Notes under the pieces: model-generated
Databases searched by the model: none
What the model was told of the DNA's origin: nothing
What the model saw: only the letters and a program-made list of their open reading frames with translations
Translations under genes and position numbers: made by a program
From: Odontesthes bonariensis
Taxonomy: Eukaryota; Chordata; Actinopteri; Atheriniformes; Atherinopsidae
Direction of reading: 5' to 3'
NCBI RefSeq assembly: GCF_027942865.1
Contig: NC_134528.1
Span: 6,381,586 to 6,445,585 of the forward strand
Length of the DNA stretch: 64,000 bases
Shown here: positions 1 through 64,000 of the stretch, piece after piece
How the letters are laid out: each line of letters begins with the position of its first letter
Position numbering within the stretch: the first letter of the stretch is position 1

Positions 1-275
1 CAATTAGGTTATTATTAGTAGAACAGTTATTGTTATTGTTACTGAACCATGCTCCTAGAAGATGCTTACCCTCCTGAATGCTTAGCGTTACATACTCTCC
101 CTACTCAAAGAAACTTGAAAAGCCTTCCTTGATAACTATTATGCCCTAGAGATGGTGTATATTAGCAGTGTTAACTTAAGTAAATATGTTTCTGATTGCC
201 CAAACATGTTTCCACCTTATCCTTATTAACTTCATCAAATTACCTGACCAATGTGCAGGGAGACAGGCAAAACAT
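1..275. other. Left-edge noncoding DNA
   Basis: I see no gene, RNA or repeat I can name here. The sequence is AT-rich. The left inverted-repeat arm begins to its right at about 351. Confidence 0.5.
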
Positions 276-350
276 TCAAGTTGGTGAGCCTTTAGGAATA
301 AACTTAGCTATACAGTAATGCTCCACTGAACTGAGCACCACTGAAAGGGA

Positions 351-762
351 ATGAACAAAGTTACACAGCTTCCTGCTAACACTTAAACTGTGTTGTGTCT
401 CACTCTTCCTCATTGTCCTGTAACACAAGGCTCTCACGCTGACCTGCCCTGACAGCCTGTCTTTATTGGACACTGAATAAAAATAACAGATAAGTGTCGT
501 TAGCGTTACATTTATATTACTCACGCCAACACATCTTTCACTTACGACATTACTGTTAGACATTCGACGTTAGCTAGTTAACGTTAGTCAGTCAGATAGT
601 AGTTTTCTTACCTTCATAGTTGTGTATGTATGACGCCGCATATAATTTAAAACCTTTATCCAACTTGCTTGTTGGGGCTTTGGTCGTCCTACAAATCCGG
701 TGAACATCAGTGATGTTCAACTTTGGGAGCTCTTGTAAACACCGGGTGTAGAATGTCGCCAT
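351..762 (-). pseudogene. Truncated SWIM/YqaJ gene, exons 1-2 (arm A)
   Basis: The minus-strand start codon is at 762-760. Exon 1 (762-612) begins MATFYTRCLQELPKL and ends at a GT donor in phase 1. Exon 2 starts after a TTTTATTCAG acceptor at 472 and stays homologous to the right-arm copy until about 351, just before the SWIM zinc finger would be reached; there the sequence changes completely. Exon 1 keeps an open frame where the right-arm copy has lost 4 bp, so this arm is the better reference for the N-terminus. The nuclease part is absent, so the copy cannot make a complete protein. Family knowledge: ISL2EU/IS4EU transposons carry a YqaJ nuclease gene next to a DDE transposase. Confidence 0.7.
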
Positions 763-870
763 TTTTAAACCGGAAACATCTGAGTAGTAATAAGTCGTAA
801 TAAGTTGAACGCGGAAGTGTTTGTGCAAGTAGCGAATTTAGGAGTAATGTAAAACACAGTTCTGTTCAAA

Positions 871-893
871 GGGGGCGGGGCTTAGTGACGTCA
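871..893 (-). promoter_or_regulatory. GC box plus consensus CRE upstream of the SWIM/YqaJ gene (arm A)
   Basis: GGGGGCGGGG lies at 871-880 and the palindromic CRE TGACGTCA at 886-893, about 110-130 bp upstream of the minus-strand start codon at 762. The same pair occurs at the matching place in arm B. A bidirectional or ubiquitous Sp1/CREB-type promoter is an inference. Confidence 0.6.
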
Positions 894-1059
894 GCAAAGA
901 CGTGAATGTGATTACAGCTGGTCTGTTAATAAACACAGAAAGTTTCATTAACCCACGACCTTGAAGTTATTCCATCATGATGTTTGATGGCGAAAGGTCA
1001 GACTTTAAAGCTTAGCCACGCCCACATACTGTGATGTAGCCAAAAATGATAGAACAGTC

Positions 1060-1139
1060 ATCAAAAGAATGTCATCACTGTGATGTCATAATGAGATCAG
1101 ACACACAGTGTGATGTCATAATGAGATCAGACACACAAT
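1060..1139. repeat. Satellite units left of the Harbinger element (arm A)
   Basis: Two copies of a 30-31 bp unit containing TGATGTCATAATGAGATCAG. They are the short left flank of the same array that continues at 2732 after the Harbinger insertion. Confidence 0.85.
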
Positions 1140-1632
1140 GGCCCTCATTTATCAAGCCGTCGTAGAAAGCATCGTTGATATGAGCGGAGAACTCGTCGTA
1201 CGCAGAGGCTCAAGTGAGATTTACAGAACATGCGTACCACACCAATCCCATCGTAAAACCGAGCGGCTGTTGATAAATCCGGTGGCTGAAATCCATCGTA
1301 ATGATCCTAACCACGCCTTCTACAAAAGGGGGCTGAGAGGCCGCACCTCTAGAATTTGCGACATGGATAGACGAAAGGCGGCAAAGAAACGCTGTCAACA
1401 GCGTTGACAGCTGGGAGGGCTGTCAACAGCGTTGGCGATGTAAATCGCAGACCGGACGAGGTATGTATTTTCCCCTACTGTGATGGTCAATAAAATGTGA
1501 TAAACTCCAGATTAAATTAAATCTAAAATTGAGCGATGTTTTACTGTTTCTCCAGTAAGATCAGGAAGAAGTTGTCCGATATGAAAAAGAAGGTCGCAGC
1601 TCTCCTACGCTCAGCATGTCACAAACGGGGGG

Positions 1633-1664
<32 letters not shown>

Positions 1665-2731
1665 AGGGTGGCTGGCGTGATCGGAACGACGTCCTCATCG
1701 GTGTGCCAGGGAAACTTGACACTGATGCGCCCATGCTAGAGCTCGAGAATGGTAAGAATGACTGCACACCCAAGACGTTTAAATAAAACAGTTGTATACG
1801 CGGCCCGTCAACATCCGAAGCCTCTGCCTCTGCCTCTGCCCCCCGGTCTGCAGCGTCACACCGGCCAGCCGTGTTAACCACAGAGGTCCTAGAAAGACAA
1901 ACAGAGATCGTGAAGTGGATGATGGCTTTAACACACACCATGCAATCTATCGACAGTACATTGAAAGACATAAATGAAACACTGAAGTCACAGAATAAAT
2001 GCTGAAAGAAATCGTTGTTCTCCTTTCTTTTTTCCTTGAATAACAGAATGCTTACCAAAAGTCAGAATCGCTGAATACGTTCCTCTCTCCTCCTGAGCGC
2101 TCTTGGCTGTGCAGGCTGGTGGAAGGGATCTCTGGGTACGGGGTCCTCTGGATGTACATCTGGAAATGGCACTCCATTTTTTTGGGCAATGTTATGGAGA
2201 TCCCCGCATGCAATAATAATATTGCATACCTTTTCGGGCGTATAGGGTTCCCCCCGCAGCCGAGAGACAGATCCAGCTTTAGGAGTCCTATACACCTCTC
2301 CACAGTGGCACGCGTGCGCGAATGCGCAGTGTTAAAGCGCCTCTCCTGTTCGGTGTGAGGGTGCACGGTTGAATAATGAGCCATCACTCTTCCAATTACG
2401 GAGTTGTACTTGTTTAATTTATTTAATTTGCGTTTATGTTTATATTTATGTTGAAGTCAAATAAAACATGGGCCTTCTTCAAAGTGATAAGTCTGTAATT
2501 TTAACCTAGAGATTTGTTGCGACTCCTGAGCACGCACTAGTGACGCTGCTGTATTGCAGTCACCGCAAGTCAAAATGGAAAAGTGCGTACACCGGCCTCA
2601 GACCTGTCGTGGCGATTTCATCTTTCCTGCGCTCACGATGGATTTGATAAATGCCAACCTTTGCGCAGAAAAGAACGTACACACGACCTACGCACGTTTT
2701 TCGTCTTACGCAAGTTTGATAAATGAGGGCC
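1140..2731. mobile_element. Non-autonomous Harbinger-family element inside the satellite (arm A)
   Basis: The ends are inverted repeats of GGCCCTCATTTATCAA. The flanking trinucleotides are AAT on the left and AGT on the right, an AGT-type 3 bp target duplication with one later change; the arm B copy has a perfect ACT/ACT pair (same site, opposite strand). Inside are two decayed coding remnants: a plus-strand stretch near 1536-1620 resembling a Myb/SANT-like Harbinger DNA-binding protein, and a minus-strand piece of the transposase. A poly-G tract at 1628-1643 is followed by GGA repeats. Relative to arm B it lacks about 100 bp near 1795. Confidence 0.8.
2052..2387 (-). pseudogene. Harbinger transposase C-terminal remnant (arm A)
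   Basis: The minus-strand peptide contains AHSRTRATVERCIGLLK followed, after a frame change near 2290, by PEKVCNIIIACGDLHNIAQK. Both are typical of the C-terminal end of PIF/Harbinger (HARBI1-like) DDE transposases, around the last acidic residue (the E of VERCIG). The N-terminal two thirds, including the first catalytic aspartates, are missing, so it cannot be functional. Confidence 0.75.
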
Positions 2732-3076
2732 AGTGTGATGTCATAATGAGATCAGACACACAGTGTGATGTCATAATGAGATCAGACACATCACTGTAAT
2801 GTCATAATGAGATCAGACACATCAGTGTGATGTCATAATGAGATCAGACACACAGTGTGATGTCATAATGAGATCAGACACATCACTGTGATGTCATAAT
2901 GAGATCAGACACACAGTGTGATGTCATAATGAGATCAGACACATCAGTGTGATGTCATAATGAGATCAGACACACAGTGTGATGTCATAATGAGATCAGA
3001 CACATCAGTGTGATGTCATAATGAGATCAGACACACAGTGTGATGTCATAATGAGATCAGACACATCAGTGTGATG
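2732..3076. repeat. 30-31 bp satellite array, main block (arm A)
   Basis: Eleven tandem units, mostly alternating between a 30 bp form ending ACACACAG and a 31 bp form ending ACACATCAG. Each carries TGATGTCATAATGA, a near-CRE. With the two units before the Harbinger insertion, arm A has thirteen; arm B has four plus six. Confidence 0.9.
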
Positions 3077-3084
3077 TCAGCAAA

Positions 3085-3108
3085 CATGACATCATTAATG
3101 ATGTCATG
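3085..3108. promoter_or_regulatory. 24 bp perfect palindrome next to the satellite (arm A)
   Basis: The two 12 bp halves, CATGACATCATT and its exact complement, meet without a spacer. Each half contains a TGATGTCA-like core as in the satellite. It is conserved in arm B (31972-31995) and lies about 200 bp upstream of the coiled-coil start codon. A bZIP-type binding site is inferred. Confidence 0.5.
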
Positions 3109-5256
3109 ACTGTTTGAATGTTTGCTACTCCAGCCAAATTCTTAACCAACTCGTGTTTTAATTCCCCAGCGACGGAGGCGGATCGTGAGACGGACACATC
3201 TGGACAAGTTAACAGCAAATACACAAAGATCATAAATCTCAGTGTTTGGAACAACAAAAACACAGTTGTTAGTTGATAGAGATGTTTTTGTTTTTACAGA
3301 AAGTGAAAAATGTTTAAGTGCAGGCAGTCAGATTCTCTCCAGGCTCTTTCAAAAGAGAATGAGACTCTTCGTCAAGAGAGGAAAACCCTCAACAGCGATA
3401 ATCAAATCCTTCAGAAAGAAAACAAGGATTTGTCCAAGACAAACAATGAATTAAAAGAAGCAATGGAGAAGACGTTACAGGACATGAAAAATAAGAATAG
3501 GACTTTGGAGCAACCGATTCTGACAAAAAATACAGAAAAAGAAGCAATGGAGAAGACGTTTCAGGAACAAAGAAGATTGATTGAAAGCCTTCGCAAAGAA
3601 ATAGAGCATTTACAAAGCAAAAGCAAAAACAAAACGAAAAGGGACCTCCAGATACAAAATGACCTGTTGAGCATAAAGATTGAGTACCTGGTCAAAGATA
3701 AAAAGTACCTAATAAGCCGAAACAATACTTACAAGTTACAAATGGAGAAGACGTTACAGGACATGGAAAATAAGAATAGGACTTTGGAGCAACAGATTCT
3801 GACAAACAATGCAGAAAAAGAAGTAATGGAGAAGACGTTACAGGACATGGAAAATAAGAACAGGACTTTGAAGCAACCGATTCTGACAAACAATGCAGAA
3901 AAAGAAGCAATGGAGAAAACGTTTCAGGAACAAAGAGGATTGATTGAAAGCCTTCGCAAAGAAATAGAGCGTTTACAAAGCAAAAGCAAAAACAAAACGA
4001 AATGGGACCTCCAGATACAAAATGACCTGTTGAGCATAAAGATTGAGTATCTGGTCAAAAATCAAAAGTACCTAATAAGCCGAAACAATACTTACAAGTT
4101 ACAAATGGAGAAGACGTTACAGGACATGGAAAATAAGAATAGGACTTTGGAGCAACAGATTCTGACAAACAATGCAGAAAAAGAAGCAATGGAGATAAGT
4201 TTACAAGTGGAAGAAGAGAGCATGAATCTGATAGACCTATAGTCGAGTGCATTTATGGAAAAATACCACACAACCCTAAAAAAATTCTAATAAAAGGTTT
4301 CGAAGCTGTCTTGTGTGGTATTAGGTGTCCTTAATAACATACTAAAAATCTGCCAAAATCTGACTTGAGGAAAGGCCTCAATTTTCAAGATGGCTGCCGC
4401 TGGGCCCTTAAAATGACTGTAGCCATAATATTGACCAGGAATAGTGGTGTTTCATACATGTTTGGACTATATAATATTCTAATTACAATATTGATTTGAT
4501 GGATAAGTGGTGCTAAGTACAATTTGATTGTTTTTTTTGTTTTGTTTGTTTTTAAGAAAAACATTACAACTGCTGGCTCTTAAAATAACTACTTCAAAAA
4601 CCATTAAGAAACAAAGGTTTCTATTAGCTGTTTTGTGTAGTATTGGGTGTCCTTATAGCATAATAAAAGTCTACCAAAGTCTGAAAACTAGAAAGGTATC
4701 ATTTTCAAGATGGTGTGTAAAATGGGCACAAAGCCCTTGAATTACTTATTTGACTTGGATACAGATTCCTGGTGTTTCCTTGAATGTTTTTGACTTATTA
4801 GCCCATTGGACTTGTCTAAATTCCACTGCAATGATCACATACTTATTGAGTATAAAATTTAGTTAAGGGTTTTGTCTTCATTTTCGGGTGAAAGAGTCAT
4901 GTAAATAATTAAGACTATAATGCCAAACTCAGCATGTTTTCATATGCCTAAACGACATACATGACATTCAATGTAAATGTGATTACATCTAAGAGTATAA
5001 TTGTATTAACATGACATGACTACTTAAAACATCCATACCACCAACCAGCTCCTTGTCTACATTGTCCGCGGGAAAATAACAGTGTGAGAAAATTATGGCA
5101 GGAGGGGCCTGGTATCCATAGTGACACAACATTCCGAATGTCAACATTACAGCAGAAAAAAACTTTTCTCACACACATTCTTCATGAGGGAGTCGAACAG
5201 ACATATATATCTCACATAAAAAGATCAATAATTTCAGAAAGTACAGTACAAATGCA

Positions 5257-6448
5257 GTGTTGACAATGAATAACCCTGTAGAGCAGGAAACATGCTCAAT
5301 TTGCCGAAAAAAGTTGAGAGATGGATCTGATGTAGTTGAGGTTCATCAGAAAGGTGCTGATGGAATCAACTCTGCTAGTGTACAAAGAGGAGATGATTTA
5401 CACATTTCTGCTGGTGAAATTGTACACTTAAAATGTAGAAAGAAGTACACAAACAGAAAAGAGCTTAAGGTGCAACAACAGAGTAAAGCCGAATCTCCAA
5501 AAAGAAGTGCCAGAGTAGCCACTGGTCCTTTCAACAGCCAGACCGACTGTCTTTTCTGTGGCACTACAATAACACATGGCACTAAAGATACAAGTTGTGT
5601 TAAGACTGATTCGCTTGTTGAGTCGATTCTTGAGTGTTGTCACAAGCGTGCAGATGAATGGGCTTTCACAGTGAAGGGCAGGATTGAGTATTACGGTCGT
5701 GACCTACATGCTGCTGACTGTATTTACCACCACTTATGTAGTAGCAGTTTTCGTAATGGATATAACATCCCAATACAATTCCAGCAAGACAAAGAGGCAA
5801 AACGAAGAAAGTCTGGCCGCCCCAAAAATGAAGTTAAGGAGCAGGTATTCTTCCAACTTTGTTCTTACCTTGAAAGTCATGATGAAGAACATATGACAAT
5901 TACACATTTTCAAGATAAAATGAGGGAATTCATGGCTGACCCATATGTGGAACCATATGGAAACCAATACCTGAAGAGAAAATTGAGAGAACAGTACCAG
6001 GACAATGTACATTTCACTGAGGGGGAAGGCCTTCATGATATAGTAACATTCAGAGAGCAGACATCACACATTCTCAGATCTTATTTTTGTGACCAAAAAA
6101 TGGATGAGGAATCGCAGAAAGAAGCAATCATTCAAACAGCTGCGCGATTGATCAAAAATTATATAAAGTCCAATGTCCCATCTGTTATGGACCAGTACCC
6201 GACCTCAAAATCACTGGGGATGGAAACTTGTGGACGATCGCTTCCTGCCAGTTATGACCAGCAAACCTGCTGCCCCTGATAGCCTCCTGAAGATGGTCCA
6301 CTGCAATTGCACAAGGGGCTGCCAAACCCAACGCTGCAGTTGTAAGGCATATGGACTACCATGTTTGTCTGCTTGTGGGCCATGTCAAGTTGGCAATTGT
6401 GTAAATAGCTTGAATAAACCTCAGTGGGAAGAAGAATGTGATGACTAG
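5257..6448 (+). pseudogene. CXC/tesmin-like cysteine-rich transposon protein, frameshifted
   Basis: The first frame (5257-6279) gives 340 residues. Its N-terminus has paired-cysteine motifs (CSICRKKL near residue 14, CLFCGTTI near residue 98) and a HLKCRKKYTNRK segment. A second frame (to 6448) gives the C-terminal CXC module, starting CNCTRGCQTQRCSCK and ending CGPCQVGNC, the pattern of tesmin/TSO1-like DNA-binding domains. The frames must be joined somewhere in 6200-6275, so one frameshift separates the body from its DNA-binding tail. Similar proteins are scattered through fish and invertebrate genomes and behave as mobile-element genes; the biochemical role is not known to me. Its place between long TIRs supports a transposon origin. 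Confidence 0.65.
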
Positions 6449-6832
6449 TGCATCTTGTCAAGGTCAATGAAACAAAAATGGAACAATAGGAAAGAACTGA
6501 AGAAAATGCATCGAAAATGTTTCTGTTCAACTTTTTCTGTTCAAATGTTTCTGTTCAACTTTGTAAATAAGTTATATCACAAAAATGATAAAAAAAAGAA
6601 AAAAAATATATAATAAAAATAAAAAAACAATCAAAAAAAAAACAAAAAAAAAAAACACAAGGGGTTAGCGGTACTGAGCCTACACGTGGCGGCCCTGTTT
6701 TGACTAATTCTACAGTACCACACAGTACTAATTTTATTTATTTTATATCAAATTGTACTCCAAATCACTTACTTATAAAGCAAATGCACTAATTAAAATA
6801 TTACATGGTCAAAACATGTATGAAACACCATT

Positions 6833-7371
6833 AAGGCTCGTGTATACTTCGCAGCAGTGTGTCGCAGTGAGCTTGTCGCAGACATGACGCAGTTATTTTT
6901 GATTTATGCCTTGAGGCGCTGTCTGCGCTATGTTAATCCCACGCCACAACGCAAGAGGGACAATCACGCACAAGCTAGGATTGTGGGTGTTACAGTCATT
7001 CAACAACAATGGCGACTGGACGAATGCGCACTTTGATTGAGATGCAGCTGATCGATCTAGAAATAGAAGAAATATTGCTACTACTGGAGTTGGCAGAGAG
7101 GGAAAGAATCGTCACGGTTAGCACGGTTAGCGTCAGCCGGTTAGCAAACCGGAAATACGCATAGTGTAGAGCGGATGTAGAGTTGACCAATCAGAGGCCT
7201 CCTTTCTCTCCTCCTTGCGACGATATCTGCGGCACTGTCTGTGGTGAGTTACAATTTTGAGGAGGTGCACCAGAGTGTTTGCGTAGTGTCTGCGTAGGGG
7301 GGGGGGGGCATGTCTGCGTTAACTGCGACACACACGCAGACGACCTGGTTTCCGAGTATAAATCAGGCTTT
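6833..7371. mobile_element. MITE nested in the right TIR of the CXC transposon
   Basis: Related inverted ends (AAGGCTCGTGTATACT against AAGCCTGATTTATACT) are bounded by the trinucleotide ATT on both sides, consistent with a Harbinger-like 3 bp duplication. Removing it rejoins the right TIR of the surrounding transposon. The interior is noncoding and rich in TCTGCGT/GCAGAC motifs, with an 11-base G run near 7298. Confidence 0.6.
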
Positions 7372-8127
7372 ATTCCTGGCCATTTCAAGGTGATTCTAAG
7401 GCCACAGTCATTTTAAGGGCCTGACGGCGGCCATCTTGAAAAGGCCTTTCCTGAAGTCAGATTTTGGCAGATTTTTAGTATGTTTTTAAGTACATCTGAT
7501 ACAACTGGAAACCACTGAAAAACCTTTTGTTAGATTTTTTTTGGGGTCAACTCATATCTGCACTCTAGTTCTGCAGAAACTCAAGGATCAGATGAAGGAA
7601 ATCACCCAAGAGCTTGAAGTAACAGCGCAGACCTGTCGAGACATGACCCAGGAGAATGTTTCTGTCCGTCAGGAGAATCAGGCCCTGAAACAGGAAGTTT
7701 GTGAGCTCCAGGAAAAAACTTCAGGATGGAGAAGAAACAATAAAATAGAGGAGGGAGGTTCAAGAAAGTCCTCTGATCCAAGGGACTTTGAGAGAATTAA
7801 AAGACTTGATTGAAAGCCTTCGCAAAGAAATAGAGCCTTTACAAAGCAAAAGCAAAAACAAAAAGAAAAGGGACCTCCAGATACAAAATGAACAGTTGAC
7901 CATAGACAATGAGTACCTGGTCGAAGATACCAACTTCCTAATAAAAGCCGAAACAATACCTACAAGTTACAGAACGAACGAATGGAGAAGACGTTACAGG
8001 ACATGGAAAATAAGAATAGGACTTTGGAGCAACAGATTCTGACAAACAATGCAGAAAAAGAAGCAGTGGAGACGTTAGAGGACAGTAAGAGCTCGTGGAG
8101 TGTGTTGAGATTTTTGCTAGATTTTTG

Positions 8128-9305
8128 ACTGCTAAAAGTAAATTTGCTGGAGGCTTGTTTTCACAGTGTGATAACAGCCCCATTGTCATTTATGTCGTGA
8201 AAGATCTGTACACTGCACTGTTGGGAAGGCCTGCCATCCAACAGCTCCAGCTTGTAAGCAGTCGACAGCATCACCATGGACACGGTGAAACAACAGTATC
8301 CAAAGCTGTGCAGCGGCTTGGGTCTTGTTCGGAGGCCATACACACTTAAACTTAAACCAGGTGCGGTGCCCTTCTCTCTTTCAGCGCCCCGCAAAGTCCC
8401 TCTACCGCTCATGAGAAAAGTGAAGGAGGAGATAGGTCGCATGGAGAAGATGGGCGTGATCACCAAGATCGAGGAGCCAACCGAGTGGTGCGCCGGGATG
8501 GTGGTGGTGCTAAAAAAAGACGGTACTGTTCGCATTTGTGTGGATTTTACAAAGATGAACGAATCAGTTTGCAGAGAGAGATTTATCCTGCCATCAGTTG
8601 AGCACACTCTGGGCATGCTATCAGGTGCAACAGTTTTCAGCAAACTAGATGCCAGTATGGGCTTTTGGCAGGTGCCCTTGACAAAAGAGTCTGCCAAATA
8701 CACAACCTTCATCACGCCTTTTGGGCGCTACTACTTTAACCGGCTACCCTTTGGCATAGCTTCCGCCCCGAGCACTTCCAGAGGATGATGATGACGGAGG
8801 TGACCGCAGGCCTGGACGGGGTACTGTGTCACATGGATGACGTGCTTGTCTGGGGACGGACACAGGACAAGCATGACATGCGGCTACATGCAACGCTTCA
8901 GAAAGCGCAAGAGGCTGGCATTACACTTAACGTGGACAAATGTGAGCTCACACAGTACACAGTCAAATTCCTGAGTCATGTGATTTCAGCAGATGGTGTG
9001 GAGCCAGATCCAGAGAAGACAAGAGCAGTGCAAGGGATGGATGCACCGAAAAATGTCAGCGAACTCAGGAGTTTCCTGGGTATGGTCAATCAGCTGGGGC
9101 GCTTCATACCTCACCTGGCTGAAAAACACAAAGTTCTACGAGACTTGCTGTCCAAGAAAAACCACTGGTACTGGGGAACAGAACAACAGGCCGCCTTTGA
9201 TCAGCTAAAAGCTGAGCTGTCGTCATCACCAGTGCTTGCACTATACAACCCAAACAGTGCATTGAAAATCTCCGCCGATGCCTCTTCTTTCGGCCTAGGC
9301 AGAGC
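8128..9305 (+). mobile_element. Gypsy retrotransposon, 5' part (protease end and reverse transcriptase)
   Basis: The sequence starts inside the end of a retroviral-type protease (a VVKDLYTALLGRPAI segment) directly after the coiled-coil stop, so gag and most of the protease are missing. The reverse transcriptase follows in two frames (8276-8788 and 8785-9315). Visible motifs are FSKLDASMGFWQVPL, LPFGIASAP and the active-site MDD in HMDDVLVWG. A 1-2 base shift at about 8775 separates the fingers/palm from the rest. The frame then enters RNase H (DASSFGLG) and is cut at about 9305 by unrelated sequence. It cannot transpose by itself. Confidence 0.85.
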
Positions 9306-12300
9306 TATAGAGTAATACAGAGTTGAGACACGCTTTGAAGTCGCCGCTAGGGCTGTCACGTGGTTCATGTGAGCCTCCGGAGTTCCAAACATCACAGCGC
9401 TCTCAGTCAGTTTGAACGGGTTTTAGTGGGACGGAGCACAAAAACGATAACTTTAACATTTACGACGCAATTTTCGGTAAATATTGACCCATAACGTGCA
9501 TTGATCACTACACCGACGATGTATTTTATCAACGTTTTTCTTTTTTGGAGCGGCAGAGACACATATCACCATTTTAAATCGTAGAGGGTACCCCTGCATG
9601 CTGGCAGGGGGCAGCTAACTTGTCCTCCTTTATACTGAATCATGCCAGAGGTCCAGCTTACCTTCAGGTCTACATCCTTCAACAGAGCCTGATGTTACTG
9701 TCTTTTCCCAGGATCTACTCCTGTTGTCCCAAACACTCCATCTGTAGAAGATGTCATTCAGTCTGTCTGTTCTCTCTGGTGTCAGATGGACAATGAGCCT
9801 CCCCCCCGCGACCTGATTGACGGATTCAGCGTGTATAATGGATGGATGGATTACAATATGAATTTAACTTTTTTTCTGGTTAAAAACATATTAATGACAA
9901 AACAAATGTGTCAGTTGTGGAAAAAAAATAAACAAAACAGATTTAAACCAAACATTTTATTATAAAATGTCATCATGGAAAATGTAAAACAAGCCTTAAT
10001 AAAGAAGTTATTTTACTGCTATTTATACTGTTGGGTAGATTAATCTGCAACAATGAACTGTATTTGATCAAATTCAAGGGTTTGGACATTGTAGAAAAGT
10101 GCTGAAGTCCTAATGAGGGTTGATCCATGACAGCAGCGAGCACCATCTGCTGACCTCTGTAGCAGTCACAGTGCCGTGTGGATTAAGAGTTTTTCAAACT
10201 TTGACAAAACCAACATTCCTGTGGGGGATGTTTACGTATGTGGATATAAACCAGATCTTCATTTTCTTTCCACAAAGGAAAAAGAGACAGAAACTGCCTA
10301 ATTTACGTTAACCTTCTACCCTTTTGAGAGTTTTTGGGGAGTCGAACTCGCAACAGACGCTCTCCATAAATTGCTGGGATAAACTCGAATGAACAAAGAA
10401 CCTTTCTGTTGGAAATGTCGGAGACCTCAATATCTTATCTTCACCATAAATCGCGGTTGGCATTTTAACGCCCTCTCCCACCAGAGAAAGAGACCAGATG
10501 GCTACCCACAAACTGAGAAGACTTCACTAAGACTCACTTTTAGTCGAATCTTAAAACTATATTAAATGTGTTTGATAACCGTACACAATTTCTTTCAGGT
10601 TTCCAGCTTGATCACAAGACGCATATAGAGACAACTTGTCCGATTCTGGCTTAAATATTGACAAAGAACTGATCTTGGTTGAAAATGCCCAACCTGCCTG
10701 ATGGAACCACATTGCCCCCTAGTGGTCTGCAGTGTTGATTAGTTGAACATTTAAATCCCAGAGGACTCAGTAAAATGGACAATATATGCAACTATTAACT
10801 TCTAACGATGTCCCTTCGGTATCTATTTGGTATTTGTTTGGTATCCCCATTGTTAACACAGAAAATTAACATTGTGTGGTTCACTATTCATATGTCACGA
10901 TTTCATAGATATTCATCTGAATTTTGAAAGTCATAATCATCAATTACGTTGTGTGTTATTTTGATGTCTTTATATTGCAAGTCTGTTATATCTTTAATCT
11001 GCATATCTTAACAAGATGTAGTGTTTTCAGAATCACTGAGACAAATGTTCTATGAGACAGAGTAATGGAGAAATAAGAGTTTCTTTGTCTCATCCAGAAA
11101 TCCCCATATAAAAACAGATCATCTTACACAGACACTCAGGCAGACATTCACACAGTTCAAGCATATCATTGGCTGAAAAAGTAGTGTAGCTTACGTCATG
11201 CCCCGCCTCCTAGAGTCAAAACCCGGAGCCCGCGAAAAACACAGCCTCTCGTTCTCTCGCTTCTGGCTTCTTGTCTTGTTTCTGGCTTCATGCCACTTGT
11301 TCCAGAAGAGTTTCAACCCAGAGTTTCAGAATCGAACAGAGAACAGTTGCTCAGAGAGTTTTGGAGATGGTTTGAGCAGAAGAGAAGAGCTCACCAGAGT
11401 TTGGGAGTTTTCCCATAATCTCAGGAGAGAGCGGAAGGACGTGAGGATGAGCGATGCAGAGGACGACCGGAGGAAGCCCTCCAGAACCCAGTGAGACCCC
11501 GGAGACGAGAAAGAAAGACCCGAACAAAGATAAGAACAGAATGAAGTTTTCCTACCCAGAAAGCCAACTCCAAGCAACCTTTTATTAATCTTCTGTGAAC
11601 TTAAGTTCACTTCAGCAGAGAAGCAACGGACCCACTGACACTCAGAAGATTCGATCATCTAACCACAGCCCTCGGCACCATCGTTCCCGTTTCCCAGTGA
11701 AAGAAGCAACTGAGAAGTCCGCTAAAGTCAGCCACCACAGCCAGGAAGGCCCAGAGAGCGGAAGAGAAATCCCCTCGGACCCCGCGTGGCCGCTGCCGTG
11801 TTCCGAGCTGACTAAGCAGAACTTCAGCACAGTAAGACCGACCCGTTTTCACCTTAAAGGGGGTTTGATGGATGTCTCGAGGCTTTCACAGAATGATACA
11901 TTAATCCGAAATGTCAGTATTTAGCTTCAAATAGTCAACCCAAACTATTTGAATAAATCCAGTATCTCCCCATTCCCCATATTTTATTTTCCATTCACTA
12001 AGTGTTTTATATAAACACCCATATTCAATGCATCTCCTGTTTGTTTTAAAGGTTCATGTTTTGGTCATATCATTTTAATAAATAGTTCATATATCTATAT
12101 ATATATGTTATAATCACAGATTGTGTCGTATGCTTTCTTTACGTAATGTCTGTCCAACCAAACGAGAACTTCACGAAAGTAGCGAGATATGAGACTGATT
12201 ATTAATTGATTATTAATTGATTATTAACTGATTATTAATTTAACATACCAGGATCGTAATATTTCAACAGTTTTCCTACCTGACTGTCACTTAAAGTAAA

Positions 12301-12816
12301 TTATAGGTAGGTGGTGCCCTTAATTCGAGGTTTAAGATAAATCCTTATATATAATTGCCCCATTACGCTACACCTCCCTGACAACAAGAGAAATTAATAA
12401 ATTCATTATCACAGCTGCAATGTCATGCTGAAAAAACTTACTTAATTAAAGACAAGTCAGCTAATGCCTCACTATGCCAAAAATGTTGTAATTTAATCAA
12501 TTTACCGGAGAAAATACGTCAGAAATACCAAAAATGAATTAAATATATAGTATTTTGGTAATGTTTTAAAACCTAACAATCAAAACAACTTTACACAATG
12601 TCACTTTAGTGAAATTATCACGTTAATTACCTCACGTTAGCCTCCGTTACCAAGCTTTAAGCTAGGTCCCTAAATCCATTCCATTTTTAACATCAACATC
12701 GACATTTCATGCTAACCAAATGTAAAAATAACGATGTCTAAGAGTATACTTCTGACAGATAATGCTTTAAAATGTAAAAAACGTTGAAAATGCTGTTATT
12801 TTATTAACTTACCAGT
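9306..12816. other. Sequence interrupting the Gypsy element
   Basis: About 3.5 kb of noncoding DNA separates the two halves of the Gypsy element, with some 50 codons of RNase H lost at the junction. I see no intact gene. An AGTAAT hexamer occurs at both junctions, but I see no matching terminal repeats. Within it, 11180-12372 looks like a separate dispersed repeat, with GTGTAGC-type ends and a tandem TGATTATTAAT stretch near 12200. The short open frame at 11198-11494 has no recognisable domain. Confidence 0.5.
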
Positions 12817-14022
12817 AATTGTTCTTTGAACTCGAAACCGACCACAAGCCGTTGTTGAGTCTGCTGGGAGGCAAAGCTTTGGATGATCTCCCACCCAGAA
12901 TCCAAAGATTTAGGAATGCGGCTTATGAGGTACGACTACGTAGTCAAGCACGTCCCCGGCAAAGGCCTATGGACAGCCGACACCCTATCTTGTGCTCCTC
13001 TGATTCTCCAGACAAACACACACAGAGACAAGCCTGCTAGAGGACACCAAAGGGCCAAAGACACAGTGTGGTGGCCAGGACACAGCAGCCAGCTGAACGA
13101 TGTGGTGCTGAAATGCAAACCCTGCATTCAAGAGAGACAGAACATCAAAGAGCCGCTGATGCCAACAGAGATGCCAGACAGGCCCTGGCAAACCTTAGGA
13201 GCTGATCTGTTCACACTGAGAGGCAAGACTTACCTGCTAGTCGTGGACTATTTCTCAAGGTATGTAGAAATTGCACTACTGTCACCCACAAAATCTACAG
13301 ATGTGGTGCTGCACCTGAAATTCATGTTCTCCCGCCATGGTATTTGTGATTTTTTTAAAAGTGACAATGGGCCCCAGTTCTCAGGTAGCTACTTCGAAGA
13401 GTTTGCAGCCAAGTATGGCTTTGTGCACATCACGAGCAGCCCCAAGTTTCCTCAGAGCAATGGGGAGGCCGAACGAGCTGTACAAACTGTGAAAAACCTG
13501 TTAACGAAAGCTTCAGACCCCTACCTCGCCTTACTGGCCTACAGAGCAACGCCCCTGCAGAACGGATATAGCCCAGCTGAGCTGTTGATGGGGCGCCGCC
13601 TCCGTACTACTGTCCCCACTCTTCCGACCCTGCTGAACCCTGCTTTGCCAGACTTCAACGTGGTGGAGGCCAAAGAAAAGGAGAAGAGGAGGAACGACGT
13701 CAGGCACAGAGCAAGGACCCTGCGCCCACTCTCACCTGGAGAGGATGTGTGGGTCACTGATGCTCGAGTCCAGGGAACAGTGATATCACAACACAACACT
13801 CCTCGCTCTTTCATTGTTCAGGGGCCCCAAGGCACTCTGAGGAGGAACCGGCATCACTTGGTGCCGTTGCAGACCGACAGTGGGGTGGTCGACGCGGAGC
13901 CACAGGTGGGAGAAAACCCACCTACTCCAAAGGCCCCACCACCGACATCACCTACCACAGAGACTGTGTGGACCAGGAGTGGGAGAGAGGTGAGACCGCC
14001 ACAGAGACTTGTAATTCTATGA
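12817..14022 (+). mobile_element. Gypsy retrotransposon, 3' part (RNase H end and integrase)
   Basis: It resumes in RNase H (FELETDHKPLLSLLG), shifts frame once at about 12905, passes VKHVPGKGLWTADTLS, and enters integrase. The zinc-binding region is damaged: about 100 residues are missing after residue 50 of the frame starting at 12883, leaving CKPCIQ but not the histidine pair. The D,D-35-E core is visible: D in GADLF, D in SDNGPQFSG and E in SNGEAERAV. The polyprotein ends at 14022 with the SGREVRPPQRL tail common in fish Gypsy elements. No clear LTR was found afterwards. Confidence 0.85.
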
Positions 14023-14229
14023 GGCACGTATTTGACACTTAAAAAAAAAAAAAAAAAGGAACAAAATATGATTGTGAAATATGATTGTGTAATTTATCTA
14101 CTTTAATGTACACTAGTATAAACCGGAGATTAAAAGTAAGTTTTGTTTAGAAAAAAAGAACAGTTTGAATTTAAGTAGTAAAGTGTTCGTGTGTGAATCA
14201 GGGACAGAACAGGTCTGCCAGCACAAGGG

Positions 14230-14520
14230 CAGAATAAACCCCTTAAGACCTGCTGAGACAAAGGCAGTCCACCCTTTGTCTCAAACAAATGGGATGAAAT
14301 TGATGTAACATTCAGCTTAGACTATTAAAAAAAAACAGTGAAATAAGTTATAAATAGTTTGAATTGCTTTATTCTCTCATTTGAAGCAAAATCATAAATA
14401 TTTTAAGTTTATTATTAGAGGGTATTGCCAAAAGTAGCTAATGTTAAATAAGATCATTTTCACTACCTTCATATTTCTGCCAGTCAGTTTATTAGCAGCA
14501 GGTAATTTGTGAGTGTTTGG
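14230..14520 (-). repeat. Dispersed repeat, copy 1 (inverted partner at 42540-42850)
   Basis: The block including TAGAGGGTATTGCCAAAAGT is found in reverse complement at 42540-42850. Both copies are AT-rich and noncoding. The family is not recognised; this one lies directly upstream of syt15. Confidence 0.7.
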
Positions 14521-14748
14521 AGAAATAAGTAACTATTATTTTTTTTCTTTTTTGCTCAGGTCCCCCTCTTAATCCAGTCCTCCAGATAACATGGTGAGAA
14601 CCAGCCAGCTGTGGTATTCTGTCGCTGTGCTCCGGAGTCACAAACAGAAGACTTCCAATGCTAAGTTGAAACTTCATCTATATACAGTCAGTCTGTTTGA
14701 GTCGAGAAGAAAGGTTACCAGGTCCTAGAGCTAAAAATTTACTCATCC

Positions 14749-17700
14749 ATGGCTGGTAAGCAGAAAAGCACGTTAAAGCTCTGCTTTAAGCTCTGCTTTA
14801 AGCTCTGCACAAATCCATTATTTTAGCTGATTGATTGTTCAGACCAGGTGCTACTGCTGGCTGTTGGGCTGTCTGTGGGGCTACTGTTGCTGTTGCTGTT
14901 GAGTCTGATGGTGTGCTGCTTGTGGAGGAAGAAAAATAGGCAGAGTCAGTACCAGGAACTGCTTTCCACAGTACCATCAGTACCAGTATGCCCTGCTCCG
15001 GTGATCCTGGTGTCTCAGGGTTCCTGGGCTACGTAAGTACCACCGTGAATGTTCAACTTAACATACACACAAGGATAACTTTTTCTTGAACCGTTAATCA
15101 GTATAGATTCTAAAAGAGTCTCATTTTATATGGACAACTATTGAATTTATTCAACTGGATTGCACAGTCCCCATCAGCTCACTTTTCTTAGATCCAATGT
15201 AAAAGTGTAGGTTGGTCATCAGCTGCCTGATGCATCTTTTGGGATTTGTGAAAGATGTGGTGTTTAGTTTAATGATACAGCAGAAGACTCATTTATGAAT
15301 ATTTGTCTGTGTGTGAAAAACCAGTGACATCCCTTTCACTTTGCCTCCTCGTTTTGTCACACAAAACAATGGAGAGCTGAAAAATGACGAGACGGAAGAT
15401 GAAGAAGAGAAAGAGGGGATGAAGACCAAGGCCTTGCATGACATTCTGGCTCATCGGGGGTCACTCTCAGTAAGAAGTAGGTCATTACTACTTTTTAATT
15501 TTTTTTACAGCGCCGTTATGGTTTCTTTCACTTTTCATTTCAAATGTGAAATCCAGACTTTTACAACACAAGTTCTAAAATGACGTGTTACAGGCGTATT
15601 TAGATGTTTCAGCATCTGCCAAAGTGACTTAAGTGTGAGAATTCACCTAAAAAGCCACTTTAGCCAGCTGGCTGACATTTCAGCTCTAAATAAAATCTAC
15701 AGCTGTTCAGTGTAAACAAGGTCCCCATTTTCATATAAACTATTTTATAATTTGGTATGGGTAAATCTGACTCCATTGACACTTTTTATAATTTATGATC
15801 CACAAATCCATGAATGTGGAGTCCAAGATTTTATAGAAACCATCTAAACTATATATAAGCCTGCAGAGGAATTCTTTGCTTTGCCATGATTTCTTGTCTT
15901 GGGGAAAGCAAAGTGGCAGTGGGTAAATGTGTCACTTCTTTTAAAAAAAAAACAACAACAGGGTAGCTTGAATATTCTGTTAGAAACAACTGTGTCTGCA
16001 GGCCTCTGTATAAAAGCAAATATCTGTCTTTCTTTCAATCTTTGAACATGAGTGTTAAAAATAGATTAAATTAAATTGCTATTCATAAAGTTGTTGAGAG
16101 ATTTCACTCTAGAGCAAAGTGGTGGTTGGGGGTAGACTAACTGATCTGCAAAATGCCCATCTATGTGCTACCCCTTTGAGCGTTGTTAATCTCTGGTCGA
16201 TGAACCATTTCTCAGGTTGGTACCCAGTGGGGTCGGTGCTGGCCGGCCTCTACTCGACAACTCCCCTGAATGAGGTGGTGGCCCCCCCGCCAGGCTTGGC
16301 CACGCGCCTCTGCTTCTCTGTGGAGTATCGACACAGCAGCGAACAGGTCGTGGTCTCCTTGCTCCGTCTTGGCAACCTCCCCCCTCATTTCCACGGCAAC
16401 GTAACGCTGGTGGAGCTACGGCTTCTCCCTGACGATCGGCGGCCCCGCCAGGCGAAGGCCCGGGGAACGGGGCCCGACCCAGAGTTCAACGACTGCTTTT
16501 TTTTCCAGGCAAGTTCATTTCATCTGCAGATTTTTACTACTTTCAATGTGACACCTGTTGTTGGAACTGCGTGTGTTGTGCTCCGCAGGTGTCAGGAGTG
16601 TGTGTGCCTCTGAGCACCCTGAGTGTGTGTGTGCTGAGTGTGGAGAAAGATGGCAAACGACATGCTGTAGGCAGGGTGCTGTTTCCCCTGGAAGGGGAGC
16701 TCGGTCATGCTGGCAGGGTGCTCTGGAGGGACCTGGAGCCTGAGGAGGATACGCAGGTGACACCAACACATTCACACCACTTTGTGCAGATGAGGTGGTC
16801 TCAAAAGCTCACAGTGATTCTGCTGTCTGATCTGTCAGTGTTCAGAGCTGGGGGACATGCAGATATCTCTCAGCTACAGTTCATCTCTGCAGCGCCTCTC
16901 AGTGGTGGTTTTGCAAGCTCGAGGCCTTCAGCTGCTCACAGACGCAGGTATGAGCAGTTTCAGGTGCCAGCTTGTGGATCAAACTGTACACCGGTTAGCT
17001 GTGAAGTAAGGATTAGAAATGAGTAGCAAAGCTGACAAAAACCAAATTTCAGTGTGGTTATACAGCATCCTCCTGTGCCTCCTAGGTGTGTGTGTCCAGG
17101 TGAGCTTACGGATACACACTCAGGTGGCGAAGATGAAGCGCACCTGTGTGGTGAGGGGTGAAAAGGAACCCCTCTTCAACTACAGGATGACTTTTAAACT
17201 GCGACCGCAGCACTTGGACGAGGCCTGTCTGAGGTTTGAGCTGCAGCAGCCGAACGACAGCCGTTCAGGTAACCAACCTGTCAGTAGATTTAAGGCCGGC
17301 GCACACCTTTACGATTCGTGTACGATTTTGTCGGCCCGATGACTTCGCATGGGAATCGTAAAGGTGTGCGGTAGCAGCCAACAGACGATTTTGTTGTTCA
17401 TCGGATCAAATCAAACATCTTTGATATTTCCGTACGGATTTTCCTTGTGCCGAATACAATCGTATGTGTGTGCGGTCTTTGTTCCGATGTCATCGCGCAG
17501 GATTATTTAAACAGCCAATGGGAATAGCGCACTTAGTCACGTTGGCCGACTACGACACAAACATGGCTGCCTCCAGTTTGAAAGTCACGTGATTTGTGGC
17601 TTCCTATTTCGGTCATGTGATAACATTCGGTCAAAAAACTCGTAGGTTCGCAAGTGTGTGCGGTGTACGTGCGAGCGTGTCAAATACAGTCCGAATTGTT

Positions 17701-18132
17701 ATGCCGATCACCCGACAAACGATCCAACGATGACATCGTAAAGGTGTGCGCCGGCCTTTAGGATGATGTCACTCAAGATTTCCCCACAAATGATATAAAA
17801 AACATTTGAGTGATAGTTTATTGTTCATTACTGATTCAGTTTGTTTTTGTAATTATTTTCATAGATTCTTTTGAGTTTTTTATCACAAATAACAGCAATA
17901 CTTGACATTTTTAAGCTTATTAGTCACTTTTGCCAGAACTTTAATAGATATTTGCCAACCTAACATTGGTTCTCTATTCATTGTACTCCCAGAACCTCCG
18001 GCCTTGCTCGGAGTGCTGGTGTTGGGTCCCTTCATGTACGCCAGGGGTCATCAGCTGCAGCACTGGATGGACATGGTCAACACGGCAGAAAAGCCGGTCA
18101 AACTGTGGCATGGACTTGGCCGAGCCACTTAA
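14749..18132 (+). CDS. syt15: Synaptotagmin-15
   Basis: Membrane-anchored tandem-C2 protein of the synaptotagmin family; SYT15 is thought to be a calcium-independent vesicle-traffic protein. Exons: 14749-14755, 14843-15032, 15325-15476, 16216-16508, 16589-16756, 16839-16947, 17086-17268 and 17993-18132, joining to 413 residues (human SYT15 is about 420). The tiny first exon codes MA and reads into DQVLLLAVGL, a membrane segment at residues 4-26 followed by a CCLWRKK stop-transfer patch. The C2A and C2B regions are recognised by LLPDDRR, GRVLFPL, VLWRDLE and VLGPFMYARG, and the C-terminus WHGLGRAT. The usual C2 loop aspartates are missing, consistent with no calcium binding. Intron 4 has a GC donor (CAG/GCAAGT). 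The exon 3 donor (GTAGGT at 15477) was chosen because it alone keeps the frame. Confidence 0.9.
17293..17757. mobile_element. MITE in syt15 intron 7
   Basis: Inverted ends AGGCCGGCGCACACC are flanked by TTA on both sides, a 3 bp duplication typical of Harbinger elements. The 465 bp interior is noncoding with several internal copies of the CGTAAAGGTGTGCG motif. Confidence 0.8.
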
Positions 18133-18866
18133 AAACAGAGTCAGACCCACAGGATGTACACGAACACAAGTCTGAAATGAAGATACCAGATATTTCTATC
18201 ATTTGCAAATGTTAAAAATGGTTTATTTCAGTACATCCAAACCCAATGACTACACATCACTGACTCAGGTTCAGTGCTTACATGCACCACCTGCAGCTTT
18301 ACGGTTCTGGTTCATTTCATGTTGTTTTCTGCAACAAACACTTAATGGAGCATTCTGAAGCTCAAGAGCGAGGCATTTCCCTCGCAAGCAAAAGAAAAGA
18401 GTGAATATTGATTCTTAAATCCATCAAGTGAACACGGTGATGCTCAATTATTGCAGCATGTGAAAATAAATCACTTTACTTACAAAGTTACTACAATAAC
18501 ATGAAAGATGATGATGACCAAAAAAAAATGTATATCATTTGCATCACGTCCTGAAAGATTTCAGATGGTAACAAAGAAAATGAAAAACTTGAGAACCCTT
18601 TGGGAGACAGAGACACAGCTGAGTGAATGTATGAAGTACTAAATGGGTTCACTTGTCAGAAAGAAAATTCATATTTCAAAGTTGATAATTGGTCAAAATG
18701 TAGTAATGAGACACAAGATGATTCTGAATCGGCAACTGTAAGCAACCTTTTGGCTTTTCACCTTTTAACATAAAACTGTGTTTGACATATTTCAGGCACT
18801 TATAAATTTTTGTAGATCAGAAATGTCTCCTCTGAACTTTTCACTGTATCAAGGTTGATCTTCGAT

Positions 18867-18872
18867 AATAAA
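18867..18872 (+). terminator. Probable syt15 polyadenylation signal
   Basis: AATAAA about 735 bp after the stop codon, in a gene-free 3' stretch. Confidence 0.5.
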
Positions 18873-19261
18873 GTTTCAGGTTTATGTCAACTTCTGTGTT
18901 ATTCTCCAGCCTTCTGCAGCGTCCCACTGTCTATGTTGGGAAGTGTCACTGTACAGGATTAAAGTTGTTATATTTTCCCAATACTTCTTTTTTTTTTAAA
19001 CTGTCTTTTATATATAAATAATACATCAATTTGATGTGAAAAATTAATTCCTCAAACTAACAGATTCTGTTTCATTCATATTGATAAAAGATTGCTAATT
19101 ACTTTCCTCAAGATTAGAATAACTTCTATTTTAAACTGTCTCCTGTTTGCATTTTAACTCAACAAGTCTTGTACTTTATGCCTAAATTTTAGAAGGATCC
19201 TCAGCTTGTTAGACGCATTAAAGTTTTAATCCAAGTGATATTTTGTCTCTCATCTTGACCT

Positions 19262-20003
19262 TTAAAGGGGAACTCCGGTATATTTGAAGTGCAATCCCAT
19301 TGCTAGAGGTTGTCAAATACTGACAGTAGGACACAGACTGGTGCAAATCGGCGCTCCCTGTGCGGCGATTGCGCTGTTTGCGCAGCCTGTCATGCTAGCC
19401 AAATACGTGGTGGCCAAGGGGCAAATAATAAACCTTCCACGTAAAACAACAACTTGCACACTGCAGAAACGTCACACCACTTTATAAACCATCCGACAAT
19501 AAAGTCAAAAGCCTTACCATCAAAACCAAATGCATGGTGCTCACATTACTGGCATGGGGACATTACAAAACAACTTTATATGTCACTTACCGGTTGTTGG
19601 TAAGAAAGGACAGAGCGGACTGTACTTCTTGAGGAAGCTAAGGTCCTTCAAGGTTTGCAACAAGATGTTGCAGATCTTCTACAAGTCTGTTGTTGAGAGC
19701 GTCATTTCCTCTGGCGTCATCTGTTGGGGCAGCAGCATCAGAACCAGGGACCTAAAAAGACTCAACAACCTGATAAAGAAGGCTGGTTCTGTTCTGGGGA
19801 CGACTGTGGAACCTCTGGAGACAATAATGCAAAGAAGGATTTTGCATAAAATCAAGAGAATTATGGACAACCCTGAACATCCTCTCCATGAGACTGTTAT
19901 CGGAAAACAGAGTCTCTTCAGTCAAAGGCTTCTTCAGTTTGGATGCAAAACGGACCGCTACAGGAAATCTTTCCTGCCCACAGCCATCAGCATCTATAAC
20001 TAG
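19262..20003 (+). mobile_element. LINE 3' fragment with C-terminal RT region
   Basis: From about 19580 a peptide with GLYFLRKLRSFKVCNKM, IFYKSVVESVI and HRKSFLP-like (YRKSFLPTAI) motifs matches the C-terminal end common in fish LINEs. The matching 3' tail, TTTCCCTCTGGGATAAATCA followed by GAATTTGAATT repeats, lies at about 21755-21810, after an inserted block. Upstream, 19262-19500 is noncoding repeat. The element is 5' truncated and dead. Confidence 0.65.
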
Positions 20004-20085
20004 AAATGCACTCAGAGAGTGCAGACCTCCGCCAACCGCCAACCTACCTGTGGGTAGCGAGCCATGTATGGACATACGTTCCTGA
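20004..20085. repeat. Left half of an interrupted inverted-end repeat
   Basis: It begins near the GACCTCCGCCAA motif at about 20024, whose inverted partner CTTGGCGGAGGT ends at about 21719. An L2 LINE separates the halves. It sits inside the LINE whose body ends at 20003. Confidence 0.5.
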
Positions 20086-21262
20086 TCAAAATCAAATCAA
20101 ATCAAATTTATTTGTATAGCACATTTCATGTACAAACAGTTCAAAGTGCTTTACATAAAATAAAAGCATTGCAGCAGGGAGTGCAAGAAGCATTAAAAAT
20201 ACATAAAATAATATAAAGAGAAACAAATAAAATCATTTAAATTAATTTAAAATCAGGCAACAGTCTAGATAAGTTAAAAGATATTTCATGCATAGACACA
20301 TGAGAAAAGAAATGTTTTTAACCTGGATTTAAAAATGTCTACATTTGGTGAAAGTTTAATCTCCACTGGCAGTTTGTTCCACTTGTTTGCAGCATAACAG
20401 CTAAATGCTGCTTCTCCATGTTTAGTCTGGACTCTGGACTGGACCAGCTGACCTGAGTCCTTGGATCTAAGAGCTCTGCTGGGTTTATATTCTCTGAACA
20501 TATCACAGATGTATTTTGGGCCTAAACCATTCTGGGATTTGTAAACCATCAGCAGGCTTTTAAAATCTATTCTGTGACTGACTGGAAGCCAGTGTAAAGA
20601 TTTTAAAACTGGTGTGATGTGTTCAGATCTCTTAGTCCGGGTTAAAACTCTAGCAGCAGCGTTCTGGATGAGCTGCAGATGTTTAATGCTCTTTGTGGGA
20701 AGTCCAGTTAAAAGAGCATTACAGTAATCGAGTCTACTGGAGATGAATGCATGGATGAGTTTCTCCTGGTCTTTTTGGGAGAGGAAACCTTTAATTCTGT
20801 TGATATTTCTGAGGTGGTAAAAAGCTGCCTTGGTGACAGCTTTGATGTGGCTGCTGAAAGTCAGATCTGAGTCTATCAACACTCCGAGGATACGAACTTG
20901 GTCAGTGATTATAAGGTCCCGAGTCTCAAGATATTTACCAACGCTGACCCTCTTCTCTTTGCTACCAAACAGAATGATCTCAGTTTTGTCTTCATTTAAT
21001 TGTAGAAAATTCTCTCTCATCCAGGTGTTTACTTCCTCCAGACACTGACACAGTACGTCTGCTGGGCTGCAGTCGTCCGGTGACAGAGACACATAAAGTT
21101 GTGTATCGTCGGCACAACTGTGATAATTGATGTTAAAATTCTGCAATATCTGACCCAAAGGGAGCATATACAAGTTAAACAGAAGAGGTCCAAGAATTGA
21201 CCCCTGGGGGACTCCACAAGTCATGGCCACTCGCTCAGATTCATAGCTGCCAATAGTAACAA
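20086..21262 (-). mobile_element. L2-type LINE, 5' truncated, reverse transcriptase
   Basis: On the minus strand the frame from 21230 to 20286 encodes 314 residues of reverse transcriptase and C-terminal region. It has CGVPQGSILGPLLF, the catalytic CADDTQLYV (the usual tyrosine before ADD is cysteine here), GVLIDSDLTF and a KWNKLP-type end. The 3' end is the L2 hallmark: a stem region followed by repeats of TTTGATTTGAT (seen inverted at 20085-20110). There is no internal stop in this part, so it is fairly young. The 5' end is lost near 21262-21290. A second copy is at 55412-55980. Confidence 0.85.
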
Positions 21263-21815
21263 TGTGGGCTACTTGTTCTTTGGCGCTGTCAGCAGAAGAG
21301 GCATTCCCTTCTCCCTATTCATTATTGAACAGCAGTGTTCGCCGTTATTAATTATTATTAATATTATTATTATAATTACAATGTTTTGTCGGGAAGCAGT
21401 GTTCTGTCGGGAAGCAGTGTTCGCCGTTATTATTACGCTATATGCAGTTGTGCACACTGGCTTGCCGTTGCAATCTTTTGTTGTGCTAATTACAGCAAAT
21501 CCGCGCAATATGCATTCAATCCGCGCACTATGCATTCTGTCTGGCTTTGGCTCTGTTTGGCTTTGGCACCTTGAGGTCGCGCCACCTTGTGGAGGTCGCG
21601 CCACCTTGTGGCAGGTCGCGCCACCTTGTGGCAGGTCGCAAGATTGCAGCACGAACAGACGAACGAACATCCAGACAAACAGACAAACTCGGGTGATCAC
21701 ATAACCTCCTTGGCGGAGGTAATAACTCCTTGATTTAATTGAGTTATATCAACATTTAATTTCCCTCTGGGATAAATCAAGTATTTTTGAATTTGAATTG
21801 AATTTGAATGCGTGT
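21263..21815. repeat. Right half of the inverted-end repeat, then LINE tail
   Basis: It contains three tandem copies of a 20 bp unit with GTCGCGCCACCTTGTGG (about 21576-21640), then TTGGCGGAGGTAAT at 21710-21723. From 21725 the sequence is the 3' tail of the LINE that begins at 19262. The interruption is thus two layers deep. Confidence 0.55.
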
Positions 21816-21907
21816 GCATGTGAAAGCCCAAAAGAGTCAATGGACGATACTCCCATATACGAAACAATTATCTTCTCTAGAAAAACTGCATTCAAGTATT
21901 TAAAACA

Positions 21908-22265
21908 TTACAACAATATTGTTTTAAATACTTGAACGTAGTTTTTTTCTTTTTTTTTTTCCTTCAAGATGTTTTGTATATCATCATCTCCCTGTTCTCT
22001 CCAGTGTGACCTGTGGTCAGTGTGTTTCCTGCATTGAAAAAGAATGTGCTCTACATCTTCTTTGACCTGGCATTCAGTGCAAAGCCCATCAGTTTTACCC
22101 AACACATGTAATGTGGCATTGATGCCACCATCCTCCCTTCTTCCAAGCCCCACTGATGTGATTCTTCTCCCCCCAACCTGCTGTTGCACATTAAAGTATG
22201 TCCTGCCTTTTGGGTCTGACTCCCATTCATCCTGCCACCTATTCATAATTTCTGCCTTACTATGA
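21908..22265 (-). mobile_element. LINE C-terminal zinc-knuckle fragment
   Basis: The minus-strand peptide has KGRTYFNVQQQVG followed by CTECQVKEDVEHILFQC, the Cys-Cys-His-Cys tail that follows RNase H in I/Nimb-type fish LINEs. Only about 110 residues remain. Confidence 0.6.
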
Positions 22266-22769
22266 GATTTAGCTTCCCCTTTTTTTTAAACTCAAACTAA
22301 CATTATGGTAATGAGCTATGACGCGTTTCGGCGAAAACCAATGACAATCCACAGATTGTAGGGGTCAGACAATCAGCGGGGTTCGCGGAAAAAAGACGTG
22401 TAAACTTTAGTTCCTATCCAAACAATAGTCGTTTAATCTGAGACTGTTGCAATTGCCGTGTCAAGTGCTTCAATACAATAGTGTAGTAACCCCACGCATA
22501 CCTTTCTCCCTGCAATTAAGTTTTATTTCGCATTTATTTCGGATTTTATTTCGAATTTAGTTTATTTTCACAGCTGCCTCTGCTATTCCTGCTCTTCTCA
22601 GGTGTACCTAATGTTTTACATCATTTGTAACGTGATGTATATCTTGTATAACAAATTGTAAATAACAACACGTTTATTCGTGTCCCTGCCCTCTCTTTCC
22701 TCATGATTTTTTTTTCTCGCGGGGGTGCTGCACAGCCGCGGGGCCTTTAAGAATTGAACATTCTAAATG

Positions 22770-22777
22770 TGACGTCA
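22770..22777 (+). promoter_or_regulatory. Consensus CRE in the nat9 promoter
   Basis: TGACGTCA, 269 bp upstream of the nat9 start codon in GC-richer sequence. Confidence 0.55.
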
Positions 22778-22938
22778 CAAGCTACCAAAGCTTCCAAAGC
22801 AAATTCTCAAGCGAAGCTTCTCCAGCGACCTCCGCTTCCCAGGTACCCCTGACTGCAGACCGCAGATCGGGCTACTCCCGCTTCTCGGCACTTTCTGATG
22901 TTGTCCAGCAGGCGGCGCCTCTCAACTTCAATACGTTT

Positions 22939-22950
22939 GGCGCAGGCGCA
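22939..22950 (+). promoter_or_regulatory. NRF1-like site in the nat9 promoter
   Basis: GGCGCAGGCGCA, close to the NRF1 consensus, about 100 bp upstream of the start codon. There is no TATA box, as expected for a housekeeping promoter. Confidence 0.45.
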
Positions 22951-23045
22951 GTTTGAACACGTTTGATTGAGGAAGTCCTGTGTGAGCTCAGCCAGCCGAG
23001 CATGGACGTCAACGTGAAGCTATAGTCTGTATCTGGTTCGCCACC

Positions 23046-26000
23046 ATGAAGATAAACGAGAATACTTTACTAGAGGGACACAGAGTCGTGTTGGTTCCTT
23101 ACAATGCAGAGCACGTTCCCAGGTAACACTAACAGTCGTTACTTTCCTCTTTTAACCTGCTCAGCTTGTCCCCGCATTCGTTTCCTCTTGTTATTACAGT
23201 GTCAAATACAAAATCAGCACTTTAAAAAACACAATTTCTGCATAAAAAAACTTTGATATCGAGCAATTTCCGGCAGAAAACTGGTAACTCTTATTACGAA
23301 CATGTAACATATTATATTATTATTGATTATACATTGATTTGAAAAAGGTTATATTACTGATGCAAACTATGAAGGTTGAATACAAAAAGACATGAAGGTT
23401 ATGTAGGAAAAGGAGATGCATCTTTTTTGATCGGTCCGTCAAGACTTTGATCTCTAGTCCTATATGTTGTTTGATCTGTGTTAAAACATTAAAAAGAACC
23501 TCAAGCTCTTCATTATTTTTGGGCTTCAGTCTCACTAAAGAAAGACCAGAGAATAAACAACATGCGGCAGACTTTTATTTGTTTTCTTGGTTCAAACTGA
23601 TATAAAACTTTGATTTTAAAATACCTTTTTTTTTCTTTATTGAAGAACATGAAAACAACAAAACATTATCGACACAATTAAAGTAGTTTCACACAATCTT
23701 TCTCACCAGATAACACGTTTCATCGGGTCTCATGGAGCACTAAGTTGTGAATTTTTCAATGAAGACTTGAATTTTTAGAAAGTAAACCTAGTTTCCAGCT
23801 TGTTGTACGCCTTGTTTAAGTAAACAACACTAAGAAGCCAAACAGGAATTGAACGCAGTTCTTCTATGACACATTAAAAGCTGCGAATTAGTCACAAACT
23901 ATAGTCCTTTAGCATCAGTTCAAGTTTAAGGTTTAGCTTGTGCATCTGCCTGTTTCCTACAGGTACCATGAATGGATGAAGTCTCCTGAGCTGCAGCAGC
24001 TGACCGCCTCAGAGCCGCTGACCCTGGAACAGGAGTACGACATGCAGAGGAGCTGGAGGGAGGATAATGACAGTACGGAGTTGTCACTCTGCACTTTGCA
24101 CTCATGATTTCTAATGAATCCTCAGATTGGCTACAGATCAGCTGACATTTAACAGCACAAATCCTTCATTAAAAAACAAAAGTTTTATTCAGACCATCCT
24201 TCAGATATGTTGTTGTCGACAGCTTGAGATCACATCTTCCTGAAGTCATGCTCTACCTAACTCTCCAGAGTGCACGTTCATCATCCTGGACAAGCAGCGG
24301 TGGGCAGACGCCAGTAACGAGGAGGAGCAGTGCATGGTGGGAGATGTCAACATCTTCCTGACTGACCCCACAGACCCATCCTTGGCCGAGCTGGAAATCA
24401 TGATAGCAGGTGACACGCAACATATTTATGCCTTCTCTGATGCTAATGCAATCAGTTTGTTTTTTATATATTAACAGTTTTCAGTATTTGTGTCTCTATT
24501 TTGAAATTCCCTCTCTAGCTGCTATTGATCCTCTGAAAACTAATCTCTACTACTCAAAATTATACATATCAAAGAATACAAAATAAAAAGACCTCTCACG
24601 GCCTTTAAATGGACCAAGTGTGACTCATTTAGTGGATTGGATGGCCCCGCCCATTTTGTGGCTGACACTGCCCTTCTGCTACACTATACAAGGACCAGCA
24701 GAAATACTAATATTGATATATCATATAATCATAAAAGTTAATTTAATTTATATCTAATTACTCAATTAATTGAATAAATAATCAGTTGAATACGCAGCCC
24801 AACGTACTAGTTGACAGACTGCTCTTCCTCAGGGTGTCACCCAGATAAATGGTTGGAGCTGCGTCAGTCTTGAAATCCAACAGTTTTTGGGTCAAATTTG
24901 CAGCTGTTTGAAAACTGAAAACTGCATTTTTGTCCATAAACGACAGTGTCTCCAAATAAACTGAATCCGGTTCTGTTGCAGTTGAACATCTTTGAGTACG
25001 ACAGGCTTACAGAATCTAATTTTGTGCAATCAGAGCCATAACCAGAACATGTCCAAGGCTGCCATCGTACCAAGTAGCGTCTCCACTTAGCTTGTGCTAA
25101 CTTCTCTTTGTACGTTGCTTAAAGCTTCACATTTAATCAGGCAAGGCAAGGCAAGGCAAGGCAAGGCAAGGCAAGGCAAGGCAAGGCAAGGCAAGGCAAG
25201 GCAAGGCAAGGCAAGGCAAGGCAAGGCAAGGCAAGGCAAGGCAAGGCAAGGCAAGGCAATTTTATTTGTAGAGCACAATTCGAACACAAGGCAATCCAAA
25301 GTGCATCAGATCCTCACAGTGCATGCAAAGGAGCTGTAAAGCCTCAACTTGTCAGGACCGGTTCATCCAATGTACTACCTGGATCTGGAGATCCTCTGCT
25401 CATTATAAATCTTGTAACATGTGAAACACATCTTATGGACATTTTTTTTTTTTTAGATGTCCAGTTGTATTTTTCAATCCGTCACACAGCAAACGTGTCA
25501 TGTTTTTAACAGAACCGAGTCACAGAGGCAAGGGCATCGGGAAGCAGGTGACACGCATGATGATGTGCTACGGTGAGCAGTTTGCGCTGTGTCAGAAGAT
25601 TATTTGAATCTCTTGTTAATGCTGCAAATGTATCTAAGCAAGTTTACAAGTTTATCGCAGGGGCAGGTGATTGAAATCACTGTGTTGCTCCTTTACTTTA
25701 CTACAGTGTGGAAGTGGGTCTTGGAAGTGGTTAGAAAAAAACATCTGGGCCATTCAGAGTTATAGTTGGATTCAAAAATGCCCCTCAGCTGAAATTAGCA
25801 ACAAAAAGTGGTGTTTGTAGTACTGAGGATGCTTAAAATGTCTTCCTGACAACTACCGCTACTGAACCTTTGAATGAAAATGATCCCACTATTGTAACAT
25901 TGAAATTCTCCAGGCAATGGCTTTATGTAGCTTGAAGTGTGTGTGTGGTGGGGGGGGGGGGGTTCATAAAATCTTGAAACATCAGGTAGTACAGGCGCCA

Positions 26001-26381
26001 CCGTGGAAGATCCCTTTGTGTAAAATAGTTTGTGTATGGCAGTTTTCAGCGTGTCGTTTTCCACCAGGTGTCACCAAACTCGGAGTGAGAAAGTTTCAAG
26101 CCAAAATCGGAGTGGACAACCAGCTCAGCGTTGCCATGTTTAAGAAGCTGCACTTCCAGGAGGTAAGAAGATGACGTCATGTCATTACGTGAGCGGGTTA
26201 GGCTCTAAAAATACTAATTTTATTGCTGCAGGTGTCGGTGTGTAAGGTTTTTAAAGAGGTGACCCTTGAGTTGACGGTGGATGAGTCCAGTCTGAGGAAG
26301 CTGCAGGACGACGTCGCCCACATGAAGGAACGAGACTACAGACAATCCCGCAGCAACAGGCATGAACTGCTTTCACAGTGA
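23046..26381 (+). CDS. nat9: N-acetyltransferase 9 (GNAT family)
   Basis: GNAT-fold acetyltransferase; NAT9 orthologues have been linked to microtubule stability. Exons: 23046-23122, 23963-24072, 24269-24409, 25513-25572, 26068-26162 and 26232-26381. They join in frame to 210 residues, close to the human length of about 207. The start has a strong GCCACCATGA context. The N-terminus MKINENTLLEGHRVVLVPY, the middle EIMIAEPSHRGKGIGKQV (RGKGIG is the acetyl-CoA-binding Q/R-x-x-G-x-G/A loop) and GVRKFQAKIG are diagnostic. All junctions are GT-AG. Intron 3 holds a LINE/SINE tail with about 24 GCAAG repeats. It follows syt15 on the same strand and lies inside the inverted-repeat loop. Confidence 0.95.
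25137..25310 (-). repeat. (GCAAG)n microsatellite tail of a retroelement in nat9 intron 3
   Basis: About 24 perfect five-base units, then TTTTATTTGTAGAGCACAAT. Read on the minus strand this is a LINE/SINE 3' end with a TTGCC-repeat tail. The length is a multiple of five, so all frames stay open through it. Confidence 0.75.
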
Positions 26382-26540
26382 GGTGTTGTGCTGAGCTGCT
26401 CATTCACTGCGTGAAGACTTCCAGCTGTGAAGCAGGTCAGTCTGCACACAGATGATGGAAATGTGGGACACCAAGCTGAAGCCTGGATCATGAACACTCA
26501 AAGACTAATTTTACTCTGTAAAACACTTCCTCTGCCGCAC

Positions 26541-26546
26541 AATAAA
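26541..26546 (+). terminator. nat9 polyadenylation signal
   Basis: AATAAA 160 bp after the stop codon. Confidence 0.6.
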
Positions 26547-26689
26547 AATCTTCTGTTACATTTGCATTTGGTGCTGAAGATACAGCACTGTGGAAAAGTA
26601 TTGAGCCACCTCTCATTCCTTCATATTTTGCTTCCAAGAAGCCAAGTTTTCTGATAACCTTTTAATATGGTCTTGAGCAACAGTTCTCC

Positions 26690-28310
26690 AGGCTTTTTTA
26701 GGCTCGAGCAGCTAAGCGCTGCGAAGGCCTATTGTATCTGCAGGAATTCACTGTTATTCTTCCGTTTCTTTTCCACGCGGTATCGCGAATGGGGAGGCCT
26801 AAACATATTCAAAAACTCACCAAACTTTACCCAAAATTGTCCCCAGCGTGAAATCGCATGATTTCAATGGAGTCGAAAGTGGGCGTCGCCAAATTGCTCT
26901 ACAGCGCCACCTAACGTGAGATAGCCCGAACCGTACATCGTAGAGATCTGAAACTCGGTCTGTATGTAGATTTCCCAAATCAAGAACAAAAGCCTCTTGG
27001 AGGTATGCTCTCAAATGTACAAGGAGGCGGCCATTTTGGGTCAAAGGGCAAATTTTGGCCATTTTTCATATTTACACACCTCGTAGGAAAATTTTCACGC
27101 CCTAGGGATTTTGAGGTACGGACTTCATCTTTGGTCGGTATGCAGTTAAGGGATGGGGGAACAAAAGTTATCAGAAGACTTGAGTTTTTGAGCATGTTTA
27201 GGGGGCTTGGCCAAGCGGCGAACTTGGCGTACTCGCCAGTGTAAACGAAACGCTATAACTTTCACGTAAAAAGTTAAATCTGCACCAAACTTGGTAAGAG
27301 TCATCCATGTTGGATGCATGTCGATCCTATGTTGTCATATGCTGACGTCATCTAAGCTCCGCCCCCTCAGAACAGGAAGTCTCGTTTATTCCTTGGAAAG
27401 CTCCATCTCTGGCCAACTTCACCTAATCAACGTGATCTTGTGTCAGAATACAGATAACAAGTTGGTCTCACTTGCTTTAAAGCACCAACAGTTTTCAGTT
27501 GAAGGCGTGGCTATGGCGGCTTGGTGAAGTCAGACATCACGCCGTTACCATACGTTTGGCTCTAAATTCTACAGTTTTGAGCCGAGATGCACCAAACTCA
27601 CTGGGATCGAACCTAATCCGCCCCCGAACAGGTGTGCGGTCCAATATTTGATGGGCGTGGCGTAATGACTCCACAGCGCCCCCTAGAACATCTAAAAAAA
27701 TCAGCCCCAAGCCATGCTTTCACCGACAATCATGAAACTCAGCACACCTGTGCATCTTGTCAGGACCTACAAAATAGTTAGGGCGTGGCTTAATGGCAAA
27801 TTCCAATCCCTCGCCGTTTGCATACGTTCGGCTCTAAATCTCACATGCATCATCCAATTTGCACCAAACTAGATATGAATGACCTTTGTTCACATCTAAA
27901 GATCACAATAGGATTATATTGAAATGTGACTCCAGTGCAGCCCCTATATAATTTAAACAGCTATATCTCCTTGAGACATCATCCGATCTGCACCATATTT
28001 TTTGTGCATCATTACGGAGCAGCGCTTCACACGTTGGCGTGGTACATTTCTGACGTCGCTAAGCGTCGCCCCCACAAAACAGGAAGTGACGGTAACTCCT
28101 GTCTGGAAGGTGAGATATCGCTCCAACTTTGAACACGTGCCACTGGTGTCGTACTGTCGTGGACTGAAGGCGATTTGGGAGATTCGTCGCACGCTCTGCC
28201 CGGTGGACGGGTGCGGGAGACGCGTGACGGCGTTGATGACAACGTCGGGGCGGCAGTGCCGGCGCTGAGGCGGTCGCAAGGCCAAGGAGTCTAGGCCTAT
28301 AGCAGCTTAA
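26690..28310. repeat. Noncoding dispersed fish repeat block
   Basis: The block opens with TTTAGGCTCGAGCAGCTAAG and ends with AAGGAGTCTAGGCCTATAGC. It is built of loosely repeated 200-300 bp modules sharing ACCAAACT, GGCGTGGC and CAGCGCCCCCTA motifs. I find no convincing coding frame. Similar repeats are common in fish intergenic DNA; the class is unknown to me. Confidence 0.5.
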
Positions 28311-28344
28311 CTATGGGATGTTTCAGGATTACCTGAGCCATCCC

Positions 28345-28535
28345 TATTCAAGGTAAACACAAGAAAAATAAATAAATAAATAAATGAATAAAGGACCAGA
28401 CTCAGTGAGTAATTCCCTATACTCCCTATATAGATCTGCTCCTCACACCACAACAACCATCTTTTTACAGCCACAAGCTACCTCAACCAGTCACAGCGGG
28501 GTGGGGATGCAAACCCTGGTTCGGGTAGGGGGAGA
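28345..28535 (-). mobile_element. 3' end of the RLE-type LINE (third copy)
   Basis: On the minus strand it matches the 3' UTR of the LINE at 43916-47935: CCCCACCCCGCTGTGACTGG, then GTTGTGGTGTGAGGAGCAG, then TCACTGAGTCTGGTCCTTT and a TTATT-repeat tail. About 150 bp between GAGCAG motifs are missing. Confidence 0.75.
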
Positions 28536-28559
28536 AATAAAAGAAATTTGAATGGGCTT

Positions 28560-29293
28560 CAAATTTGGGCTAAAAAGTTCAAATTGGCATCTAAAGGGTT
28601 AATTTTTTGAAAATAATTGAAAAATTTGTAGTTATGATCAGAACTGAAGTGGAATAAAAGATTTATGAAAAAAAGTGGAAAAAAATAATATATGATGTTT
28701 TTAGGTCGTTTTAAAAGGGGACAAAAATGTCCCTTTTCAGAAATTAAGGAGTTTTTTTTAATCAGATGTTGTGGAAATTTTAGTAAGGCACAGAGTCAGT
28801 TATTTTCTGAGGAGATAAGATGCTTTTAATAATATCTTGCAAGACAGAACAGAGTTCAGAGTTGCTCTGACTCTTAGACGAAAACAAGTCAGTTAATATA
28901 CAGGTTAATACGTAGTCACTCCTTTGATATGTTCAAGACTTTGTTATCTATCTTTCCTCCCTTTCTACAGCCAAGGCGCCTCTGTATTGTGCCATCTGCC
29001 CTGTCAAACCCCTTTGACAGGGCAGTTGTTAAATAATAAGAGCACAATACCCTCATTGAAAGAGGGAGAAAAGAGAAAAACAAGTGTCTTAAATGAGTTA
29101 TTACCGGGTGATACAGAGTAACACTCATACAATGTATATGGGAATTGATTTTTTCTTACACAGACATAGCAAAAAAATTAATAATCCATAAAAATAAATT
29201 TTGTTGCTGATCATTGACTCATCCCAGACCACAATTATTCCCCCTCAACAATTTCACTTTGCATTCTATATATTGAAAATATATCAGTTTTTG

Positions 29294-29334
<41 letters not shown>

Positions 29335-29543
29335 GAAATTGGCGTTTACGTCATATAAACCAGTATTTAAAGGGTTAAATTTTTGAAAATTATTGAAAAC
29401 TTGGTAGTTATGATCAGAACTGAAGTGGAATAAAAGATCTACAAAACAAAAATATGAACATGTGATGTTTTTAGGTAGTTTTAAAAGGGGACAAAAAAGT
29501 CCCTTTTCAGAAATTAAGTTGTGTTTTAGATCAGGTATCAAAA
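28560..29543. repeat. Two direct copies of a noncoding repeat
   Basis: About 28590-28770 and 29365-29540 share GTAGTTATGATCAGAACTGA, GGAATAAAAGAT and TTTTAAAAGGGGACAAAA in the same order and orientation. A run of over 30 T lies between them at 29299-29331. The second copy abuts the coiled-coil stop codon of arm B. No gene is seen. Confidence 0.65.
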
Positions 29544-29544
29544 A

Positions 29545-31770
29545 TCAAAAATCTAGCAAAAATCTCCACACACTCCAGGAGCTCTCACTGTCCTCTAACG
29601 TCTCCATTGCTTCTTTTTCTGCATTGTTTGTCAGAATCCGTTGCTCTAAAGTCCTATTCTTCTTTTCCATGTCCTGTAACGTCTTCTCCATTGCTTCTTT
29701 TTCTGCATTGTTTGTCAGAATCCGTTGCTCTAAAGTCCTATTCTTCTTTTCCATGTCCTGTAACGTCTTCTCCATTGCTTCTTTTTCTGCATTGTTTGTC
29801 AGAATCCGTTGCTCTAAAGTCCTATTCTTCTTTTCCATGTCCTGTAACGTCTTCTCCATTGCTTCTTTTTCTGCATTGTTTGTCAGAATCCGTTGCTCTA
29901 AAGTCCTATTCTTCTTTTCCATGTCCTGTAACGTCTTCTCCATTGCTTCTTTTTCTGCATTGTTTGTCAGAATCCGTTGCTCTAAAGTCCTATTCTTCTT
30001 TTCCATGTCCTGTAACGTCTTCTCCATTGCTTCTTTTTCTGCATTGTTTGTCAGAATCCGTTGCTCTAAAGTCCTATTATTCTTTTCCATGTCCTGTAAC
30101 GTCTTCTCCATTGCTTCTTTTTCTGCATTGTTTGTCAGAATCCGTTGCTCTAAAGTCCTATTCTTATTTTCCATGTCCTGTAACGTCTTCTCCATTGCTT
30201 CTTTTTCTGCATTGTTTGTCAGAATCCGTTGCTCTAAAGTCCTATTCTTATTTTCCATGTCCTGTAACGTCTTCTCCATTGCTTCTTTTTCTGCATTGTT
30301 TGTCAGAATCCGTTGCTCTAAAGTCCTATTCTTATTTTCCATGTCCTGTAACGTCTTCTCCATTGCTTCTTTTTCTGCATTGTTTGTCAGAATCCGTTGC
30401 TCTAAAGTCCTATTCTTCTTTTCCATGTCCTGTAACGTCTTCTCCATTGCTTCTTTTTCTGCATTGTTTGTCAGAATCTGTTGCTCCAAAGTCCTATTCT
30501 TATTTTCCATGTCCTGTAACGTCTTCTCCATTCGTTCGTTCTGTAACTTGTAGGTATTGTTTTGACTTTTTATTAAGAAGTTGGTATCTTCGACCAGGTA
30601 CTCATTATCTATGGTCAACTGTTCATTTTGTATCTGGAGGTCCCTTTTCGTTTTGTTTATGCTTTTTAAACGGTCTATTTCTTTGCAAAGGATTTCAATA
30701 ATATCTTTTAATTCTCTCAAAATCCCTTGGAACTGAGGACTTTCTTGAACCTCCCTCCTCTGTTTAATTGTTTCTTCTCCCTCCGGAATTTTTTCCTGGA
30801 GCTCACATACTTCCTGTTTAAGGGCCTGATTCTCCTGACGGACAGAAACATTTTCCTGGGTCATGTCTCGACAGGTCTGGGCTGTTACTTCAAGCTCTTG
30901 AGTGATTTCCTTAATCTGATCCTTGAGTTCCTGCAGAGCTATTATGTCTTTCAGTTCCATGCTCTCTTTTTCCACTTGTAAACTTATCTCCATTGCTTCT
31001 TTTTCTGCATTGTTTGTCAGAATCCGTTGCTCTAAAGTCCTATTCTTCTTTTCCATGTCCTGTAACGTCTTCTCCATTGCTTCTTTTTCTGCATTGTTTG
31101 TCAGAATCCGTTGCTCCAAAGTCCTATTCTTATTTTCCATGTCCTGTAACGTCTTCTCCATTGCTTCTTTTTCTGCATTGTTTGTCAGAATCCGTTGCTC
31201 TAAAGTCCTATTATTCTTTTCCATGTCCTGTAACGTCTTCTCCATTGCTTCTTTTTCTGCATTGTTTGTCAGAATCCGTTGCTCCAAAGTCCTATTCTTC
31301 TTTTCCATGTCCTGTAACGTCTTCTCCATTCGTTCGTTCTGTAACTTGTAGGTATTGTTTCGGCTTTTTAGGAAGTTGGTATCTTTGACCAGGTACTCAT
31401 TATCTCTGGTCAACTGTTCATTTTGTATCTGGAGGTCCCTTTTCTTTTTGTTTTTGCTTTTGCTTTGTAAATGCTCTATTTCTTTGCGAAGGCTTTCAAT
31501 CAATCTTCTTTGTTCCTGAAACGTCTTCTCCATTGCTTCATTTTCTGCATTGTTTGTCAGAATCTGTTGCTCCAAAGTCCTATTCTTATTTTCCATGTCC
31601 TGTAACGTCTTCTCCATTGCTTCTTTTAATTCATTGTTTGTCTTGTACAAATCCTTGTTTTCTTTCTGAAGGATTTGATTATCGCTGTTGAGGGTTTTCC
31701 TCTCTTGACGAAGAGTCTCATTCTCTTTTGAGAGAGCCTGGAGAGAATCTGACTGCCTGCGCTTAAACAT
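29545..31770 (-). CDS. Repetitive coiled-coil protein, 741 residues (arm B)
   Basis: One open frame from the start codon at 31770-31768 to the stop at 29545. A TTTTTACAG-type acceptor lies just upstream, so a noncoding first exon is likely. The protein is almost pure charged coiled coil: residues 1-150 are irregular (SLQALSKENETL, RLIESLRKEIEHLQSK), then four copies of a 28-residue unit starting MEKTLQDME, a middle segment (ELKDQIKEITQELEV, CRDMTQENVSV), then eleven more copies, and a short tail ending WRFLLDF. The unit is exactly four heptads (84 bp), with Leu/Met/Ile and Asn at core positions. No catalytic, membrane or signal segment is seen. It is head to head with the SWIM/YqaJ gene in both arms. 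Function unknown; a transposon-borne structural protein is a guess. Confidence 0.7.
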   Translation of the reverse strand: MFKRRQSDSLQALSKENETLRQERKTLNSDNQILQKENKDLYKTNNELKEAMEKTLQDMENKNRTLEQQILTNNAENEAMEKTFQEQRRLIESLRKEIEHLQSKSKNKKKRDLQIQNEQLTRDNEYLVKDTNFLKSRNNTYKLQNERMEKTLQDMEKKNRTLEQRILTNNAEKEAMEKTLQDMEKNNRTLEQRILTNNAEKEAMEKTLQDMENKNRTLEQRILTNNAEKEAMEKTLQDMEKKNRTLEQRILTNNAEKEAMEISLQVEKESMELKDIIALQELKDQIKEITQELEVTAQTCRDMTQENVSVRQENQALKQEVCELQEKIPEGEETIKQRREVQESPQFQGILRELKDIIEILCKEIDRLKSINKTKRDLQIQNEQLTIDNEYLVEDTNFLIKSQNNTYKLQNERMEKTLQDMENKNRTLEQQILTNNAEKEAMEKTLQDMEKKNRTLEQRILTNNAEKEAMEKTLQDMENKNRTLEQRILTNNAEKEAMEKTLQDMENKNRTLEQRILTNNAEKEAMEKTLQDMENKNRTLEQRILTNNAEKEAMEKTLQDMEKNNRTLEQRILTNNAEKEAMEKTLQDMEKKNRTLEQRILTNNAEKEAMEKTLQDMEKKNRTLEQRILTNNAEKEAMEKTLQDMEKKNRTLEQRILTNNAEKEAMEKTLQDMEKKNRTLEQRILTNNAEKEAMEKTLQDMEKKNRTLEQRILTNNAEKEAMETLEDSESSWSVWRFLLDF
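29600..30535 (-). repeat. 84 bp tandem repeat, eleven copies, in the coiled-coil gene
   Basis: Eleven near-identical 84 bp units encode the 28-residue heptad block. Single-base variants distinguish MEKK, MENK and MEKN forms, in runs suggesting stepwise unequal exchange. A second block of four units lies at about 30990-31330. Arm A has only one unit in the matching final block. Confidence 0.9.
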
Positions 31771-31971
31771 TTTTCACTTTCTGTAAAAACAAAAATGTCT
31801 CTATCAACTAACAACTGTGTTTTTGTTGTTCCAAACACTGAGATTTATGATCTTTGTGTATTTGCTGTTAACTTGTCCAGATGTGTCCGTCTCACGATCC
31901 GCCTCCGTCGCTGGGGAATTAAAACACGAGTTGGTTAAGAATTTGGCTGGAGTAGCAAACATTCAAACAGT

Positions 31972-31995
31972 CATGACATCATTAATGATGTCATG
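31972..31995. promoter_or_regulatory. 24 bp perfect palindrome (arm B)
   Basis: Same sequence as the palindrome at 3085-3108, about 200 bp upstream of the coiled-coil start codon and adjoining the satellite. Confidence 0.5.
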
Positions 31996-32135
31996 TTTGC
32001 TGACATCACACTGATGTGTCTGATCTCATTATGACATCACACTGTGTGTCTGATCTCATTATGACATCACACTGATGTGTCTGATCTCATTATGACATCA
32101 CACTGATGTGTCTGATCTCATTATGACATCACACT
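31996..32135. repeat. Satellite block, coiled-coil side (arm B)
   Basis: Four 30-31 bp units (ATCTCATTATGACATCACAC on this strand) between the palindrome and the Harbinger copy. Confidence 0.85.
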
Positions 32136-33863
32136 GGCCCTCATTTATCAAACTTGCGTAAGACGAAAAACGTGCGTAGGTCGTGTGTACGTTCTTTTCT
32201 GCGCAAAGGTTGGCATTTATCAAATCCATCGTGAACGCAGGAAAGATGAAATCGCCACGACAGGTCTGAGGCCGTGTACGCACTTTTCCATTTTGACTTG
32301 CGGTGACTGCAATACAGCAGCGTCACTAGTGCGTGCTCAGGAGTCGCAACAAATCCCTAGGTTAAAATGACAGACTTATCACTTTAAAGAAGGCCCATGT
32401 TTTATTTGACTTCAACATAAATATAAACATAAACGCAAATTAAATAAATTAAACAAGTACAACTCCGTAATTGGGAGAGTGATGGCTCATTATTCAACCG
32501 TGCACCCTCACACCGAACAGGAGAGGCGCTTTAACACTGCGCATTCGTGCACGCGTACCCCTGTGGAGAGGTGTATATGGCTCCTAAAGCTGGATCTGTC
32601 TCTCGGCTGCGGGGGGAACCCTATACGCCCGAAAAGGTATGCAATATTATTATAGCATGCGGGGATCTCCATAACATTGCCCAAAAAAATGGAGTGCCAT
32701 TTCCAGATGTACATCCAGAGGACCCCGCACCCAGAGATCCCTTCCACCAGCCTGCACAGCCAAGAGCGCTCAGGAGGAGAGAGGAACTTATTCAGCGATT
32801 CTGACTTTCGGTAAGCATTCTGTTATTCAAGGAAAAAAGAAAGGAGAACAACGATTTCTTTCAGCATTTATTCTGTGACTTCAGTGTTTCATTTATGTCT
32901 TTCAATGTACTGTCGATAGATTGCACGGTGTGTGTTAAAGCCATCATCCACTTCACGATCTCTGTTTGTCTTTCTAGGACCTCTGTGGTTAACACGGCTG
33001 GCCGGTGTGACGCTGCAGACCGGGGGGTAGAGGCAGAGGCAGAGGCTTCGGATGTTGACGGGCCGCGTATTCGTCGTGCGGGTCAGGTGACCCGGATGCC
33101 ATTTTGGATTCATCTGTGAATGAAAAATATTAGTTTGATTAGGAAACTCATTTGTGTTGAAAATTAAAGCAACTGTTTTATTTAAACGTCTTGGGTGTGC
33201 AGTCATTCTTACCATTCTTGAGCTCTAGCATGGGCGCATCAGTGTCAAGTTTCCCTGGCACGCCCGATGAGGACGTAGCTCAGATCACGCCAACCACCAT
33301 CTCCTCCCAAGGCACTCAAATCCAAACCTGGACCCCCCCCCCCCCCCCCCCCCCCCCCACCTCCTCCCGTTTGTGACATGCTGCGTCGGAGAGGTGCGAC
33401 CTTCTTTTTTGGCCAATTTCATATCGGACCACTTCTTCCTGATCTTACTGGAGAAAAAGTAAAACATCGCTCAATTTTAGATTTTATTTAATCTGGAGTT
33501 TATCACATTTTATTGACCATCACAGTAGGGGAAAATACATACCTCGTCCGGTCTGCGATTTACATCGCCAACGCTGTTGACAGCTGGGACGGCTGTCAAC
33601 AGCGTTGACAGCGTTTCTTTGCCGCCTTTCGTCTATCCATGTCGCAAACTCTAGAGGTGCGGCCTCTCAGCCCCGTTTTGTAGAAGGCGTGGTTAGGATC
33701 ATTACGATGGATTTCGGCCGCCGGATTTATCAACAGCCGCTCGATTTTACGATAGGATTGGTGTGGTACGCATGTTCTGTAAATCCCACTTGAACCTCTG
33801 CGTACGACGAGTTCTCCGCTCATATCTACGATGCTTTCTACGACGGCTTGATAAATGAGGGCC
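32136..33863. mobile_element. Non-autonomous Harbinger-family element (arm B)
   Basis: Inverted ends GGCCCTCATTTATCAA with a perfect ACT target duplication at 32133-32135 and 33864-33866. Same element and same site as in arm A. A transposase C-terminal remnant is on the plus strand at about 32480-32805 (TPEKVCNIIIACGDLHNIAQ), and a Myb/SANT-like remnant is on the minus strand near 33400-33467 (FSSKIRKKWSDMK). A poly-C tract at 33333-33358 replaces the poly-G of arm A. Confidence 0.85.
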
Positions 33864-34058
33864 ACTGTGTGTCTGATCTCATTATGACATCACACTGATG
33901 TGTCTGATCTCATTATGACATCACACTGATGTGTCTGATCTCATTATGACATCACACTGTGTGTCTGATCTCATTATGACATCACACTGTGTGTCTGATC
34001 TCATTATGACATCACACTGTGTGTCTGATCTCATTATGACATCACAGTGATGACAGTC
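33864..34058. repeat. Satellite block, YqaJ side (arm B)
   Basis: Six 30-31 bp units; the matching flank in arm A has two. Confidence 0.85.
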
Positions 34059-34231
34059 TTTTGATGACTGTTCTATCATTTTTGGCTACATCACAGTATG
34101 TGGGCGTGGCTAAGCTTTAAAGTCTGACCTTTCGCCTTCAAACATCATGATGGAATAACTTCAAGGTCGTGGGTTAATGAAACTTTCTGTGTTTATTAAC
34201 AGACCAGCTGTAATCACATTCACGTCTTTGC

Positions 34232-34254
34232 TGACGTCACTAAGCCCCGCCCCC
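34232..34254 (+). promoter_or_regulatory. CRE and GC box upstream of the SWIM/YqaJ gene (arm B)
   Basis: TGACGTCA at 34232-34239 and CCCCGCCCCC at 34245-34254, about 110-130 bp upstream of the start codon at 34363. Order and spacing mirror arm A. Confidence 0.6.
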
Positions 34255-34362
34255 TTTGAACAGAACTGTGTTTTACATTACTCCTAAATTCGCTACTTGC
34301 ACAAACACTTCCGCGTTCTACTTATTACGACTTATTACTACTCAGATGTTTCCGGTTTAAAA

Positions 34363-36588
34363 ATGGCGACATTCTACACCCGGTGTTTACAAGAGCTCCC
34401 AAAGTTGAACATCACTGATGTTCACCGGATTTGTAGGACGACCAAAGCCCCAGCAAGTTGGATAAAGGTTTTAAATTATATGCTGAGTCATACATACACA
34501 ACTATGAAGGTAAGAAAACGACTATCTGACTGACTAACGTTAACGTTAACTATCCATCCATCCATCCATTATCTATACCGCTGAATCCGTCGATCGGGTC
34601 GCGGGCGGGCTGGAGCCTATCCCAGCAGTCAATGGGCGAGAGGCGGGGTACACCCTGGACAGGCCGCCAGTCCATCGCAGGGCCACATAGAGACAAACGA
34701 GACAAACAACCATGCACGCTCACACTCACTCCTAAGGACAATTTAGAGATGCCAATCAACCTAACATGCATGATTTTTTGGACAGTGGGAGGAAGCCGGA
34801 GTACCCGGAGAGAACCCACGCATACACGGGGAGAACATGCAAACTCCACACAGAAAGGCCCCAGCTGGGTGTTGATTAACGTTAACTAGCTAACGTCAAA
34901 TGTCTAACAGTAATGTCGTAAGTGAAAGATGTGTTGGCGTGAGTAATATAAATGTAACGCTAACGACACTTATCTGTTATTTTTATTCAGTGTCCAATAA
35001 AGACAGGCTGTCAGGGCAGGTCAGCGTGAGAGCCTTGTGTTACAGGACAATGAGGAAGAGTGAGACACCACACAGTTTAAGTGTAGGCAGGAAGCTGTGT
35101 AACTTTGTTCATGCTTTGTTTATGCTTCGCGATTCATCGCCAGTGGTGTTGACGCACAGCCAATGCTCCTGTGTGGCAGGCACTGTTTTGTGCAATCATA
35201 TAGTGGCATTGCTGTTCCAAACAGCACATTATTCACAACTAAACATGCCAGTTGTGCCCCCTTTGCATAGCTGCACAGAATCTGAACAGCAATGGCACAA
35301 GCCGCGAACAATGGTAATTTAAATGATGTTCAGGTTTTTTTTTTATTTATCTGTTTTGATTTAAAGTGACTCCATCCACAGTAAATGTTTTTTTCCATTA
35401 GGATGTGAAGCCAGGACCTATTAACTCCATGGTCTTTACCAAGCCGGAACCAAATGGGATGGTACAGACTGGAGTAAGGTAATTTGAGTTGTAAAGTTTT
35501 GATTCCTGTGTTACAAAAACATATTGCTATTTCTTCATTTGCTGTATTCCTCACCTTATTATGCTTTATCAATGTGCTGTGTTTTACCTTAACAATTCTT
35601 TATAGGAGTGGATTGTACAGAGGCATGGTGGGTCCATTACCAGATCCCTGCATGTTCAGAGTAACGGAGGCGTATGCAAACTTTAGTGTTGAGGACAAGC
35701 CACTTGTGACCACAATGAACATGAGACCTGACCAAACCCCTTGTGGAAAGTGCTTTCGGGTTAGTGCAGAAGGGCAGTGTCCTGTTATATCAGCAGCCTG
35801 CTTTGACATCCCAGCACATCACACTAAATTATGACACACCACCAACACCACACTTGCCTCTGGAAGGGTACGATGGCTTGCCATCTGATTGCATGTTTGT
35901 GTGCTCAGAAGAGGAACTACTACATCTGAGCAGTATGGCTTTAACTTTAGAAATGGCTCACAAAATTGAGGAGGCAACACGTGAGCAAAGCTGTTGCTCT
36001 GAATGGCATCTGCTCCGCAGACCCAGGGTGACCGCCTCTAGGTTTCGAGAGGTGTGTCATGTCAGGGGCCAGAGCTCTGCAGAGTCACTTGCAGAGCGCT
36101 TCATGAAGAGAACAAGGCAGACAGCAGACATGAGGAGAGGTGCTGAGATGGAGCCTGTAGTAGCAGCTGAGTACAGTAGGCTACTTAATGTTATTTACTC
36201 ACCCTGTGGTCTTGTCATTCATCCCATTACACCCTGGCTCGCTGCCTCCCCCGATGGAATTGTTTTTGACCCCACTGAATACCCCCAATTTGGCCTTGTC
36301 GAATTCAAATGTCCCAATGTGCAAAACTTCGTTGCCTGCAAATATCTGCAAATGGAATGTGGTTCCCCTGAACTAAAGAAGAGTCATGCATATTCCTGGC
36401 AAGTGCAAAGACAACTGCGCATCACTGGAATGCAGTGGTGCGACTTTGTTGTTTGGGCGCAGGAGGACTACCTTGTGCAACGAATACACACGGATCCCCA
36501 AGTGCAAAGATCAATTAGAGAAAAAGCTGACCATTTCTTTTTCTACGTATACATGCCAAGATACCTGTCATTGAGAAAAGAACTATAA
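34363..36588 (+). pseudogene. SWIM zinc finger / YqaJ nuclease gene of an ISL2EU-like transposon
   Basis: YqaJ is a lambda-exonuclease-type nuclease fold. ISL2EU/IS4EU elements carry such a gene beside their transposase, presumably for DNA processing during transposition. Likely exons: 34363-34509, 34991-35314, about 35401-35479, 35606 onward. The SWIM motif is CSCVAGTVLCNHIV (C-x-C, then C-x-H). The nuclease part (about 35930-36588) has RPRVTASRF, the acidic motif MRRGAEMEPVVAAEY, PWLAASPDG, LVEFKCP (the catalytic E-x-K) and the HAYSWQVQRQL helix, all intact. Two breaks are visible: a 4 bp loss in exon 1 relative to arm A, and a frame change at about 35735 before GLVQKGSVLLYQQ. It is therefore probably dead. 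The cut at 35113 in the arm match falls inside exon 2. Confidence 0.8.
34552..34876 (-). mobile_element. RTE-like (Expander-type) LINE 3' fragment
   Basis: It starts with ATCC repeats (the inverted 3' tail) and contains GGCGGGGTACACCCTGGACA and GGGGAGAACATGCAAACTCC, hallmarks of a very common fish retroelement end. An 11 bp target duplication, TAACGTTAACT, flanks it at 34541-34551 and 34877-34887. Arm A keeps the single empty site at 576-586. Confidence 0.85.
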
Positions 36589-36861
36589 AAACATGAGCAA
36601 AACCCAGGTTCTTCAATGAAAGATTGGAATGACAAAAATATGTCAGGAAATATTTTATTACAGTTCATTTTTCATTCATATATTTTTTTCAGCCAATATG
36701 TTATATGTACAATATGTTAAAATGTTCATTTCATTCAACAGTTTGCTTACATTAATGTTTGTGTACATACGATTTACAGAATGTTTAACAAAATTATCTG
36801 CCACTGGAATAAACAAAATTCACTAAATGAAATTACAAGAACCTGGTGTTGAATCTATGCT

Positions 36862-38450
36862 TTACTTAACCCATGCCTTAACTAATGCCTTATTTTGGTA
36901 GTTTGACAGCAGGCATGCCACTGTAAACGTTTGGCTAATGTTTCCTGCATGGGAAAGGGGGATGACGCCATCAAACAATTTGTTTTGTTTAATTCTCCTA
37001 ATGACTCGTTCCACATGTACTCTGAGTCGTGCTATTGATTGAGTTTCAGTAACCTGGTATGCAGGCATCTGATTTTGCTTTGACAAAAATGGTGGGCAGT
37101 ATATTTTGCACTTTACACAACCACTAATGAGGAAGCCCTTGTCAACCATCACTGCCATTTCTTCCATGAGCAACTTGGCCAACCCTGACTGTTTGAACAG
37201 CTCTTTGTCACTGACTGACCCAGCGTAAAGTGAGGAGACAAATGTGGGCTATGCCAATCAGGCCTTTCATGGTGCAGTGAGATTTGTAGGTGGAGTACAT
37301 CTCACTTTGCAGGAGTGGTGAGGATGGTGTCTGACACTTGAGCTCAGTGCAGTCCAAGATGACCTGGGTGTCTGAGAAATCTCTGAATTCCTCAGGGAGG
37401 TAAGCTTGCACTTCTGCAGGTGTGAGCCAGATGCATTGAGACCCCAGTGCAGTGGCAAGAAAACTTGTCCATGTTGCAATAATGCGGCTCACTGTGGACT
37501 GATGTATGTTGAACCGATGCGCCAGGTCCCTCTCCTTTAAACCAACAGACAGGAAGACGAGGAAAAGAAAGAACTCGTCGATAGGCTTGAGCAGCTGTCT
37601 CTGGAAGGTAAAAAAAAAAGGTTACTCCTTTAAGTTATAAACTAGTAAGGCTGTGCCATTGTTTGACAACATGTTTTGTAATGGTTATGTGTGTCATACC
37701 ATGGGGGAAACAGTGAGTTGATGTAGTGCACTGGTGTATTTAAAGGAGGCTGAGTACTTTAGTGTAGCCTTCTGTAAATGCAATGGCATCCCACCCCTGG
37801 CTCTGTTACCACAAAGCACGCTCAAACCATAACCTACCGTTGATGGTCGTGCAGGTGTGGCCACTTCTTCCTTTCGCCTGGCAGCCGATTGGGCTCTCGA
37901 GACCCAAACCATACAGGGTATTGGTTACAGGCCCTGGAGCAATGTGTGATTAGGTGCCTTGCTCATTGGCACTTCAGCCATGAATAGAGGTGTAAGGAGA
38001 GGTAATGACCATTAGGCCACGGCTGCAGATAAACCGATTAAGACGCTATTTGTGCTGTATTTTTACTGTAACATTAGGCAACTTTTTAAACTTTGGTCAA
38101 AGTCAGACAGTTAGTTAGCTGAATAGCACTACTTAGATCTAACGTTACCTGGTATAGAATCGGATGTCCGCGTCGGAGCCAGCAAACCGCTGTAAACCAA
38201 ACTCTCGGTGGACACGTAACTCCTGTATCTCCCTTCTCAGATCCTCTACTTCTTTGGACATGTCTTCCGTAACTGATGCAGACATGTCCAGTGCAGACGG
38301 TTCAGGGAAGGAGCAGTAGTCGCGATCCTTAGCGATGTCGTGCTCTTCTTGCTCCTCAGGAGGGACTTCATCAATGGGCCGCTCGGTTCTCTCCCACACA
38401 CTACGGCGTGATATTTCGACGAAGAAGCCGAACAAACCGGAACACAACAA
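36862..38450 (-). pseudogene. DDE transposase of the ISL2EU-like transposon
   Basis: Minus-strand gene, tail to tail with the YqaJ gene. The first visible exon (38450-38150) has a coiled segment and FGLQRFAGSDADIRFYT, ending at a GT donor. A following exon keeps VWVSRAQSAARRKEE and ends at the GTAGGT donor near 37839. The core runs from about 37600 (LKPIDEFFLFLVFLSVGLKE, then NIHQSTVSRIIATW) through the first catalytic Asp in VILDCTEL. It then breaks at about 37245, where a short out-of-frame deletion removes the PHG-type loop before TFVSSLYAGSVSDKEL (second Asp). The C-terminal part (37182-36862) has MVDKGFLI and RLRVHVERVIRRIK (final Glu). A SINE replaces part of the second exon. No THAP domain is visible. 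Not functional. Confidence 0.8.
37912..38030 (-). mobile_element. SINE fragment inside the transposase gene
   Basis: On the minus strand GTGGCCTAATGGTCATTACC is followed by GAAGTGCCAATGAGCAAGGC and ACCTAATCACACATTGCTCC, the shared body of tRNA-derived fish SINEs. The tRNA-like head is truncated. Confidence 0.6.
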
Positions 38451-38599
38451 TGTACAGTGTATTTTTTTTCTTGTTTTTGAAAACGCATTTTCTTATTCAT
38501 ATTGTTAGATTCGGTTCTTTTAGTTGGAAGCTCAAGAACGGACCGGAGTAATTCAAGTGAAAATGAAGTCTTTATTTGTAGTCACACGTCAAAGCATAT

Positions 38600-38821
38600 C
38601 AGCGCTGGGCTCAGTGCAGTGCACCACTCGTGTGGTGGAAAACGTCGGGCGGCAGATACCCTCACATTGCCCAGATGGCCAAAAAATACCTGTCTATCGC
38701 CGGGTCATCAGTGCGCTCGGAACGCGTCTTTTCCTCCGCTGGGCACATTGTGAACAAAAAGAGAGCAGCCTTGGCCCCTTCAAATGTGGACTATCTGGTC
38801 TTTTTGGCGAATAACCTGTAA
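38600..38821 (+). pseudogene. hAT transposase C-terminal dimerisation remnant
   Basis: The peptide ends AKKYLSIAGSSVRSERVFSS, followed by AGHIVNKKRAAL and VDYLVFLANNL: the conserved C-terminal dimerisation domain of ZBED-type hAT transposases. Only about 64 codons remain. Confidence 0.75.
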
Positions 38822-40365
38822 GGCAGGAGGCAATGCACTTATAGTAGGCTAAATTGCAGTCATTTTTTTTTTCTTTTTTTCGTTTCGTTCATCAATCAAA
38901 TCATCAAGAATAAGAACGTGTTTGTAAAAACTTGTGATTTTTTTGTAATTGTGTTTGAATATTTTGTTAACGTTATTGCCTATGCAGCATCATTTGTGGG
39001 ATGATTTACATGATGCATGACATGTCTGTTGATTCATGCTTTACACAGTTTAGGCCAAATTGTTAAGGCCATGTTTTGTCCACTTGAGCGTTCCTTCTTG
39101 TCGTTTAAAAATGCACAGAGTATAGGTGGAGCAAGAGAAATTGAAAGTTAATGTTATAGGCTAAACTATTGTGTAAACGTTGTAAATTGTGCTTAAATAA
39201 ATTAACAATGATATATCTTTTAGTTGTTTTGTCCTGGGTTCGAATTATAGGCTAACTGTGATTATAGGTCTCCTCTCCAAAAAACCTAATAAACAAACAA
39301 AAAAATAAACCATGCACCAAGCCACGCTCTCCTGGTTCAACTAGCGGATAGTAGGACTATCGTAGACATAATTATGCAAGTATATGAGATTCCCTAAACC
39401 GATTTATTTGGCTTCTGTGGACAAAAATCCTGGCGACACGCCACTGATCAATCAACAAGGCAGTGAGGCACCGCGGGCACAGTTTGTTCATCTTTGTTAA
39501 CTCGTCTGTGTCATTGCGAGCCAAAAAGCCCCTTTCCGCAAATGTAGTCAGAGCAGCTCCTTGCGCGTTTTTACGCGCGGTGACGCAGAGGAGGCGCAGC
39601 TCATGGCGCACTCAGGCCTGGTCAGGGCGCTTTGCCCCCCCCCCCCCCCCCCCCCGCTGCTCCACAGAAACACACTAATGATTTCTTTCTAAAAAGTTCA
39701 AATACTCCCATGTGTGGTCACCACCAGTCTCACCCAGCGGGCTGCTTCCAGCTTTCCTTCGATGCCTGGCCGGTACCCAACCCAAATGTCATTTCCCTCT
39801 TTGGGGATCCTGTTTGCACTCACAGACAGCATCTAGAACATGACTCAGGTTAGTCTTGATCTATGATACCCCTGCTGAGCATCACCCCCAGTCAGGAGAG
39901 CCCCAGAAAAGCCTCCCTGAGCTACACCGGCTTTTATCTGGCATCATTTCTTACGCTTCATCGGCTTTGACTAAATGCTTTCAGCAGGGCGTCATGCTTA
40001 GGCAAGGCCGTCGTTTTTCAGTTGTAACCTTTATCGCTGCCCAGCAGGCCCGACACATGGAAAATCCAAATGACTTAATGCATCACAGAAGCCTAAAGGG
40101 CCCCGGCTGCTGCCTGCCTGCCTGCCTGCCTGCGCGGCTGGTGGATGCTGAGAGAGGAGTAAACACGAAGCTCTTCGGAGACAGCATCCACTGGTGAGGT
40201 TTCTGCCTGCAGCAGCTGCGGCAGAGACCCAAACAGCTGGCGCGGTCCTGCTGCTGCTGCTCTCTGAGCTGCTGCTGCCCTCTGCTGGTGGACAGGTCAA
40301 CTACAACATCAGCACCAGCCTGAGGGCCGTGGCAGCACCACACCGCAGAAAACCTAGGTTTAACC
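38822..40365. other. Noncoding stretch with poly-C and CTGC repeats
   Basis: I see no gene. A run of about 20 C lies at 39637-39655 and TGCC tetranucleotide repeats at 40113-40133. A minus-strand frame at 39611-39372 is open for 79 codons without a recognisable domain. Confidence 0.4.
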
Positions 40366-40838
40366 CAGGGGCGAGGCTAGGGGGCCCCACCGTGAGATAG
40401 CTCGGCACCCCCTGGCTCAGCACATTTTTTAAATATTATATTATGCAAAAAACTTGCTCTGCCCCTGCGCAATACTTTGGTGCGACTGGCCAATCTGGCA
40501 ACATTGTGTGTCTGGCAACCCTGCTTCAAAACGAGGCTTGTGACCAGTCCACTTATCAACTACATCTCTTCTGATTGGTTGGCACATTCACACGACTGCT
40601 TGCCGCTAGAGTTGTCTACGGCTTGGCATTTTGTTCTGGTCGTAAGCTAGCTGTTCCACACATAGAATTCTACATTTCCCAAAATAAATGTTGAGTTATC
40701 TTCAATATTTGGCTCTCTGTTATCCCCGTCGAGCCACAAAGTCAAAGGTCAAAATTGAATGTTGTAGGGGAAAACACTACTCAAAGCAAAACTAATACGG
40801 CTCCAAGATTTATAAATGTAATAGTTCGCCTCAATTAA

Positions 40839-41497
40839 AGGATAAGACCGTTTTTTTTATATTGGGCCCTTGATTTCACATTATAACATGATGTTCTACT
40901 CACCCCTGCTTGTTGTTGAACATTTGGAGCTGTTCCGAAGATATTCGCGAGGCGTCTGGCTGCTCTCTTGAGATATTCGGCCATGAAACGGTTTCCTATG
41001 GGCAAGCTCATACAGGCACAAACTATGCTGTTTATAATTTATTAATTACTGTACATTAGCACTGATAACGTGGAGGTGCGTCGCTTACTTAAAAAAATCC
41101 GGGTTACTGTAATTTTGATTTTTTTTTGTCGTAAAGTGGGTGTTACTGACGTCCTCGTCGTGCTACTGCCACAGACAGCCCACAGACCTGCTGCCTATTT
41201 ATTCATTCGGCTAAAATTCAAAATTACAGTAACCCGGATTTTTTTAAGTAAGCGACGCACCTCCACGTTATCAGTGCTAGTGTAGAGTAATTAATAAATT
41301 ATAAACAGCATAGTTTGTGCCTGTATAAGCTTGCCCATAGGAAACCGTTTCATGGCCGAATATCTCAAGAGAGCAGCCAGACGCCTCGCGAATATCTTCG
41401 GAACAGCTCCAAATGACCAACAACAAGCAGGGGTGAGTAGAACATCATGTTATAATGTGAAATCAAGGGCCCAATGTCAAAAAAACGGTCTTATCCT
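40839..41497. mobile_element. 659 bp foldback MITE with near-perfect 270 bp arms
   Basis: The left arm 40839-41112 and the right arm 41219-41497 are inverted copies with few mismatches, around a loop of about 105 bp. The termini are AGGATAAGACCG. TTAA flanks both sides (40835-40838 and 41498-41501), the target duplication of piggyBac-type elements, although the end bases are not the usual piggyBac ones. No coding sequence. Confidence 0.85.
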
Positions 41498-41637
41498 TTA
41501 ATGAGAAATAATGTGCCTCTGTGAGCACTGGGGGCTGGGCACCCCTAAAGACCAGATCCTAAAATCGACCCTGTTACAGGGTATTATTATTTTTAAAGAA
41601 TATGAGATGATATTCTTGATAAGTGTAAAATAGTACC

Positions 41638-41980
41638 TGTCCTGGGCAACCCTGGCCAGCAGTGGTTCCAGCCATCCATTCTGGCATTCACAGTGGGAGT
41701 CCATGAATACCAGCACCTCCCCTGTTGCTCTGGCAGAACCCAGTGTGCGGCATCCTCCAACACCCAGGCACCTAGTGCTTCGAATCAGATGCACACCCTC
41801 CAGGTGAGACACATACTCACTCAGCACAGTTTTCAGGTGACCTAAGAGGCGGAAAGAAGAGGACGATTTCCTGTTGAGCAGATCGGAGAGTGTCAGCATG
41901 ACCAGGGCGAGACCAAGGAGCATCAGCCAGAGGCAGAGCATCCTCCTCGGGTCAGCTGTAGCTCTGCCCCACAGCCTCAT
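41638..41980 (-). pseudogene. Galnt15-like glycosyltransferase fragment
   Basis: A minus-strand frame starts MRLWGRATADPRR, passes a membrane segment (CLWLMLLGLALVMLTL), and then reads directly into LKTVLSEYVSHLEGV, RATGEVLVFMDSHCEC and GWLEPLLARVAQD. These are the GT-A catalytic segment of polypeptide GalNAc-transferases, with the D-x-H metal motif as DSH, most like GALNT15. A GT donor follows at about 41637. The stem and the first part of the catalytic domain (about 200 residues in the family) are missing between membrane segment and catalytic motif, and I find no lectin domain downstream. Either exons were lost or two exons were fused by a deletion. Confidence 0.6.
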
Positions 41981-42539
41981 GCTGAAGAACGCGGAGGCCA
42001 CGGTGCTCAAAAGTCAACCCAGTGCTGTCTCCACTTGCACATTTTTGAGTTTTGACTCGGATTGCATTTCACGAAAGTGGTGAAAATCGACATGGGTTGT
42101 CCAGATGACAGATACACCAATATAGCCTGACTCTATTCGTGAGCATTTTGAAGATTGTGGTCGCATCCATCAAGCAGCTGACTTTGGATGAGAGTGAGAG
42201 GCAGAGCGGGTTCAAGACAAGCCCCGAACTTCTCGAGGTGTGCCACCTTTCCAACTCGTCCCGCGGTCCTAACTGGAGCTGCACTTCTGTGGTTGGAAAA
42301 CGCGTCTGACGCTCCCAGCAGCTCCCGGTACGGTCAAGGCGTTCATTCATATTGAATTCCCACGGGTTCAGAGTCAACTAAAATATATTTTTAGCGCAGT
42401 TGTATTTTGGAAGATTATGTGTTGTGGATTGACTCATTCATAAATGCTTTTGATAGAAAAACGCCACAAGCCTACTTCAAAACTTAATTTCATTGCAGTG
42501 ACAACAGCATTATTAAATAAACAGGCAAACTTTGTTGTG

Positions 42540-42850
42540 GTTAACAACAGCTTTTTTACATTTTCTCCAAACATTCACAAATTACCTGCTGCTAATAAAC
42601 TGACTGGCAGAAATATAAAGGTAGTGAATGTCTGTCATTTTAATGAAGTGTTAGTGAAAATTATCTTATTTAACATTAGCTACTTTTGGCAATACCCTCT
42701 AATAATAAACTTAAAATATTTGTGATTTTGCCTCAAATGAGAGAATGAAGCAATTCAAACTATTTATAACTTATTTCACTGTTTTTTTTAATAGTCTAAG
42801 ATGAGTGTTACATCAATTTCATCCCATTGTCTGGCTTGCAGTGCTAAAGG
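42540..42850 (+). repeat. Dispersed repeat, copy 2 (inverted partner at 14230-14520)
   Basis: Contains TTTGGCAATACCCTCTAATA and AAACTATTTATAACTTATTT; see copy 1. Noncoding. From 43065 to about 43150 an L2/SINE-like tail (CAACTTTATTTATATGGCAC) follows. Confidence 0.7.
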
Positions 42851-43649
42851 TCTAAGCCATGAGACATATCTCTCCAGCTTGTCCTTGGTCTGCCTCAGGA
42901 TCTGCACCTGGTAAGACACAACCAAATTACCTCACCTGGACGGCACTGATTGGAAACAATTCTGTTTTAATTCTTCTCATCTGCATATTCTCCATGTATA
43001 AGAGCAGTGGCTCAACTTGTTGTGGATTTTGTGTTGATCACAAGACACACAGAGGAATTTAAACTCAACCAACTTTATTTATATGGCACCATTCAAACAC
43101 AAGTCTAACCCAAAGCTAAATTCTAACAAAAACAGCCAAGGCAAAAGATGAAAATAGAGAAATAAAGACCACTCATATAAGCATATAAATTGGCAACGAG
43201 AGCAAGATTTCAGTATTAAAACAAAAAGGTTAAATGAAATAAAAGCCAACCTAAAAAGGTTTATCAAAACAAGCAGCTCACAGGGTTATCAATTGATTAA
43301 GCATACGTCCTAAGAGGTCAGTTTAAGCTTTGTTTAATTAAGAAATTTGATAAAACCATTACAACAAATTAGATGCTTCTAAACCAAAATATAAACTGAA
43401 TGAGGTCATAAACCCTTGAAGCTGTGAGCTAGCTTTTGAAACTTCCACCAGAAAAACATCCTCAGATTCAGTCAAAATTCTACAACTTTAAGGCTAAACT
43501 GAACAACCTTGGGCTCTACAGATAAGAAACACCTGGGAGAAATCTGAAAATACAGGCAGTGCTTTTATCCGCACCACCCACACAGAGTAGGATTTTGAAA
43601 AACCTCCTTTAAAAATGGAGGGTTATTTTTGTTCTTGTTTTATTTATTT

Positions 43650-43915
43650 CACATGTTGTGGTGTGAGGAGCAGTGTTGGCTGGCATTAGGGGAGTGACTC
43701 TGGGACGCCAGTGGTCATTGTCTAGCCTCCTGGGGGTGTCGTGGGCCCAAACACTGATGAAAGGAGGTTCCCACCTGATGACCCCAATGCCATGTTGGTC
43801 AGCACTGCTCACATATTAAAGGGAGTATAGGGAATTATTTACTGAGTCTGGTCCTTTTATTTATTTTTTTCTTTAGCACAAGTTTCTTGTGTTTACCTTG
43901 AATCCAAATCTAGCC
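43650..43915 (+). mobile_element. RLE-type LINE, 3' end only (upstream tandem copy)
   Basis: About 250 bp nearly identical to 47665-47930, from GTTGTGGTGTGAGGAGCAG to TCTTGTGTTTACCTTGAA. It stands directly before the longer LINE copy, in the same orientation. Confidence 0.8.
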
Positions 43916-46900
43916 TAGCTAGTGACTGTTGTGAATAGGGCAGCTGACAACAAGGGAAATACCATGTGACAGATTGGAAAGACAGCTGACAGGAGGCAAA
44001 GACCCAAAGGTGCTGCCATGGGCTAGCAATCCATGGTAGCGGTAGCAAGGCCTAGCAGCTTTGTTACAACCAGCATAAGCTACAGACAGATTAAAGAGAA
44101 TACCCCTAGAGTCAGCGAGAGCAGGGCCGGAAGATGACTCACAGGTAGACTACATGGCAACTGACACTGGAACGAACATGACTATGAGGTGGATACGCGA
44201 CTCAGTGAAGGATAGGGGCACGGACCTATTCTCTAGGGCTAGAACTGGGCAGAATAGTTCTCAGAGGAAAGAGAGCGTAGTTGGACAAAATAAAAGTGGT
44301 AGACTCTGGGAAGTAAGCTCCAGGTTTGTCCTTGTGGCTGGCAGAAAGTAACATCAGTTAGAGGCCTTAAAATGCATCAGGGAAGAAAGAGATGTGTGGT
44401 AAAGGAAGGGCAGTGTGGCCGAATCGATCAGTATTTTTTTAAGAAGTCAATCGAGTAAGTCGGATAAAGTTCTAAGAAGGGATGCAGAAAGCGAGAGTTA
44501 AGTGGCTTAGGGCAAATAGTAACAAAGAATGGGAGGCAGTCAATAAAGATTTGTCGATAATATTGGGTAGGTTAGGAGGAAATGCAAGCGATAGGCTACA
44601 GAAGATCGTAGATATAATTTATTCCTATGGTGTAGAGAGATTTGGTTTGCAAGATAGAAAGAGGGTTGAAAGAGTACATTTAGGTAAGTCTAGACGGCAA
44701 AAAGAGATGGAGAAATTGGTTAAGGAAAGAAGAAATTTCAGAAAGCAGTGGAAAAGAGCTACAGAAGAAGAGAGGGAGGGAATTAATGTTTTGCAGGAAG
44801 AATTGAGAAGTAGGCTAGCAATAATCAGAAGGGCTGAATGTCTTAGGAAAAAGAGAAAGAAGAAAGAATATGTATGGACTGCGTTTTACAGGGACCCATT
44901 CAAGTTTGTTAAAGGATTGTTTAACCAGGAAAAGGGAGGGCAGCTTAAGGCAACAAAGTCAGAGGTGGAAGAGTCTCTAAGAAATACATATTCAGATCTT
45001 GAGCAGCATAGAGTAGCAGGCCTTCCACCTGACATGCCACCATTAGGAGAGTTAGCTCATAAGATGGATGTTAGACCACCTAGGTGGATGGAGGTTGAGG
45101 AGGTAGTCAGGCGTGCAAAGGCTTCGTCGGCCCCAGGGCCGAATGGATAAAAGTGCACCTGATATCCTCAAGTTTTTGTGGAGGCAATTAAGAATAGTTT
45201 GGGAGAAACAGATTATTCCTAGATAATGGTGTAGGGCAGGAGGCGTTCTCATTCCAAAGGAGAAAGAGTCCTCGGACCTGAGTCAGTTCCGGATGATCTC
45301 TCTCCCTAAATGTAGAGGATTTTCTTTAGTTTAGTTCCACAAAGATTAGCTAGTTATTTAGAAAATAATAGCTTAAGAGATACTACTGTGCAGAAGGTAG
45401 GAATACCAGGTTTCGCAGGGTGTTTAGAGCACACTAGCATGATTTGGCATCCGATTTAGACAGCCAAGATTGAGAAAAAAGACTAGCATATTATATTTCT
45501 GGATCTAGCAAATGCATTTGGTTCAGTGCCACATGGCCTTATTTGGAAAGTATTTGAGTATTTTAGAGTGCCTGTAATAGTTGTTAACTTAGTAAGAGCA
45601 TATTTTCAGGATATTAGACTGTGCCTAAGTACAGCAGGTTTCACAACAGGTTGGTAGAGGCTAGAAATAGGCATTATGGCAGAGTGTACGATTTATTAGA
45701 GCTTCCAAGTGGGTTGTAGGTGGTGAGAGACGTCAGGATGGCATGCGCCGTACTGAGAGACTTAATAAAAATCTTAAGTGGGCTGGGATGAAAATCAAAC
45801 CTATTAAGTCTAGAAGTATCTCAATAAGTAGAGGGAAATTAAGTGATAGAGAGTTTGTAATAGATTAAGAAAACATTCCAATAATTAGGGAAAAAGCAGT
45901 AAAGAGTTTAGGCAGGTGATACCAGGCAGACATGAATGATGGAGAGCGGGCAGTGCAGTTTCGGAAAGATGCTGCTGAGGGACTGGATAGAATAGATAAA
46001 TCAGAGCTTCCAGGAAAGTTGAAGCCGTGGTGCCTGCAGTTTGGATTGTTTCCTAGGTTGATGTGGCCACTGTCTGTGTATGAGATTCCAGTATCTGTTG
46101 TAGAAAAAATGGAACGATTAGTTAGCTTTTATATTAGGAAGTGGCTAGGTGTTCCTAGATGCTTAAGTACTGTGGCACTGTATGGGGAAGGCATACTCCA
46201 GCTCCCAGTATCTAGTCTAGTAGAGGAGTTTAAATGTGCTAAAGTTAGGACAGAGCTCCTGTTAGCTGGGAGTAAAGATGTGGTAGTTAGTAAGGTGGTT
46301 CCAAACCCAACCAAGGGGAGGAAGTGGAAACCAAGAATGGCAGCTCAGGAGGCAGAAGCAACTCTTAGACATACAGAGATTGTGGGTAATGTGCAAATAG
46401 GCCAGGGAGGCTTGGGGCTTGGCCCAGGCAAATCAGTGTGGAGTAGAGCAGGTCCCAAGAAGAAGAGAAAGCTAGTTGGTGAGCAGGTTCGTAGACAGGA
46501 GGAAATGTTAAGGGGTACAAAGGCAGTGGCTCAGGCTAAGCAGGGACGGTGGTTGAATTGGGAAGGTGTAGAGAAGAAAAAGCTTAGTTGGAAAGAACTG
46601 TGGAGTATGGAGGAAAGGAGTATTAGATTTTTGATACGGGCAACATATGATGTATTGCCAACTCCCCAGAATCTAAAACTCTGGGTAAATGGAGACCCGT
46701 TATGTTCGTTATGTTCAGGTACTGCAACTCTAAGGCATATTTGTCAGGTTGTAAGGTTAGTCTGTCACAAGGTACATGGTGTCATGACCAAGTATTAACA
46801 AGCTTAGCTGCAGGTATTGAAGATAAAAGAAGGCAGGTAAACTAAGGAGGGTCTAAGGTGAAGAGAGTTGCAATTCAGTTTGTTCAAGAGGGGGAGAAAG

Positions 46901-47935
46901 TTAATAAGGAGGCAAGGCAGCTTGGAGGATGCTTGGGATTGGGAGATGCAGGTAGATTTAGGAAATGAGCTTGTTGTTCCCCAGGAAATAGCCTCTACAA
47001 ATCTGAGGCCTGATATAGTTTTGTGGTCTAGGAGTAGAATGAGAGTCTATTTCATAGAGCTGACTGTTCCTTGGGAGGAATTAGTAGCAGAAACATATGA
47101 AAAGCTTGGGTATGTGGAGTTGGGGGCAGAAGCAGAAGCAGAGCAGCGAGGATGGAAGGTTAGAATCTGTCCAGTGGAAGTAGGATGTAGAGGATTTGTT
47201 GCAAAGTCTGTTGTCTCATTGTTGAGGGAGCTGGGTGTAAGTGGACAGAGTGTGAGGAAAGTAGTGAAGGAATTGTCAGATGAGGCAGTAAAATCCAGTC
47301 AGTGGATTTGGATTAGAAGAAGCAATAGCAGCTGGGGGCCCAGCAGGGGGAGCAATTAGGGTAAACAGACTTTTGAAAAAGCAAAGAAGAAGTCCAAGAT
47401 ATTTAAGTGGAGGGTGTGGCCCATATGAGCCTTTTGAAACCAGAAGGCCATTTTGGGTGAGTTGGCTTTGAGTGAGTTGTATGGCTTTGTGTTTGCTGGC
47501 ATTTTTTAGTGATTATAGGACTGTATAGGTGAGTTTGTCGGCTGAATCTCTGGCACCCTCTACATTTTCATTACCCCCTACCCTTAACCAGGGTTTGCAT
47601 CCCCACCCCGCTGTGACTGGTGTGCAGTTGGTGAGAGGCTGAGGTAGCTTGTGATTGTAAAAGATGGTTGTTGTGGTGTGAGGAGCAGTGATGGCTGGCA
47701 TTAGGGGGGTGAGTCTGGGACGCCAGTGGTCATTGTCTAGCCTCCTGGAGGTGTCGTGGGCCCAACTTGACGAAACACTGATGAAAGGAGGTTCCCACCT
47801 GATGACCCCAATGACATGTTGGTCAGCACTGCTCACTGATCTATATTATAGGGAGTATAGGGAATTATTCACTGAGTCTGGTCCTTTTATTTTTTCTTTA
47901 GCACACGTTTCTTGTGTTTTCCTTGAACACAGTAT
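43916..47935 (+). mobile_element. LINE with restriction-like endonuclease (R2/R4/Hero-like), dead
   Basis: Four pieces of one polyprotein in order. At 44482-45150 there is a basic region leading to KASSAPGPNG, the start of the reverse transcriptase. At 45150-45930 the reverse transcriptase is full of stops, with LDLANAFGSVPHGLIW visible at about 45500-45550. At 45932-46798 lie the thumb and CSLCSGTATLRHI, the zinc-knuckle remnant. At 46868-47359 lies the endonuclease, with RPDIVLW and IELTVPWEEL, the PD-(D/E)xK-like signature, followed by VEVGCRGF. The 3' UTR runs from about 47520 to 47935. Such LINEs use this C-terminal nuclease for target-primed reverse transcription, often at preferred sites. 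Multiple stops and frame changes make it non-autonomous. Confidence 0.8.
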
Positions 47936-50928
47936 TTTCGCATGCGTCAGGAAGCGCAGATGTCCACAGTTTCAAAGAAACACTGGTGTGGATTGGCAGC
48001 AGGACAAATAATTAATCTAAATTAAAATTAAATTAAAAAGCATTGTTTCACATCCCTCTGGTTAAGAACTGCAAAGTTATACAGAAATTGACATTACATG
48101 GTTGTTAGGTCCATTATGTGATTTAAATTAATCTATAGATCATGTGTTTAATATTACAAAAAAATCTGACTGCAATTAAAGCAGAAGTCTTGTATGCAGG
48201 AGAAAAAACCCGCGGTTGAACTGGTTGTAGGAAAAGCTGATGTCCTGTAACTTGCTTTGAGGACTGAACTCAGTGGGAACTAAGAGGCAAGGGGTACATG
48301 CACATTCCTGAGAGGGTCAGGGTCAGCGAGGGTGGATTAGTCAACAGGGGCCTGACACTTTAGATTTTTCTAAAGTCTCTCACAGGTTAATCTGGCCATG
48401 AATGACAGCTGGTGAAAAAAGGGGTAAAGATTATATGGCTAACCCCTTACCCACACACCACTTAGGCAACTCATTCCTTAGTCAAGGCAGGAGTTGAAAT
48501 GATGGAATGAAATCATCGACGATTATCCATTTTTGTGTGTCTGTGTTTGTTTAAAACCAAACTACCAACCATGAAACTAGCTGGAGAGTTTTTGCATGCA
48601 TGTAATTTCACTGGAGATCTCTTCAGGATCCCAGGCCCTAAGCTGTGAGCCCCAATAACTTTATCTTATAGAAAGATTCCCTCTCACAAGAAGAAGATAA
48701 CTATGTGGAAGGTGTTTATTTACAGCACGCCAAGCCTAAACTTAACTATGTTGCAGGCATGTGCATCCCAGTGACTTCGGTGAACTCTTGCTTTAAATAA
48801 AATGCCATCAGAAGGTCAGAGTCTTAGCTTAATCTTTGAATTAAATTAATGTCTGTTTGAGAGACTTAAAAACTGAACAGATAATCATGTTTTTCACACA
48901 TTTAATTTTATTACTTTGGTAAAAACCTCTGAATCAGAATGGTTATGATTTAAGTGATCGTGAGCTGACGTGAAGTCCTAACGGGCTGATTTTCAGCCAC
49001 AATTTCTGACGTGTTTAGACGTCTGGCAACTTTGGCACATGTGCAAAGTGCCAAGGCCAATTTGAGTCTAGTTTCACATATACATGCAGGAGGGATTCGA
49101 ACACCAAACAAATTATTTGGGCATTTTAGTCCAGTTTATGATGTTTGATTTCATATGATTTTGGTCAGATTAACATGTTTACATGCATTTAAAAAGTCCA
49201 GTCTTGGTTGGTCCAATATAATAAATAATTTAATTTTTTTGTGTCATTAAAAAGATTTGTATGATTTATAATGTTTTTGAAGCTTTATGACGAAATACTT
49301 GGAAAACTTAAAGTATGATAATTGCCATCACTGTGAGCATGTTAGCTTATTGACATTAGAATTTAGCACAGAGTAGCCTTACAGACGACCAAATTTGGCT
49401 CTTAATCTATATCAATCTACTAATCTACTAATGCGCTTCCCAAACAACAAGAATGTACAGTCCTGACAGCTGACCTGATCTTAAATCCAAATCAAAATGC
49501 TCATAAGCTCCATGCTCACCCCCTGCTCACTTACATACACAAGTATCCAACACACATAGACTGGATTGGACAGTAGCTAATAAGATGAGAGTTAATCCTC
49601 AGAGCTAATTGTATAGAGTAATGGCCCTGTTTCCATCAAACACGCACATGAAGATATCACACAGTCCGCCTTCACAAAGAAAAATGAACACGGTTACACT
49701 GGTGCTAACGGCAAATCAGGTCATGCTGAGGCAGAGAAGCTCGAGATTAAGAAAGCTCACAGCAGAGAATAACGGAGCGTGAAGCTTTTAGTTTGGCTGG
49801 AAACAACAAAGGAGATCCTCTTAAGAAGGGAGGGAGGAAGAGTGTCAGAAATGAGAGGAGGAAGGAGAGACAACATTTAGAGCTCTCTGCTCTGCGGCAG
49901 GGCAGAGGGCAAAACGGGATATAAGGTGTGAATTTAAAGGTAAGAGCTTCATTTTTATTGTGATCCATCGTCGTGCTGTGGCTGTGAGCGTGTATGAATT
50001 TAGTTAAGAAGTTAATTGAGAGTTTACTCTCTCAGACTATGCAGATTAGTTAAGTATGAGTGACTGTTAGGTCAGTTAGGGACAGAGGTGAATTACACAG
50101 TTTCACATTTAGCTTCAACAATAACGTGGATTCAAGCATTTCTTTTTCTGCTTATAAAACAGGGAGGGAATGTTTTTATTCTTAATAAAAAATAGTCTCA
50201 TAACTGTTTTTTACAAACATAAAAATAGAAGAATGTATTAGAAACGGCATGTGTGCTGACTGATAGAAAAAGTGAAAATAATTGTAATTTCTTATAGGCT
50301 GAAAGCTACCATCCCTATCTTACTTTGACTTAATTGCTCCTCTACTCAACTGATGGCCAAATGCTATTTTAAATTTGTCTCTATCAATCTTCCTTTTGTC
50401 TCAATAATCAAATAATCTGGATTGTGTAATCTCATTTGACTAATCTGTGAGTTCCTGTGGATGCGCGGGTGCTTGTGTGTGCGCACTGACCTTTTGTCTC
50501 AGTCCTCTTGTGTCCATGTCAGTGTTTTCCTAAACAACCACATTAGATGAGGCCTCAGCACTAGCTATCAAAACAGTTATCACAAAGAAACTATGAGTTA
50601 TGGTTCCTTGTATTAATTAAATAATCAACACAAGAGGAAATGTAAGAAAATGCTGCCTAGGTTCATCCTAGAGGAGTGAGGAGCAGCAATTTTAGGCATT
50701 ATACACTGAAGATAGAGAGAAAATGAGCTGCTTAGGGGTTCAATTCTGGCCGGCTGTGTTGGTTCACGCATTAACCACACACAAAACGCTCAAATTAATA
50801 GATGCACAAATGCGCAGTGCAGTTAAATATGGCTTTGAAATTTAACCTTTTCTGTCTATGGCCATTTCTGAAGGCTGTGTATTTAAAAAGAAATGTCTGA
50901 ATATTAAGATATGTGTTTCTCCCCTCAG
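47936..50928. other. Gene-free upstream region of gprin2
   Basis: I find no coding frame or named repeat. A splice acceptor at 50927-50928 (CCCCTCAG) precedes the gprin2 coding exon, so this stretch probably holds at least one noncoding first exon and a long intron. A GA-rich candidate first exon ending at a GT lies near 49790-49940. Confidence 0.4.
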
Positions 50929-50943
50929 GTTAGTGCTGTTGTC

Positions 50944-52914
50944 ATGGCGAGGGCTGGTCGCCCTACATCTGAGAGCTACCAGCCCGTCTGTTGTTCGGTC
51001 AGTCAGTCATTGTCCTCCTCCAGTGCACCTGGGATTGTGGTGGATGAGGATGACCAGACACCCATTTTCTCCCTCTCTAAGAGCGCATTGGATGTTGTCA
51101 TGGCAACGGGCCCGCCACACAAGCGAGACCCAGCTTGGACTAGATTGGACCTGAAGCGCAGCTCCAGCACCAATACACACTCTGAACATAATTCAGTGAC
51201 GCTCCAGCAGCTGCACCATCACAGGTGGAGACACAACGGCCAGCAGCTGTCATTCAACACCCAAAACGAGGTAATGCACAGCCCTCCGTCTCTCAGTGAG
51301 CGATGGATTTCCAACATGCACCATTGGAGCGGGTTTACTGGCAGCACGCACAGCCGCAGCAGCACTCCAGATACAGTTGTGTGGAAAGGAGGGTTCTCAC
51401 GTCCTTGTAGTCTCAGCCAGGAAGCTCCTCTCTCCTCGACACCAGACTCTCCACTGTCCAAACTAACCTCTCCACCAACCACACCCTCACCATTTATTTC
51501 CCCCTTCCAGACTCCTACTTTACCCCCTTTAGATATTTTATCTTCCTCTTTTTCTGCACTAAGACTGAGCACACATCAGCTACCTGAATCCTCATCTCAC
51601 CCTGGGCTGACCAGTACGGAGGATGAAGGCTCCCAGGAGAAGCTTGCATTTCAGTTCCCTTCACCAGTCCTGTCGCCTGTTAGCTTAGCAGACACGGGAG
51701 TGTGCTCAGATACTGGATGCCAAATTGATGATGCCACGAAAGAGATGCCCAGCCCAAGTGACACAGAGCTGTTGGAAGGAGAAAGAGAGAAGAGCCTTTT
51801 GCAAATGACAAACGACCAGAAACCAAATTCTCCCTCAGAAGGACAAGAATCCAAAGAAGAACCTTCAAGCTGCCATCTTGCGCTGCCATGGCAGGTGGAG
51901 CAGAGTTTGTTGGCAAGCCGAAGTTGGAGATCACCACTTGTCTCTTCTATGAGTGACTCACAATTGGATGAACATTGCAAGTACGTGAAGCCCTGGAGGG
52001 GAACTGCAAAGACTCCAAAGGAAGAGCTGTCCAGGGAAGAAGCTACAATGACCTCACAGCTGGAAATGGTGGATGCAGCTGTGCAGACAGACTCTCCTTT
52101 GGGCTCCTTTAGTGACCTGAGGAATATGCCCACCTCCAACACAGGGTCCCACTCTATCTTGGGCTCGCCGCCTGGATCCAGACTGAACCTGAAATCTCCT
52201 GTGGGATCACACTCTAATTTGGTATCGCCATCTTCAAGCATGTTCCCGTTGAGCAGCGGAGAAGAGGAGGAGAACCAACAGGACGACCCAAAGTGGAACG
52301 TTACCGCTGCTTCTTTACACCATCTGGAGAGGAGGAGGTCGTGTCTGAAGATCCAAGCAGAGGAACGGGATGAGCTAGGTAGGAGGTGCAGCATGAAGCA
52401 GGTTCAGTGGGATGAAGACGGTCTGACGTGGGACGTTCATGGAGCATCTGTAGACCCAAAGGTGCTGAGCACAGCCATACAGAAACACCTGGACCAGAAA
52501 CACCTGGAGCCCAAGAACGACCCCCTACCACCCAAACGCTCCTCTACGAAGAAGAAAGCGCCAAAGCCTCCTGTCATATCAAGCTTGGTAACGACCATGG
52601 CCCCTGATATGAGTCCACCTGCCATGAGTATGAAATGTATAGTGGATGGTGAGAGTGAGGAAACACAGGAGCCAGACGAAGGGACAGAGGAGCAGCAGGA
52701 AGCAGGAGACAAAAAGGAGGAAACAGCGGAGGCTCCTCGTAGACAAAGCAGAGGAGAGCGAGATAAGACAAAAGATGTTAAGATGCAGGAAGAGCAGGAT
52801 ATCAGCAGTCCAAAGTCTCCCACACATGGGAGTGGACTCATAAAGAAAAGGATTGTGATCAGGTCACTGAAGAGGCCTGGGTGGTGCGGAGGCTCCAGAA
52901 ACACTGATGACTGA
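50944..52914 (+). CDS. gprin2: G protein-regulated inducer of neurite outgrowth, GPRIN2-like
   Basis: GPRIN proteins bind activated G-alpha i/o/z subunits at the plasma membrane and promote neurite growth. The whole coding sequence is one exon of 656 codons, as in GPRIN genes, preceded by an acceptor at 50928 and starting at the first in-frame ATG after it. The first 470 residues are low-complexity, rich in Ser and Pro, with several LGSPPGS/LKSPVGS-like short repeats near 400-430. The conserved C-terminal GRIN domain begins near residue 485: VQWDEDGLTWDVHGASVDP and AIQKHL. The end is basic (KKRIVIRSLKRPGWCGG) with a single cysteine that could be palmitoylated. Paralogue choice rests on synteny: GPRIN2 adjoins SYT15 in human. 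Confidence 0.85.
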   Translation: MARAGRPTSESYQPVCCSVSQSLSSSSAPGIVVDEDDQTPIFSLSKSALDVVMATGPPHKRDPAWTRLDLKRSSSTNTHSEHNSVTLQQLHHHRWRHNGQQLSFNTQNEVMHSPPSLSERWISNMHHWSGFTGSTHSRSSTPDTVVWKGGFSRPCSLSQEAPLSSTPDSPLSKLTSPPTTPSPFISPFQTPTLPPLDILSSSFSALRLSTHQLPESSSHPGLTSTEDEGSQEKLAFQFPSPVLSPVSLADTGVCSDTGCQIDDATKEMPSPSDTELLEGEREKSLLQMTNDQKPNSPSEGQESKEEPSSCHLALPWQVEQSLLASRSWRSPLVSSMSDSQLDEHCKYVKPWRGTAKTPKEELSREEATMTSQLEMVDAAVQTDSPLGSFSDLRNMPTSNTGSHSILGSPPGSRLNLKSPVGSHSNLVSPSSSMFPLSSGEEEENQQDDPKWNVTAASLHHLERRRSCLKIQAEERDELGRRCSMKQVQWDEDGLTWDVHGASVDPKVLSTAIQKHLDQKHLEPKNDPLPPKRSSTKKKAPKPPVISSLVTTMAPDMSPPAMSMKCIVDGESEETQEPDEGTEEQQEAGDKKEETAEAPRRQSRGERDKTKDVKMQEEQDISSPKSPTHGSGLIKKRIVIRSLKRPGWCGGSRNTDD

Positions 52915-55411
52915 TACTGGAAACTGATGATAATTCTGTTCAGCTGTTGTCTAAATTTTCAACATTAAACCTTACATGTTTAAAAATGGTTTAACCCAAA
53001 CTACCCCAAACCAAGCCTCCAATCACACCACAGCACAGATTCCCTTTTTGCTTCATCCCAGTCTCTGATCCAATTTAGAATAAAAAGCATTGCAGTGACA
53101 GCTGGGTGCAGTTCTGATGAGATAGTCATCGATTAGCAATAAAAAACTAGCAGAGGGTAACACAATTATTAATTAAGATGTTTAATAGAAACTGTTTTTC
53201 TTTCTGTTGCTGTAAAGTTCCTTTTACATGACAAAAATTAAACAAACAATAAAAATATACCTAACTCTAATCAGTTAGTGAGCAAATGTAGATTTGTGTG
53301 CGTTTTAGGTTGATTACAGAATCCATCAAATTCTCTTATCTGTTCCTTTGGCTCTGCAACACCAACAATGGGTCAAAGTTGGAGTTGTGTTTGGGGATAT
53401 AACTCTTTTGCAAATGAGGTACCATAGAAGGATATGGGAGATCAAGTTCAATTACAGTTTCCACGATTTTGCTTTTTTGTTCTCCCGCCATGCTGTATTT
53501 GACCAAAAAACTAGAAAACATTCTTCTGGACATAATTTTGTTCGGTTTTCACCAAAAAAAAAAGTTACCATATGGATTTTTGCTTTACAAATGTGATTTT
53601 CCATCACAGCCAATCAAATTCTGCAGCACAAGTTCGAATCTCAACATCACTTTGATCTCTTAATACCAAATCTGATCCATGTGGCTTTTCTCATTTCTAT
53701 TTTTTGTGACAGTTTGGATGCTTCTCGTTATATTGGCTTACGCTTCCTTGTGTCGTCTGTCCTTCTGTGAACGAAAAATAAATCCTCGATCAAAAACAGC
53801 TGCATCCTACACAGCATCTGCCGCGCAGAGCTAAGTTGTTCTGAGACACATAATTCTCTCGTTCTCCAGTCTCATTTCCGTCTCTGTTCTACATTTGCAT
53901 CAGGAGGACACAAACGTCTGTCACATATACGAGTATGAGTCCAAAGGCAGCTAATTTTGCTCCAGCAGTATTTTTTTTCCCCCATATGAATATGATGCAG
54001 TTGGTGCTGACAGTGCTTTAACGTCCTCAGCTTAAAAATGCTCATCTCTGCCACTGACCTCTCAAAAAGACTCAAGGACTTTCAAGGCAAACACTGTCAC
54101 CAATAAATGTATCTTGGCTGTCCCTAAATGAGAAATCAATTGTTGTGCTCATTTGATATAAGTCACGACATACAAGGGGTCATCGCAAAACAATGAGTGG
54201 AGAATGCAACTGTGCCAGAGTTCACGTACAGATGACGTTGGTGGAAAACGTCAAGATTGTCTCATTATATTAAAGGCCTGTCCCCTGGACTCCTCCTTAT
54301 TCTCCTCCTCACCTCAACCACTTACGTCTCAGGTTGGAGGGACTTAGACATGAGGAGAGGAATCAGGAATACACGTGACCACCAGGAAATCAAAGCAATC
54401 TCATGACAGATTGTAAAATACACACATTAGTCCACAGAAAAATCCATGGAAAGCTAGAGCTCATTGGTTCAAATCCTTTCCTGCAGTTTTTTTTCCACAT
54501 TCACTTTTCTACTTTTCCCCCAATAGTTACAGTTTGGAGTTAAAAGTATGCGTTAAGGTTTAGGTGTTAAAAAGTACATAGCTTGGGTTAGAAACTGTAT
54601 ATTTTAACAGAGTACTCCGTTTATTACTCATTGATCATGTTTGTTATCACGTGAGGAGACACCACCTGAGACAAAATAACTGCCAATCAAAAGGTTCTCT
54701 CCTCACAATTTTTAAACCTGAATTGTGAATTTGCAACTGTTTGATGTGTGAATAAATCTCACTGTTTCACAGCTTCTGGTGAGACTGGGCTGAGAAAGCA
54801 ACACTGTGTTTGGCCCAAAGACAGTAAATTAAAGAAAATTACAAAGTGATGTCAGCCATTGTTTTGTGAACAGTCATTTTTGAAGCTTTGAGTTCAGCAT
54901 TTGATCATCAACATTTTGGTCTTTTTGGAGTTAGAGTGACTTTTTTTGGACAAGAAGGTGGAGCTGGGGGGACTTACTGGAAAGCTGACTGGGAAAAAGT
55001 TTCTATCTTTGAGGAGAAGCAAATGTTGAACTATGACTGCTAGCACATTCATCAGGAATGAATCTAGCTAATGACACCATCATCATCATCAACTGACTGA
55101 ATCTGATTATTTTCTTAATGCCAATGTCTAGTGACCACCGCTGATATGAAATCTTCATAGAGGTCCTTTCATAGTCAGAGCATTTCAGAGTTTAAACAGG
55201 CTGATGACATGCTGTGCTAAAAAGGAATGGTGGACGGTGCTTCATCAGTCCACTGAAGCTGACCAATCAGAGTGGAGAGCAGCCTCCCTGAGATCTAAAT
55301 GGAAACATTTATTATGTCGAAGCAAATAGCACCACACATGCCTCTTTTTTTTTCTTACTACATAGTATCAATCAGGCTAATACCTGCATGATGGTTTTGT
55401 TTACTTGCTCA
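52915..55411. other. gprin2 3' UTR and gene-free DNA
   Basis: A polyadenylation signal AATAAA lies at 53079-53084, 165 bp after the stop codon. Beyond it I see no gene or repeat family I can name. Confidence 0.45.
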
Positions 55412-55985
55412 CAAATCAGATTTATTTATATAGCACATTTCATGTACAAACAGTTCAAAGTGCTTTACATAAAATAAAAGCATTGCAGCAGGGAGTGCAA
55501 AAAGCATTAAAAATACATAAAAGAATATTAAGAGAAACAAATAAAATCATTTAAATGAATTTAAAAACAGGCAACAGTCTAGATAAGTTAAAAGATATTT
55601 CATGCATAGACACATGAGAAAAGAAATGTTTTTAACCTGGATTTAAAAATGTCTCCATTTGGTGAAAGTTTAATCTCCACTGGCAGTTTGTTCCACTTGT
55701 TTGCAGCATAACAGCTAAATGCTGCTTCTCCATGTTTAGTCTGGACTCTGGACTTGACCAGCTGACCTGAGTCCTTGGATCTAAGAGCTCTGCTGGGTTT
55801 ATATTCTCTGAACAGATCACAGATGTATTTTGGGCCTAAACCGTTCTGGGATTTGTAAACCATCAGCAGCTTTTAAAATCTATTCTGTGACTGAGTGGAA
55901 GCCAGAGTAAAGATTTTAAAACTGGTTTGATGTGTTCAGATCTCTTAGTCCGGGTTAAAACTCTAGCAGCAGCGTTTTAGGCTGC
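55412..55985 (-). mobile_element. L2-type LINE, short 3' copy
   Basis: Nearly identical to the 3' 570 bp of the L2 at 20086-21262, encoding MVYKSQNGLGPKYICD to FLFSCVYA. It is 5' truncated at about 55980 and has one base loss near 55870 that breaks the frame. Confidence 0.85.
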
Positions 55986-56516
55986 AAATATGCCCTATTA
56001 TTTCCTCCTTTCTTTTACAAACTGATAAATGGGCGAAGGAACAAAACGTAAAAAGTAAACAAAACCAATGAGGTGATTCAGAGAACCGCATTTAAATATC
56101 TGGTGTAGGAATAAGCTCTGATTCACAGACAAAGCCACACTCACTCAACTTACTCACCGCAGGAAAAACACACAAAGTTGAGTTGTATGTAAACTTGGTG
56201 AACCACAGTGGTGACGTTTGACCATTCAAGCGCTGCCATTCAGATGAGCGGGCACATTCTCTTTCATTCACCACAGCAAAAAAAGATCAGCTCACTCGTG
56301 GCTTCTGCTGCAGTTATTGTTGTCATATCTCCACAGATGTGTGTTTGTTGTGTTCCCAGTATTTGTTTTCGTTTTCTGGTCTTAAAGGAATGATTAAATG
56401 CTAGAAATTAGAGGAAAACTGGATCTCATCACCAAAAATCAGTGTACAGGTTGTGCTACATAATTCACAGAACACACTGTGAGCACTCGGACCAACAACT
56501 GTGCAACATGGTCACA

Positions 56517-56578
56517 ACAGTTCATACAAACAACAACATGTCACAATTTTGTGACATGTTGTTGTTTGTATGAACTGT
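56517..56578. repeat. Perfect 30 bp hairpin with a 2-base loop
   Basis: Positions 56517-56546 pair without mismatch with 56549-56578 around TT. It is AT/CA-rich and in no gene. Confidence 0.85.
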
Positions 56579-57720
56579 CAATAGTCCAATGAAATCTTGA
56601 GATTGATGCCTTACTCAAAATGTAAAAGATTTACTGGTTTTAACAAAAATACAGTTATTTGATTTGAGCTTTTCACCACCTGTGCATCAGCATCTGGTCC
56701 ATAAACAGCTGTGTCTGTGGGCATTTTCATTGTGGGTATCAAGGGTATTTTGGAGTTTGTTATTTCCTGGAAAACAATCTCATTTTACACTGAGATCCTG
56801 CTGTAGCACCACAAATTACTTAACCGAAGGTGGATCACACTGACCAAAAACCCCTTTCTGAACCAAGCCGTGAACTTGTTTTTTTTTCTGCTGTCAAGTT
56901 GTGCCTTTGACTGGAGATCAACTCACTTTTGGACCCAGTTTTAAATGGAGGAAGCTGCTTTTGGCACATCAGCATTAACTATAACAGTAGGTGGGGACAT
57001 TTCATATGAAACAATGAATGTGCTCCTCAGGTTGGCAGTAACAGAGAAGACAAAGTCATGCAAAAATCCTCAATCAAAGCAATGTTAAGCTGCTTTGGTC
57101 TGGGCAAACGTGTCAGATCAAAGGACCAAAAAACTTCTGTTGCTCTCCCTGGAAAATGTCTGTCAGTGCTCTCATACAAAATACAAGATGGCAAAACAGT
57201 TTCCAAGCATGTTTGTGGGCTTACCTGTGCTTGAAGTTCCTGTTAATCAAAATCTAAGCTGATATGTTTAGATATGTGTCTGGATAATGGTTTTAATCTG
57301 GCCTTGGCTGTTACTAAATTCAACAGAGCTAGTCATATGAGCTAGTTTTACGCAGTCATGTTTACACAAGATGAACTGTGATGGAGAATTTGGATATCAG
57401 GTCTAAAAGATGTGTTCAGGGGACTGTGTCAGTGCTATAGGTCATGTGACATGATGTGATGTTTGTGTACAGTGGTGTTGCCTTTGTCTTGCGCACATGT
57501 TGGTGTGCTGTGAGCATGCTATGTGTACGTGAAAGTGCTGATGAGACTCCCCAGAATCCCCTTTTTCTCAGCTGTAGTGGAAACTCAAAGCTACAGGAGA
57601 ACTATCCAGCGCTCTGCCTTTGTTGTGACACAGCTCATTGTCCCCAGAGGTGTGCAGTTGGGTTTGTGTGTAGGCTGTACGTGTACCTGTGTATGTACAT
57701 CTGAGCACGCTTGCTGCCTG
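56579..57720. other. Gene-free DNA before the protease
   Basis: No coding frame or named repeat was found; 57440-57720 is the proximal promoter side of the protease gene. Confidence 0.4.
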
Positions 57721-57721
57721 G

Positions 57722-57729
57722 TATAAATA
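57722..57729 (+). promoter_or_regulatory. TATA box of the serine protease gene
   Basis: TATAAATA, 40 bp upstream of the ATG at 57769. It predicts transcription from about 57750, which excludes the in-frame ATG at 57739 and decides the start. Confidence 0.7.
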
Positions 57730-57768
57730 GCGTGGGATGTGTGCCGACCGGTGATTCTGTGGAAGAAG

Positions 57769-58817
57769 ATGGGTATGCCGGGACCTCCTCTGCTCCTGCT
57801 TCTGTCTCTGTTGCTGCCGCTGCTGCTGAGCAAGGCATCCCTGCCAGCAGCTGCATACACTCTCACTCCAGGACAGCAGCCACAGCACAAAGTCCTCCAT
57901 CTGGGTGAGGGCAAACATACACCTACAGACATATCTGCAGTGGGCTTTAAAAATACTTTTTTTTTTTTTTCACGGAAATGTGTGCACTCTGTATCTAAAT
58001 TTGCCGTTGATCCTCCTAGACTGGCCAAAGGATTGTGGTATGTCCCACTTCAAGCCCAATATGGTCGAGAGGATTGTGTCTGGGAATGAGGCCAGACCTC
58101 ACTCCTGGCCCTGGCAGGTCTCTTTGCAGGTAAAGTACAATGATAAAGTCTAGGATTAAGAGGCATAATTGTACATTTACAAGACCAAGTTCTTGTGAGG
58201 CCATTTTAAGTGTCACTTTATGCAATGATTTTGTTTCCCATTTATCATTTAGTGATAATAACCGGTTCAAAATGGTGATTAAAGGTCTATTTAACAGTTT
58301 AAAGTCTGAATCCTGTGCAAGTTTTAGACCACTACACAGGACAGAGAAAACCCTTCTTGTTGTGAACACTTGTGTTTAGAAGTCTCACCTTAAATTTATT
58401 GTGCTCAAAAAATCTGGTTACGTTGACCATTTATGCTTATCTTTATTTATTTGACCAGTATATAAAAACTCTTGCTTTAAAATCTATCTTCCAAGTGTTC
58501 TGGTCAAGATAGACATTCCCCCTATTTCAGTACCGACTTAGACAAGTAACGGATAGACAAAAGATAATAACTTACTTTTTCAAAGGATGTGGGTCTGTAA
58601 GTTGATCGCAAAGAATAGCATTATGAATATGAATATGCCACCCTGATCATACAAAGTACAATAGTGTGGAAGAGTTTTAAGGTCTATGATGAACCTTAGT
58701 GTTCTGTGGTGGACTGTAAGTATTGCCACAATCCAGCACGGACATAAAACAGGCGGCGATAAGTCCCTTATTGACACAAAAGAAAGACAATACTTGATTC
58801 TTAAAAAACGTTTTAAC

Positions 58818-58869
<52 letters not shown>

Positions 58870-61460
58870 CATATATTCAAAGGAGAGAGAATAACCCAAA
58901 TGTATTTCTGATGTATAGATTTATGACTCATTGTCACCCAGTAGCAGGAAGTTGTTCCATTAAAAACTTTTCAAACAAAGTTAAATTTCTATCACTATTA
59001 TATTTAGCACCTAGGAAAACAAATACATGATATTATGGATATTTCTTTAACATTTTAGTACGACTTGATCAAAAGAGTTTGAAGTATAAAAATAAACTGA
59101 TCTGCCAACATTTGTTAAATTCAAACATCTTGAACAAATTTGGAGAAAAATGTATTAAATAAATGCACCACTTTTGTGCCTGGGCAGGGAGAACGTAAAC
59201 AAGAACATATTCTGTTGCTAGAACTTACAGATGCCCTCCGAATTCTTCAAAGGCAGGGATTTGGCACAGAAACATTACTTTTAGCTGAAAATACATCTAT
59301 CCTACAGACTTCAAACTCCTCAGATGCCCAGCAAAACCTCCGCCTGATGAACAGATGTCAAGAAAGAGCTCACAGAAGCATGTGGAGCTGTTCATTTAAC
59401 GACACTAGACTGACTTCCACACACTGTAACTCAAACCCTAATGATGTTTTTGTCGTATTAGTGCAGGGTTCTCATCCCAACAAGGTCGGGGTTTAATTTA
59501 GTCCCAATATGGTAACAAAAACAAGCACACACACAACCAAACTCTAACAGATACACAGATTTAGGAGTGAGAGCAGGGGAGCTTCCTGTGGAGTTGACTC
59601 ATTAGTGCTCTCTAGTGGGCAAGCCATATATCGAAGACGCAGTTTTTAAATTACATAAAACATAGTTAGAATTTCTGTGCTTCACTGTCCCGTCAGTGAT
59701 CAACTGACCCGTCTGCTGTCATTATACTTAACTGATTTATTGGTTGATCTCATTGTAATGTGAATACACTTACTGTGTTTCATAATTACATGGGCTTTAG
59801 AATATCTAGTACAAAGTGCTCTGTACCACTGGACAGATGTAAGAGAGACATTCCTTTGCTTCAGTGGCCCCAATAGGACATGTTCAGGTGTAATTGTTTA
59901 CACCTGTTTGAATGTGGTCATGGAGCTCATGCAAGATAATAAGAAGTATGTGTGTTACACCTCTGAACTGGGTAGTAAAATTAACTCCTATATTTCATCA
60001 CTGAGGAAGCTGTCTGGATGTTTTCCACAGGTCCGTCCAAGGGGGAGTAAACAATACATTCATGTCTGTGGAGGAACTCTCATCCATAAGAATTGGGTCC
60101 TTACAGCAGCTCACTGCTTCCAAAAGTAAGAGACCCCCCCCCCCCCCCATGATGTGTCACATCTAGAAGTAGTTTCATGTTTGTACAAACTAAAGATGGA
60201 CTAAGCATGAGTTGTTTCTCACACTCTCAGGGGTAAAGCTGAGGATGCTGGGAGCTGGAGGATTGTCCTGGGGAAGCACCAGCTGAGGCGCTCTGAGACG
60301 GCAGAAAGGATTTTTCCTGTCAAGAGGATCTACCGGCACGAGAACTTCCGTTATCCCACTCACAGTGAACTGGACTATGACATCGCCCTGGTGAAGGCTG
60401 GCACAGATATCCTCCCTTCGAAATTCATCCGCTACGCCTGCCTGCCGCGCAAGCAGCACATCCCCAAACCGGGACACTACTGCTGGGTCACGGGCTGGGG
60501 AGACACTCGTGGTGAGTAAAGCAGGAAAAATGATAACAACTACAGGGAAAAGGCAGTGTGAGTACCTTTGTGAGCATCAGCAAGGAAAAGCTGTTTTTTT
60601 TTTTTTGGTGACTTTTAACTGTGACACAACGATGAAGCCACAAAACAGGAAAGATTTGAGAAAACGCATCTCCAAAAGAGCAGTCCTCTCAACATTTAAC
60701 AAAAAAAATGAAAAAAAAGAAACCAAAATTCACAATATTTCAGAAAACACAAGAGAAAGTGCATAAAAAAACTCAATCTAATAAAATCTGAAACGTTTCC
60801 TCCATTTTCTTCTCCAGAATTTCTTTAAATGTAAACTTTATAAAGTCTAAACTGTTCTAAAACATTTTTCTATCATAAATTTGTATTTTTTTCTTTTTTC
60901 CTTAAGTGTAATAAACTCTGTATTTTGTCTTTTTTTTGTTGTTGCTTATACATTTCATGAACTATCTTCTTAAAAGCCGTATGAAGTGTTTTGTAAAATG
61001 TTTTGCACCCACTGACACATTCCAGGTGGGAAGGAGAACGTCTCTCTGGCTGAAGCCCTGAATCAAGCCCGTCTGCCCATCATCGACTTCAAAACCTGCC
61101 GGCAGAAGAAATTCTGGGGCGACCGCGTCCGAGACTCAATGATCTGCGCAGGTTTTAGAGACACAGAGGACCCGCCTGCTGCATGCCAGGTAGGACTGCG
61201 GGTTGCGGTAAATTCCTGTCTGTCAGGGAAACTTCCCTCCTCTTCAGCTCCTACCGCTCTGCTTGCTCTTCCTCTTTCAGGGTGACTCTGGTGGTCCCCT
61301 GCTTTGCCTGCTGGACCGGGACCGCTGGGAGGTGCACGGCGTGGTGAGTTTCGGCCCCATCGGCTGCACTGTGGAGAACAAACCCAGCGTCTTCACCCGC
61401 ACCGTCGCCTACATTCCCTGGATTGAAGCAACACGCATCAGGGACTTCTTCCTGCACTGA
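57769..61460 (+). CDS. Secreted S1 serine protease, elastase/chymotrypsin-like
   Basis: Trypsin-fold endopeptidase zymogen. Exons: 57769-57904, 58020-58129, 60031-60125, 60231-60511, 61026-61189 and 61281-61460, all GT-AG, joining to 321 residues. A leucine-rich signal peptide fills residues 1-25. A propeptide with one cysteine (KDCGMS) is followed by the activation site R63/IVSG. The catalytic triad is His110 (TAAHC), Asp164 (DYDIALV) and Ser265 (GDSGGP). The primary pocket is unusual: the residue equivalent to chymotrypsin 189 is Ala (PPAACQGDSGG), not the Asp of trypsin or Ser of chymotrypsin, and position 226 is Ser, so it is not trypsin-like. SFG replaces the common SWG before the oxyanion-side strand. 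The large intron 2 contains an AT microsatellite. The exact orthologue is not recognised. Confidence 0.9.
58821..58862. repeat. (AT)n microsatellite in protease intron 2
   Basis: About 20 uninterrupted AT units. Confidence 0.95.
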
Positions 61461-61694
61461 CGGGCCACCTCACTCCCCAAAAATAATCTCTGCTCTGTTA
61501 AATGTTCTTTTCTAAAGTTGTAGCCACAGTCCTGTTCTACAGACACCAGCTCTGCAGCAAACACTTCACCGTGTAAATACACGTCTGCATATGCAACCGT
61601 TTTCCAACTGACATTTTACAGTATGTACTTTGCACTTCTCCCGAGGAGCCCTGCATCGTACACACTGACCGTTCACATCCATTTCACTTTGCAC

Positions 61695-61700
61695 AATAAA
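61695..61700 (+). terminator. Protease gene polyadenylation signal
   Basis: AATAAA 235 bp after the stop codon. A minus-strand AATAAA (61755-61760) that could serve timm23 lies within 60 bp, so the two 3' ends may nearly meet or overlap. Confidence 0.6.
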
Positions 61701-62416
61701 TGTATCAAAAGCAAAAATAACCATTAATATTTTCCTTTTTTTTTTTTTTTTTAATTTATTTAAGTTGATTTGATGGAGACGAATGAACAGTAAGCACTTC
61801 CAGTACAGCTTTACAGTGACATCTTCTGGCACAGAACATCAGAACCCATTGTAGATAATATGTTTCAATAAATACAAGAATCAACAGACCGTAAGGCTTT
61901 GCTCTGTTTGCAGGTCTCAAGAGTCTTTCAGTCCAAAACCAGAATCCACATCTGGTGAACACCCCCCCAGATGTCAGAGGTCATTTTACAAACTGGCTCA
62001 TTTCACTCTAATTTGACGAGTTATCCGATTTTATATCAAAGGAGACTAAAAAGCCTTCCATTAACCCTTAAAACAAATGTCACACCTTTATATCAGATCT
62101 TTAGTGTTCTCATTACCGATCGGATCAGTGACGGAACACCTCAGAGGATAAAGACAAACGAGGGGAGAGGTGTAACAGGACAGTCTGGATTTCCACAGGA
62201 ATTTAGTCCAAATATTCTTATCTTATATTTCAGACACATCTCTTAATTCCCAGAATGCTTGTGGGCGAGTCTTTGTGGTGGGGAAACTGGGGCCGACCGC
62301 CCCATCCCTGAAAAGGACGCTGCATTCTAACCAGTCGAGCTCCTCTCAGCGCTGTGGTTGAATGCTGTGTCCTCGAGATATTTGGCCCGAATGTTGAAGT
62401 GGCTGTGTTGGAGAGT

Positions 62417-63888
62417 TTAGTACAGCCTGGAGGATGAGGAGGAGCCGGTGAGATGGTCCCAGTTGTTGTAGAGAGCGTAGGCACTAGACAAGGCTAAACC
62501 AGCTAGACCTCCGCGGGCTGCACCTTTTAATCCACCTGAGAAAACAAACCGGATAAGAACAACAATCATTACGACATCAAAAAACAGTAATCATGTCGAT
62601 TCAGCCACAGTAGCAGACATTTAGGGCACAAAAACTCACTTCAGGCAGGTTTTAGGCACATTTATACACAGCAAAGCCTAATCTGTTAAGACTCTTTGCT
62701 GCTTTCCAATAATAATTTTAGTATCTGTACATTCATTGTATTGTCAGAATATACCCGCAGAACATGTGTACAGCATATTCAAACTTTTTTCTACCCTGCC
62801 TTTATTTCCTGGTGTAGAATAGAACAAAAAATAAATAAAAAAAAAAAATCAATAAGATGGAGAAAAACTGAACTATTGGAGCCATGGGGGAATTCTTTGT
62901 GAACTTTAGAAGATTATTTTTTTCTTTACGTGGAGTTGTGTGAATTATTCATGAGTAGTCAGCATGTTTGGAAAGTTGGGGGGGAATTGATATCAATCTA
63001 AAACAGCTTTAAGAATAAAAATGTAATTACAGTTGGAGCAAATGGAAAACGTCTAATGAATTCTACATTACGCCAGTTCTTTCATCAGACAGTTGTTAAT
63101 TTTGTCACTAATTAGCGACACTTTATGATAAAACAGTGACAAAGGGCGCTAAAAACTTTTCAAATTCAAAAATGTGCATAGTTTTTCTGCCATGTCTCCG
63201 CTGGGGTTTTGAGATTTACCGAGCTTATTATCGGTCCACTAAGGGCAGCACGCACCACCTTCTCTGATGTCTATATTACAGACTCCGAAGGATAGATGAA
63301 TCTACAAGGGAATAACTGTTTGTTGTAGGTTAGATGTGAAACCACTGACATTCGAGCAGGAGAAACTTGAAAGTCAGTGATTTGTGGAGGTGCAGTAATG
63401 ATGCTTATTAATGTAAAATATATAAGCAGAAAAGACACCTACTGCTAGATTTAAAGAGCACCCCCGTTAATGTGCCAGCAGCCACTGTGTTGATGTCATC
63501 TTCTGCTCCTCGGGCCTTCTCTATTGCCACACCGAAAGCACTATACAACAAGGCTGCAAGGACATCGAGAACAGACCAAAGTTTAAGAGAGGATTGTTTA
63601 CGCGTCACATCACAGGAACACTAATTCCAGTTCAATTCTAGCCTTACCAACAGAGCCAAGAGAGTTGGCCCATGAAGCCCCCTGCCTGGTCACCATGTTG
63701 AGAATCCTGATAAGACAAAGCAAACATTTAGAGTGAAAAGCGATACAAGTGTACCACCAGCAATAAAACTAGTTGGCAAACTGAACTCCATCGCCATACT
63801 CACTGTACATTACGTGGTTTGGACCATGCCATGTCACTGGTCTCCTTCAAGCCCATTCTCAGACCATTTATGGCTCCAAATGCAGCTC
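62417..63888 (-). CDS. timm23: TIM23 channel subunit of the mitochondrial inner membrane (3' part)
   Basis: TIM23 forms the channel that takes presequence proteins into or across the inner membrane. Four exons are present on the minus strand: 63888-63804, 63706-63648, 63553-63443 and 62535-62417. They join in frame to about 124 C-terminal residues. Diagnostic stretches are GAAFGAINGLRMGLKET, MAWSKPRNVQ, ILNMVTRQGASWANSLGS, LLYSAFGVAIEKARGAEDD and AGTLTGVLFKSS. The GxxxG-type glycines of the Tim17/22/23 membrane segments are kept. The tail ends YALYNNWDHL then a serine-rich stretch and RLY. The N-terminal exons lie beyond the right edge. It is convergent with the protease gene. Confidence 0.95.
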
Positions 63889-64000
63889 CTGTTGTTAAAC
63901 CAACAAGATTTATTAAAGTTCACTGAAGGAACACAAAAACAGAGCATTAAAACTTTTTCTCATGCCGAAAATACTCCCGGAGATCAAGTTTGTGGACATC

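What the first reader, a model, noticed from the sequence alone, without database searches (positions are those of the whole stretch)
351..35113. Multi-kilobase inverted arms enclose syt15 and nat9
The same module occurs in opposite orientations at 351-8127 and 29546-35113, with two intact host genes in the 21 kb loop. Such arms invite inversion by recombination, gene conversion between arms and assembly errors. NAT9 is not next to SYT15/GPRIN2 in human, so the loop may mark a rearranged interval. The matches are seen directly; the inversion risk is inferred.
Basis: partly seen in the sequence, partly recalled or inferred. Interest (0 to 1): 0.75.

Follow-up and report, generated by a model that had tools for sequence, protein, structure and literature searches.

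The report
Inverted transposon-rich duplication around syt15-nat9
Two inverted copies of a several-kilobase, transposon-rich DNA block lie on either side of the genes syt15 and nat9 in what is likely a fish genome, and they would be expected to let the stretch between them flip, although no flip has been seen.

Summary
Arm A (351-8128) and arm B (29545-35112) are inverted copies: all of arm A outside a 3.3-kb insertion, but for one base, lies in arm-arm alignments. The core is 97.8% identical (57 mismatches in 2568 columns); 10 shuffled windows gave no such alignments. The arms are one composite block: a stretch that in arm B leads into the YqaJ nuclease ORF of an ISL2EU-type transposon, a 30-bp minisatellite split by a decayed Harbinger-like copy, and a coiled-coil ORF of 28-residue repeats. 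The nested copy is shared, so the block was most likely duplicated as a unit. Afterwards arm A took a 3.3-kb insertion and now ends against a Gypsy-type fragment; arm B took a 0.33-kb insertion with a target-site duplication. These private changes and the unrelated flanks argue against an assembly artefact. A 308-bp exact tract could seed recombination, but no inversion is shown: relatives, long reads and the rest of the genome could not be reached. In the window syt15 and gprin2 point the same way; I recall them divergent in human, which flipping the loop would give. Known kind of structure; modest interest.

The parts
351..8128 (+). Arm A of the inverted pair
   Evidence: BLAST pairs with 35112-29545; coverage 4454 of 7778
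29545..35112 (-). Arm B of the inverted pair
   Evidence: coverage 5141 of 5568
34288..34533 (+). Likely first exon region of the ISL2EU YqaJ gene (ORF with MATFYTRCLQELPKL...), also in arm A at 592-837 on the - strand
   Evidence: ORFs; the arm A copy has no Pfam hit; assignment inferred from its place upstream of the YqaJ ORF
35725..36588 (+). YqaJ-type nuclease ORF of the ISL2EU-type element, just outside arm B
   Evidence: PF09588, E 1.7e-21
36862..37621 (-). ISL2EU-type transposase pieces (HTH_Tnp_4 and DDE_Tnp_4), outside arm B
   Evidence: PF13359 E 5.2e-23, PF13613 E 9.9e-13
1073..3079 (+). Arm A: 30/31-bp minisatellite in two parts flanking a decayed Harbinger-like copy
   Evidence: 13 unit matches, end sequences by eye; DDE_Tnp_4 tail 22.5 bits, below the curated 24.8
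32001..34052 (-). Arm B: the same minisatellite and nested Harbinger-like copy
   Evidence: 10 unit matches
3307..4242 (+). Arm A copy of the coiled-coil ORF, ending in a stop at the insertion site
   Evidence: 311-aa open frame; junction sequence
29545..31773 (-). Arm B coiled-coil ORF, 742 codons, built largely of 84-bp (28-residue) repeats
   Evidence: 16 MEKTLQDME starts, 13 of 15 spacings 28 residues
4243..7565 (+). 3.3-kb insertion in arm A with subterminal inverted repeats (4273-4427 / 7397-7547, 82%); arm B is uninterrupted at 30939-30941; exact ends and target duplication unclear by a few bases
34545..34873 (+). 0.33-kb insertion in arm B, flanked by TAACGTTAAC repeats (LINE-like tail by recall); arm A has the sequence once
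8129..14022 (+). Gypsy-type sequence at arm A's inner end (reverse transcriptase, RNase H and, after an uncharacterised middle part, integrase)
   Evidence: PF00078, PF17919; PF00665 at 12859-14019; 'Gypsy' is inferred
14827..18132 (+). syt15 gene in the loop
   Evidence: exon ORFs; C2 E 4.3e-13, two stretches; name by recalled similarity
22986..26378 (+). nat9 gene in the loop
   Evidence: exon ORFs; Acetyltransf_3 E 9e-18; name by recalled similarity
50908..52914 (+). gprin2-like gene outside the loop, used for orientation
   Evidence: GRIN_C PF15235 E 1.1e-14
2975..3282 (+). Arm A side of the longest exact arm-arm tract (308 bp), partner 31798-32105

Best explanation
The two arms are inverted copies of one transposon-rich block, likely made by a single duplication that carried the whole block, and they are predicted to let homologous recombination flip the 21-kb interval holding syt15 and nat9. 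Shown: both arms share, in the same order, a stretch that in arm B leads into a YqaJ nuclease ORF, a minisatellite interrupted by the same decayed Harbinger-like copy, and a coiled-coil ORF; each arm also carries an insertion that the other lacks. Inferred: B (or its ancestor) was the source, because open frame and transposon genes continue past B's outer edge and its coiled-coil ORF is unbroken, while A stops short. Inferred: a break repaired by template switching or fold-back copying made the second copy in reverse. Untested: crossing over between the arms would invert the loop without loss, and conversion between them would keep parts alike.
For: Inverted alignments over all of arm A but the insertion and one base. 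Shared nested insertion: by eye the Harbinger-like copy sits at the same phase of the minisatellite unit in both arms, and 1796-2865 / 33070-32001 is colinear at 97.9%. No terminal inverted repeat within 40 bases of the arm ends (longest shared word 5 in each arm; 2000 random pairs: mean 4.0, 95th centile 6) and no exact abutting target duplication of 2-12 bases, as expected of a duplication rather than a transposition. Arm-private insertions with the other arm as the uninterrupted site. Longest exact tract 308 bp. Uneven divergence, 12 of 5000 shuffles as clustered.
Against: Copy number in the rest of the genome is unknown: nine requests to the genome search did not complete. If the block is dispersed in many copies, these two need not descend from each other. 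Two of three stretches of the coiled-coil ORF are more diverged (16 of 234 and 4 of 69 mismatches; the third 8 of 254) than the outer 750 columns (10 mismatches), which one simple duplication without later conversion or uneven constraint does not predict. The end test used the BLAST edges, which may be off by some bases. No inverted allele or species is shown.
Confidence: 0.68

Rival explanations
1. The arms are two separate insertions of one large mobile composite, an ISL2EU-type transposon that has taken up a minisatellite and a coiled-coil gene, which happened to land in opposite orientations.
For: The block abuts ISL2EU-type coding sequence; the coiled-coil ORF is open over 742 codons in arm B; the surroundings hold other transposon genes.
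Against: No terminal repeats or target duplications at the arm ends as BLAST places them; arm A's inner edge abuts a Gypsy-type fragment and an open frame crosses arm B's outer edge; no inverted ends for the ISL2EU element found from 31.7 to 41.5 kb.
Confidence: 0.25
2. The second arm is an assembly artefact (false duplication or mis-joined repeat).
For: Long similar arms are a known cause of mis-joins (recalled); no reads could be examined.
Against: 72 of 2868 aligned columns differ, with 7 indels of 4 or more; each arm has a private insertion; flanks do not match.
Confidence: 0.07
3. The arms have already flipped the loop in this lineage, so that syt15 now points the same way as gprin2 when it used to point away from it.
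For: syt15, nat9 and gprin2 are all on the + strand here; human GPRIN2 has SYT15 as its nearest upstream gene (PMC10924726, section read), divergent as I recall; flipping the loop would restore that arrangement.
Against: No outgroup fish order seen; a glycosyltransferase-family ORF and the ISL2EU element also separate syt15 from gprin2; an old rearrangement unrelated to the arms would give the same orientation.
Confidence: 0.2

Closest known systems
Inverted segmental duplications that mediate inversions by non-allelic homologous recombination (for example human 15q25, PMC6436712, search listing only)
   Same: Opposed, similar arms around a gene-bearing interval
   Different: Arms here are only kilobases long and transposon-built, and no second orientation is documented
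Retrotransposon recombination-mediated inversions between human and chimpanzee (PMC2603318, passages read)
   Same: Inverted repeated elements as the recombining arms; 53% of the inversions there lie in genic regions
   Different: Those arms are L1 or Alu copies; here the arm is a composite with a shared nested insertion, and no inversion has been observed
ISL2EU transposons of the PHIS superfamily (PMC4482050 and PMC9179366, passages read)
   Same: YqaJ ORF plus a DDE/HTH transposase next to arm B
   Different: Only a stretch on the YqaJ side lies in the arms; terminal repeats and the AT target duplication were not located
PIF/Harbinger and Pangu transposons (PMC4482050, PMC9179366, passages read)
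   Same: DDE_Tnp_4-like tail and short inverted ends around the nested copy; by eye an AGT duplication in arm B, which fits the ANT given for Pangu (not the TWA given for PIF/Harbinger)
   Different: Only a domain match below the cut-off; most of the transposase is not seen; Myb partner not confirmed
Fold-back inverted duplications (PMC3907307, abstract and outline read)
   Same: Inverted copies separated by a spacer
   Different: Those described are large patient rearrangements; the short inverted sequence expected at the spacer edges was not tested here

Membership tests
Inverted segmental duplication | Two long colinear copies, at least 1 kb and 90% identical (definition recalled) | tested here: met
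   4454 bases of arm A covered; core 97.8% over 2568 columns; one 150-column step is 88.7%
Inverted segmental duplication | Block not itself a high-copy interspersed repeat | not testable with these tools
   The genome search did not complete (9 calls); within the window 23 of 23 matches to the minisatellite unit lie in the arms
Inverted segmental duplication | Arms share a derived nested insertion, flanks differ | tested here: met
Single transposon inserted twice | Terminal inverted repeats and target-site duplications at both arms' ends | tested here: not met
   at the BLAST edges: shared end word 5 in each arm (random 95th centile 6), no exact abutting duplication of 2-12 bases
ISL2EU | YqaJ exonuclease ORF and DDE transposase with HTH or THAP | tested here: met
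   (element next to arm B)
ISL2EU | TIRs starting GG and AT target duplication | tested here: inconclusive
   No matching inverted ends found in 31.7-41.5 kb or between 27.5-32.1 and 38-42.5 kb
PIF/Harbinger-like (nested copy) | DDE_Tnp_4 transposase | tested here: inconclusive
   22.5 bits against a curated 24.8
PIF/Harbinger-like (nested copy) | Myb/SANT partner ORF | tested here: inconclusive
   ORF 1114-1407 has no Myb match in Pfam at E 0.1; ORF 1787-2005 not scanned
Recombination-mediated inversion | Both orientations of the loop observed | not testable with these tools
   No relatives or reads held

The most novel reading that the evidence does not exclude
The arms form a working flip switch: recombination between transposon-built inverted arms has inverted the syt15-nat9 interval in this fish lineage, and the loop may still be found in both orientations.
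Probability: 0.17. Interest if true: 0.5.

Novelty: new member of a known kind. Interest (0 to 1): 0.3.

Why it matters
If the loop does flip, it would be a small, datable case of transposon-built inverted duplications reorienting ordinary genes, with arm-private insertions that mark the order of events. If it does not, it is still a caution: similar arms here can mislead short-read assembly and gene-order comparisons around syt15 and gprin2.

Tried and rejected
Two independent transposon insertions: held as a rival, disfavoured by the shared nested copy and the missing end signatures. Assembly duplication: disfavoured by private insertions and unmatched flanks. A constrained host role for the coiled-coil ORF: between the arms, 420 bases at its start show pN 0.057 against pS 0.032 (19.5 and 2.5 changes), so no sign of purifying selection in that pair; among 16 repeat units in arm B pN/pS is 0.60. 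Its only hit in the protein collection (1 protein at E 0.001 or better among the 7994 candidates scored; 29% identity; leucine-rich and NACHT domains) is taken as a chance match of 28-residue repeats. Viral contigs: 0 matches to a 28-base minisatellite pattern, none confirmed of 2 stretches for the coiled-coil ORF, 6 distant YqaJ relatives of 24 stretches; none bears on the question. Papers: none in the library held syt15, gprin2 and synteny together. Other searches near these genes (one search showed 10 of 498) listed nothing on fish gene order that I could see from titles and abstract starts. PMC6549351 was looked at by passages and gave no strands. An ISL2EU right terminus was sought and not found.

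Full report
What is there. A self comparison of the window gives a dominant inverted pair: 351-8128 against 35112-29545. Of 112 inverted BLAST pairs at E 1e-10 or better, 105 join the two arms (many overlap, because of tandem repeats) and 7 do not; ten shuffles gave none. All of arm A lies in arm-arm alignments except the stretch 4243-7565 and one further base.

How alike the arms are. In a direct alignment of 351-3438 with its partner, 72 of 2868 aligned columns differ, with 7 indels of 4 or more columns. Leaving out the minisatellite and a homopolymer-rich stretch (A positions 1073-1137, 1600-1700 and 2731-3079), 57 of 2568 differ. Divergence is uneven: 10 of 750 columns in 351-1104, 38 of 600 in 1105-1706 (which includes the homopolymer-rich stretch), 24 of 1518 in 1707-3438; in three short stretches of the coiled-coil ORF it is 8 of 254, 16 of 234 and 4 of 69. 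On the filtered columns the worst 450 hold 23 mismatches, reached by 12 of 5000 random orders. Conversion between the arms, or with other copies, could do this; so could uneven constraint. The longest exact tract is 308 bp, and 9 tracts reach 100 bp, some overlapping in the tandem repeats.

What the arms are made of. Reading arm B from its outer edge inwards: first, a stretch that leads into an ISL2EU-type transposon, whose YqaJ nuclease ORF lies just outside the arm at 35725-36588 (PF09588, E 1.7e-21) and whose transposase pieces lie at 37621-36862 on the other strand (PF13359 and PF13613). An open frame (34894-35322; no Pfam hit) crosses the arm's edge, and the ORF 34288-34533 inside the arm is likely the first exon region of the YqaJ gene; both assignments are inferred. 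Two papers give the pairing of a YqaJ ORF with a DDE/HTH transposase as typical of ISL2EU (PMC9179366, PMC4482050; passages read). Terminal repeats were not found, so the element's limits are open. Second, a 30/31-bp minisatellite, present in the window only in the arms (23 of 23 matches with up to 3 mismatches), interrupted in both arms by a Harbinger-like copy with short inverted ends (TGGCCCTCATTTATCAA at one end, its reverse complement at the other; by eye) and a transposase tail that scores just under Pfam's cut-off (22.5 against 24.8 bits). Third, a coiled-coil ORF, 742 codons in arm B, with 84-bp repeats in arrays of 11.1 and 4.1 copies.

Why a block duplication. By eye the Harbinger-like copy sits inside the minisatellite at the same phase of the unit in both arms, and 1796-2865 / 33070-32001 is colinear. 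Two independent insertions of simple elements would not share a nested, decayed passenger. At the edges that BLAST gives, neither arm has terminal inverted repeats (longest shared end word 5 in each, random 95th centile 6) or an exact abutting target duplication. A composite that moves as one unit remains possible and is the main rival.

What happened afterwards. Arm A carries a 3.3-kb insertion at 4243-7565 with subterminal inverted repeats (82%); arm B is uninterrupted at 30939-30941. Its target duplication is unclear (TAG at most, by eye). Arm B carries a 0.33-kb insertion flanked by TAACGTTAAC on both sides, where arm A has the sequence once; that it is a LINE-like tail is recalled. Arm A's coiled-coil ORF meets a stop at the insertion, and its inner end runs into sequence that soon reads as reverse transcriptase, RNase H and, further on, integrase, which I call Gypsy-type by inference; 9.3-12.9 kb was not characterised. 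That these events came after the duplication is inferred from their absence in the other arm. They suggest that the arms have been separate loci for some time and speak against an assembly artefact.

The loop and the inversion idea. The loop (8129-29544) holds syt15 and nat9, both on the + strand. The names are recalled similarity; Pfam gives C2 (two stretches) and a GNAT acetyltransferase. Outside, a gprin2-like gene (GRIN_C) is also on the + strand. PMC10924726 (section 16 read) places human GPRIN2 on the reverse strand with SYT15 nearest upstream and NPY4R nearest downstream; it reports that this human block was itself duplicated in reverse orientation, which I take to be a separate event. 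SYT15's strand is not in that text; I recall the two human genes as divergent, and NAT9 on another chromosome. If so, syt15 is turned relative to gprin2 in this window, and flipping the loop between the arms would turn it back. That is suggestive only: no other fish could be read, and a teleost-wide rearrangement would look the same. Inverted repeats as inversion-makers are documented (PMC2603318, passages read).

What could not be done. The window's own genome did not answer, I found no vertebrate genome collection among the tools, and there are no reads. So copy number, polymorphism and gene order in relatives are all open.

Verdict. It is a new instance of a known kind, inverted duplication of a transposon-rich block, with modest interest.

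Noticed in passing
29601-30532 and 30987-31330: 84-bp tandem arrays in the coiled-coil ORF (11.1 copies at 99% matches, 4.1 copies at 97%) keep frame in arm B, with 28-residue spacing; arm A has a 2.2-copy array at 3741-3929.
   Followed up: partly
5188-6448: Open frames with cysteine-rich motifs inside the 3.3-kb insertion of arm A; the one scanned (5188-6276) has no Pfam match above cut-off. Unclassified DNA transposon.
   Followed up: partly
40830-41505: A tight hairpin of two arms, 97% identical over 294 columns, beside a glycosyltransferase-family ORF.
   Followed up: no
14288-14532 and 42556-42828: A second, shorter inverted pair (about 95%) with one copy in the loop between the Gypsy-type integrase and syt15, the other outside near the glycosyltransferase-family ORF.
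   Followed up: no
25139-25259: (AGGCA) repeated 24 times without error, between two likely nat9 exons.
   Followed up: no
20098-20663 and 55412-55976: Direct pair, 97%, next to a reverse-transcriptase ORF (20286-21314, - strand); likely two copies of a LINE end 35 kb apart.
   Followed up: no
28589-28748 and 29365-29518: An 87% direct repeat just inside arm B, downstream of the coiled-coil stop codon; no match elsewhere in the window was reported for it.
   Followed up: partly
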